From the NCBI GenBank assembly GCA_037043015.1, contig CM073321.1:14195001-14259000 (forward strand): a DNA stretch of 64,000 nt, written 5' to 3'. The DNA comes from Bryum argenteum. Lineage: Eukaryota > Streptophyta > Bryopsida > Bryales > Bryaceae. Position numbers and translations under genes: made by a program. The notes beneath the pieces were generated by a model. The model saw only the letters and a program-made list of their open reading frames with translations, was not told the DNA's origin and searched no databases. Position 1 is the first letter of the stretch. Each line of letters opens with the position of its first letter. Positions 1 through 64,000 of this stretch are shown here, in pieces.

Positions 1-10
1 TTTTAAAAAG

Positions 11-1501
11 ATGCCAAAACATGGGTTTGGGGGCAGTGGGGGGAATCCAGGCCGGAGATCAGGGGTGTTTTTTCATCTTGAGCGGTGGGAGCATCCATCG
101 AATAAGTGCAAGAACTTTCTTCGGGAGAATGTAATCGTGCGATTTTATGAGGCTGACAGTCTTTCACGTTTGTTTAGCAAATACGTGAGATACAAAGAGG
201 AAGCTCCTGCCAAATTCAAAGACGACATGATGGACCTCATGATGGAAGCGCTCCAAGATCCGGTGTGGAGACTGAAGACCGATAAGCGTGGATTTATGGA
301 TTGGATGGAGGATAGATTAATCGATGCTCTCTGGAACGCTGTCGACATATTGAAGAGGTACTAGAGAACAAATCGAGCGGATGATGTGGAGTTTAGGGAT
401 GTGATATTGAGGGGCGAGGCTTTTCAACAAGCGATGAGGCCGTATTCCAAGAATCAAAACGGGCGCGGCTCCATAAAATGGTGGCACACGGATGAAGGAA
501 GGTTAATGGAGTAGGATCGCATGAATAATTTGATAGTAATTCCTGTCACGGCCCGTATCATTGAACTTGAGAAGAAGACTCTAAGAGGAGGTTACGGCAC
601 AATTTCCAAGTTACACATAAGAGGAATTGCGGCCATTGAAGAGTACTATGAATTTGCTGCAAAGACTCCCAACCATGCTGTGACACGACCAGACTTGGCC
701 AAGGTGGAGCATTAGTATGAGGCGTTTGCTGTGAGGATACAACATCCAGGTGTTATTCGTTTTATAGCCATTCATGCAAATAAGTTCCAAGGCTATACGT
801 ATTGGTGGAATGGCGGCACGATTCGATCGATGTTGGCCCTTAATGCAAGGTATGGAGATGATGTTAATGGAGAGATTGGACTCACACCTCATTCCGATGA
901 TGAGCATATTCGAGCTTGGCAGTTGGTTTGGTTACGCAAAAAACGAACTGAGATTGCTTGGGCTTTAGTGCATATCATGTGTGAAGTCCACCGGATGAAC
1001 TACCTCCACAACGATGTGTCACCAGACAACATACTTCTTCACTTCCCTCAAGATGAATCACGAGTGTTTATTGGAGTATGCGATTGGGGGCTAACCACGA
1101 GCATGGATGATAAAATGAGGTCCTTGTGCACGTTCACAAAACCCCAAGAGAGAATTGATACTCTACAAGCACGATATTGGTTGGATCCTTGGGTGGCGTA
1201 CTTGTACAAACGAAGTGATGACATTGACGTTATTCCCTTTTTTGATTGCGCTTCGGAGGAGTTTGCTACGGCACGGATAGCACAACGAATCCTCAAGAAG
1301 AGCATGTCGACGGCCTACGAGAATTTCTAAAGTACAACAAGGCCTGATCGGTGCTCAAATCAAGACTTGGCAAATGCTTTTGACCAATACTTGGAGATGG
1401 TGGTGGATGCAAAGTATACGTTGACCCACGTTGTCAACCGCTTCATGGAATCATTTTATTGGCCGGTGCCAAATGATCATTTTCGCACCAAGTACGATTA
1501 G
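11..1501 (+). pseudogene. protein kinase-like gene, decayed
   Basis: A single frame is readable from the window edge to 1501, so the start at 11 is only the first ATG seen and the gene may begin upstream. The frame carries a whole kinase-like domain: glycine loop GGYGTI (about 587-604), a beta-3 lysine in FAAKTP (about 655-672), catalytic loop HNDVSPDNILL (about 1006-1038), and CDWG (about 1079-1090) in the place of DFG. The family would phosphorylate proteins; here DWG makes activity doubtful. The N-terminal part (HPSNKCKNFLRENVIVRFYE and on) is not recognised. Four in-frame stops interrupt the frame, most one C-to-T step from a Gln codon. It lies tail to tail with the minus-strand gene at 2147-3388 and may be cargo of a mobile element (inference). 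Confidence 0.6.
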
Positions 1502-2146
1502 TAAATTAGTTCTGCGCATTTGTTTTAGTTCTTGCGGCTTTATTAGCTTTTTAGATTCTTCATTGAAGTCCCCATGTAGATGTAGGCAGATTTTTTGTAG
1601 TCAAATGTATTACATGCCTTCTATATGTAGCTACATATGATTTTATTACTTAATACCTTCAATAGAAATATCTCCAAACCTTCATGACCAATATTTGAGA
1701 ATATATAATGAATTATGAAACTTCTTCATTATATCAACCTTACGCAGTTGCGTTATTAATGGTTTGTCCGATGTCAAGTCAAGCATAATATGACTTTTCT
1801 TACATATGCCTTTCTTTGTATGAATTGATGAACATATCATATGTTAGGTGAGAGTTTGAGATTGTGAAAAGAGGCTTAAAGCCAAACAAAAGAAATTATT
1901 ACCACCAAGTGAACTCATAGTAAAAATACAAGACATCGCGATAAAATGCCTTGCATTAACAAATTGCATAATATATTAATATATGATATAGTCATATACT
2001 CGGATAATCCATTCATAAACAAAATATGGATTTCAGGATCCTCAAAATTGGCCCCTAGCAAGGCGATAATGATGTAGACATCATCCGTTGCAAAAAACTA
2101 CATAACCTTTACTATAATGACACTATGTATGATGATTTTGTCATTT
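1502..2146. other. AT-rich spacer between convergent genes
   Basis: No coding frame with protein-like composition is visible. The sequence is AT-rich, with small self-complementary stretches around 1570-1640, and probably holds the 3' ends of the two convergent genes. Confidence 0.4.
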
Positions 2147-3388
2147 TTAATCCGAGTCTTCATCATCCTGTTTACGACTTGGCGCAGCCCTGTAAGTAGG
2201 TGGTCCTCGAGAAGATTCTCCAAACAAGTAAGTTTGCCTAAAGTTTCTTTCAGCTTCAAGCTGTTCAATGTATTCCTGCTGACTTAGTAGTGTGGCTTGT
2301 TGCAGATCTCGTTGGTACCTCGCCTCTTTGTCCTCAAGAGATAGCAAAGGTGCTGAAAATATGTCGTTATTTCCGTATGCATTCTGACCATATCCATAAT
2401 TCGTGTAGCCAACAATGTCTGATCTTCTATCATATTGACCTCCATACTCGTATGTTTCCTTCGGGTGTGATGGCCTACGGTAATCGAGACTTCCGAATGT
2501 TCTACCGTATTGGTTCTCATGATTGTATGGGTTTATAGGATGAGTTGGTCTTGAGTTGCCTTGAGCATTGAATCCGCTACCCTGCTCACCTCCTAAACCA
2601 TGTGTACCTCCTGTATACATTGGAGATGGGTAGTTCGAACTAGATCCACCTCTACCGTATTCGCGTTCGACTCCGTACTTGTTTTACTGATGGGGTGGCA
2701 TATAACTCACATGAGTACTGAATTGGTGGTTACCATGGTAATACCCCTCATTTTCTGTGCCAAAGGATACTGGTGCTTGACGATCGTCATGGTTAGAATC
2801 TTGGTTAGTGCCCCCATATGCCCTTGGAGTTCCATGTTGTTAAAGTTGGGCATCCATATCAGCTGAACGTTCTGAATAAGTAGTATAACAATCGCTTGGT
2901 CCCATCCAATTTGTCGGAATGAATCGGTTCCTGCGATCCAATAAATGCACGTTCAAACCTATCACAGTGGTCTAGTCAATATCCTTGTGAAAGACTATTT
3001 CAGCCCAGACCATGGCTATGGTAGAATACATGATCAGTTCTGGCCTTGTGTTCTTGATTCCAACCGCAATTGTGACTTCATGATATCTGTGCGCAAAATG
3101 GTCGCTCTTGCAACTCTTCATTGAGCCTTCACGACGAGGACCATATTTCTCTAGTTCGTGACGCGGCCATAACTTCATTATGTGATACATCTTCACGTAC
3201 TTTTTGCACATGGTGCAATTCCAAATGTCTGCCTTCTCCTCTCGCCAACCCGGCTCTGCAACGCAATTTGAATCACTCCATGCTTCCCGATCCATTTTGG
3301 AAGGGTCGCCCTTTGGTCGTGGAGACTTGGCCTCGCCCCTCGAACGTGAAACTTCGGCGCCATTCTTAGGAGCGACAAGTAGGCACAA
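2147..3388 (-). pseudogene. Cys/KYV-motif protein with Tyr/Gly/Asn/Gln-rich tail, decayed
   Basis: One minus-strand frame runs across the interval with three internal stops, each at a place where a Gln codon would fit. The N-terminal half has WNCTMCKKYVKMYHIMKLWP followed by RH, then CKSDHFAH; the spacing of Cys and His suggests a small metal-binding module, but I do not recognise the family. The C-terminal half is low-complexity, rich in Tyr, Gly, Asn and Gln (NYGYGQNAYGNN, YEYGGQYDRR), like a prion-like disordered region, and ends in a charged EEYIEQLEAERNF-type helix. A homologous Cys/KYV block is found at 47357-47674, which links this region with D2. The start is uncertain; an alternative start lies up to 80 bp upstream. 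Confidence 0.5.
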
Positions 3389-3499
3389 CGTGGGCGTGGG
3401 TGACCCACGAGGACCCTGAGCAACGCAGTTGATGCAGCTTTAAAAAAAACCACAACGTACAGTCTGTTCACTAGAGTGAGGGAGAATGAGCCCCTCCCC

Positions 3500-3960
3500 T
3501 CTTATTTATGCCAACCGAGGATCGGACGCCATAGGCCAGGTGGCACGGGCCGTCCGATCCCGGACGGTAGCGGTCAAATCAGCGATCGAGCGGCCTCGAT
3601 CGATGTGTACGACCAATCCGCCAATCTCGATGTGTACGTTGATATTTTTATTTTTATTTTATTTTTTATTTATTTATTTCCTTGAATTCCGGTCGGGCCG
3701 TCCGACCGGTCAACCGCCAATCGATCGATCAACCGCAATCGATCCAACGGTGGGAGGCTGCGGCGATTGATTGGACGGCTACGGCGTTACCGGTCGGCAG
3801 GCCAGTCGTCCTTGCCTAAGGTGCCCCGGAGGTCGGTCGCCTGAGTCAAAGACCGGTCTCACAGGCCAAAGATCGGTTGCCCGGGCTGACGGTCATTCTG
3901 AAGGCCGGTCGCTCGGGTCGACAACCATCCCGGAGGCCGGTTGTCCCATTTACTTTAAGT
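3500..3960. repeat. degenerate CGGTCGCC-type half sites
   Basis: GC-rich stretch upstream of the minus-strand gene with many variants of GGTCGGTCGCC, ATCGGTTGCC, GCCGGTCGCT, GCCGGTTGTC and GACCGGTC (for example 3704, 3832, 3872, 3911, 3936). They resemble the right half of palindrome D of the 46.8-48 kb region, but full palindromes are not preserved. The likeness is by eye. Confidence 0.4.
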
Positions 3961-4022
3961 AAAAAGTCTAAAATTCCTAAGTCACGGACGCTCCCTTAAC
4001 CCGCTGCAGACGTCCAGACGCC

Positions 4023-4365
4023 GTGACATCCCTATACCCCCCCTACCCCTTTGGCCACTCGCCCTACCCTTTTGTTCACCCGCCTTGTCTCTTAGATAAC
4101 CCGCCCTACCCTATTGCTCACCCGCCCTACCCTATTGCTCACCCGCCCTACCCTATTGGTCACCCGCCCTACCCCTTTAGTCACCCGCGCTACCTTTTTT
4201 TCACCCGCACTACCCGTTTTTGCACCCGCTCTACCATTTTTTTTGACGCGCCCTACCATTTTTTTTGACGCGCCCTACCAATATTTTACTTGCCTTGAGA
4301 AAATTTCACCCGCCCTAACAAAATTTCACCCGCCCTGACATGAATTCTCCCGCCCTGACGCCACG
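4023..4365 (+). repeat. 21-bp tandem repeat (CACCCGCCCTACCCTATTGCT)
   Basis: About 13 imperfect head-to-tail copies of a unit built on ACCCGCCCTACC plus a pyrimidine-rich linker. Copies near 4110-4180 are nearly identical and those after 4190 drift, with growing T runs. The proline-rich frame over it is just the translated repeat. Confidence 0.85.
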
Positions 4366-5282
4366 CTGGACTTACACGTCACATTCTACATGACTTTTTA
4401 CTACAAAGTTTGTTATGCACAAAAAATTACACACTTCCCTGCAATCAAGGTGGGCAGGCACGCCGGCCCGTCCGGGACAACTTGTGCGCCTGTTTTGCCC
4501 GCACAAGCACCCAAATGCGTCCGGTTTGACAACCTTGGATGTCGTTGAAACATACGTAACATACAAATTGTTAAGCGCATACTGTCTTTGAAGCATAATA
4601 ACATACACTTTTGCGGCTTCGCACTTGAATTCTACATTTAAAACAATCCGATTATTGTTTACAATGCCAATATAAAAAACACATACTTTAAACCTAAAAG
4701 CAAGTTCCGAAAACGATTAAGGCTCAATAAAATAACCTCGTTCAAGCTGTATCATCCTACTACAATTTCTTCTGAGCCCAACGATAAGGAAAGCACTAGC
4801 CTACGGCCGTTTTTACACATGCAAACGATTATCAGAATAATCCAGTGAATTCTAAACTCTTATGAATCATCGTTAGCTGGATGAAGCACTTCGTACTATC
4901 TCAAAACACACCAGAAGAAGACTCGCATTTTGAAGACTTCGGCTGATGAAGCTCTCAGTTGCATGGGGATTTACGCTTCATGTTGGTTTGTCAATTCCCT
5001 GTCAGTCAATCAATTGAGAGTTTCCGACGTGAGTTGTTGCACATAAATGCAAATGTCGAATATCATTTGATCATGAGTCGCTTCGCAAGAAAAGCTTTAT
5101 AACAATCGTGATTGTAGAAAACGGTATTGAAATCATGCAAGGATATATGAAAAGGAGGATGTATTACATCATTTACGTAAGTTCTGGTCATTTAATTCTC
5201 ATTATGTACTTGGGCGTCTGACGTGCCCTTTGTTACTTAAGAATTCCTTCACATGACTAGACTGTAGAGAAGTTCAATTATG
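4366..5282. other. gene-free AT-rich sequence
   Basis: No gene is recognised. The segment 5240-5282 is the left flank of the MITE at 5287-5896 and recurs, without the MITE, at about 6203-6293. Confidence 0.4.
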
Positions 5283-5286
5283 TTAA

Positions 5287-5896
5287 CCCCTAAACGCTCC
5301 AACCTATTTTTAGCACAAAAGCACATTTCTGGATCATGTGGACCAAAATTTGAGTCAAGAGCCTTGTAGATCGGGAGATCATAACATATTATTTAATACT
5401 AAAAACAAACTGCAAAATTTCATCATTTTCACTTTGAGGTGGAAATGCTACCAATATACATATTAGAATGAAAAAATCACCAACTCAAAAGATGTTCGCC
5501 TTCATCTTAATAAGTCCTTTACCCAACAAAAATTCATCAAAAAAATTTCTTGGCTCAAATAAAAGCCATGCAATGGTAAAAACTGCCGAAAATTTTACGA
5601 AGGAAAAATAGTCCAAAACTAGACCCCTTGCATTCAATTTCATGCCTTATCTTCAAAACATCTTTGATCTTGTTAAGGTTTCTACCACTTAGACTAGACT
5701 CTAATTGGAGGCCATCCCAGAAAATCAAGCTGAAATCCAACGGTGGATGAAGGAGATATAGCTCACTTTTTATGTTGACAAAACATCATTGCAAATTCAA
5801 TAGCAATATCATTTGGATCAAAAAAATTCTCACTACAAAGTTGTTAAAAATCACCTTAAGATCATGACCATGAAAAACATTCGGCGCGTTTAGGGG
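5287..5896. mobile_element. piggyBac-like MITE 1 with TTAA target site
   Basis: A 610-bp gene-free element. Its ends are inverted repeats, CCCCTAAACGC at the left and GCGTTTAGGGG at the right, each flanked by TTAA (5283-5286 and 5897-5900). TTAA target sites and CCC-type termini are the hallmark of the piggyBac superfamily. A duplicated copy of the flanks at 6203-6293 has a single TTAA and no insert, an empty site that confirms the borders. It has no transposase and would have moved only in trans. Confidence 0.75.
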
Positions 5897-5900
5897 TTAA

Positions 5901-6480
5901 AATGTTAGCAAGAATCGCTTAGCATATAGATATCTTTTTAAATAGCAATTCCATTTGTATAGCGGTTTAATTGATTAATATAAGATTTAAAAATATTTCT
6001 ACCAACTATTCAAACTTGTGGGCAATAAAACTAATTTAAAGTAAATCTATAAAAATAGTTTTGATTTTTAAAATCTATCATAATAATTATAAATTTCTAT
6101 ACGCTTATTTAAAGCTATAATTCTTATTATAAGAATAATTTTTTGTTGGTTTTTTTATTTACATCTATTTAGGCACAAAGAATTATTTTTGTATGTTCAA
6201 TCACTTAAGGATACATTCACATGATTATGCTATAGAGAAGTACCATTTTGTTAAGTTTTTTGCAAGAAAATCTTAGCATGTAGATATGTCTTTCTCAAAA
6301 ATATCTAAATATCAGCATTATTTGTAAAGCGTCATAATTAGTTAAAATATGATTTAAAATTAATTTTCCTCACTTTCTTTATATTTCTACCAAATATTCA
6401 AAGTTTTGGACGACAGAGTTATTTAAAGTAAATTATAGAAAATTGTTTCATTTATTTGATAAAATTATTTTGATGATTCT
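5901..6480. repeat. diverged local duplication, includes paralogous empty site
   Basis: Sequence around 6203-6450 matches 5240-5282 joined to 5901-6100 with moderate divergence (CTTAAG, TTCACATGA, AGAGAAGT, TTAA, CTTAGCAT, TAGATAT in order). The two copies differ by presence or absence of the MITE. Very AT-rich; no gene seen. Confidence 0.6.
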
Positions 6481-8806
6481 ATAATTCGAATAGGGTTCTT
6501 AATAGCTACTTTAAATATAAAAACTCCTTTGCATTGATTTTTTAATGTATATCTAGAAACGTCTCTCACTTTTAAAACTTTAATCATACTAGTACTCCTA
6601 TACTTCATGAATATTACTTTTATTTCATCTATGATTTGCAAACAGATTCTATGTTTTTTAAACGGTACTAATCATCTACGGAATCTATAAAAAATAATTG
6701 AACTCTCTTTATTCTTATACAAAGGCACTCACATTTCTTTTCAAGACTTCAACGAGTTTTAGTTAAATTTTATGTTTTTTCAATAAAAATTATGTTTTAC
6801 TTTGTGTTATTAGGATTATTTCAATAATTAAATACATAGACATTCCTTTGTATTCATAAAATCTTTTACATCATTAAAATGTAATCTTCAATTCTAATTC
6901 GATGTTACTATATATCACTAATATCAACCTCCCATTATACTTTACTTCAAAATCTAATCTTCTTCATATCTTTAAACTTACAACAAAACTATTACAACAA
7001 AATCTGAGAATATTGAAAGAACAAATCAACCACTTTCTCACTAATTTATCACACCCACTTGAACCTTTCATCATATATATGTCGTTAATAATATTTTTGC
7101 TATAAAATAATCATAATTCTTCTTTTCAACTTCTAACACAAGACTGTGTATTCTCTCTTATAAACTATGAGAAAACAACTGTTCAAAATATATTCTTGAA
7201 TGAATAATCTTCTGTGTAAATGTACCGTACAGTACTGTACAAAATATTCTAAGATGCATATAGACCGCGGCATCCTACATTTAAGGAAGCATATTTTTTT
7301 TTCTTTTCATTAGTTTCTAATTATATAATTTATATAAAAAGACCAATAGAAATAAATTTAGGAATTTAGTTTGTAGATATATACATATACTAGTTCAAGT
7401 TGTTGACAATAATGCATGGAACTCTTGGCTTGTATCGACTACGAACTACACAAGAAATCTTTTTTTCATCATTTTTAAAAATTTTTTTTATAAAAAGTAT
7501 TTAACATCTAACTTCCTGTAAACTCCGAAACGATTTATTGGAGGTTTCCGCAAAAAAAAATAAAAATGGTCAACTTTTATTATTTTAATTTCAGAAATAT
7601 AAAAAAAATGTACAATACAGTTTTGGTATGCGAAAAAAAATGACAAGTGAAATTAGAGACTGTGAAATTAGAGATTTAAGATAATGCTTAGATTGAAATT
7701 TTTATAGCTTAATCTATAGAAAAGTCAAATTTTGTGTACCGGATCTTTTTGCAACAAGAATATTTAGAGGTTAAGTAGGATCTACAATATGAGAATGAAA
7801 ATGTAAGAACAAAGACCAATTATGTAGGAAAAAACTAGATTCATGTATTATAAATTATTGCATTGAATAATTTGTCAGTCTGTGTGTAAGGCACTGTCTG
7901 ACCGGTGTTTTGGTTGAGTTTTATGGTAATTTAGTCCGAGTCAAGCTAAAGAGCCTGCTTGCAAACATAAATATTTCCTCGAGACTTATTACACAGTATG
8001 AGACCTTACAGTTGAATATTTTAGATAATGATTAGATTGAAGTTTTCAGAGCTTAATCCACACAAAGGTCACATTTAATTAATTAATTAGATAATTTTTG
8101 AGTAATTTAGAGTTGCATAAGACGTGGATATGTTAATAAGAGATGAAAATTATAGAATTAATAATAATAGAAAATTAATGATTATAGTATGAAAGGGGTT
8201 TAGGATAGTCCTTCTCATTGATTCTTTTAATGTTCATTTGCAAACGTCTTTCATTTTTAAAAGTTTAATTAAACTTCTATACTTCTTAAATATTATTTTT
8301 ATTTCATTTATGCTTATTAAACTCATTCTATAATTTTTATACGGTGCTAATAACTTACTGAATTACTAAAAACTTTACAACTTCTTTTTTTCCTATACAA
8401 AAGCACTCAACCTCTCTTTCTAAATTCCTAAGAATCCTAGTTAAATCCTAATTTTTTTTCAATAATGACTATTTTTTTCTTTTTGACACTAAGATTATTT
8501 TTGTACCTTTTATCGGCTATGGAGTACACAAGAATATTTTTATTATCATCTTTTTATTTTCATTTTTTTATAAGAAATACATAATATCTTACTCACATCA
8601 ATACTTAAAACAGTTTACGGATTTTTGTAGAAGAAAAACTTGAGAGACTTTGACCATTACAATCTTATAACTGAAGAAAACCTAACGGTTCAAATTTTGT
8701 ATGCGTGAATAATGTCAAGTGTAATTCGTCATGTTACAGTAAGTTGAATATTTTAGATGATGTTTAGATTAAAATTATTTGAGATTAATTTACAGAAAGG
8801 GCATAT
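6480..8806. repeat. AT-rich imperfect long tandem duplication
   Basis: The block 6480-7740 recurs at about 8205-8806 in the same order, for example TTTTAATGT.CAT, CTATACTTC, ACGGT.CTAAT, TATACAAA.GCACTCA, TACACAAGAA and GTATGCG with AAGTG.AATT.G. The second copy lacks about 640 bp of the first. The tail motif (AGATTGAA...AGCTTAAT) appears a third time at 8033-8075. No coding capacity is visible. Confidence 0.55.
7900..7995 (+). repeat. fragment of B-type element
   Basis: About 96 bp closely match 40939-41034 (CCTGCTTGCAAACATAAA, then CTCGAGACTTAT, shared). It contains a diverged palindrome B, TTAGTCCGAGTCAAGCTAA, at 7931-7949. This is a detached piece of the B-type upstream region in otherwise unrelated AT-rich DNA. 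Confidence 0.7.
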
Positions 8807-8811
8807 TTTAA

Positions 8812-9740
8812 CCCCTAAAAATCCAAGCGTTTTTTGGACTTCCAAAACCAAAAACTGCGATTTTCTACCACCTTGTTCAAATTGAGACATGGTCAAATTT
8901 TTTATTGTTTATCCGTACTTTCAACCGTAAGATCTCAAACCTTCCTACTATCACTACTACCATGTGAAATTTCAATCGTTGGATCCTTATCATTTGTGAG
9001 ATTATAACATTCAAAGTTGGTGCAAAAGTTTTTTCGGGCATTGCTTGTGAGACATTGTTTCCATGGAGCAAAGAGAAAATCGAAGATTGTTACCCCAAAC
9101 ATACTTCCCATATTTTTTTCGTATGGGTAATCAAGTTGGGTACGTTCATGCAAAATTTTGGAAACTCATTCCATTTTTGTGACCTTCATGCAAATTATTT
9201 TGTAAAAGGAGGTCTAAAAACAACGATATAGTAAAACATGCATTTCATTTGATATATTTGGCTTAATTAAAGATCCCAACGGCGAGTAGGTGCCTTTATG
9301 AGTTTGTGAAATTTGAGAAAAAAAAAATTGGGAAAATTCCAAAACCTTAAATTTTGACAAATTTTGTAAGAGTTTATTCGGAAATTACTGGAAATTGTGA
9401 AGATTGTTTTTATAATTTTTGAGGGCTGCCCTTGTGAAATTGACAAACTTTTTGACTTGGGTCACTTTGGAACTCAAGTGGTGATTTGTTCATGAACATA
9501 TTTCCAAAAAAAAAATTCAAAAAAAGACTAAATTTAAACTGCCCTTTTTGGACTTCAAACCTAAAATTTCTAGATGAAGGTTCTAAAATTGGAATTTGGA
9601 TTTGAAAATTTTACCACATGCACTTTGCGGTGTAAGGAGCACCCAGTAAAAATTTTAGGAAAAGATATTACTTTTAACCCCTTCATCTAGGCTGCCCGAA
9701 ATAAGAAACCTCCACTTTGGTGGCCGTGGATCTTTAGGGG
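8812..9740. mobile_element. piggyBac-like MITE 2 with TTAA target site
   Basis: A 929-bp gene-free element. Its termini are CCCCTAAAAATCC at the left and GGATCTTTAGGGG at the right (one mismatch), flanked by TTAA at 8808-8811 and 9741-9744. The terminal CCCCTAAA is shared with the element at 5287-5896, so the two belong to one family although their interiors differ. No transposase is present. Confidence 0.7.
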
Positions 9741-9744
9741 TTAA

Positions 9745-10414
9745 GTATTGCATTGTTTTGTTACAAGGAAATTAACTAACTAAATAGAGCAGCAGGCAAC
9801 CCAAGCAGCAACACATTGTGTAACCCAGGCAGCAGGCAATCTGGGCACCTCGAGGAGCGGTACCTATAACACTAAATACCTCTTGCAAGAAACTAGGCAC
9901 CAGATCGGGCCGGACAATGATGTGTACACAAATTGTTTACCTTCCAAGCAATGGATCAATTAACTCTTCATACAATATGCAACTCCGATCTGGACTCATC
10001 CAAAATATTCAAACATTCATGCAACCTTGGTTCATATTTGAACATGCACCTTGCCAATTATTACAAATGCAAACTAATGCAAAAGTGAATCAAGGTTTTG
10101 TGCATTCCGAGCCGCGCTTCCGCGCTATTCTCTTGACTGAGCCAAATTCAAGAACCAAACTAAAACTACAGAAATGCAAGCACAATCCATTTAAGCCAAG
10201 ACTCAATCAAATCTCATCAAGCCTTCACACAAGTTTTTTTTTTTTTTTTTGGCAATTATGTTACCATTTCAATCTTAAGATCCAATCTAGACTACTAGCA
10301 TTTTAAACCACTAAATCAAATAAAAAGAACTGCAAGAATGTAAAAAAAAATGAAGATGAGATCTCCCTCCTTGTTGTACCATGCCTCTGCTGGACCCTCG
10401 GCCACAAAAACGGT
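9745..10414. other. spacer without recognised gene
   Basis: Contains a repeated GCAGGCAACCCAAGCAGC / GGCAGCAGGCAATCTGGGC stretch (about 9790-9850) and an 18-T run near 10234. The one frame over it (9917-10306) ends in translated poly-T and has no protein-like features. Confidence 0.4.
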
Positions 10415-10420
10415 CGTCAG

Positions 10421-11225
10421 GGTAGAAGCACACTAAGGTGGATACACTTTGGGCAAAAATCTAAGTATGTTAAGTATATCACTTTTCAGGAATGCTTTAG
10501 GATTTCGTGAAATCGCGAGAACCTTTGATTCTCTCTATCAGATCAATCTTGGCCGTCCAAAGTAGACTACCGGCAATAAAATAGGAATTAGATTGACACA
10601 TGGCCATCTAACATTGGCCAAATGACCGTACAAAGTATGTTGAAGTACTATAAGAGTAAAAATAGTATATGCACCCTGCCAGATCCCTGGATGTATTAAG
10701 TTAATGACTTGGGTAGGAAAATGCTTATACGGCACACACTTTTAGGAGGCCTACGTCAAAAGCTATCTTTTCTATAAGGCCCAATTCAAAAATTCATAAA
10801 AAATTCTTTTTTCCCTATGTTGAGCCACTTTCTAAAATAACCCAATTTTTTTTAATAATTATTGAGTAAATAGCAAATTTTTGGGAATTTTTACACACAA
10901 TATGCTTCATAAACATATATTACACTTATAATGGAGAGGTAATCGAAATCTATAACCTAAAACCCACAAAATAAAGTATATCTTTTGAAAAAATATACTT
11001 TGTCTGTCACAACCTTGGTATATAAATATACTCACTACGGCCAAGCCATGAGAATTTTATTAATAGAAAGGAGAATTTTTTTTCCTCATCTATATATACA
11101 ACCATATTTTTCCATAACATCTCTCAAAGAGATAGTATTTAGAACCCTACAACGAATTGAATGCATAATCTTCAGAAACAACACTTTGTGACAACCTTTT
11201 TGTACACCCTTAGTGTGCTTCTACC
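10421..11225. mobile_element. MITE with GGTAGAAGCACACTAAGG ends
   Basis: The 18-bp sequence GGTAGAAGCACACTAAGG at 10421 recurs in inverted orientation ending at 11225. The 805-bp interval is flanked by the direct repeat CGTCAG (10415-10420 and 11226-11231), a plausible 6-bp target duplication; a 4-bp GTCA reading is possible if the inverted repeat starts one base earlier. The interior is AT-rich and non-coding. Superfamily is not assigned. Confidence 0.75.
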
Positions 11226-11261
11226 CGTCAGTCCGTCTTTCTTGATTGGTTGAAGATGAGG

Positions 11262-11592
11262 CTAGTCTTGTTGGAAAGAAGACTCAAAGGCGCTTCCGGT
11301 TCTGTAACGCTCGTTGCTTGATCTCTCCTAGATCCCGTGATCTTGCGCCTCAAAGTCAAGCCTATCAAACTGCCGCCGCAGCCAAGGCGCCTCCACTGAA
11401 ACGACCACCACTCTTCCGTTGCTGCTCCGTTGATGACGCCGCTAGTCTCGCTCGAAATAAGACCCAAAGACGCTTCTGGATCCGTTAAGTTTGTTTTGTG
11501 GTTTCTTCTATATCGCGAGATCTTGCGCCTTAAAGTGGAGCCTTCTAAACTGCCGTCGCAGCTACGGCGCCTCCACTCAAACGGCCACCACT
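11262..11592 (+). repeat. 178-bp imperfect tandem duplication
   Basis: Two head-to-tail copies (about 11262-11415 and 11440-11592). Both run through AGACTCAAAGGCGCTTC-like, ATCTTGCGCCT.AAAGT, CAAACTGCCG.CGCAGC, GGCGCCTCCACT and CGRCCACCAC motifs. The copies differ by small indels. Frames over it are not conserved between copies, so coding is unlikely. Confidence 0.75.
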
Positions 11593-12580
11593 TCCTTTCC
11601 CTTCCTTTGGCAACTCTCCCTTTTCCTTCTTACACACATTCCCACGCAGACACTAGACACACTTGGAAGAAATTGCCAAAAGATGGAATCCTGAAGGACA
11701 ATTCACATCCGCTTTGTGAGGACGGAATCCGTTTATCGAAACTCATCCATCTAGCCCTCTACTCCTCTCTCTAAGTCCAAATTCCTTGCTTACCCTATCT
11801 CCTAGGACACTTAGAATTTTAACCTAGAACACAATTAGGCCTAGTAGTTAGAATAGAGCCATTAGTAAAGCCTACCGTACTCCTAGATTCTATTAACTAT
11901 AACTATGGAACACCGCAAATTTTCAAATATTAGGAAATAAGGAAAACCTCATAAAAACACTATAACAATAAATCCAACACAACTCAAAACGAACATTTCA
12001 CTAAATAGCATAGGAAGCCTGAATTAAGCTAACACAATGTAGAAAAAGTATGCCTAAAAGCTATAGGAAAGACTCCAATCCAAGTAAACCATATCGAAAG
12101 TAACCCCGGCCAGCGGCACCCCGCGAGAACAGCAAGCACCCATGGCACCCCATCGCGAGGCCGACGCGCCGTCATTGACACACCCGCCGACACTCCCGCC
12201 ACTCTTCCCGCACTCGCTCTCCTGTAGTCTTCCCGCACTCGCGCTCTTCTCTGCTTCCGCTCTAGCGTATTTCGATCCCTCTTGCTCGGCTCCTGCTTCT
12301 GCTCCTCTCGCGATCTTGTTTCGCTTCTTCACGCACTTCCGGCGCTCTTGTTCCTTCTCGTGCTGCTATATTCACGCACGCTTTGTGTGCTAAATTTTTT
12401 GTTTTTGAGCTTGATTTGCTTGATTTTGAAGTAAGGTTTTGTAGTGGTCTCAATTACAAGTATTCCCATCAGGTACGCCATTGTTTTTGCAATTGCAAAC
12501 TGCATTGAAGTTGAAATTTGCAAATTAATTCTTTGCGTGATACATTTTACGCTTTCTAGGTTTATAGTGTGCATTTAGCT
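11593..12580. other. spacer; GC-rich at 12100-12400, no gene assigned
   Basis: The first part has pyrimidine-rich and AT-rich sequence. The part at about 12100-12400 is GC-rich and Ala/Ser/Pro/Leu-biased in translation on both strands, as in a decayed promoter or leader exon. I cannot assign a product. Confidence 0.35.
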
Positions 12581-12641
12581 CAATGCGTGTTTAGCTCGCA
12601 AATCTAGTTTTATTCCATTTTAGGAGCTAAAATTTGAGCTT

Positions 12642-12927
12642 TTAGCTTGATTCGAGCTAAATAAATTACTAGTTCAACCTTATTCTTGGGCAATTAACTC
12701 AAATTGAGCTAAGTCCTCAGCTGTTTCATTATCCTACGTAGGGAATTAGCTCGATTCGAGCTAACTAAGTTACTGGTGAGCCCAGTCCTTCGGGAATTAG
12801 CTCGACTCAAACTATGTCCCCAGTTGATTCATTATCCTATGTAGCGAATTAGCTCGAGTCGAGCCAACTAAGTTACTAGTTCAGCCCAGTTCTTGCCTTC
12901 TTGGGCAATTAGCTCGACTCAAGCTAG
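12642..12927. repeat. regular array of palindrome B (19 bp, 9-N-9)
   Basis: Six copies of variants of TTAGCTCGANTCGAGCTAA start at 12642, 12694, 12746, 12797, 12849 and 12909, so five spacings are 52, 52, 51, 52 and 60 bp. The copy at 12746 is perfect. The linkers alternate between an ACTAAGTTACTRGT-type and a CAGYTGWTTCATTATCC-type sequence, giving a higher-order unit of about 104 bp. The array ends at 12941-12964 with a sequence that recurs inverted at 36986-37009. Confidence 0.85.
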
Positions 12928-13590
12928 GTTCCCAATTAACGGGTATTTAACTAATTATGGACAATTTGAAAGTCCAAAAATCAATGGGCTTTCCGTCCGA
13001 CACACCTCGAAGGTGCAAACAAGGCAAGGCAAAAAAACAGAATGATTGAATATATTAGCAATTCGCAGAAATTAAAGATGAATACTCTGTTAGAGTAGGA
13101 AACAAATCCATTTCATTAAAAGAATAAACGAATATTCCAAACGCAGCTCGACCCATTAGCATGTGGTATCGGCGCGCAGCCGACTGCACTAACTTCGCAT
13201 CAATAAATATTACAACAGCGTATATAAAATACAACAACACCAGGTATTGAAGCAGAACATAGATATAACATAGGTGAACTGCAGTGGTGTCGGCTCGCAG
13301 CCGATAAGTTGCAACGCGACTCCATCATTGGCTTCCTCCTTTCTGGCGCTCCATGTTCAACAATCCAGGATATAATTCCTTGGCAAATCTCGATTTGAAG
13401 ACCGACTGCGAGAAGTCGACGAGTGCGAGTGCTGACGGGCTCATCGCAGGTTGTGCTGCATCGGCTCATCGCTTGAAGTGTCGGCTCGCAACCGATAGGC
13501 ATGCAGAATAAGTAAAACCTAAGAACACTGCAATCTGAGAGGAACAACGTACTTGAGGGAATGAGCAACTTCATAATGAAGTTGACCCGG

Positions 13591-14357
13591 TGTTACCCGC
13601 CGAACCACGGGTATCATCATCGAAGACCACAGCCACGGGGAGACCAGGAATTAACGACGACCCCGGGGCTCGAGGCCAAGGACACAGTGATCAGAAGACC
13701 ACGAGGATCGAGACCGTGGACACAGGCAGTAAAGTCGAAGGGCAGCGCAAGGGATTTGGTTTTATTATAAATAAGGGTAGAATGATACAATAGCAGCTCC
13801 TTGTATTGCTAGAACAGGATGTTAGCCACGAGTGCGTACTCACGAACTTTGTAGCCTTACGGCATTCTCCAATTCAATGCAAACACAGGACTCAGTCCAA
13901 TTCTATCTTACCCCGCCTCTATCTATTTTCTACTACCCTCCTCTAATCGCGCTTCTGTCTGCGGAGGCCTTGGCACCGTGGTAGTCACCGAGTCGGAGCC
14001 GTGGTGTCTCAATCTCTCACGTGGTTGTCGCACCTGCCGCAAAACCCCGCCCAAGGATCTGTCTCGCCAACCAACCAAGACTGTGGCCGTGGAAGTGAGC
14101 CAAGGACGAGTCACCCGGGAGATCAGAACCACTGGTCTTGACCCCCTCGATCATACCTCGGCCGCTCGGGATCGCTCGCCCGACCGAATTAATCACTAGG
14201 TGATTGCGGCCCGGCCAACGACCGCCCATACCCCCTACCCGGACCACAGGAGTAATTGTGAGCGTCGTCTCCAAGCCCCGGTCTTCTCCCTGTTTCCTAC
14301 CTTTACCTTCCCCGTTCTCATACCTCGGGCATCTCCATACCCGTACCCCGGCTAACA
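13591..14357 (+). repeat. 5' LTR of the Tat-like element
   Basis: Begins TGTTACCCGCCGAACC and ends CCCCGGCTAACA; it matches 22712-23474 with scattered small indels. It is followed by the primer-binding region and an A run at about 14395-14436. Confidence 0.92.
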
Positions 14358-14394
14358 TTTTGGCGACCATGCTGGGGATGGAATGCTGAGGTAG

Positions 14395-14439
<45 letters not shown>

Positions 14440-17400
14440 AGAGAGAGAGAAAAAGAGAAATCTGGCTACGAGCCACTAGGAAAGGAAATGCCCCCGAAAA
14501 GGCACGCCGCGGAAAAAGCCGTGGAAAATATTGTTGCAGATATGGAAGAAATAGTGCAACATGAGGATGAAACCAGGGAGATACTACAGTGGATGAAGCA
14601 GCAGATGACAGATCTGGCTGCTAAGAACGATGCCACGAACGCTAAGCTAGAACTGCTTAGCCTGAAATACCAAGATATCCAAGGTAATGGTAACCCCGAG
14701 GCTATCGCTTCCACACCAAGGAGTGAGGGGAACCCCGAGGCGACCAGGATCGGCAACCATCCCTCGGGAAACAACGCCGCGGCCACTCAAGCACTTCGGG
14801 AATGCCATCCCCGCCACCCGTAGTGGTACCCACGGGGATCCCAAGTGTATCACATAACCCGGGAGCCTTGACGCCCAAGCTAAGTTACCCAAAATACCTT
14901 ACCCGTGTTCGACGAATCGGGGGACCCAGACCGCACATCGAGATTTAAGGTAATCGCGCACGAACGGCATTTTCCATGCCACGGATTTGCAGAACATTTT
15001 TGGTACCACGCTCCAAGGAAACCATATCAACTGGTACATCGACTTTGAATCAGAACACAACAATGCCAGTTGGGAAGATATGGAGCGTAGTTTTTTACAC
15101 AAGTTTCGAAAACTTAAAACAAGTTCGGAAGTCCTCCGAGCATTGGGATCAATTACTCAATCCACGAACGAGCCTGTGGATAAGTTTTATCATAGATTCA
15201 AGCAGTTGGCGGATAAACTTAGCCAACGGCCCAAAGAGGAGTATATGTGTGAATGGTTTAAAAAGGGGCTACTTCCATGGATACAACAGGGCATTGTCAT
15301 CCGTGGCGTAAAAACGTTGCCAGACATTCTCTCTGCTGCAAACGACATCAGCAGAGAGCTCACGGCCCTGAAGCAGACACAAGCCCCCATTTTACCACTG
15401 CCCTCGACACGGAAGGATGCCAAGGTGACAACCCCCCTGTGCGAGACTGTGGAAAAACACACCTTGGACGATCTTTGGTATTCCACCAATACAACGCCGC
15501 CCCAGACCCTGTGCGCCCCAGAACACCATGGCCGCGGTATACCCCGACGAGGTTAACGTGGATGCGTTTCACCGCCCGCTCGATGCATCTTTGGGAATGC
15601 GGAGGATCGACCACCGACGGAGCCGCCCCAATATTCAAACAAAATGGGCTCAAAATCGAAACAATAATACCGGGGCCCCGAACACAAACACCGCTCACAC
15701 GGAGGGGAGGGGTAACGCCGATCGAGGTGCACGGACCGAGAGACTAATGTGTCCACGATATCGGCCTCCGCAGTGGCGACAAGATCAAAAGCCGTTCCCG
15801 AACCACGTGGTGGAACACGAAAAGCCATTTCGAAAATACACTGGGAGCGGCTACACAACCTCGAGAACAGAGATATACAAAAAGACATGGAAGCCTCACT
15901 CCCGGACCAAGGACGTGCCACGGATCACACCTGCAAAGAATCTCGGACACTACTAACGTGACCATCACCCTGGCAAAGTTAGTACAAATCGGCTCCGAAT
16001 CGCAGCAATATTTACAACGGGCTGCGTTAACCGAGGCAAAATCGATCCCGCGTTCGTGGAAGTTAATGCCACCACTTTGGACCTCGACGCTGCGGTGATA
16101 CGAGTGCAACTCGGGGACGACGCTAACCAACGTCCTCGTAGATGGAGGGTCGGGAGTGAACGTAATGAGCAACCATGTTCGACAAGCACTAGGATTGCCG
16201 CACCCGAAGCGCTCGTTTCATTTTACGTACGTATGGCTAATGACGCTCGAAATACACCCCGGGAATTCTCACCATGGTCGGGATTGCAATACACGGGTAT
16301 CAACACCAAAGAACATTCGTAATCATCGATATGCCACATGACAAACAATTTTCCGGTAATTTTAGGGAGGCCGTGGTTGCGAGACATGCAAGCAATTCAC
16401 GATCGGATAAAAATCAGATCCACCGCAACGCCACGGAAGAACCGTGGTCATCCCCGTGGATAGTCATGTCGACCCGTGCCAAGATGAACCGGATCCGAAC
16501 TTCGGCCGGAACGGATTGGCGGAAGAATTCACAACAGAAGAGGCTCTCGTACTCCACGCACCCCGACCGATACCCGTGGCGGACATACATTTGGCTAGTC
16601 TCGATGCAAGAAGAAAAATCGGATATCCCCGAGCACTTCACCCGGAGATAGCCGGAGAGGTTGTGGTGAACGCCGTCCCGGCCAAAACGGCATTACATCA
16701 CGAAACCATCACGGGATGGACACACGGGGCCAAGGAGAGAGTACACCGGTCAACCTCGGAACAACAGACGAGCCCAAGTACATTAAAATCAACACAGACG
16801 CACCACCGGGCATTAAGCAAGCGACCATCGCCTGCTCGACGAGTACATGGACATATTCGCCGGAACCACGAGGACCGAAAGGCATCCCCAATTCCTTGGC
16901 CGAACATACCATCGATCTCATCCCGGTGCAACCCCGGTGACAAAGAACGGAGTTACAGGGATGAATCCGAACTACGCCGCCCGAGTCAAAGTGAACTAGA
17001 CAAACTACTCCACGCCAAGTTCATTTCGCCCGTGGATGCAAAGACCGTAGCTCTCTCCCATGGTCATTATTCCAAAAAAAAAAGGCACGTTGCGCATCCG
17101 TGTGGATTTCAAAAACTCAACGCCGCGACAAAAAAGGACCATTATCCATTACCATACATGGAAGAGATCATCGACGAGGTTCTTTGGACATGAAATGTAC
17201 TCGTTCATTGATTGCTTTTCGTGGTACTACCAAGTAGCCATGGCGAGCAAGACAAAGGTAAAACGGCTTTTTCCACGGAATGGGGACCGTACCAATTGAG
17301 CGCATGCCCTTCGGGACCAAAAACGCACCCATGACATTTCAACGGGTCATGGAATTAATCTTCGAGACCATACCTCAAACAGTTCTTCCGCATCTACCGG

Positions 17401-20261
17401 GACGATGGCACCGCTTACGGCAAGATGAAAGACCATGTTTCGCATCTCGAGCAAATTTTCCACGCTGTAGAGCCAACGGGTAAGCCTTAACGCGACAAGT
17501 GCATGTTTCGTACTTCGCGGGGTTATCTTGGGTTACATCGTGTGTAAATATGGCAAGCTTCCCGATCCTGAGAAGATCAAAGACATCCTGGACATGACAC
17601 CACCAACAAATCAAAAAGGCGTACAACGGCTCCTGGGTCTAGCACATTCAATCAATTTATATAGAAAAACTAGCCCACATCACCGCCCCAATCACGGCTT
17701 TGAACCATGCCAAGTACACATACCCACGGATCGGGACGACACCGAGGCACAAGCGGCGTTGGATAAGATAAAAACGCATACTCCAACGCACCGATACTCA
17801 TAGCCTCGACTGGTCTAAACCATTCCACGCCCACACGGACGCGTCTAATCTTGCCGTGGGAGTAATGCTAGCACAAAATGTAAATGGCAAGTACGATCAA
17901 CCCGTGGCATACGCTAGTAGACTACTCAACCAGGCCGAACGAAACTACTCCACCACGGAGCGGGAAGCCTTGGCAATGATATACGCCGTCAAAAAGTTTA
18001 GACATTACCTCCTCGGGAAGAAATTCCGGTTCATGGTCGACCACCACGACCTTGTCACCTCGTAAACCGGACATTGGTCACGGGCGAGTGGCTCGGTGGA
18101 TCATGATACTCCTCGAATACGACTTGAAGTGGTATACGTCCCGGAAGCGACACATCGTGGCGGACTACTTGTCCAGGGACACCAACGCCACGGCGTAAGG
18201 AATAGATGACTCCTTCAACGAGGCTTATGTACAAGCCCAGCCACGCAAATCGCCACGGACACCAAGGAGCACGGGGACGATCGGAGGGCCGATACATTAG
18301 ATATCTCACCACGGGCAACACTCCCGTGGACATAACGGGACACACGCAGGTCGACTTCGTGCAAAACACTCCCTTACACCGTGGTCCATGGGAAATTATA
18401 CAAACGGGGGCCGGATCAAGAGATCCGGCTATGCGTACCCACTGAACAGCAGCAGCAGATCATCAGACATCTCCACGATGGACCCGCAGGAGGCCACCAA
18501 GGCCCTGACACCACGGTAAAAAAGATTCTCTCCGCCAAGTACTGGTGGCCAACGCTCCACAAAGACGTGATTGCCCATGTCAAAAATTGCCACGCCTGTC
18601 AAATTTCCACAACAAATTTTCAAAGACTAAGGCAAAGTACCAATGAAGGCCATACCTCCCCTGGGACCATTTCAACGGTGGGGGTTGGATTTCGTGGGAC
18701 CAATCAAACCAGTTACACGCCAGGGATACAAGTACATCCTCGTGGCCACGGACTACACTACGAAGTGGGTAGAGGCCAAGCCTCTGCGGACCAACACCGC
18801 CGTCGTCACGACCTCGTTCATTTACGAAAACATAATTACAAGGTTTGGATGCCCCCGGAGATAGTATCGGACCAAGGCACGCATTTCACGAATACCGTCA
18901 TACAGGACCTCCTCGATAACCACGTTATCAAACATCGCACCAAAGACAGATGTATTACCCTCGGGAAATGGGCAAAAGAGTCGACAAACAAGACACTAAT
19001 TAATATCTTTGAAAAGATTTGTGCACGCAAATCAAAGCGGATCGGGATGATTGTCTACCACCCACACTGGCTTACCGTGTCGCCAAAAACCGCCACAAAT
19101 GCCACCCGTTCAAAATGGTTTACGGTACTCAACCCCGCTTCCCACGGAGTACATCGTACCAACGTTCCAAACACTACAACCGAGGGATTACACTTCACAG
19201 TGGTGTCTTTGGCACCCGCATCAACGACCTACACCACCTCGAAGAAATTAGAACCCTGGCTACATCGCACATACATCACAAATGACCCTGACGGCCCGCC
19301 ATTTCCAGGAAACGCAGCCTCCACGGTGTTTTTCAAAGGTGACCAAGTACTTTAGTGCCCCGAGACCCCAAACTCAAACGGTCTAAATTTGAGTCGATAT
19401 GGCATGGCCCATATACGGTGCGATTGGTTCTACCTAACAATACCGTACTCCTCGTCAACAAAGACGAACTACGACCCCCACGCCACGATAGTCAACGCCA
19501 CAAAACTCGAAACAATACTACACTCAAAGACCACAACCCCAGATGCCCCTAAGCCTACAGGATATTCACACCACGTTGGCATCCGAGGCACGGGACATGG
19601 AAGAAAACCACATGGATCTAGCTAACAAACGGACACAGCCACGCCACCGAGAGACACACAACTCGGGTCACCAAACACCCAAGGCATCGTGCCAAGCCAG
19701 GCAAAACCCCCGGGAATGAATACAGCGGACACGCATGACCCCGCGGAAGACACACACACCCACAACACCGAGGAACAGATCCAGGGGCACGGAGGAATCA
19801 CAATCCAAAAGCACAAAACCAGTCCATGGGACTTAGCTGCAAAAGCGACCTCCCCTACCGAGGCCATACCCATGTACATCCCATGTGCATACATAAGCCA
19901 CATCCATGTCATCCAGGGCCCAAACACAAGACGTCCCAATCATGAATCTACTCCCGAGGAATGCCACATCATTACCATAATTACCTCCCAAGTTCCGCCC
20001 GAGGCATCATCACCAGATTCTACCCTCGAGACACCATCACTCTATTCTATAAAGGCAGACACCGCCGCCACGGACAGAGCCATCATTACCACTACTCTCC
20101 CACCGCCGCAGTCAGTGCAAACTCAAATAGTGCGGACTTCCCCGGGGAGAACTCTTTTTTTTGCAACATCAGCTCACTTTCGTGCGCATTGCTTTTCGCG
20201 TCTTTTGCTCTCTCTACCCATCCTTGCTCCCAGTTCGAACCTCTTGCAGGTGTTAGCAGCC

Positions 20262-22480
20262 ATGGCGCGCGGTGCCCCCCGGGAGCGGAAGCCACTGTAC
20301 GTCCCACGACAGATCGCGAAGTGGAAGAAGTACCCCGACGTTGAATGGCTCACCGAGGCAGGATTGTTGCGATACGCAAACCACCTCCGTGAGAATATTG
20401 ACCTCGGACGATGCAGGGCATTTATCGCCTCAATGAGGGAGCGGCAGCAGGAGGATCCTAACAACACCGAGGTGGCCGGGGTCGTGGAAGGGGTCCTCGT
20501 TAGGTACTCCCCGAGGTACCTCCACCAATTCTTCGGTTGGGATGGCACGGGGGTCACTAGCTGGTCAGTGCACAGCAGCAGTCTGCCACAGCCCGACACC
20601 ACGGTTTACACCCACGGGTACCCTGTCCGAGGAGGAGGCAAGTTCGACGTTTACGATATCACACGGAACAATCCAAACATGCCCGACCCGTGGTTTGGCA
20701 GAATCCGTGGCATACTCAGCCAAGTATTTTTTCGGAATGACTGCAATGCAGTGCATCCGGATCAAATTGCATTGTGTGTCATGGCGGGCCGCGGCGAAAA
20801 GATTAACTGGGGTCGGCTCGTGGACAGGAATGCGGTGAATCAAATCCAAGGGCATGTCCAGAGTGACGACTACGAGAGCCCCATCGCCCCATTTTTGACA
20901 CAGTTTATCGGCCATTTCTTGGATTACCACCGGGTAAACCATCACCCCTGGGCCATGGGCACCTTCCTTGATGTACAGCGCGAGGTGGCAGAATCCCAAG
21001 AGCCAAACACTACGCCAACCCACCGTGGAAAGCGGCCACGCACCGAGGAGGAGGTGACAACAGGAGGAGGCGGCCCCATGGAGATCGCCAGTACGTCCAC
21101 GACCACGGAGTTCGGCCCCCGCGCCAAGGAGTTCGAGGCCCAAAACGCACAATGGAGACTTGTATGGAAGAGATCTCGCACTTCCTTCACAAACAAGGGA
21201 GAAACAAAGAGCAGACACCTCGGCCAAGTACAAAGATCGGGAGACTCGGCATAAGCGCCATACGGCACACCGATGCGGACAACCCAGTGCCACGGCTCGT
21301 AAGTCCATGGAGGAGTACAAGGCGAGGTCCACTCCCACACCACCAACTCAAGGACGACGATAACTTCCCCGCAGAACCAACTCGATGCACGGGATCTAGA
21401 ACTCCGTGCGACCACGGAAAGGTCCCGCACTTTCGAGGACCAAAGCACCGAGGACAGGGGAGAGAATTGAGCGGCTAGACCGCCAAAACCGCGAACTCCT
21501 CGCCAAATGCAAGACATTGTCGGAGGAGTTGGCCCTCAAAGCCACGACCCCTTCTCCAATGCCACGGACATGGACACGGTGCAGCGGCACCGCCAGGAGG
21601 TGGAAAACGCCCGGGAGAACTTCGAAGCCAACAAGGTGGCTTGGACGAATCACGCGGCTAGAATTATCGCCACCACAAAGATACCACATGCCGCGATCGA
21701 ACCACACACATCGGAAGAACCCCCGTAGCATTCCTTGATCAATGCACAGGTGATGCATTAATCGCATTGGAGCTTGAGGACTCCGACAACACCTGGGGCA
21801 GCCAAGGCGAACCCTTCCTCGGAGAGGATGACGAGGAGGTACAACCTCAACCCATGGAGGAACCAGAATTGACCCAGCCCCGGACATACACCCACGAGGA
21901 GGATTATGACAACATACCGGAGGAGGAGGACACCCACGAGCAGCCGACCCCTACACACGCCGGGGGCAGGCAATGGACACTAACTCCGGGGAAGGCATCT
22001 ATCAATTCCCGACACAAATTGGAGAAGAGAGGGTGGACATACCGAGGGGTTTACGCACCACGAACAGACGCCACACCATCTCCGCGGCAAAGACTCTTTG
22101 GCAAGCTCGCCCCCATACCACCTTCCGGTTCATCACCACCACCTACACAAGACGAGTCCCGGGTGAGACAAAATCCGGATGGTACTTACCCCCGGCCGAC
22201 TCGGGCCGAGTCCTCGGTAGCCCACTCGGACCCCCGCCCACGTTCTCCCGTTGCGAGTAATACCCTCCCGTTATCTCTCGCCAGGCACAGGCAAATCCTC
22301 CTCCGGAGGAGGAGGAACAGGAGGGGTGGAACATGGAAGACGCGGATGAAGACGGAGACGAGGCCTCGGAGTCCATGCGATTCGTGTTGCGTTATTTCCA
22401 CGAACACCCGGACCTCACCGCACATTATGCCAACTCGAGACTACAGGCGACGATTGCCACTGCATGCAATCGGACCTTAG
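20262..22480 (+). other. post-integrase ORF region of the Tat-like element
   Basis: Fossil part. After the integrase, sequence from the ATG at 20262 encodes a globular protein (MARGAPRERKPLYVPRQIAK, later GRGEKINWGRLVD and SPIAPFL), followed by coiled-coil-like and acidic stretches to about 22480. A TATA-like TCTATAAAGGC at about 20043 could be its own promoter. The block GRGEKINWGRLVD...SPIAPFL resembles LRGEREVDWGMIIRDL...SPITPFL of the gene in the 37430-40879 element, so both belong to one transposon-borne family. Function unknown. Confidence 0.6.
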
Positions 22481-22711
22481 GGGTACGGTGTTCGATGTAT
22501 ATACACATGCGCTCAATTTTCGAGGAAACCATGTCCTGATACATCGAGCGGTGGCGAGGCACACTCCGTCGATCGTACTCACGGCGAAGAACCCCCTCGT
22601 AGCGGTCGGCAATTTCCCCGGGAGCAAGCCAGACCGAACAGGAGGCCCGCCCCCACGCGCCGCTAAGCCAGCAATTCGAGGACGAATCGCACTCTGCAAA
22701 GGAGGGCAAAA

Positions 22712-23474
22712 TGTTACCCGCCGAACCACGGGTATCATCATCGAAGACCACAAACCACGGGAGACCAGAATTAAGACGACCCCGGGGCTCGAGGCCAAGG
22801 ACACAATGATCAAAGACCACGAGGATCGAGACCGTGGACACAGCGATGAAAGTCGAAGAAGCGCAAGCAAGGGATTTGGTTTTATTATAAATAAGGGTAG
22901 AATGATACAATAGCAGCTCCTTGTATTGCTAGAACAGGATGTTAGCCACGAGTGCGTACTCACGAACTTTGTAGCCTTACGGCATTCTCCAATTCAATGC
23001 AAACACAGGACTCAGTCCAATTCTATCTTACCCCGCCTCTATCTATTTTCTACTACCCTCCTCTAATCGCGCTCCATCTGCGGAGGCCTTGGCACCGTGG
23101 TAGTCACCGAGTCGGAGCCGTGGTGTCTCAATCTCTCACGTGGTTGTGTCTGCTGCCGCAAAAACCCCGCCCGCCCAAGGATCTGTCTCGCGAACCAAAG
23201 ACTGTGGCCGTGGAAGTGAGCCAAGGACGAGTCACCCCGGAGATCAGAACCACGGGTCTTGACCCCCTCGATCATACTCGGCCGCTCGGGATCGCTCGCC
23301 CGACCCAATTAATCACTAGGTGATTGCGGCCCGGTCAACGACCGCCATACCCTACCCGGACCCTGGGAGTAATTGTGAGCGTCGTCTCCAAGCCCCGGTC
23401 TTCTCCCTGTTTCCTACCTTTACCTTCCCCGTTCTCATACCTCGGGCATCTCCATACCTGTACCCCGGCTAACA
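22712..23474 (+). repeat. 3' LTR of the Tat-like element
   Basis: Matches 13591-14357. Preceded by the purine-rich stretch AAAGGAGGGCAAAA and followed by the CCCGG target copy. Confidence 0.92.
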
Positions 23475-24684
23475 CCCGGTCTATTAGAAAGACTCATATA
23501 TTCACTAACAGATTCGAACTGGTATAAGGGGTAGATGAACGGAAGGATATCTGTAGCTACATTTGGAATAGTAGTACTTGAAGACGTCAAATCACCTCGA
23601 AAAGGATAGGGCATTTAGCACGCAGCATCCGGCGCCAACCTTAACGCCAGTGGAGAAACATGAACGAGGAGAAGCTGGTCGGGCCTGCACACCTCTCGGG
23701 AACGCCGCTTGCAATAGAGAGTCTTCAGGAGCTTGTAACACCACGGAAAATTCATAGGATGATTACAATATTCTCTACCAAAAACAAATGATAGCCTGTC
23801 CATGACGCCAGAAGGTAGAATGTAAGATAGGAGAGCCGTCAAGTCACGGATTGGCATCGTACACCAGAGACCAACATGCAAGCGCTCCAACAACATGGCA
23901 AATAACTTTGTTAGACCTGGCCGCTTGATAATATTACGGTGAGCAGTCCAACGATCCGTCGGAATATTGGGTTTGATGTAGCATAGCAATCTAGATACGC
24001 ATAGAATGATACACTTCTTGGAGGAAGAAGTACCAGCAATGTCATAATCAAAACGGCAGTCACCCTGAACAGTACAAGCCTAAAATAAGTCAGATCGTAG
24101 GATAGAAGTGCCATTCATAGCAATAGAATGATAAGGGCAGGCATATCGGCCGGCAGTCGACAAGAAGACAAAAAAAATATAAACATTGAGGTGTCGGATG
24201 GCAGCTGACACGAGAAGAAAACAAACTAGACAGTCCATGAGTAGAAACATCACCGAAACAATGACCAGAAGAAGCCATGGATCCTTAAGCTAAAAAGAAT
24301 AAATCAGCAAACACCAAATATAAGAACCAACACCAAGAAAGGGAATATGATAGAAAACTCTACATGTTGAGATAAAGAGATTCTTCGCATATTAAACAAC
24401 CTCATAATATAAAGTTAAGAAAAAGTCTGGAGTAGATCCCTAGAAAATTTACAGAAATAGAAGAAAATCTAAGTGATCTATAAACTCTAGTTCCCTAGAT
24501 CATCAAATACGATGATTTCAAAATCTATACACCCACACTAAGGACCTGTACTAAGATGGTATTCTATGTAGACTAACAAGAGGTGTATCGGCCGGCAGCC
24601 GACAACTGGAGCCTCTTGAACTTGCTCCAACATCTTGAACACCTCGTAGGCAAAAAAAGAGGAGGAGGAGTAATCAATTTATGA

Positions 24685-25460
24685 TTACTCCTTCCTTTCA
24701 AAATCAATCTTCTTGTACTTCTCGTACAGCGGATGAGTCGGAAACATACGGTGTTGCCCTAACCTTGGGTGCTCCTGAAAAAACTGAGGAATAGTTTTTC
24801 CGGAGGAATAGAATTCGAACAATAGAGGCTGCAAAAACCTCTGAAAGTAAGGCTTCCCACTCAAATTCTGCTCCGAGGTCATAGTGCAGGTGGAGGGGTG
24901 GAACGCATTGAGCGGATTGTTCAGAACGTTCTTGTAGGGGGAGTCGTCAATGAGAAGCATGTTATCGGGATTGGCACCACGAGCAACCAGCTCAGGACTC
25001 ATTTCCAGGAGATGAGCAATTGAATTTAGAAAGTAGGGCCGGTCAGGATTATGAGGGTCCCGGTAGCAACTCCAAAAACAGTATCTCTGATCAAACTCCA
25101 AGACGTCCTTAGGGAGATTGGGACAAATTTTCCGAATAATTTCAATCCTCGGAGTAAGGTTCTTCTGATATACCGAGGACCAGAAACAAATTTTGAACCT
25201 TGCATTCAGGCAAAAGGTTATTAACTCGGCAAGGCCAGGTCTTGCCCTTGCCTCCTGCTTCAACCAACGGGGACGATCTCCACCGGGAACGACCCTACGA
25301 AGAACGAAGTGAATGAGAGTGCCATTCACGTCGAAGAGAATAAAGTATTTAAGCGGGGCTACCTGATCTCGAGGTGAGAGATGAGTCGCAATGGAGGTGC
25401 CCGGCTGCGATCCATAAAAAGCGGAGTCCACAATCTCCTCGTTCACAGATTCACCTACCT
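24685..25460 (-). CDS. FCP1-like (HAD superfamily) phosphatase gene 1, main exon
   Basis: An open exon ends with a stop at 24685 and begins at an acceptor ATGCAG just right of 25460; the first coding exon was not found, so the start is incomplete. It shows the FCP1/NLI-interacting-factor signature: motif I FILFDVNGTL (first Asp kept, second position Asn, as in many plant FCP1-like proteins), motif II CFWSSVYQKN, and motif III MLLIDDSPYKNVLNNPLNAF. The family removes phosphates from Ser/Thr of proteins such as the RNA polymerase II tail; the substrate here is unknown. No stop or frame break interrupts it, unlike its neighbours. Palindrome A copies lie on both sides (24586, 25575, 25604), probably in the flanking intron and 3' region. 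It is a paralogue of gene 2 in the same element. Confidence 0.7.
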
Positions 25461-26027
25461 CTGCATGAGATTAGAGCATTTGTACAATAAGCAAAAGAGA
25501 AGCAAGAAGTATGCAAAAGAGTGAGGTAAGAGCGAGGCAGAGGCGTGTGGCTAAAGACTACTGGGATGAGAGTGTATCAGCTGGCAGCCGACAAGGGAAC
25601 ATCTGTCGGCTGCCAGCCGACAGATGGCCAACCCAACAAATTACACAATGTGAATGAGACGAATCACAGAAAGTGCGAATGGTGGGAGTAAAAACACATA
25701 AGATCCAACTTCATGATGAAAAGGAGAGGAATAGTGCAAAAAATTGACATAACGACTTGTCGGCTGAGAGCCGATAAGCCGAGAGAACACGGTTGAGAGA
25801 TATCGATAGAGGAGACACGGGATAAAGGCAAAAACGTGAAACGATAATAGGGAGTCGGCTGGCAGCCGATACAGTAGTACAAGGGAACAAACTCGCCGAG
25901 CACGTTGCAACCAAGAAACTCATATAGCAGAACCATTCTAGAACCTAAAATGCTGATGCAATGGTGAGAAGAGACTATATACAAGAAACGCCGTCGTCTA
26001 GGACAAACCTTCAGGTAATTGTTGTTG

Positions 26028-29000
26028 CTACGGAAAACCATGATCCGACGCAGCTGGAGACAGAGCCTCGTTCGGGGCGTCGATGGCATATACGCTGTCG
26101 TCCACGAGGGCCGCCTCGTTTGGGGCGCTGATGTCGTATACGTCGTCCTCTTGGAGAGCCTCCTCGTTTGTGGCGTTAATTTCGTAGGTGTCTTCCTCCA
26201 AAGGGGCCGCCGAATCAACTGCGTCCTCCCTATGAGTATAAAACGCCTCCACTGACGATTGAGCCCTCTGAAGTTCCCTAGAGGAAGAAGGCGGAGTTGT
26301 CGGCTGCCGGCCGATAGGGGCGAAAACGGACTGGGAAGGCCTCTGAGGGCGACGAGACGGTGGCACCTGCTCAACAACGATCACCTTGTCCTCCGGGGGA
26401 TGTTGCAAATCAAGCTGCATCGTGGTCCCAGCACAAGAAGGCAGATCTGCTCTAGTATCAGGAGCCGGTGCTGACACGGTGACAATGTGTCGGCCGGCAG
26501 CCGATACAGGCGGAGGGATGAGTGTGGCAGTCGATTCAAGGGGAGCCGTCGGCGTGGTTGCAGGTGTGAGAGACATTGGAGTAAGATCTATCTCCTCCAC
26601 CAGTTCCTGAATCCTAACACCAGAGGCGGGACGTCGTCCAGGGTTGACAGGCTCCCAAGACGAAACTGAGGGACCAGCGTCGGTCTCCATATCCTCGGAA
26701 GACGACGGTGGAAGCTCGACCCTATCGAGGTTGAGTCCCTTCGCACGTTGGACCGCCAACTTGACATGCTCTTGACTTTTGACAAACTCGATCACGGACC
26801 TCCCATGTTTCTGCAAGACCATGAACAAAAGTAAGACAATGTCGGCTGGCAACCGAGACCCATGGGAACCAAATAAGTACTGGAAAACGAATAAGGTAAA
26901 TTAAACCAATATCAGAAGGTGTTGGCTGGCAGCCGATACAAAGCAAAGGAGAGGATGCCTTACCAATCCAAGCTCGGTAACGTTTCCGCCACCCCAGACG
27001 TTGATGACGGTGACCTTCTTTGCTGTGAGAGTTGGCTTAAGGAACTTTTCGAGCGTCTCATGGTCGACACCGCAGAATCCCCCATTCCAATCGACAGCAC
27101 CTTCAGGAGATGCCTGGAACCAATTGACTGGCTTCACGATTCCAGTATACTTCCTGAATGTCGTCCACCGATCATCATCCCCGCGTACCTTTGGGTACAT
27201 CATGTTGAGCGTAACAAGCGGCGAAGATTCCGTCACCGTCTTCTTGAACCCCCCCCCCGAAGACACGGCTTGTAATACACCGTCTGAACATACCATTCAG
27301 TATCTTCGATTGTCCAGACAGCAAAAAGAAGATCCCGTTGCTTCGCGCTCGTTATGAACAACATCGGGATAGGGTAAAGCGGTCGTGTCGGAGTCACGTC
27401 GTCATCGTCCATCGCGAGGTCGTCATCGGTGAGTGGGACCTTCAAACGTTCCGCGAGCGTACGAAGATCCGCTCTACTTGTTGGGACCGAGACTCCGCCA
27501 ACAGTGTACCCGAAGTAGACGTTAAGGAGTGGGTCCTTCTTCAATGCCGGTATGGCCAACAGCTGCGTCAATCTCCTGCACGACATTAGCAACTGTGTCC
27601 GCGAATTTGCAGTCGAAATAAGCCTTCTCGGCATTGACCTCTTCCGTCGTGACCTAGACCTGCTAATACATTTGGAGGATAGTGCTAAATATGGGCGGCG
27701 CAACCCCGTTCTTCGACTTGTCCGTCGTCGGATTCATTGCGCTCGCGCGACCATTAAGCCACTCATTCCCGTCCGTGTATTTCTTGAGGTCGATCCAGAT
27801 GTTGCGCACGACGCTCGGAGTGAAATGGTGCTCCTTCGCCAACTTGTCCCATTCAGAATCAGGGTATGGCGACCAGTTCGCATCCTTGCAGGGAAGCGGA
27901 AACCTCTTCAGCTGATAAAGAAGCTCGTTCATAATGACCCGGTCGAGCTTCTTGTCGCGGCACCAGTCCGGCAGTGTGAGTCTGTCCTTCGTCCTGCTGT
28001 TAGACTTGATGCAGACGCGATTCGCAATGACCTCCGCTGCAAGCTCTTCAAGATCGCAGTCACGGAGACCCAGTGTCGGGACAAGGTCGGTCTTCGTGAT
28101 GTTCGAGATTGGAGACCGCTTGATCAGTCCCGGCTCCTTGCCGTCGTCCCCAATTAGCTCACCTGCTTCCCAGGCATTGAAGACCTCGATCCACGTATTC
28201 CAGGCCTTGTCACAGACGAATACCAAAGGGAGCTTGGAAGACACCTTCTCGTTCACAAAGTGCGCCATGACTTGCGCATTTGCAGCCTGAAGAACAACGA
28301 AACATATTTAAATGAATGAAGGCAAGCAGAAGGACTGTCGGCTGGCAGCCGATAGGTGGAGATAGATGTAATGTGTCGGCTGCCGGCCGATAGGAATGGC
28401 AAAGGGCAACGTTACCTCGAAGGCCGGTGACGGCTTCCCGCCTCCCTTATGTGGCTCAGGGCACCCGAGTCGCTTCCATGCTGCCCTCCCGAGCTCCGTG
28501 CATGATCAAAAGGACTCTTTGGCGACCTTCTCTGCGATATTCAGGTTCAGGGCGTTTGATACCCTCACAAGATCGGTGGGGTCCCTTGAGAACACTGGGA
28601 TAATCTTGAATTCGAGAAGCTCCTTCTTGTCTTCCGATCCTTCGGGGTACTCGTTCGCCAACTCGCGGCAGGCTGTCACTGTATGCTGACCACCGATGAT
28701 ATACCAGTGGACAGTAGGATGCTGCCACCACGGAATTTTTGGGGCGGTGTTGGGGTCTGTGTCGTTAACCTTCCACATATCCAACTCCCCTGGCATCGAA
28801 TCCATGACAGCCATCATCCCGCTATCGATATCAAGTGGCTCCCGTTTCTGCGGAATTCCATGGATCTCAGGCTTCTTCCGGATCGCCCCATAGCCCTTGT
28901 AGATGGCCTTCACCTGCGAAGAAAAGAATAAAGGAACAATCATGAATCAAAGATGAACAGCAGATGTATCGGCTGCCAGCCGATACATAAAGCAGTACCT

Positions 29001-30404
29001 CATAAGAGAAGGTGAGAAAAACATAATACCTGGCCTAGACGTTCTTTCGCGATGCGTCTGTACTTGAGCTCGTCCGGAGCGATGTGCACCTTCTCGCTAG
29101 GAATAACCCCCGGCAGCCTCCGCTTCTTGTAGGGGAACATGTGACCAAGACCAGTCTCCAATGCCTTGTAAATTGCGTCGATCTCGACGTCCTTCATCTT
29201 TGATGTCATTTGGTTGCCCTTAGTCAGGGCCTCGTCTAGTGAGTACTTGATGGCATCCTTAGTAGACTTCACCCGTCTCTTGGGCTTGCTAGGATCTTGT
29301 GACCCCTGGACGTTGTCATCGTCGTCATCTCCAAGATCAACCATCTCTGCTGCAGGTCGCTTCTTCTTCGAAGGAGTTGGCTTCCTCTTCGACGACGATG
29401 GTACCGCAGCCGCTGCTGCATCGATGGCATTGTTTATGGCCAACCTAGCGTAATCTATAGCGGACCACGCGTCCATGAACTCCTCGATGGTCGCAGGCGC
29501 AGTTCCGTTGAAGGTCATGCCCTGCTGAAACGCCGGCTCTCCGCAAACCGCCTCAGTGCATGTTGCCCACGGTAGTGATACGGCGATGTAGTTGGTCGGG
29601 GCGGAGGGAATTCTCAGGGCCGGGAGGCTTATAAGTATGTCGACATGCTCCACATTCTCGGCAATTTCTAGCACATCACCAAACCCAGGGATCATATTAC
29701 CCTTGTGCAGGTATGAACAAGCAATCTCAATTCGTTGGCTGGGGAGGACCCTCTAGCATAGTCCCCATTGCTGGATGGCTGGATTAGCCGCCCATACTGC
29801 ACGCGGGACGATGTCTCCATGCTTGACTTCCGTGTGTGCAAGCTCAACACCAAGCAGTCTAGCTAGGACTGGTGGTTTTCTGCAGAAAAAAGTCATGTGA
29901 GTGTATATTAGTAAACGCCAGTAAACGTACATTAGTGTATATTAGTAAATGCATATCTTATCGGCTGCCAGCCGATAGCGACAATGGTTAAGAATGGCGT
30001 CCGAATGCACAATTAATCTGTGCTGACATGCATTAGTTACAGTGATATTCTAATGACCTATTGCAAATAGCATGCTATCGGCTGCCAGCCGACAGAATAG
30101 AAGCTATCGGCTGCCAGCCGATACACAAGGCAAGGTAACGCGCTACAACATAGGAGCTATTAACAGCCAGCGTATACACTAAGCATTACAAGAGAACAAG
30201 CTTCAGCATAAGAGCTATCGGCTGCCAGCCGATACACCAAGCATTGTAAGGTAAGTAGCTACAGCTCTCAAGCTGTCGGCTGCCAGCCGACACACAAGGC
30301 ACAAGAAGATCACGAAAAGCTGAAAATGAAACAACGCCAATCGAAACGGCACAAATTGAAACGTCACAAAGAGCTAAATCGGCTTACTTCTTTGACGACG
30401 CCAT
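26028..30404 (-). pseudogene. ParB/DGQHR-like DNA-binding protein gene of element A, decayed
   Basis: Proposed exons: 30404-30388 (MASSK), 29879-29030, 28913-28416, 28286-26964 and 26810-26028. The introns have GT-AG ends (30387-29880, 29029-28914, 28415-28287, 26963-26811). The phase of the 17-bp first exon fits exon 2 exactly. The N-terminal part has a Lys/Arg-rich NLS-like stretch (SSSKRKPTPSKKKRP) and an acidic run. The third exon has HWYIIGGQHTVTACRELA, which resembles the active-site loop of ParB/sulfiredoxin-like or DGQHR-type domains. The C-terminal exon is low-complexity and acidic. Every intron holds palindrome A (five, one, two and two copies). It carries about four in-frame stops, each one C-to-T step from CAG or CGA, and two frame slips. 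The ParB/DGQHR assignment rests on a short motif and is uncertain. Confidence 0.55.
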
Positions 30405-31673
30405 CGAAGCTGTATCGGCTGGCGAGTGCTCGATGTCGGCTGGCGTGTAAATCGCCTCCGCTTCCGCGCAAATCTGTTGGCTGGTGCGTAAGGAATGTCG
30501 GCTGCTGCCTCCGCTCCCGCGTAAGGCTATCGGCTGGAGCGTAAGAAATGTCGGCCGCTGCTAGAAACCCTAAACCCTAAAACTAAACACTATCAGCTGC
30601 CAGCAGAGTAACGGCTGAGGCAAGAAAGCAGAGAGGAAAGGTGAGAGCATGAAAGGAGAGAGGAGAGAAGACAGGAAGAAAGGAGAGATGAGAGAGCAAG
30701 TAGCAAATGAGAGGAGGAGAGAGCAAGTAGCAAATGAGAGGAGAGAAATGAAAATGAGATAAGAGAGGAGAGAGCAAAAGTGAGAAGAAAGAGCAAAACT
30801 GAGAGACGAGAGGAGAGCAAATTACAAATGGGAGCAAATGAGGGAGGGTGAAAGGTTTACCCCCTCCGGAATTTTTGCAATGATGGCTATCGGCTGCCTG
30901 CCGATTTGCGCCTTGCCCGCTTTTCAATCGGCTTGCCCGCTCTCGCATCCGCTTGCCCGCCCACCAAATGTTTTTGAAGCTCGCGCCGCCAAAACGTCAT
31001 TTCAAATTTATTCATCCATTTCATCATTGCTTTTCATCCTGGCTAGCAATTAGCCCTCCAAAAATTCAAAATCATTTGAAATTTGAGTTTGAAATCTTCT
31101 TAATTTGAGCGCCATCCATGTTGTGGTGTTTCAGATGGCTACCCTTTCCCAAATGTTTCTGACATTTCATTTCATTTCTCCTGTGTTTCCTGACGCTCTA
31201 AGCGATTTGCTTTGCTGTTTTTGTAGTTTTCCCTGGCCAGAAATAGTCAGGAATTGCGTCATTGTGTTCCCCGTGTTAGTGCGCTTCTTTCCATATAGAG
31301 AGCGGTAGATAGCAGCCTTTTATTACTTCAATTAGAACGATTTAATAGCTAGAGGCTCAATACCCTGGTATTAGACGCCAGCCGACATAGTGAATGACAC
31401 CAGCCGATACAATTCCTTAGGAATTAGTCGGATCTCTTTATATCGGCTGCTAGCTGATATTGTTGATTGGGTTGTCGGCCGCCAGCCGATACAGAACTAT
31501 CACGTGTCCCTCATTGTCTGTCCTATCTCCCAAGTTTTGCAGAACAAGGTATCGGCCGGCAGCCGATACCTCAGGTGGTTGTGTCTATTGCACCTGTCTC
31601 AAGTTCATATTATTTCTTTCATCTCGTCAACCTTATAGATTCGCAGTTGTGTTGGCCGGCACCCGATAGATCA
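30405..31673. promoter_or_regulatory. divergent promoter region of element A
   Basis: Lies between the oppositely oriented ParB-like and transposase genes. Next to the ParB-like start are about six direct half sites of palindrome A (TATCGGCTGG or TGTCGGCTG at about 30413, 30434, 30477, 30496, 30527 and 30548) instead of full palindromes. A telo-box-like AAACCCTAAACCCTAAAA is at about 30564-30581. A long GA-rich tract at 30612-30845 includes an imperfect repeat of GAGAGAGCAAGTAGCAAATG. Full palindromes resume at 30888 and at 31441-31668. Regulation by palindrome binding is inference. Confidence 0.5.
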
Positions 31674-34600
31674 ATGAAGAGATCATGCTCCACGATGCTG
31701 GAAACCGAACCGATTGACAACTTTCTCAAGAACGGCGGTTCCGGGCGATGGCGTATAGAACAGGGCGCAGTTGTCGCCCTGTCATTCGCAAAATTTTACT
31801 ATGCTGGTACTGCTTCTATCAACCGAATTATCTCGTGAAAGCCATTTCTTTTAGACGTCCACGTTCTTGACGTCGCTCCAAATATTGAGATGATCATTCC
31901 GTTTCCCACTCCTAGCATAAAGTTTCTTAGTCAGTGTCCTGGTAACAACATTACATGGGAGGTGAATGACCTGAGACCCTTCATTGATAACCTTGATGAA
32001 TCATCCGAGCCTATCGGCTGCCAGCCGACACCGGGGCCATTAGATGAGAAGCGTATAAATCAGTTTCTCACTCTCTCTGTTAACATGGAGGTTGCTCTAC
32101 TGCATGTTGACGGGACCGATCATCCATGTGTCGGAGTGGGTGTCATCGTTGAGTGCTCGCCTAAGGGCACCTGGGAGGGTTTTCGCGTCCCCCATAGCTT
32201 CTTTGCAGTTGTCAAGCTCACTACGGTGTAAAAGGACTTTGTTGGTCTTGTAGCTTACTGTAAGAATCCTTCTCACTCTGCTTGGCGAGTGCCTTGGGTA
32301 CGAAATCCTTTGGAGCGGTTACAAACTTCGTCCCCTCGACGCTACGCCGCTGAATGGCAACTCTATCGGCCGGCAGCCGATACACCCCACGCTGAGGAGT
32401 GTCAAGGTTGAACCAACCAGCGATGACGGTGTCAAGGACTCACCCTCTACAGACTCCTGTGGTAGTTCAGGTAACCCGCATCATTCAACCGGTCTCTCTC
32501 ATTTTGAGGGCAGCGACGACTGTGGGTCCGGGACGAATCCGCCAACCCGCGTCGATGTCCTCTCCTCTCAAGGGAATGAATATGCTAATGATCTTCATGC
32601 TACGCCGTTTGACAACGGTATCTTCTCGCAGCCCTCTTCGGATAGTTCTGGCGGCGATAGCGCTATCAACTTTCGTCCTTCTATCTCACGCGAAACTGAA
32701 GATTTGCGACCGGAACCTCAGGCAGTCCTGGATCGGCCCGACCGGAGGAATAAGTGCTGCGACCTACTGAACGAGGATCTTACCTTTTTTGGGCAGGCGA
32801 TCATTCAAGTCTGTCTTCCGGATGAAGCCTGCGATGAGGACCTTCTTGGCGATACAAATGTTGGAGTAATGTTCATTTCAGAGCACGATACCCTACAGCT
32901 CACGACAATGAGATGGCCTCTTTCGCGGACTCGACTTGAAGGCGGTCAACTCCTGTCAGACATTGTCATGCTCTGCTCTGAGGCCGCTGAGAATTCTACC
33001 TTTGAACATCCGGGACTTCAGGGCGTCCCTCGGAATCCCTACAGGTCCGTTCGTCATAGACTCTTGTCAAAGGAGCAGCCCGCTGGGTCTAGGCTTAAAT
33101 CGAAGACCTCGGATATTGAGATTCGCAAGGTTAGTTCTCAGCTGTGCTGCAAGAGTAGGTGTTGTCAGACATTTCCGTGGAGGTCTACTCGAATCCTTCG
33201 TCGTAAGTACTATGCTTGCTCTTTTGAAATTAGAAGAGAGACAGCGTATGCCGTTCAAAGTCAACTTCATGTACATGAACCGGGAGGGAGGAAATTTATC
33301 ACGCTTGAGAATGTTGAGGTCTGCGAGAACGCTTGGTATATCATTCACGGTGTCTCCAGATCAGCTTACCACATCTACAAGGCTGCAGCAATGGGTGGAT
33401 CAGTGAGCGGATCGCATGGCAATTCTGGAGCTGTCCGTCCACGCCCGCATACGATTCAGGCCAGAGCAACCCTGCAGAAAATTATTGACGAGAATGCGGA
33501 CGAGATGCCTAACGGGTTTAGGCTTGTTGGAAATAAGCGAGTTGACAATCTGAAGGTTGTTCTATCTGCTCTCAACTGGGACACCATGCGCGAGCAAGTG
33601 AATCAAGTAAGTCCCAATCATTCTTATTTCCTCTTCGTCCTCGATGTCGGCTGCCGGCCGATACACTTGGTTGCTATGTTTTGGATGTTTCTAATTAGAC
33701 AATTCTTCTTTTCCTTCTACTGTCAATTCTGTCGAGGCTTATCTAGTCGTCGTTGTGATATTTGTCGGCTGGCAGCCAATACTCTGTTAGCGATTAGTTC
33801 CTGCTTATGTCATTGCAGTCCTGTCGGCTGCCTGCCGATAGGAGGCGTCGACCAGGATGTTAACATCCTTCCATATATTCTCCTTCCAGGTGAATATCAA
33901 ATGCCACCATAAGCCGGTCTCTCAGTCCACCATCAGTCAGCTTCGAAAGAACCACTTCAAGAACGTCGAGGTTAAAGCTGTTGGGAGCAGCTTCTCTAAG
34001 TGTACTGAGTGTGACTTCCTTGTGGAGTGCATATCCAAGTACTCAAGGGGCTGTGATGAGTGGCAGGCATTAGTCGATGACCGGAATCGCCATCTCAACT
34101 ATGAGCGTGCCTGCCGCCATATATATGGTGGCTGGAATTCCCAGTCCTGCGAGAACCCCTCTGAGTTTCTATGTATAATCCATGACAAGATGGATACCAC
34201 AAAGACTGCCATTCCCAGAATGCAGAGGATTACAAAAGCCACTGCTGGCCTTGGACAGATTCCGGTTTCTGTTACTGGCATGTTGACTCACGGCCACGGT
34301 GATGGTGCGTACGCACACTACTCCACTGCGCTCTGGCCGGGGGATTCCAACTTCAGAATCTCTTCCTTGTGTCGTGTACTGCGAGCGCTTGAGAAGCCAC
34401 CGGTACGTGAATCTCGGGAGCTCTTTTCCACACCTCCACAAAACAGCTTCTTCCAAGCTTTGCTACATGGAAAGTCTAGGTGTTTTGCTTCTATCCCACC
34501 CGCCACCGAGACTCAGTTCGGTCCTTGAGAACCTGGACGTCCGCTTGTTCCGCTTCCGCGTAAGCTATTCTTGCAGCTTGATAATTCCGCAAAGGACAAC

Positions 34601-35875
34601 AAGAACAAATTTGTGATGGCCTTCTGCTCTTTGCTGACCGCTCGGCGTATATTCAAGGAGGTCACTGTTGGGTTCCTGATTGTTGGCCACACTCACGAGG
34701 ATATTGATGCCCATTTCAGTTACCTTTCCAAGCTCATCAAGCGAAAGAACATGTACGTTCTAGGCAATCTCATGAAGGCTTTCATGGACTCGCAGAAGAC
34801 AGTCGTCTTCATTCCTGAATTCGTTCAAGCAGTCGCGGATTTCAAATCCTACGTCAAGGACTTTCATCACGACGGTGTCATCAAAATTGTTGGACTTGGT
34901 GATATGCATCTTTTTAAGTTCTGGGTCGAAGAGGACGGTGACGATCGTGGCTGGCCTGTCATGAGGTATAAGAGGAAATCGACTGATTCTTCTTGGCTCC
35001 CACCCGGTCCCCCCGTCAAGATGTGGACTTCTGACGAGCAAGGGAGACCTAGAATTCCACATGGCGACTCACGTCCTGTTCCATTTAAGCCATTATGGGG
35101 CGTCATGGAGGTTAACTCCAACAAGTTGAACTCCGTGAAGGAGCAAGCTCGTGCCTCGGAGTGCAATGACAAACAGGGTTTCATCAAGCACGGTATTTCT
35201 AAATTCATTGAGTTCTGGAAGACCGGTATGGCGCGTAATAGACGTTACAGCGAGGAGATGGCTGGACCTGTTGGCTACTGGGAGCGTATCAACCGGGAGA
35301 TCAATTCACCATTACCGTCTACCCCTGACGTTCTTGTGGAAGGATTTTGGCCTATTTCAGACTAGACTCGTGATCATTCTCATGCCTCGCTCGATTCTGG
35401 ATCTAGTTCCTCTCACTCACAGGACATTACGCCTGAGGATGATGCAGATGCTAATCCTTACTGTGGTCCTACTAAAGACCGATCGAGGCTCAACTTTAAT
35501 CCATTCCGTGATGTTCTTCTTGGAGACTTCGTCTTATGCCGCCCCAGCGACGACCATTTCCTTCCTGTCTGGCTGGGGCGTGTCCTTGAGTGTGTTGATC
35601 TGACGCCTGGTCCTACCTACGGCAATTTCAAGATCAAATGGTGGACCCCTATGCGAGCTAAGAAGGAAGGAAAATCGATCATCGCTAGAGAGTGCTGGAC
35701 TCGCTGCTGGCATAAGGAGCCTTGTCTTCCTCAGATTGTGAATGTGAACATTGTTCTGTTCTCTCATAGGATGCCATCACATGCAAGGAAAGGTCCACCA
35801 GCTACACATATCATTCCCGAGCAGGCCGCTGCAGCTGCAATGTCTAACCTTGAGGCCGCTAGAGCTGTTCTCTAA
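31674..35875 (+). pseudogene. DUF7869-type transposase-like gene of element A, decayed
   Basis: Exon 1 runs from 31674 to 33606 and exon 2 from 33890 to 35875. The intron 33607-33889 (GTAAGT...CCAG) holds three palindrome A copies. Exon 1 ends in a Cys-rich block (SSQLCCKSRCCQTFPW) and CENAWYIIHGVSRSAYHIYK. Exon 2 has CTECDFL, IIHDKMDTTKTAIPRMQ, HGHGDGAYAHYSTALWPGD, FLQLDNSAKDNKNKFVMAF and GFLIVGHTHEDIDAHFSYL, the signature of DUF7869 proteins. IIHDKMD, QLDNSAKDN and GHTHEDID could be the acidic triad of an RNase H-like DDE transposase (inference). The C-terminal part resembles a small DNA/chromatin-reading module (FVLCRPSDDHFLPVWLGRVL). About four in-frame stops and one frame slip show decay. 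Palindrome A also sits in coding sequence at 32012 and 32364. Confidence 0.7.
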
Positions 35876-36720
35876 GGTGTTCTGTATACATTTGTATCGG
35901 CTCCCCACCGACACGCTTCATGTGAGCCTCCCTCGCATCCTCCCACGCTATGACGTCCCTGCTCTGCACTTGTCGGCTGCCAGCCGATACTTATTATCAC
36001 TCATATGCTTTCGCACCAACAACTCCGACCTCCTATCGGCTGCCAGCCGACACGACGCTATACCTGCTGGTTCATATCCGACTCACCTTACTAGTGCGTT
36101 CCATGTCTATAGTCTCTGTGTACCTGTTGTAATTTCGCTACGGCATACTCTTCATTATCAATATGCTAGAGCTCTTTTATCACATTTGCTCTTCTCATCC
36201 CATTACTCTTGTTTACATTTTCTCGGCTGGCGGCCGATACCGGACTTAGCTATCCATGACTTTTGATTGCGGTATATTCATTGTTTTTGAGAATGTAGCG
36301 TTCATTGGTTGCTTCGTTGTGCTCCCTCTATTTCTCTAGTTTACTGTTTCTCGGCTGGCGGCTGATACGTGTCTGAGCTTCCTATGGCTTTCCGATACAG
36401 TATATCCTACTTTGTCTTTACTGTAGCGATCATTGTAATGTACACTTACAATGTACTCCTATTCTTTCATTATTCTCGCGTTTCTCGGGTGGCGGCTGAT
36501 ATCGGACTTTGCTATTCATGACATTATATTACTATATTCCTCTCAATCATATTGAATTGATCTGTGTATGAATGAGTGTGCAACCTTTAGGATTCCGTTT
36601 CATAGCTGAGATCTGATAATTTGTTACTACTTCTTCATCATATTCCTGGGGCTTCTATCGGCGGCCGTCCGATACAGAATTTCAGCTAATGTGGGTTGGG
36701 GACGGGATCTACGGTCTACG

Positions 36721-36803
36721 GTCTAGGGTTTAGGGTTTAGGGTCTAGGGTCTACGGTATAGGGTTTAGGGTCTAGGGTTTAGGGTTCAGGGTTTAGGGTT
36801 CAG
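36721..36803 (+). repeat. degenerate telomere-like repeats (GGGTTTAG)
   Basis: About eleven units of GGGTTTA, GGGTCTA or GGGTTCA in a row, close to the plant telomere unit TTTAGGG. They lie just inside the right border of element A, between palindromes at 36656 and 36816. Confidence 0.85.
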
Positions 36804-37429
36804 CGGTTTTTCTTGTATTGGCCTTCAGCCGATATAATTTCAATAGTTTTTTTTTGGGTAATTTAGATAGTTTTATTACTTTACATGCACTTTTCAATAT
36901 ATCTTGCTTGGTTTTTTATTATTTATTAATCTGCCATACATTTTGATAGTTATTTTTTTAGTGAAATTATCCATAAGTTCGGAATTTGTCCATAATTAGT
37001 TAAATATCCGTTCCTTGGTTCAGTATCCGTAGTAAGGAATTAGCTCGGCTCAAGCTAAAAATTCTGTTTTCATGTTTTTTGTAGGTCAACCTTGTAGTTC
37101 TTATGATTAAACACATGCTTTATGAATGTGAACGTGATCATCATGAACCTGATTGTCCTGACAATTTAGCTCGAGTCGAGCTAAAATACTAGGTTGTTTC
37201 TGGCAGTTGTCCATGGATTCTGGTAACAGTGAGGTGGGCGTAGCAAAATCATGGGCGTTTTTGCTCGAGTTAAGCTAACCATCTAGATCTTCGATCGTTG
37301 TAACCATGTTAACATCATTATATGCATTAAACTAAATAGCTATAAACTATTAGGCAACGTAAGAACTAAACTTGGTTTATAAATTTAGTTATACTTAGCT
37401 TGACCTGAGTTAAATTCTTTAAGCTTAAT

Positions 37430-40400
37430 TGTCGGATGCCATGTATTCACGTTATCTTCCCTTACACGTTTATTGGTGTAATACCCGTGTTTAGGTGACT
37501 CGTGTATCGTTCCAGGGATTCTGAGAAGTGACCAAGACAAGTAGTGCTTAAAACAACCAAACCCCCAAACGTTTCTAGTACCAACTTATGTTTTAGCCTT
37601 GCATGGTAAGCGTATCCCTTTGCAAGAGGGGATGCACAAAGACTCTTTTCCTTATGTTTACTGTGGCGGAACTTCCACACTTAGACTCTTCTCATGCACC
37701 CACACACTAAGGCACACATTACGTCCTCACAACTAATCCGTCCTATCCGTCCGAACTAGTAGGTCACACAGGCCGTCCTGGTTACCCTATCACACTTACT
37801 ACAATGACAGACTCCAAGAGCTCCGAATCCGGCTAAAAGACGTCCACACGTATTCTAGTCACGTACTGGGCTTGATCCGTCCTCTGAGACTACAGAGGAA
37901 CCCAAGTCCGTGGCAGCTGGAGGTCGGATTGGAACCCGCCCTCACACACTCTACTCCCAGACCCTCCCAGACCGTAAAGTGTTTACCACAGCAGTTTCCC
38001 TCTCTCAGACACCTAGACCAGTTCAAGACACAAGGCACTCAACAATACGCCCAACTCACTTCAACTCCACAGAAACGATCTAACAACGAATCCGGATTCC
38101 TAACTCCCAACTCATAACCCAAACACAGTAGATCGGACTTTCCAATCACTCAACAGAAAAGGAGACATGGAAATCATCACACCGAATATGCGCATAAGAA
38201 GGTTCGATTAACACTCAAGCAAGGAATGTTTTAGGTGGCCAAACTACCACCTATAAGTACTTCTAAGTCAACGACTTAGAAACCTAACTGGATTGCGGCG
38301 CCGGCCTACAAGGCCCACTCCTCAAAAAGCGGCACGCATTCCCAAAAAGAACATACTATACTCGCCTAGGCCGGATCCCAGTCCGACCTCCTAACCCTGG
38401 CCGTCCTCTGACTGCCGACCTCTAATACGTCCTACCTCCTCCTCCGCGAACTAACCCCGTGCTTCGGCCGCTTCAGTGGCGTGGCTGCGATACATCCTGC
38501 CTTCACTCTCTTACCCGCATCCGTTATCACGTACTCGTCCTCGCTAGAGTTGGCGTCGTCCCCGCTCTTCAGCTCGTCTTCTTCGAAGTACTCGAGGCCG
38601 ATGTCGTGAAGCTTCTGGGCTTCAGGAGACTTCTCGTATTCCTCGGCCGTAAGCTTCCTCTTCGCGGTACGAGTGTTCTTGGCCGGAGAATCTGCTGGGA
38701 CGGGTGCGTCTCCCTCCGTCTTCACCTTAGATTTGCCCTTCGTGTCGGTCGGACTGGAGGGTCCAGCATCCGTCCTCTCCATCTTAATCGGATCCGGCCT
38801 CGGAGTCTTGGCCGGGGTAGAAGTGAAGGCCGGCATGACTACCTCCTTCATCTGCTCCCGGACGGCGTCGAGCAACACCTTGACCTTGGCGTTGCTCTTC
38901 TCGACCTTGGTGGCGTACGTCTTCGCTGCCAAGAGGAACTTCCGGAAAGTTTCCGCCTTGAACACCTTCGACTCCAGGATTCCGGCCTCGTACAGGTTGG
39001 CCTTCTGAAGTACTTCGGCCGGGGTCTCACAAATCTCGACGAGCTTCACGACCTGCTCATTCGCCGTGATTACGGCCTACTGTCCGACCAGGAGTTCTTC
39101 CTTCCTTCTTCTAACCGTCTCGCGAAGACGTCTATTCTCCAGGATTAGCTTTGTCACTTGCTTCTCCATCTGCCGGAACTGCTCCTCGTCCGGCTTGGAA
39201 TCCCACTTCTGCTTCACCTCCAGCAGTGTCTGCACTCCAAACTCTTTGCATAGCTGTGCCAGTAGATTCTGGTAAAAGAAGTACTGGCACCTGGCTTTCG
39301 TAAAGTGGTGCCATGCTCGCCTCATGGGATCCGCATGGTTGGCGGACGGACTGAGGGGTGGGGAAAGTCTGGGTTGTTCAGATTCATGGAATTCTCCGAG
39401 TCGGCCGTAACTTCCCCTTCATCCTCAGGCCTCGAAGGCTGTCCTCGCTCGGTCTGAGTTCCGGCCTCGGTCGGGTTCGTAAGAGGGGACGGGGACGGAA
39501 GAATTATTACCTCTGGACCCGTACGCGGTGGGGTTGCCTCGGGAACCGGTTCTTGTGGCGCGTCCGGTTGGACGTCCCCGTCGTCTGATCCGACCTCGTC
39601 CTCCTCCTCGTTGGAGTATACGGCCTTGATGTCCGCGCTCTCCTCCGATTCGAACACTCCATTGTTTTGCGATGACAGCGCAATCTCGTAGTTCGACTCC
39701 TCCTCCTCCGTCAGCACTTCCTCCTTTTTGTACAGATGGTAAAGGAAAGGAGTGATCGGGCTGGGACGGGTTTTACCTACGTTCTCCACGAGCCGAGCGA
39801 CCAGGTCTCGGATGATCATACCCCAGTCGACTTCCCGTTCGCCTCGCAGGGACCGCAGGACGGTGTTGGCGAGCCGGACGGTTATGCGATGCGGCTTCTC
39901 CGCGCGGATAATCGGCGCCAAAAACTTGATGATGGCGCGCTCCCTCGGATCCTTGCAATCTTCCACCGAGTAGCCGTTGTTCTTGTGCGGACTCCTGTGG
40001 AACGCCTTCTTCGCCCATTTATGTTTCCGGCCGCACAACCCTACTCCGCTGTTTACGACCAGGCCGTAAACAGCTCTCCAGTGGTCGGCCGTCCAGGAAG
40101 CCGACTTCCCTATGACCGTTCCTTCGAATTGATTTGGCGCGCCGACCTTGATCTCGCGCACCATCTCCGCGTCGCGCAATCCCCAAGGCGTGTCCAGCAG
40201 GCCGGCGAGTCCCATCTTGTCAAGGTCCTCCGCCAATGACTTCTTCTCGTCTTCATCGATCGGAATGCAGGGGAGTACCAACTTGATCGAGATCTTGAGT
40301 TCCTCCTGCGCCTGAGCGGAAGCGGACGCCGATCCTGCCATGGGAAAGAAGTGCGACAAAAAGTAACAAGTGGCCGGGCTGAGATCGGCCAGTGGGCCGG

Positions 40401-40879
40401 ATCGGAACTAAGGGACGGAAAGCGAAAGACGGAAGGCAGGAGCGCAAGAAGACAAAAGGCGCAGAAAGCGAGGAGGCAGGTGACGACAAGGGCGGACGGG
40501 TCGCCTTTTATAGAGGGAGTCGGAGTTAAGTCCGACCATCATGACTTGGTCCGCCGCCATCATTGCCATCTCCGTACGGAGTCGCCTTCTGGATTTCTCG
40601 CCATTATTAAAGTCTTCGCCTCTCCGTCCTTCAGCCGCCGTAATAACTCCCATTCCGGCCTCTGACAGCACGTCCTAGCCGTACGGCAGCAGAGTACGGA
40701 TTGGCAAATCCGTCCTTATTATCTCAAACTAGATTTTAACTATAACACTTATTTGTAAAAACGTAATTGCCTTATAGTATAGGGCCTAGCACATACTTAG
40801 GTCGGATTCTAGAATCTATACTTATTCTTAATGCGCATTAGAACTTAGTGGCCAAAAATCGAAAAGACAGGGTCCGACA
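37430..40879 (-). mobile_element. 3.45-kb TG...CA element with LTR-type target site, fossil
   Basis: Starts TGTCGGA and ends TCCGACA. It is flanked by the 5-bp direct repeat TTAAT (37425-37429 and 40880-40884), as LTR-type integration leaves. No second LTR copy is seen inside, so it may be a large solo LTR or an unusual non-autonomous gypsy relative. It carries one protein-coding region on the minus strand (38432-40359). It lies within the B-type element. Broken by about two breaks. Confidence 0.65.
38432..40359 (-). other. transposon-protein gene inside the TG...CA element
   Basis: Fossil part. The N-terminal region (KSASWTADHWRAVYGLVV, then VRLANTVLRSLRGEREVDWG, and SPITPFLYHLYKKEE) resembles the post-integrase protein of the Tat-like element at 20262-21254. 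It is followed by acidic and Pro/Ser-rich linkers, a coiled-coil-like block (QMEKQVTKLILENRRLRETV) and a basic C-terminus (KRPKHGVSSRRRR). Function is unknown; plant transposon-protein families of this kind accompany gypsy elements. About two breaks. Confidence 0.55.
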
Positions 40880-41173
40880 TTAATCAACAATTCTAAGTTC
40901 AATAGGAACTTAATATTGCATCCAACATCCATCCTCTGATCGGTGTTTTGGTTGAGTTACATGGTCATTTAGCTTGACTCGAGCTAAAGATCCTGCTTGC
41001 AAACATAAACATGTTCTCGAGACTTATCACACACGATTTGGTTGTAAAGTACTTCACGTAAAGGATCCGGGTCTGGTCTTGAATAGGTTAATTAGCTTGA
41101 CCCGAGCTAAGTGGCCGCCCTTCTTTCTTTAGTTAGCGCAGACACTAACTATTATAGTTGGTGAATTGCAGAC

Positions 41174-42554
41174 ATGGCTCGCATTAGGAGAACCTCTAGA
41201 ATCATTCCCGCTCTTGCAATCTAAGAGGGAGATTCCGCTATAGAGAGTCAGGATGAATGTCATGATACTGAGGTATAAATACTTCAACAAAGCCCCCTTT
41301 GTTTCTTTCTATTTCAAAAATCGAATCCATAACATGCGTGCATTACAATTTAGCTTGGATCGAGCTAAATCTTTTGGTTTCCTGTTTCTTCAGGTCATGT
41401 TTGACACCAAAGTTACTGAGGGCTATCTAATGCCCTCAATCCTGGAGCCATCCAATGTCCTTGCTTCTGCTGCCAAGGACGTTAAGCAATTTGGAATGTT
41501 GTCGGCTCCGAAGCCGCATTCCATTATCGTAGTCCATCTACCCCAAGGAGAAGTCTACTATTTTCCACCTTTTCCAGCAGTCTGGAAATAATCCCGCGTA
41601 TCTCCCTATCTACAACGAGACATTCATCTCGTTTGTCAACTACAAAGAATCACACTTTCTGATCACGCTTCAAGCGACCTCATCCCTGGTTTCGTGTTCA
41701 CTATCGTGTTTCCTGCAAATGAAGTGCGATACTCGCACAAGAATATCAGAGCTTATTTGATTGGGACTACGGAGACGAGTCTCGTAGACAACATTGTCTT
41801 GAACCTACTCAATCTAAGCTCTTCCAAGAAATCTGTCCAAACCTACCAGCAGTATACCTCAAAAATCAGGAGTGCCTTGTCTAATCACAAAGCAAGCAAG
41901 GTCAAGGGAAAGGCTCTTGCGCAAAGGGTTCCTGTGGCTGCTTAGGATGAGGGTACCGGGTCAGGGACAACTTGATCGGGTATGGCCTCACTTAAAGCAA
42001 CTTCTACGACGACCAGGAAACGCCCCAACTCGAACCCCTCTTCTTCAGGTGCTAATAAGAAGAGAAAGAAATACGAGAGTAATCTAGGAGGCAGTACAAT
42101 TACTTATTTGAATCCTACTATGAAGCATGGCACTTTCGAGAAGGATATCGACTATGTTCCAACAAGTAAGACTCTCAAGAATTTCCGGGAGAAGTGCGAG
42201 CCGTATTACGTTCTTTGCAAGGAGTCAAATCTTGTCCTTGTATCATACAATCTCCTTGAGCCCGCCAAAGCGCAATACATCGTCTGGGAGCTGGAGCCCG
42301 TTGGAATTGTGCATTACAAGAATATCTTGACAAATGCAATCGGCATGAACTCCAGGCAGACCATCATCATCATGCACATGATCGCTCACGATCCTCAGAG
42401 ATGGGACTGGGCAGTACTACTCGCGTCCAAGTGCAAATTCCGTGTCATCGATGGGCAGCATCATGTTCAAGCCGCATAGGAGCTGATCAGAGGTGCGAGA
42501 ATCGCACCGGAGAAGATCACCTCCTTGAAGACTTGGTAGACACTGGTTGTTTGG
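41174..42554 (+). pseudogene. ParB/DGQHR-like gene of the B-type element, truncated
   Basis: Exon 1 runs 41174-41272 (MARIRRTSRIIPAL). The 121-bp intron 41273-41393 (GTATAA...TTCAG) holds one palindrome B. Exon 2 continues to the gypsy relic at 42555, which removes the 3' part. Exon 2 has a Lys/Arg-rich NLS-like run (ANKKRKKYE) and then CKFRVIDGQHHVQAA, close to the DGQHR signature and similar in place to GGQHTVTAC of the element A protein. The frame carries several stops, nearly all one C-to-T step from CAA, CAG or CGA, and a possible frame slip near 41580-41680. It is probably the B-type counterpart of the gene at 26028-30404. Confidence 0.55.
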
Positions 42555-43575
42555 TGTTACCTGCCAGATCACCACGAAAACCACGACTGGCGACCAGAGC
42601 TGCGGATTACAGTCAAGGAAGCACTGCACTACAGATAGGGTTTATTACAATATTAAATGAGGATAGATTATAGGGTTCAATACTTTTCCATGTTAGAGGC
42701 GCAATATTGTAATTGATACTAGAGTACTTTGCTTTGCTATTATTGGTTTGTTTGGCTCTGTACTTCACAAGCATAACACGGATTGTCATTTTCTCTTGTA
42801 TTTTTCCTATACTCTGTGTCTATCTTTTTGTCCTTCCTCCGAGCCTGAAACGACAGATCTTGTTTATTTTGTCTCCTCCACGCTGGTACGTAAATACCAT
42901 ATGTCTTTGCAAGCACCGCCATGGACGTGGTATTGTAGCAAAGAGGTGCATTGCGGATAATTACTGTATTTCTCTTCGCCTTTCCCACGACCCTGTTCTG
43001 TACCTCGAGCATCACCATATGCTAATCTGGCTTAAATTTTGGCGACCATGCTGAGAATGGTATGCTGAGGTGAACAAGGAACCGTAGAAAGAATATCTCT
43101 CATAATCCACAAGCAAAATGCCCCCGGATAAGGCTACGGAAAATGCAGCAGAATGAATGAAACAGCAAATGACAAATGTGGCTGTAAAGAATGATGCAAC
43201 AAATGCTAAGTTGGAGTTGCTCAGAATTCAGTATCAGAACCTCCAAGGCTATGAACAACCTGAGGTGATTGCTTCCACGCCACATACCGCAGGCAGACTT
43301 GTAGACGCTATAAGATCTACCACAATACCTCTGGAGCATCACACGGCGACCACATCAGATACCTCAGGATTACCAGCACCGTCACCAACAGTAGCGCCCA
43401 TAATGGCACCTACTGTGACTCACGTCCCCGGAGACCTCAAGGTTCATACCAAGTTACCTAAGATACCATATCCCGTCTTTGGCAAGTCTGGTGACCCTGA
43501 CTGGCACGTCAGACGCTTTGCGCTTATTGCCCGGACGAATGGTATTGTTAACACGGACGTTGCTACCGTGTGAGC
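42555..43575 (+). mobile_element. relic of a Tat-like gypsy element (LTR and start of gag)
   Basis: Fossil. 42555-43037 resembles a diverged LTR of the 13591 family (TGTTACCTGCC start). It is followed by TTTTGGCGACCATGCTGAGAATGG, the same primer-binding context, and by gag-like coding (MPPDKAT, then KLPKIPYPVFGKSGDPDWHV) up to about 43575, where similarity stops. The rest of the element and the other LTR are absent. Older than the 13591 copy; broken by truncation plus a few other breaks. Confidence 0.7.
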
Positions 43576-44021
43576 ATTGAGCGGTGAGCGGTAAGATTTC
43601 TGAATTTTTAGGGCTGCCTTTGTATTTTTAGTAAAAAATTTCCAAAAATAGTCTAATATTTTTATTAGGAAATAATTTCCGAATATTCTCATAAATATTC
43701 AAATATTCAAGACTTATTACCGTGGATTTAGTGACCCAAACCCGTGGAAAATTGGAAATAAGGCTTACATTCTCTGAATCTGGTCGAACTTGAGCTACAA
43801 AACTCGACAGTAAATTACAATTTGTAAATGTCAAGAGGTTTCTAAGGTAATATTCCTAAGTGATTAGTACTCTAAGTTAGACAAATTGGCAAGGCTTGAT
43901 GTACATGTAGGTACTGGTATAATTATTTTTAATAAGTTGTGAAAAAATATCACATACGTTGTGGAGCATCCATTCATAGGACTAACATAGAGCGTAGGTA
44001 GATGAGGAGATTTAAGGCATT
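43576..44021. other. AT-rich spacer at the left edge of region D2
   Basis: No gene or clear repeat seen; T/A-rich with ATATTC runs. Confidence 0.35.
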
Positions 44022-45472
44022 CTAGTCTGTAGCATGGTCTAGGATTCCTCCCTCTAGAATCTTCTTCACCTCGTTGAAACTAAAAATGGCCGTGTGGATG
44101 AAGTGGTCAGCATCCGCATCAAATTTGCAAACCAATACCCTGATGAAGTATAGGTGCTTGCACGGCCGGTATGGATCTCTCCGTCCTAACGCAGATATTG
44201 TTTTCTTGAATGTTGGGCATGAGCAATCCGGGAATTTACTAATTGAAAGTCTATAAACTGCATCCGAATCCGACTCCAAGTCTTCGATACACCCAAAACC
44301 AGGCTGCGGGATCATGGTCACATTCAGAATTTTGGCCTGCATTGAGGTGGCAGACTCAATATTCTTCATGTGCTTTGAAGTCATAGCTGGAATGTGTTTC
44401 ATGTTCTTCGATCTTCTTGACCTAGGGAACACGTCCGGCTTGTCCGGGACTGGAATATGCGACAAGTCTCTTGGTGGGGCAACATTATTGAAAGTGCGGT
44501 TTATAGGAAGCTGTTCTTTTTGTAGAAGTCGAAAACCCGCATTCTCTAATGCCTCCATTTCATCATGTGTAAGGTTAGTCCCTATCTTAGCACGCCATAT
44601 TGAAGGAACAGGGGGTCTTTCCTGGCTTAGAGTGAATGGCTCAATTCACTTGCGACGATGACCCTTCACACACCTGTCAATATCATCCGGACAAAAAAAG
44701 AACTGATCAGTTTTTTTTGGACCTTCTTGAGGGCGCTGCCATACTCCGACGTAAGTTGGAGCTGGGGTCGCCTTCCCCTTCTGAGTAATTCGTGAGTCAC
44801 ATCTATTTTTACTCTTTCGCATGATACCCCAACAAGCCTTTGCAGAATTCTCCCGCAAATGGGCAATGTGCCAAAACCTCTCGTCTACTTTAGTCTCCTG
44901 AACAACGGTCACACGTTCAATACTAGGTCCAGCAAAAGTGGATGGTAATGTCGGTGGCTCCTCAACTTCATCCTCTTCACGGATAGTACTCAGATTTTCA
45001 ACACAGGCTCGGGTAACCCTTCTCCCGATTTGAGGACGTGAGTAGCTCACGGTGTCAGGTCTGTGCGTTTCATCATCAGCTCCAATTGGAACATCAGCCT
45101 TACGTTTCTTGGATCCAAACACCTCGCCCCCCCTTAAGGTGGGCGTCGCGAGTACAAATCTTTTCAGCTCCTGGATAGTCAAAAACTGCCTTTGTGAGGC
45201 GTGATGGATCGCCGGTTTGTTGAGCTTTATGGACAACACGAGGTAATAGTTCTTCGGATGTTGGTCCACTACCACCCTTGCCACCTCCGTTGAAGTCGTG
45301 TTAACCTACAACTTGTAGGAATGCACGAACATAATCATCAACAGCTGCAACGTACAAGTCTCCACCCTTGTTGCCGGACGCTTGCAACCATTTGTTATGG
45401 ATAGATTCCACAAGGTTACATGAAGGCATCTCCGCTAGCTCCTCTGTAGAATATTTATTTTCCTGCAAGGTG
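44022..45472 (-). pseudogene. SWIM-finger protein, MULE-transposase-like C-terminal part, decayed
   Basis: Begins at an acceptor (CTTGCAG) at 45473 and ends at the stop at 44022. The first block, CNLVESIHNKWLQASGNKGG, resembles the region after the catalytic core in Mutator-like transposases. A basic linker (SKKRKA) and a Cys-containing block (RFWHIAHLRENSAKACWG) follow. Near the end is a SWIM-type zinc finger, CSC...CKH (about 44150-44240), which in MULE transposases binds DNA. One in-frame stop (TGA where CGA fits) and one frame slip are present. Upstream exons with a catalytic core were not found, so it may be a captured or truncated piece. The SWIM call is fairly firm; the MULE link is inference. 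Confidence 0.5.
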
Positions 45473-45527
45473 CAAAGACATTTGACTTAGTAATAAAAGA
45501 AGTTGATCACAATATCTAGAGCGGATT

Positions 45528-45549
45528 AAACTTGCGGCACCGCAAGTTT
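45528..45549. repeat. 22-bp perfect palindrome
   Basis: AAACTTGCGG, CA, CCGCAAGTTT: two 10-bp arms around two bases. It is a single copy and unrelated to palindromes A, B and D. It lies just upstream of the last exon of the SWIM gene, probably in an intron. Confidence 0.85.
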
Positions 45550-45976
45550 GATCTAAAAATAATTTTGGTTCTAATTTTAAACAATTTCAAATAGTTGTTA
45601 ATGTAAACATTTTAAAAAGTAGAATGTTCTATAATAAAAAAGTAAATATTTTTTACGGATTTATTAGACATAAAAGCACGTGTACATAATTGCTACAGTG
45701 ACTGCGGACTCACGAGTTCCATGAAGCCACCCCACTGCCTGTATCGGAAGTGCTAGGATGCAAGCCAATGTTCGAGGTGACCTAATCCAACTTCGGAGGT
45801 GACCTGCGCCAACGCCTACCACGCTCGGATCGCCGAATATCTTGTCTCCGCATTAGCCATGGTGCGTGCATCTTTGTATTGCTTACAAAGATGTTGATGT
45901 TGATCCTGCAGCTCGTGCACGATGTATTGTTTGGTGTGTCTCTTGAGGGATTGCGTCCAATGGAAGTAGTAAGTCC

Positions 45977-46612
45977 CACTATAAGAAAACCCTGTTTTTC
46001 TTCATGTCTAAAACTGATGTGTGTGATGTCTAAATCTAACTCGTTAACATCAAGCAGGTGGATGTCGCACATTTTAACATCCAAGACATCAAGTTAAACA
46101 TCAAAGACATCAAGTTAGACATCTAAAATTATCTAAAGACATCATGGTTAAATGGTAACTCTGGGAGGGTAATACGTGTGTCTCGTAGGTGACACATCTG
46201 CGCCATGTGTACAAGGAGTGCCACATGGCAATGAATTACATTTTGATGTGAACTTTTTGATGCTCACGTGGAATGTGATGTGGCGGCTCCAAAATCTTAC
46301 AAGGACCCGGGAAAATCCGAGGTTGCACCCGGGAAATCTGATGTGGCACCCTGGAAATCCGACGTGGCACCCGGGAAATCTGACGTGGCACCCGAGAAAT
46401 CCGACGTGGAACCCGGGAAAATGACGTGGCATGCCATGTCAGTAACGTATTGGGGGGTTTTAGGGTCAAATGACGTTGCTGTTAGACATCACTTTAGACA
46501 TCAATGTCTCGTGCTTGATGTCCTCAGTCGGAAGGAGGATGTCAAGATGGATGTCTCCAGTGCCTAGGACGATGTCAAGATGGATGTCTCTATTAGGGTT
46601 GTCTTATTAGAC
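45977..46612. mobile_element. non-autonomous CACTA-like element
   Basis: Left end CACTATAAGAAAACCCT is nearly the plant En/Spm consensus; the right end, inverted, reads TCTAATAAGACAACCCT. Subterminal short repeats follow CACTA style: GACATC-type motifs (46083-46140) on the left and mainly GATGTC-type on the right (46530-46590). The middle (46310-46440) is a tandem array of a 21-22-bp unit, GACGTGGCACCCGGGAAATC. No transposase. The right border and target duplication are not sharply defined. Confidence 0.6.
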
Positions 46613-46804
46613 ACACTTTTCGGAATGTCTGACTGAATTGTTCGTATTCGACATGTCTGTCTGACGTCCAACTTGACGGGGATGTCGGATAACCAGAAAT
46701 TGCATAGTAAAAACTTGTTGAGGGTTTCCGAGATTGACATTGTTGAGGGTTTCCGACTATTTTCATACGAGGCGTGGGGTTGATAATGACGTGGAAAATG
46801 GAAT

Positions 46805-47300
46805 ATTAGTTACAGTAGGCGACCGCGGGTGGGCGAGCTCGGGTAGGCGACCGACGGTGGCCCTGTGCGAACGACGGTCGCCTATAGCGATTGCCGATCG
46901 CCCTAGGTAACCGCGCGTAGGCGACCGGCGGTCCAGGGAGATCGGCGGTCGCCTTGGCCACCGCGCCTAGGCGACCGCCGGTCTCCTTAGAGCGAGCGAC
47001 GATCGCCCAGGGCGATAGACGCTCACGGGAGGGAGACCGGCAGTCGACCTGCCCACCGCACCTAGGCAACCGCCGGTCTGCTTAGAGCGAGCGACAATCG
47101 CCTAGGGCGATAGACGCTCCCTCGAGGGAGATCGGCGGTCGACCTGCCCACCACGTCTAGGCAACCGCTAGTCTGCCTAGAGCGAGCGACGATCGCCCAG
47201 GGCGAGAGACGCTCGCTCAAGGGAGACCGGCGGTCGACCTGCCCACCTCACCTAGGAGACCCCTCGTCTGCCTAGAGCGAGCGACGATCGCCCAGGGCCC
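46805..47300. repeat. tandem array containing palindrome D (AGGCGACCGNCGGTCGCCT)
   Basis: Four to five imperfect units of about 85-105 bp. Each has a GCGACCGCCGGTCT-type and a GACCGGCGGTCGAC-type palindrome, plus GAGCGAGCGACGATCGCCCAG. The near-perfect 9-N-9 design (for example around 46911 and 46970) matches the design of palindromes A and B with a different sequence. Confidence 0.75.
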
Positions 47301-47356
47301 GCCAAGAAATAGGGAACCTCATATTTAAAAATAAGGTTACAACCGTATATCAAATG

Positions 47357-47674
47357 TCAAGCATATATGCATCCGTATTTAAATAGGTCATTATGGCATT
47401 CTCGGAGGTTCTCTTCATTGTGAGACCGATGAATGTTGTGCCGATGTAGAGGAAAGAGCTTGTTGATGTAGCACCACTCCACATATCTCACACACATGGC
47501 AAAAGACCACGGCTCCGTCTTTTGCTCCGTCTTTTCCTCCCATCTTCTAAAAGCTAATATCTTTGGATTCTTCAAGATCTCTATGCGCTTCTTCCCAATC
47601 CTCTTCTTTATCTTCCGACCTTGGTCATGTGGCACCATGGATGTAGCAGCTACAACGGGTAGTGCCTCCATCAA
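47357..47674 (-). pseudogene. Cys/KYV-motif protein fragment, homologue of 2147-3388
   Basis: The frame encodes a basic stretch (KIKKRIGKKR), then SFAMCVRYVEWCYINKLFPL with a following H, and CHNDLF. This aligns with TMCKKYVKMYHIMKLWPRH and CKSDHF of the D1 protein. The Tyr/Gly/Asn-rich tail is not seen here. It sits between two clusters of palindrome D. Exon limits are uncertain and function is unknown. Confidence 0.45.
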
Positions 47675-47779
47675 AAATATCCGTAGAAACGCATATTTCT
47701 TCTACATGCAAGCAAGCAGCAACACTGAAGTCGATACTAGTCAGTGCGCGAAAGGAGGGACTCGCAAAGTGTGAAAATG

Positions 47780-48005
47780 GACTGCCGGTCGCCTTCTTAA
47801 TCACAGTAATATGGCGACCGGCAGTTGACAGAATCTGTACCGCCGGTTGCCTTGTGACCGATGTTCGCCCATCGGCACGACCGCCGGTCGCCCTGCCACA
47901 AGAGGTCGCTCTATCTGCACTGCCGGTCGCCCTTTTCTGCACCTTCGGTCGCCCTTCCGCACCGTTGGTCGCACTATCTGCACCGTCGGTTGCCCTATTT
48001 GCAAT
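47780..48005. repeat. second cluster of palindrome D variants
   Basis: Variants include ACTGCCGGTCGCC, GGCGACCGGCAGT, ACCGCCGGTTGCC, CGACCGCCGGTCGCC and ACCTTCGGTCGCC, about every 20-40 bp. They lie directly upstream of the gene at 47357-47674, as palindrome A variants lie upstream of the ParB-like gene. Confidence 0.7.
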
Positions 48006-49284
48006 CGGGAATTCTCCCTGTTTATGTTGATTGCGAGTCCATGAGGTTTTGTAGGAGCTCCTAGGAGGATGAGATGAGGATGAATATTGGATGGGGGAGG
48101 GATAAAAGAGCCCTATAGTGTATAATGTATTAGTTTAAAAATTAAGAAGGTACGCATAGGGTAGTAATTTCGGATCGTTGGTCCCATAGTTCTCATTTCA
48201 TAATCATTCAATTCATGAGAAATGGACACGAGAGGTCTAAATGGATAATAATGGATGGGAGGGAAGATGGGGTGAGAGTTTCTCATCCTCTTCGTAGGCA
48301 TTAATGGTATATATTTTTTTGTATGATGTATATTTTAACAAGTCATATTGTGCCTAACTATTTATAATAAACGATAAAATGTGAATTCATTTATAGAGCA
48401 TCGGTCTCCTCAATGCATGAAACACTTTAATGCATCTAACGATTTAATAGCTACAATCTTAGTTAGAATTTAATCCAGTTAGTCAATTTCTAGCATCTAG
48501 ATAAGATACCATCTTTGCACAAAAACTTCACCTCATGTTCTAACATCACATTCAAGAACAATTTGTAGTTTCTTCTGATATCAGTGGAGCCTTTAATGAA
48601 TTATAAGTTCTCTATGTACAATATCCGAGTATATGTATGCAAATAGATTATCCTTGCAATTAGTTTATTGCCCCATAACATTATAACATTGGTTAAAATG
48701 AGAGGGGGGAGGATTTTGAAGATTTTGGCGGGTTAAATAATAACGCCTTCTTATACAATTAAGTGCATATAGCCTAGTAATCACTGAGAGAAATAGTTGC
48801 TTACCAAATTAAAGGGTGATATATAACAAATTATATTTTTCGAGAAAAAATGAGTGACCAACATATGAAGGTAAATATTTTAAGTCAAGAAGAATAATCA
48901 TTTGCAGACATTCTAATCAACCAATTACTCAGGGTACTTTTGAAACCAATATTTGTTGAGAACTTTATGTTGAGAATTTTGATAATGTTGAGAATTTTAT
49001 TTTAAAATTGTGATTAAACTTGTACCGATCTAAATCCATATTACACAAGAGTATGCAATGAGCTTAAAATTTCATTTTTCATTTATCATGGTCACGGCTC
49101 TTGGCAAAATGCCCATGACCATGAGAATCATTTTCATTTGGGAATGAGAAATAGGAAGAACCGAGTGGAAATGAGAGGGAATGAGGGGGAATGAGGGGGA
49201 TTAAAGGGGGAATGGGAGAGATGCTTGAAGCGGTTAATTCAAAATTTGAATATTGAAGAAAGAGGAGCCAAAAACAAGAGCAAG
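48006..49284. other. gene-free AT-rich sequence with purine tract
   Basis: Mostly AT-rich, with no coding frame of protein-like composition. A purine-rich GAATGAGGGGG repeat lies at about 49160-49215. Confidence 0.4.
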
Positions 49285-49480
49285 AGCTCTCACGTAGTCG
49301 CCCCTGCAGAGTGCCGATTGCCCCGAACCGCTGCTGAGGCTGGACCTCTTCTGCAGCTGCACCGCCAATCGCTCCAGAAGTCTGCTGCAGCTGGACTGCC
49401 AGTCGCCCCGGATCGAGTCTTGCAAGAAATACTAAACCGCCAGTTGCTCTAATGATGTCGCCCTGACACCACCGGTCTTA
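49285..49480. repeat. degenerate palindrome D-like sites
   Basis: Variants such as ACCGCCAATCGCTCC, ACTGCCAGTCGCCCC and ACCGCCAGTTGCTCT mark the likely right part of region D2. Confidence 0.45.
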
Positions 49481-49497
49481 CAACAACAAGGTATTGA

Positions 49498-49770
49498 AAA
49501 GATGGGGATGCCGATGAAATATATGTTTGGGAATATCCTAATTGTGCTAAAGAAGAGGTTCAAGAGAGGGAGCATCATAATCCTCTTTTGGAAGGTTTTA
49601 TTGGTGACGTAGAGCACTTTCTTGTGGGTGAAACAAGCGTGCGGGATTCGGAGGTGACTAATGCACCTGTGAAACATGTCAAGGACCTACGAACAGAAGG
49701 AGAAGTCGATCTCATTGAACACATGGAGGTTCAAGGAATGTTTGGTGCACAAGGTTTTGGGTCAACCTGA
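49498..49770 (+). other. coding-like fragment next to the chromovirus
   Basis: An open stretch of about 90 codons (EIYVWEYPNCAKEEVQEREH and on to LIEHMEVQGMFGAQGF) ends with a stop 2 bp before the LTR at 49773. Codon use looks protein-like but I do not recognise it. It could be a last exon of a D2 gene or a gene shortened by the retroelement. Confidence 0.35.
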
Positions 49771-49772
49771 AG

Positions 49773-51063
49773 TGTCGCAACCCTTGCTAGCTCACCTTGG
49801 CTTACACCAACTTTTTCCCAACTCTAGCAAGTGTCACGAGCGCTAACTCTGCACATCCCCCACATGCACAAAGTTAGCTCTCCATACCAACCACCAAGCT
49901 CACTGCTTGGTTATCAATCCCTCTTACTCATGCAACCGGGACTCAACCCCTTCGTAGGTAGCCAATGGTTAGGTGCGGACTTCCACTTATGTCCAAGGCC
50001 CAACTTGGTGGCACTCCCATACCACGCGGCCTAACCGCACTTGGTGGTGTCTCCTCACCACCGCCCATGACCACCATGGTGACCCCAAGGCCACCAAGTA
50101 ATCACAACGCCGGCGGTGAGACACCACCCCACATCGGTAGCACTCATGGTCCTCATTTTGCCTATATGAGTCCCCGTGGTGAAGCCCCAACACTAGCTCC
50201 CCCACCGGGACTCACCTTGTCCTTATGAGCCACCGTGGTGAAGCCCCAACACTAGCTCCACCCACCGTGCCTCATTTTGCACTTTGAGTCCCCATGGTGG
50301 AGCCCCAACACTAGCTCCACCCATTGGGACTCACCTTGGCTTGGGAGTCCCCATGGTGAGGCCCCAACACTAGCCACACCACTCGGGACTCCCACCTTGG
50401 TCACCACCAAGGCACCATGGGAGTGGGGAGGAGACCAGCCCTCCCCATAGTATACTCTGTGGGATTCGGCAGCCCCTGGTCCTAGGTGAAGGGCTGGACC
50501 CTCACACCTCTTAGTTTTGGAAGACCACCCAATCTCCCAATGCCTTAGCCGCTGGAAGGCCCGGAGACTTCCCGAACCTTCCAGGGCTCGTATCTACCTC
50601 GTCCCGCATCCAAACGCGACGAGCGACCACTCTATCGACATCTACTCGTCAAGTAGATGCCGATAGACACCTTACTTGCCTCATTCCGACAAGTATTGAG
50701 GGAGTTATGCCCCTCTGAAGATTCGGGAGTCCCGGGCCAGCTTCCCAGTCCAGCACTGTCCCTGGACAGCACTCCCTTTAGTCCCACAATCTTCCAACTC
50801 CCATAACTTTTAGCTCACACCTCCAAATGAGGTGCTCCTTAGCATCCCGGAATCGTGGCAACATGAGCTTCCATAATCTCATGTCCATTCCCTCGTGGCT
50901 CCTAGTCTCCGTGGGTGAGAGGCGTCTCCAACGCCCGGGGTCCTCTCCCACACTAGGCCCACTTAGGTTCCCTTCACCTTGGCACCCCAAGGCCCGGGCG
51001 TCACTCCGGTGTCCCCTTGGGCCCTTGGTGTTGCGGGCACTCCTAAAGGAGAGGTGCGCGACA
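49773..51063 (-). repeat. chromovirus LTR 1 (3' LTR of copy 1)
   Basis: 1291 bp, nearly identical to 56532-57825 and 57869-59160. It contains internal GTGGTGAAGCCCCAACACTAGCTCC repeats of about 60 bp (50175-50390), which are shared by all copies. Confidence 0.93.
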
Positions 51064-54000
51064 CTCACCCCCACCTAATGGAGTCGATGCCCTCATCGAC
51101 TATACTTGTAGTCGGTCACACCAACTCTTGGGTTGCCATCCCCATTGGTGCAAAGATTGTGTTTCACCAGGGCGCGACCCCACAATGCACTCTCAAACTT
51201 TGGCAAAGTCTCAAAGGTGTCGTCACTAGGTGGTCCGTTTAGAACCCCGGACTTCTTCCAAGGCAACTAAATTACTCTAGACCCACCTACTTTGAGACCC
51301 TCTTGGATTGCCCTTACCTTGGCTCTCCAAGTTAGGCTCCACTAGCCTAACACTTCTTCCTTGACTACTAGGCTGGACCTCAATGCTTCCACCAAGTTGT
51401 CTTGGTTGCAAACCCAAGATGGCTTTTACACCACGACTCGATCGCACGGGGTAATGCCAAGTTCCGCCCAACTCGGATCCCACTATCTCTTTCAAGGCAT
51501 GGGTTCATGACTCCCATGCACTAGCTTGCACTAGTTTGTGGGAGTGGCGCTTTTATGAGCACGCGCCATTACCTTGTCCCCGCCCGGACAAGCCCAAGGC
51601 CAAGGGACTTCATGGTTTTATCCACTCTTTCTCCTAGCCTTGGTCCCCATTACTCGGCCTTCCCAACTCGGTTTCACATCTCTATTCCCCCTCTTCCACC
51701 AACTTAGCACAAGTACAAGACTAGGACTCCATCTCATACTCTTCTCTTTGCACACACCAAAGCCAAACTTTATTGCCAAATCCAAAGAACAAGTACAAGT
51801 GTTGTGGATCTACGCCCAAGCTACAAGTCATCCTCCCCACTACGGAGATTGATGTCCTCATCAATGCCTACGTTGCTTCTTGTTGGAGCTCCTATTCTTC
51901 TCAAAGTTCTCCACCACCTCCTTAGCATTCACCATGTCCTTTGCCGCCACCCACGTTGCTTCTTTCTCGTGGTATCCTCGCCACTTCACAAGGTATTCCT
52001 TGCTCTTGTTTTTGAGGTTCCTACTCTTGAGGATGGCCTCTACCTCATATTCCAAATGTTGTCCAACCAACTCTGGTGGTGGCCGAATCACTTGCTTGCG
52101 ATCCGGCCACAAGGTATCCTCCTTGAATGGCTTTAACAATGAAACATGGAATGTTGGATGCACTTTGATCTCGGGTGGTAGCTCCAACTTATACACATCT
52201 TTGAACACCCGTTCCACAATGGGAAACGGACCCGCAAACTTGGACATGAACTTTGGAGTGAGGCCTTCGGGCATGGTGAAGTTCTTCACATTCAACAACA
52301 CCTTTTGTCCCACCTCATACTCCACTTCACGTCTTCCGGCATTGACTTGCTTCTCATAGCGCCTTCTTGCCTTCTCCAACAACAACTTGGTTTTTTCCAA
52401 CATATGTTCCCGCTTCTTGGCCAAGTCTTCACCATCTTGGTTGAACTCTGGTGTTGAATGTGCCCCCTCGAGAGCTAAGTCGGCGGGTTGGAGTGGCTCC
52501 ACTCCATAGGCCACTTTGAAAGGTGACTCCTTAGTCGCCGAGTGTGTGGCCGCATTGTAATCGAACTCCGCCAACCCCACATAGTCTACCCAATCACGTT
52601 GGTCCGCACTCACAAAGTTCCTCAAGTATTGGTTCAAGACCCCATTCACCCTTTCAGTTTGCCCATCTGTTTGGGGATGAAAGGCAGTGCTAAATGTCAA
52701 CTTGGTTCCCACCTTCCTAAAGAAGTGTCTCCAAAATGCACTTGTGAACTTTGGGTCTCGATCTGACACAATCACTCTTGGCAACCCGTGATGCTTCCAC
52801 CATGCATCGAGAAAGATCTTGGCGGTCTCAAGCGCGATTCTAGGTTCCTCTAGTTGGCACCATATGAGCCAACTTGCTAAACCGATCCACCATCACTAAG
52901 ATGGCATCATACCCTTGCGACTCGGGAAGGCTTGTGATGAAGTCCATAGACACACTATGCCAAGGACCCGGCGGAATTGGCAATGGTTGCAACAAGCCCG
53001 CTTGCTTTTGATATGAAGCCCGGTTAAGTTGGCACTTCACACAAGTCTTCACAAAGTGGGTTATGTCATCTTTCATCCCCGGCCAATAGTACCTCCTTGA
53101 CACCGTTGCAATGGTAGCCTTTTCTCCCCTATGGCCGGCTATGGGACTATCATGTTCCTCCTTCAAAACCAACAATCTAAGCTTGCCTTGAGGAACATAC
53201 ACCCTACTTTGCTTATACTTGAGCAATCCATTCACCAACTTGATCTCCTTGAGCTTCTTGCCCTTCCTAAGATCACCAAGCATTTGTTGTGCCTCGGGGT
53301 CCTTCATGTACCCCTCTCTTATCCGCCGTTCCCAATTGCCTTCACCCTTATACATGAGCCGCAAGACTTGGGTGGTGCTCATGGCATGAAACTCTTCCTT
53401 TCTACTTAGCGCATCCGGCACCACATTGTCACGGCCCGGTTTGTGGATCAAGTCCACATTCATGAGCGCCAAAGCATCATGCCACCTCAATTGTTTGGCA
53501 CTCATTTGTGCTTGTGTCTCAAAATACTTCAAAGACACATTATCGGTGTAGACCTTAGTCTTGTGCAACCCCAAGTAATGTTGCCATGTCTTCAAACAAT
53601 GCACCACCGCAAAGAGCTCCTTCTCGTGAGTTGGCCATCTCCTTTGACACCCATCCAACTTCTTGCTCTCATAGGCAATTGGCCTACCATCTTGCATCAA
53701 GACGCCTCCAATGGCAAAGTCACTTGCATCTGTGTGGACCTCAAAGGGCTTATCAAACTCAGGGAACTTCAACACTGGTGGAGATGACAACTTGTTCTTG
53801 AGTTCCTCAAAGGCTTGGTAGCAAAATTCATCCCATACTTGGTTCACCCATTTTTTCAACAAGTCGGACAAAGGCTTGGCAATCTTAGAGAAGTTGCGTA
53901 TGAAGCGGCGATAGTAGTTTGCTAGGCCAAGGAATGACCTAAGTCCCTTTTGTGTAGAAGGCCGCTTCCACTCTTGAATTGCCTTCACCTTCTTCATGTC

Positions 54001-56531
54001 CGGCTTGATTCCATCTCTGGTAACCACATGGCCCAAGAACTCCATCTCAAGTTGTGCAAACTCACTCTTTTCCCCGTTAGCATAAAGCTTGTTGTCTCTA
54101 AGCTTCATGAGTACTGCCTCAAGGTGCCTTGCATGTTCCTCGGCCGTCTTGGAAAACACCAAGATGTCATCGATGTAGACAATCACAAAGTCATCCATTT
54201 CCTCTCGAAAGATGGTGTTCATAAGGGTTGTGAATGTTGAGGGTGCATTGCACAACCCAAAGGGCATCACAAGGAACTCATAAGACCCATACCTTGTGCG
54301 GCACGCGGTCTTTTCCACATCCGCATCCGCAATGCGGATTTGGTAGTAACCCGACTTCAAGTCTATGCGACTAAAGTACTTAGCTCCCGCCAATCTATCA
54401 AAGAGATCATCAATTCGAGGCAAAGGGTAGTTGTTCTTGATGGTCACCTTATTCAAGGCCCTATAATCAATGCACATCCTAAGCTTGCCATCCTTCTTGT
54501 CCACAAAGAGGACCGGTGCACCATATGGTGACTTGCTTGGTCTCACATAACCCCTTTCCAACAAGTCGTTTAGTTGCTTCTTTAGCTCCATCAACTCTTT
54601 TTGGTTTAACCGATAAGGTGCCTTAGAAGGTGGCTCGGCTCCGGTAGCACCTCGATCTTGTGATCCACTTCTCTTCTTGGGGGTAGCTCTTTGGGTAACT
54701 CATTGGTAAGCACATCCTTGTACTTGGCCAACACCTCTTGAATTTCTTTGGGAAGTGGTTGTTGCACCCCCTTCCCCTCATGCCCAAGTTGCTCTTCACG
54801 AGCCATCACCACAAATTGATGTTCCAACATTTGGTCTAAAGAGACCAAGTTTAATTTGCCCCCGCTATTGAAGGGCCACGAGTTAACTTCAACACTAACT
54901 CCTTGCCATCACGGCGCACCACTAACCGTCTTTGGCTTGCGCCTCACATCCACCGCGTGTGCGCCTCAAGAAGGTATCCCCTAAGATGAGGTCTACCTCA
55001 TCCATCTCACATAATGTGAAATTCTCAACAAACTCCAATGTCCCACACTTCAAGGTCACTTGCAACGCCACTTCCTCCGTCTTGTGCGGTTCGCCCTTTG
55101 CAAAACGCACATTGATGGGCTTGCTTGCCTTTTGCGTGTGGCAAGCCCAACTCCTTGCTAGTTTGGGACTCATGAAGGAGTGCGTTGCCCTGTATCAACC
55201 AAACATGAGACATCTTTGTCCTTCACTTGGGCCTCAAGAAACAAGAGGCCCGGCCTTGGCTTGAGGCTACTTGCCTTGGCCACAAAACCTCCTTCTAGTA
55301 TGCGGTCTTCAACACAAGCAAGACTTGCAATGGTACTCACCTTCTTGTCGGGGCACTCCGCAATGAAGTGGCCAATCTTGCCACAACCATGGCACCTCTT
55401 GGCCTTGGTGTCATCACCTTTGTCTCCCCCTTTAGATGGCTTTCCCCCTTGGTGTTCCCTTTTGTTAGAGGCTCCACCATCCACTTGTCCCTTGTGTTTG
55501 TTGCCAAAGCCAAACTTCTTGCGCTCTTTGCCTCGAGCCGCATTCCTATTTGATCCGCTTTGTTGAGAGGGGCCACTTGACTTCCTCTCGGGTCCATCAC
55601 CTCAATCCTTTCAACAATCTTGATGATGCCCGCCACATCCTCAGGAAGTTTTGGGAACTTGAACAAGGCATCCACCACCCACTTTTGAAGCCCACCCAAA
55701 AAGATGCACTTCTTAGAGAACTCATCCATCTTGGGTGTGGCATTCATTTGGGCATTGAAGTCACGCACATAGGCCTTGAGAGACCCAGTGTGCCTCATTT
55801 GCACCAAGTTCATGCCTTCCCTCAACTCCCGATACTACGGTGTGAAGCGTTCACTCAACAAGTCTTTGAAGCCACCCCAAGTCAAGTTTGCCACCAACTC
55901 CGGCTCTTGCTCCTTTTTGCTTGTCCACCATTGAAGAGCATGATCCTTGAGAAATGTCACCGCAATGGAAACCTTGTCCTCCTCATCCGGCTTTTGGACA
56001 TCATAGTAGTTATCCATCTCAAGAAGGAATTCCTTCACCTTCCTTGCCTTACCAAGTCCCGAAGGTGCTTGGCATGTTTACCTTAGCCAACTTTTTGGTG
56101 GAAGATGAAGGTCGGGACCCTTGCATCATGAGGTGTTCAATCAACCTCTCTTGGCGATCCCTTTCTTCCTTCCCACGCTTGAGCTCTTGATTCACGGAGT
56201 CCATGAACTCAAGCATTCTCATTTGGAAAGCCAATTGAGGATCTTGTTTTTCCACCCCTTGGGAAGACTCTAGGCGTTTCGACCTAGAGCGCTCCTCTTC
56301 ACCCAAGGGCTCCTCTTGAAGTGACAATTCCATTTGCTCATTGCCCTCACTAGTGGCAGCTTGCTCATTGGAGTCATGAGAATGAGCCTCACTTGTAGGA
56401 TCGGGGTCTTTGTTCCCCCTCGTGCGTGGCCGCTTGGAAGCTCCAGGCTCATCACCCTCAATGGTCTTCTTCTTGCCCATTGCTCCTCACAACTTTGCAC
56501 TTGGGTACTAAAAGCCTGCTCTGATACCAAG

Positions 56532-57825
56532 TGTCGCAACCCTTGCTAGCTCACCTTAGCTTACACCAACTTTTTCCCAACTCTAGCAAGTGTCACGAGC
56601 GCTAACTCTGCACATCCCCCACATGCACAAAGTTAGCTCTCCATACCAACCACCAAGCTCACCGCTTGGTTATCAATCCCTCCTACTCATGCAACCGGGA
56701 CTCAACCCCTTCGTAGGTAGCCAATGGTTAGGTGCGGACTTCCACTTATGTCCAAGGCCCAACTTGGTGGCACTCCCATACCACGCGGCCTAACCGCACT
56801 TGGTGGTGTCTCCTCACCACCGCCCATGACCACCATGGTGACCCCAAGGCCACCAAGTAATCACAACGCCGGCGGTGAGACACCACCCCACATCGGTAGC
56901 ACTCATGGTCCTCATTTTGCCCATATGAGTCCCCGTGGTGAAGCCCCAACACTAGCTCCCCCACCGGGACTCACCTTGTCCTTATGAGCCACCGTGGTGA
57001 AGCCCCAACACTAGCTCCACCCACCGTGCCTCATTTTGCACTTTGAGTCCCCATGGTGGAGCCCCAACACTAGCTCCACCCATTGGGACTCACCTTGGCT
57101 TGGGAGTCCCCATGGTGAGGCCCCAACACTAGCCACACCACTCGGGACTCCCACCTTGGTCACCACCAAGGCACCATGGGAGTGGGGAGGAGACCAGCCC
57201 TCCCCATAGTATACTCTGTGGGATTCGGCAGCCCCCTGGTCCTAGGTGAAGGGCTGGACCCTCACACCTCTTAGTTTTGGAAGACCACCCAATCTCCCAA
57301 TGCCTTAGCCGCTGGAAGGCCCCGGGAGACTTCCCGAACCTTCCAGGGCTCGTATCTACCTCGTCCCGCATCCAAACGCGACGAGCGACCACTCTATCGA
57401 CATCTACTCGTCAAGTAGATGCCGATAGACACCTTACTTGCCTCAATCCGACAAGTATTGAGGGAGTTATGCCCTCTGAAGATTCGGGAGTCCCGGGCCA
57501 GCTTCCCAGTCCAGCACTGTCCCTGGACAGCACTCCCTTTAGTCCCACAATCTTCCAACTCCCATAACTTTTAGCTCACACCTCCAAATGAGGTGCTCCT
57601 TAGCATCCCGGAATCGTGGCAACATGAGCTTCCATAATCTCATGTCCATTCCCTCGTGGCTCCTAGTCTCCGTGGGTGAGAGGCGTCTCCAACGCCCGGG
57701 GTCCTCTCCCACACTAGGCCCACTTAGGTTCCCTTCACCTTGGCACCCCAAGGCCCGGGCGTCACTCCGGTGTCCCCCTTGGGCCCTTGGTGTTGCGGGC
57801 ACTCCTCAAGGAGAGGTGCGCGACA
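56532..57825 (-). repeat. chromovirus LTR 2
   Basis: 1294 bp; the 5' LTR of copy 1 on the minus strand. Joined on its right to a 43-bp leader piece and then to LTR 3. Confidence 0.93.
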
Positions 57826-57868
57826 ACAACTTTGCACTTGGGTACTAAAAGCCTGCTCTGATACCAAG
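57826..57868 (-). other. 43-bp isolated leader with primer-binding site
   Basis: Identical to the leader beside LTR 2 (56489-56531), including TGGTATCAGAGC, but here it lies between two LTRs with no coding region. Confidence 0.9.
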
Positions 57869-59160
57869 TGTCGCAACCCTTGCTAGCTCACCTTAGCTTA
57901 CACCAACTTTTTCCCAACTCTAGCAAGTGTCACGAGCGCTAACTCTGCACATCCCCCACATGCACAAAGTTAGCTCTCCATACCAACCACCAAGCTCACC
58001 GCTTGGTTATCAATCCCTCCTACTCATGCAACCGGGACTCAACCCCTTCGTAGGTAGCCAATGGTTAGGTGCGGACTTCCACTTATGTCCAAGGCCCAAC
58101 TTGGTGGCACTCCCATACCACGCGGCCTAACCGCACTTGGTGGTGTCTCCTCACCACCGCCCATGACCACCATGGTGACCCCAAGGCCACCAAGTAATCA
58201 CAACGCCGGCGGTGAGACACCACCCCACATCGGTAGCACTCATGGTCCTCATTTTGCCCATATGAGTCCCCGTGGTGAAGCCCCAACACTAGCTCCCCAC
58301 CGGGACTCACCTTGTCCTTATGAGCCACCGTGGTGAAGCCCCAACACTAGCTCCACCCACCGTGCCTCATTTTGCACTTTGAGTCCCCATGGTGGAGCCC
58401 CAACACTAGCTCCACCCATTGGGACTCACCTTGGCTTGGGAGTCCCCATGGTGAGGCCCCAACACTAGCCACACCACTCGGGACTCCCACCTTGGTCACC
58501 ACCAAGGCACCATGGGAGTGGGGAGGGAGACCAGCCCTCCCCATAGTATACTCTGTGGGATTCGGCAGCCCCTGGTCCTAGGTGAAGGGCTGGACCCTCA
58601 CACCTCTTAGTTTTGGAAGACCACCCAATCTCCCAATGCCTTAGCCGCTGGAAGGCCCGGGAGACTTCCCGAACCTTCCAGGGCTCGTATCTACCTCGTC
58701 CCGCATCCAAACGCGACGAGCGACCACTCTATCGACATCTACTCGTCAAGTAGATGCCGATAGACACCTTACTTGCCTCAATCCGACAAGTATTGAGGGA
58801 GTTATGCCCTCTGAAGATTCGGGAGTCCCGGGCCAGCTTCCCAGTCCAGCACTGTCCCTGGACAGCACTCCCTTTAGTCCCACAATCTTCCAACTCCCAT
58901 AACTTTTAGCTCACACCTCCAAATGAGGTGCTCCTTAGCATCCCGGAATCGTGGCAACATGAGCTTCCATAATCTCATGTCCATTCCCTCGTGGCTCCTA
59001 GTCTCCGTGGGTGAGAGGCGTCTCCAACGCCCGGGGTCCTCTCCCACACTAGGCCCACTTAGGTTCCCTTCACCTTGGCACCCCAAGGCCCGGGCGTCAC
59101 TCCGGTGTCCCCCTTGGGCCCTTGGTGTTGCGGGCACTCCTCAAGGAGAGGTGCGCGACA
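57869..59160 (-). repeat. chromovirus LTR 3 (3' LTR of copy 2)
   Basis: 1292 bp, nearly identical to LTRs 1 and 2. Confidence 0.93.
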
Positions 59161-62100
59161 CTCACCCCCACCTAATGGAGTCGATGCCCTCATCGACTAT
59201 ACTTGTAGTCGGTCACACCAACTCTTGGGTTGCCATCCCCATTGGTGCAGCATTGTGTTTCACAAGGCGCGACCCCCCACAATGCACTCTCAAACTTTGG
59301 CAAAGTCTCAAAGGTGTCGTCACTAGGTGGTCCGTTTAGTACCCTGGACCTCTTCCAAGGCAACTAAATTACTCTAGACCCACCTACTTTGAGACCCTCT
59401 TGGATTGCCCTTACCTTGGCTCTCCAAGTTCGGCTCCACTAGCCTAACACTTCTTCCTTGACTACTAGGCTGGACCTCAATGCTTCCACCAAGTTGTCTT
59501 GGTTGCAAACCCAAGATGGCTTTTACACCACGACTCGATCGCACGGGGGGGGTAATGCCAAGTTCCGCCCAACTCGGATCCCACTATCTCTTTCGAGGCA
59601 TGGGTTCATGACTCCCATGCACTAGCTTGCACTAGTTTGTGGGAGTGACGCTTTTTATGAGCACACGCCATTACCTTGTCCCCGCCCGACAAGCCCAAGG
59701 CCAAGGGACTTCATGGTTTTATCCACTCTTTCTCCTAGCCTTGGTCCCCATTACTCGGCCTTCCCAACTCGGTTTCACATCTCTATTCCCCCTCTTCCAC
59801 CAACTTAGCACAAGTACAAGACTAGGACTCCATCTCATACTCTTCTCTTTGCACACACAAAGCCAAACTTTATTGCCAAATCCAAAGAACAAGTACAAGT
59901 GTTGTGGATCTACGCCCAAGCTACAAGTCATCCTCCCCCACTACGGAGATTGATGTCCTCATCAATGCCTACGTTGCTTCTTGTTGGAGCTCCTATTCTT
60001 CTCAAAGTTCTCCACCACCTCCTTAGCATTCACCATGTCCTTTGCCGCCACCCACGTTGCTTCTTTCTCGTGGTATCCTCGCCACTTCACAAGGTATTCC
60101 TTGCTCTTGTTTTTGAGGTTCCTACTCTTGAGGATGGCCTCTACCTCATATTCTAAATGTTGTCCAACCAACTCTGGTGGTGGCCGAATCACTTGCTTGC
60201 GATCCGGCCACAAGGTATCCTCCTTGAATGGCTTTAACAATGAAACATGGAATGTTGGATGCACTTTGATCTCGGGTGGTAGCTCCAACTTATACACATC
60301 TTTGAACACCCGTTCCACAATGGGAAACGGACCCGCAAACTTGGACATGAACTTTGGAGTGAGGCCTTCGGGCATGGTGAAGTTCTTCACATTCAACAAC
60401 ACCTTTTGTCCCACCTCATACTCCACTTCACGTCTTCCGGCATTGACTTGCTTCTCATAGCGCCTTCTTGCCTTCTCCAACAACAACTTGGTTTTTTCCA
60501 ACATATGTTCCCGCTTCTTGGCCAAGTCTTCACCATCTTGGTTGAACTCTGGTGTTGAATGTGCCCCCTCGAGAGCTAAGTCAGCAGGTTGGAGTGGCTC
60601 CACTCCATAGGCCACTTTGAAAGGTGACTCCTTAATCGCCGAGTGTGTGGCCGCATTGTAGCTGAACTCCGCCAACCCCACATAGTCTACCCAATCACGT
60701 TGGTCCGCACTCACAAAGTTCCTCAAGTATTGGTTCAAGACCCCATTCACCCTTTCAGTTTGCCCATCTGTTTGGGGATGAAAGGCAGTGCTAAATGTCA
60801 ACTTGGTTCCCACCTTCCTAAAGAAGTGTCTCCAAAATGCACTTGTGAACTTTGGGTCTCGATCTGACACAATCACTCTTGGCAACCCGTGATGCTTCCA
60901 CCATGCATCGAGAAAGATCTTGGCGGTCTCAAGCGCGATTCTGCGGTTCCTCTAGTTGGCACCATATGAGCCAACTTGCTAAACCGATCCACCATCACTA
61001 AGATGGCATCATACCCTTGCGACTCGGGAAGGCTTGTGATGAAGTCCATAGATACACTATGCCAAGGACCCGGCGGAATTGGCAATGGTTGCAACAAGCC
61101 CGCTTGCTTTTGATATGAAGCCCGGTTAAGTTGGCACTTCACACAAGTCTTCACAAAGTGGGTTATGTCATCTTTCATCCCCGGCCAATAGTACCTCCTT
61201 GACACCGTTGCAATGGTAGCCTTTTCTCCCCTATGGCCGGCTATGGGACTATCATGTTCCTCCTTCAAAACCAACAATCTAAGCTTGCCTTGAGGAACAT
61301 ACACCCTACTTTGCTTATACTTGAGCAATCCATTCACCAACTTGATCTCCTTGAGCTTCTTGCCCTTCCTAAGATCACCAAGCATTTGTTGTGCCTCGGG
61401 GTCCTTCATGTACCCCTCTCTTATCCGCCGTTCCCAATTGCCTTCACCCTTATACATGAGCCGCACGACTTGGGTGGTGCTCATGGCATGAAACTCTTCC
61501 TTTCTACTTAGCGCATCCGGCACCACATTGTCACGGCCCGGTTTGTGGATCAAGTCCACATTCATGAGCGCCAAAGCATCATGCCACCTCAATTGTTTGG
61601 CACTCATTTGTGCTTGTGTCTCAAAATACTTCAAAGACACATTATCGGTGTAGACCTTAGTCTTGTGCAACCCCAAGTAATGTTGCCATGTCTTCAAACA
61701 ATGCACCACCGCAAAGAGCTCCTTCTCGTGAGTTGGCCATCTCCTTTGACACCCATCCAACTTCTTGCTCTCATAGGCAATTGGCCTACCATCTTGCATC
61801 AAGACGCCTCCAATGGCAAAGTCACTTGCATCTGTGTGGACCTCAAAGGGCTTATCAAACTCAGGGAACTTCAACACTGGTGGAGATGACAACTTGTTCT
61901 TGAGTTCCTCAAAGGCTTGGTAGCAAAATTCATCCCATACTTGGTTCACCCATTTTTTCAACAAGTCGGACAAAGGCTTGGCAATCTTAGAGAAGTTGCG
62001 TATGAAGCGGCGATAGTAGTTTGCTAGGCCAAGGAATGACCTAAGTCCCTTTTGTGTAGAAGGCCGCTTCCACTCTTGAATTGCCTTCACCTTCTTCATG

Positions 62101-64000
62101 TCCGGCTTGATTCCATCTCTGGTAACCACATGGCCCAAGAACTCCATCTCAAGTTGTGCAAACTCACTCTTTTCCCCGTTAGCATAAAGCTTGTTGTCTC
62201 TAAGCTTCATGAGTCTGCCTCAGGTGCCTTGCATGTTCCTCGGCCGTCTTGGAAAACACCAAGATGTCATCGATGTAGACAATCACAAAGTCATCCATTT
62301 CCTCTCGAAAGATGGTGTTCATAAGGGTTGTGAATGTTGAGGGTGCATTGCACAACCCAAAGGGCATCACAAGGAACTCATAAGACCCATACCTTGTGCG
62401 GCACGCGGTCTTTTCCACATCCGCATCCGCAATGCGGATTTGGTAGTAACCCGACTTCAAGTCTATGCGACTAAAGTACTTAGCTCCCGCCAATCTATCA
62501 AAGAGATCATCAATTCGAGGCAAAGGGTAGTTGTTCTTGATGGTCACCTTATTCAAGGCCCTATAATCAATGCACATCCTAAGCTTGCCATCCTTCTTGT
62601 CCACAAAGAGGACCGGTGCACCATATGGTGACTTGCTTGGTCTCACATAACCCCTTTCCAACAAGTCGTTTAGTTGCTTCTTTAGCTCCATCAACTCTTT
62701 TTGGTTTAACCGATAAGGTGCCTTAGAAGGTGGCTCGGCTCCGTAGCACACCTCGATCTTGTGATCCACTTCTCTTCTTGGGGGTAGCTCTTTGGGTAAC
62801 TCATTGGTAAGCACATCCTTGTACTTGGCCAACACCTCTTGAATTTCTTTGGGAAGTGGTTGTTGCACCCCTTCCCCTCATGCCCAAGTTGCTCTTCACG
62901 AGCCATCACCACAAATTGATGTTCCAACATTTGGTCTAAAGAGACCAAGTTTAATTTGCCCCCGCTATTGAAGGGCCACGAGTTAACTTCAACACTAACT
63001 CCTTGCCATCACGGCGCACCACTAACCGTCTTTGGCTTGCGCCTCACATCCACCGTGTGCGCCTCAAAGAAGGTATCCCCTAAGATGAGGTCTACCTCAT
63101 CCATCTCACATAATGTGAAATTCTCAACAAACTCCAATGTCCCACACTTCAAGGTCACTTGCAACGCCACTTCCTCCGTCTTGTGCGGTTCGCCCTTTGC
63201 AAAACGCACATTGATGGGCTTGCTTGCCTTTTGCGGTGGCAAGCCCAACTCCCTTGCTAGTTTGGGACTCATGAAGGAGTGCGTTGCCCCGTATCAACCA
63301 AACATGAGACATCTTTGTCCTTCACTTGGGCCTCAAGAAACAAGAGGCCCGGCCTTGGCTTGAGGCTACTTGCCTTGGCCACAAAACCTCCTTCTAGTAT
63401 GCGGTCTTCAACACAAGCAAGACTTGCAATGGTACTCACCTTCTTGTCGGGGCACTCCGCAATGAAGTGGCCAATCTTGCCACAACCATGGCACCTCTTG
63501 GCCTTGGTGTCATCACCTTTGTCTCCCCCTTTAGATGGCTTTCCCCCTTGGTGTTCCCTTTTGTTAGAGGCTCCACCATCCACTTGTCCCTTGTGTTTGT
63601 TGCCAAAGCCAAACTTCTTGCGCTCTTTGCCTCGAGCCGCATTCCTATTTGATCCGCTTTGTTGAGAGGGGCCACTTGACTTCCTCTCGGGTCCATCACC
63701 CTCAATCCTTTCAACAATCTTGATGATGCCCGCCACATCCTCAGGAAGTTTTGGGAACTTGAACAAGGCATCCACCACCCACTTTTGAAGCCCACCCAAA
63801 AAGATGCACTTCTTAGAGAACTCATCCATCTTGGGTGTGGCATTCATTTGGGCATTGAAGTCACGCACATAGGCCTTGAGAGACCCGGTGTGCCTCATTT
63901 GCACCAAGTTCATGCCTTCCCTCAACTCCCGATACTGTGTGAAGCGTTCACTCAACAAGTCTTTGAAGCCACCCCAAGTCAAGTTTGCCACCAACTCCGG
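57869..64000 (-). mobile_element. chromovirus copy 2, runs off the window
   Basis: Starts with LTR 3 and continues with an internal region nearly identical to copy 1: 3' untranslated part to about 59960, chromodomain and integrase about 59962-61350, RNase H and reverse transcriptase about 61500-62950, protease and gag about 63010-64000. The 5' part of gag and the 5' LTR lie beyond the window. It looks nearly whole with a few breaks and is very young. Confidence 0.92.

Follow-up and report, generated by a model that had tools for sequence, protein, structure and literature searches.

Private palindromes paired with diverged, predicted ParB-type proteins in transposons of Bryum argenteum

Results

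Element A and the genes it carries

The DNA analysed here, a 64-kb stretch of Bryum argenteum hereafter called the window, is part of contig C1 (44.1 Mb) in a genome of 258.8 Mb and 25 contigs. Its features are collected in Table 1; letters A, B and E to H denote families defined below by their gene and palindrome. Element A is a transposon, whose terminal inverted repeat pattern matches the genome 241 and 237 times on the two strands at ≤3 mismatches, compared with no match for the reversed control. By eye, nine of ten other A end pairs, 12.5–17 kb apart, show a perfect 4-bp target duplication; one of these nine pairs has the terminus AAA instead of AAC. The window copy is without a target duplication (aatt/cctt) and may therefore have been rearranged. 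It is interrupted by an LTR retrotransposon, itself flanked by the 5-bp duplication cccgg (likewise read by eye). TTTAGGG-type telomere-like repeats are situated just inside the right end of A (36708–36809). Elsewhere in the window, 49770–55903 and 57866–64000 form a near-identical duplication (99%), and a 1.3-kb unit is also repeated within 49770–64000.

On the minus strand of A, a chain of frames including the GGQH exon and a NIF/FCP1-like phosphatase frame stands opposite the plus-strand DUF7869 gene. The GGQH exon, aligned with its counterparts from loci L005 and L018, was matched to F-type relatives (hhalign 95.8%, E 8e-9), and the exon following the ParB-like domain, in an alignment that also included E and a second A copy, was matched to A4 (hhalign 84.7%, E 7e-6); the F middle region is matched weakly by A and E. 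Within 26904–27296, a stretch appears by eye to resemble a degenerate methyltransferase motif I. DxDxT is the signature of NIF/FCP1-like phosphatases, and its second Asp is Asn in the phosphatase-like frame of A. In A, splicing would join the ParB, methyltransferase and phosphatase parts into a single protein. For F, the ParB core and the start of the middle region share a single 581-aa open frame (L021).

Table 1 Features of the 64-kb window, with the evidence on which each was placed
Feature	Position	Strand	Basis and remarks
B palindrome array, six sites, ~52-bp spacing	12642..12927		site search and repeat analysis
Element A, large DNA transposon, ends AACGGRTATTTAACTAATTATGGACA	12938..37012		24.1 kb; ~14.2 kb without LTR insertion; terminal inverted repeats found
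A palindromes TATCGGCTG-N-CAGCCGATA	13288..36834		35 sites, ≤3 mismatches
LTR retrotransposon inserted in A	13591..23474		LTRs 13591–14357 and 22712–23474, 94% identical
NIF/FCP1-like phosphatase frame (PF03031), downstream on the same strand as the GGQH exon	24688..25470	-	profile match
Further A open frames	26031..27296	-	open-frame list
Exon after the ParB-like domain	27666..28307	-	homologous to the E middle region, weakly to that of F
GGQH (ParB-N-like) exon of A	28509..28946	-	149 genome matches among the best 150 scored candidates
N-terminal exon, inferred to be of the same A gene as the GGQH exon	29003..29752	-	open frames, tblastn
Putative transposase gene with DUF7869 (PF25273)	32254..35872	+	profile match
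B palindromes across the other flank of A, three sites	37040..37278		site search
B palindromes, three sites, directly upstream of the B gene and within its 5' part	40969..41368		site search
B DGQH frame (VIDGQHHVQAA)	41976..42476	+	stop directly after motif; relatives continue
D sites, imperfect, mainly in a 95-bp tandem array	46845..47298		site search, repeat analysis; no DGQH gene found beside

Palindromes A, B and D in the window

A sequence-only reading had pointed at three palindromes, A, B and D, that share a 9-N-9 design and are each confined to their own element. All 35 A sites, compared with 0.01 expected in the window, lie between the terminal inverted repeats, and none falls within the LTR insertion; four are perfect. 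They begin some tens to ~350 bp inside the element ends, and three of them (33645–33840) are located within a probable intron of the DUF7869 gene. The B palindrome, TTAGCTCGA-N-TCGAGCTAA, occurs 13 times in the window at ≤3 mismatches, again versus 0.01 expected, with two perfect sites. B sites flank A on both sides and also precede the B gene, and the upstream array of B seems to have been split by A. A single B site at 7931 lies within a second B fragment (7897–7995, an 86% match to 40935–41033).

D yielded five window sites at ≤3 mismatches (0.01 expected), none of them perfect. The majority lie within or adjoin the 95-bp tandem array at 46935–47298 and are therefore not independent; a local palindrome scan around D returned ten imperfect sites, mainly in or near the same array, and D-like arrays are present in loci L015 and L031 as well. 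D was dropped as a member of the family, its sites being imperfect and largely arrayed in tandem and a search nearby having found no DGQH gene. Confinement to one element is borne out for A, between its inverted repeats, and for B, whose element is interrupted by A, and is weaker for D; the common 9-N-9 design stands for A and B, and D is never perfect.

The surroundings of D hold a CACTA-like end, CACTATAAGAAAACCCTG, at 45977, which together with CTATAGTG near 48113 suggests a CACTA-like element around D (45977–48120); a second CACTA end for CACTATAAGAAAACCCTG was not found in the window at ≤3 mismatches. In a minus-strand frame near D (44025–44645), a SWIM-like match was weak and did not reach the cut-off.

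Palindrome type follows the DGQH-protein tree

Used as genome queries, the cores of A, B and F returned at least 149, 150 and 150 matches, respectively, among the best 150 candidates scored. C1, 17% of the genome, holds around 129 of the 150 B-type core matches listed; given this concentration, C1 could be a non-recombining or otherwise unusual chromosome. Thirty-two loci of 6–10 kb, spanning the identity range, were fetched through their DGQH gene and analyzed by a blind palindrome search. A clade-typical dispersed palindrome was recovered in 30 of these 32 loci, and no palindrome cluster was detected in the remaining two, L010 and L014. At L007 the largest cluster is another repeat, with the A site ranking second. 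Shuffled controls (one shuffle each for the first 20 loci) yielded clusters of at most four.

Six clades carry six sites, five of them 9-N-9 (arms of 9–11) and one 9-0-9. In addition to A and B, these are F (TATCCCCGG-N-CCGGGGATA), G (TATCGTCGR-N-YCGACGATA), H (TCAACTCGA-N-TCGAGTTGA) and E (ATSGGGCGA-TCGCCCSAT), the last without a central base. The proposed 9-N-9 design applies to A, B, F, G and H, arm and centre not being fully fixed since E departs from it, and the original description of the sequences as unrelated proved too strong, as an outer TATC is common to A, F and G and an inner CTCGA-N-TCGAG to B and H. Site counts across all loci are near-exclusive to the own clade, with a few single stray matches; G sites counted in A and F loci, and cross-counts between H and B, stem from half-site ends that these types have in common when 4 mismatches are allowed. 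One B-clade locus (L027), counted as clade-typical, harbors a drifted site, of TTAGGTAGC type plus TTAGGTCGA-N-GCGACCTAA, which looks like a specificity change under way.

A maximum-likelihood tree was computed from 29 cores, leaving out the A-clade loci L008–L015 and protein P0004, which is without most of the core. A, B, G and H each form a single clade with 97–100% bootstrap support and E is recovered at 89%, and F is interrupted only by database proteins. Palindrome type follows this tree: the expected association of each cluster type with its own DGQH-type gene is found for A, B, E, F, G and H, and not for D, beside which no such gene was found.

Every palindrome, comprising the six site types and D, contains at least one CpG per arm, the clades being related and the cases not independent; cytosine methylation could therefore affect recognition. 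Neither an exact A or F site nor a confirmed relative of A2 turned up in viral contigs.

Sites concentrate near the gene and outside coding frames

Genome-wide, 263 perfect A sites were counted. Fifty of these were listed, all from the first 24 Mb of C1; 45 of the fifty have an A-type gene match no more than 15 kb away, compared with 2.6% of random points. At the level of site clusters, 15 of 19 have a gene match within this distance; four clusters and five sites do not. A link between the DGQH protein and its palindrome appears highly probable to us, bearing in mind that the fetched loci were selected through the DGQH gene, so that another shared gene of the element could be the reader.

Sites are under-represented in coding frames. 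Whole stop-to-stop frames cover 61% of the interval 23480–37018 and contain 9 of its 38 A sites (≤4 mismatches); they hold 3 of 17 E sites at 62% coverage (L018) and 6 of 25 F sites at 76% coverage (L022). Five F sites of L022 lie inside one long open frame. Hand-trimmed exons contain 3/38 A sites (exons being 56% of the stretch), 0/25 F sites (L022) and 3/17 E sites (L018); trimming in L022 and in the window was done with site positions known, and the deficit persists in the recount with whole frames, array sites not being independent. Arrays are positioned directly 5' of the DGQH gene in B, E and F.

Predicted folds and motifs of the DGQH protein

The DGQH and middle regions gave no significant Pfam, NCBIfam or PDB profile match and were identified by structure only. 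In structural models predicted for relatives from the database, the DGQH domain matches the ParB/Srx (ParB-N) fold, and residues 255–457 of P0126 match the beta-class DNA amino-methyltransferase fold, namely CcrM and relatives, with high rmsd. Mean pLDDT of the full-length models is low (52 and 56), only the ParB and methyltransferase domains being confident. Canonical CTP-clamp ParB has an HTH domain that reads parS and a C-terminal dimerisation domain; in the models here, a helical region following the ParB domain appears at low pLDDT. Compared with the DGQHR/DndB-type domain (DGQHR, QR pair, FxxxN), the cores read DGQH, NGQH or GGQH, with an invariant GQH and no following R, while RQ and an invariant N are present in the aligned cores. 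The GERRxR P-motif arginines of canonical CTP-clamp ParB are missing in 13 of 13 aligned cores, where GQH is followed by S, T, H or C, making CTP-clamp sliding doubtful; the broken copy L007, outside this alignment, reads GQR.

DNA methyltransferases of this kind are recognized by motif IV, (D/N/S)PP(Y/F/W), and motif I, FxGxG. Neither motif occurs in any of the 19 rows that cover the respective stretch (20 rows aligned), in a comparison that covers B, F, G and H, not A or E, and in which the place of motif IV was inferred from the model. The ParB-type protein is probably non-catalytic and would act as a dimer.

A search of 5.8 billion proteins retrieved five relatives with the F core and nine with the F middle region. 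The best relative is 64% identical for each F query (65% for one partial match), compared with 85–100% among F cores within the genome, and the relatives are therefore probably from other organisms. Several of them continue past the conserved end of the exon, into what looks like an intron. Six of the 14 relatives (six among all 134 proteins scanned) have a run-on peptide that corresponds in frame to the F palindrome, for example YPRPGD or a final LSPGRG; these six are 42–59% identical to the queries. The peptide pattern, which was drawn up after some matching proteins were known and is read from protein rather than DNA, gave seven matches against a shuffled mean of 0.1, one of the seven (P0002) being imperfect.

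Discussion

Judged from sequence, at least six private palindromes, A and B among them, go with diverged transposon proteins of a predicted ParB type; D stands outside. The earlier proposal of element-specific sites read by one diverged dimeric family thus carries over to A, B and four more families, in which site type equals gene clade, a ParB fold being predicted for the DGQH domain of a relative, and not to D; direct binding and dimerisation we infer. On balance we favor the view that the palindromes are element-specific sites of the transposons' own ParB-type accessory protein, marking the element as self and likely countering silencing. Such a protein would combine a ParB-N (DGQH) domain, a helical middle and a beta-class methyltransferase fold without catalytic motifs, with a phosphatase-like end added in A, E and F. 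One palindrome would be read by a dimer, one subunit per 9-bp arm, and the whole 14-kb element would be labelled as self by its dozens of sites, located in introns and in the array at the promoter. Sites are often a few hundred bases apart, which would permit marking along the length of the element without sliding and fits the missing P-motif arginines. The most likely effect would be to keep the element open, or regulated, against host silencing, as VANC and VirB do, a function argued by analogy for which we see about even chances. Upon a family split, protein and site would diverge together, each family addressing only its own copies.

The protein class itself, a ParB-methyltransferase encoded in a transposon, is already known. 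The accessible part of PMC12477816 describes Ectocarpus Sola1-1_Ec32 as a giant DNA transposon with a ParB-like and N4/N6 methyltransferase gene opposite its transposase, and proposes active methylation for the protein. Likened by this description, the two systems share a giant transposon and a ParB-like gene opposite the transposase (in A, the putative one), and would share the combination of ParB-like and methyltransferase domains; the elements studied here differ in their private palindromes and in a methyltransferase without catalytic motifs (B, F, G and H). No word beginning 'palindrom' occurs in PMC12477816. Sola elements create a 4-bp target duplication, according to an excerpt of PMC10741241, a feature in common with A, which has DUF7869.

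A similar arrangement is found in VANDAL elements of Arabidopsis, where VANC21 binds the family-specific 9-nt motif YAGTATTAY of its own transposon, both in introns and in intergenic and terminal sequence, with loss of DNA methylation where it binds (PMC5735166, in part). The likeness is one of arrangement only: an element-encoded factor, a short family-specific noncoding motif and co-divergence of motif and protein. Unlike VANC21, with its 9-nt motif, the protein considered here has a predicted ParB/methyltransferase fold; PMC5735166 contains no word beginning 'palindrom' or 'dimer'. VirB of Shigella, which is related to ParB, acts from parS-like palindromes against silencing by H-NS, and KorB of RK2 acts at a distance (excerpts of PMC10770331 and PMC11790492). 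Both share with the DGQH proteins the ParB-N fold and short operator or palindromic sites near promoters; they are bacterial and slide as CTP-dependent clamps, whereas many dispersed sites and no P-motif arginines are found here. Canonical ParB-parS likewise combines a ParB-N fold with a palindromic site, and the 10–20 kb covered by partition complexes (PMC10770331, in part) is about the element size, but here the context is an integrated transposon with dozens of sites and a degenerate P motif. ParB-fold domains fused to adenine or N6/N4 methyltransferases are known from bacteria and phages, such as Bce_0392 (PMC5512222) and those in a survey (PMC12704722), as far as the accessible parts of both go; these fusions are prokaryotic. 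In that survey sulfiredoxin is the commonest eukaryotic representative, and its accessible text has no word beginning 'transpos'. We found no report of palindromic targets of ParB-methyltransferase transposon proteins in a literature from which subscription papers were mostly outside; references 50 and 51 of PMC12477816, on green and red algae, could discuss them.

The term partition-type, applied to the sites in the sequence-only reading, fits poorly, a plain partition role being unlikely; we rejected plasmid-style partition as the principal function, since the elements are integrated and flanked by target duplications. Could the palindromes instead be transposition sites, bound by the DUF7869 transposase or an accessory factor to assemble the ends? 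TnpA acts on Spm subterminal repeats, and A has the DUF7869 gene, inverted repeats, 4-bp duplications and first sites at a short distance from its ends. We nevertheless consider this unlikely, as the palindromes are spread throughout the element including introns and crowd together immediately upstream of the ParB-like gene, and DUF7869 was matched by tblastn only in the window and in the A-type loci L010 and L014 (the fetched stretches being only 6–10 kb). Improbable to a similar degree is operator autoregulation, by which the protein would repress or activate its own promoter without marking the whole element: the arrays directly 5' of the gene agree with it, but many single sites are distant, in introns and beside the divergent transposase gene. 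An active methyltransferase, with the palindromes as its methylation targets and each family methylating itself, would be in line with the fold match to CcrM and with the N4mC or N6mA predicted for the Ectocarpus protein in the accessible part of PMC12477816; the absence of motifs IV and I from the 19 rows, which do not cover A and E, makes it very improbable. Scarcely credible is hitch-hiking, in which inert repeats are inherited with the element and match the gene tree by shared descent only, since, although many arrays are tandem repeats with their flanks repeated too, as in B, the flanking columns of A sites carry almost no information and those of F sites little, the palindrome itself being what is shared, F-site-fitting peptides recur in relatives of 42–59% identity, and symmetry is retained while sequence changes between clades.

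Returning to self-marking by a ParB-type accessory protein, we tentatively put forward, at somewhat less than even confidence, a wider picture of a prokaryote-derived ParB address system in eukaryotic transposons, in which a dead ParB-methyltransferase would coat its own element, protein/palindrome pairs would co-evolve and each family would have an anti-silencing channel of its own. The likely target of ParB-methyltransferase transposon proteins becomes visible in sequence as one private palindrome per family, and their function is therefore directly testable. With at least six coexisting protein-site pairs, these transposons would provide a natural experiment on specificity change of a dimeric DNA-binding protein, and may represent a ParB-fold parallel to VANC anti-silencing.
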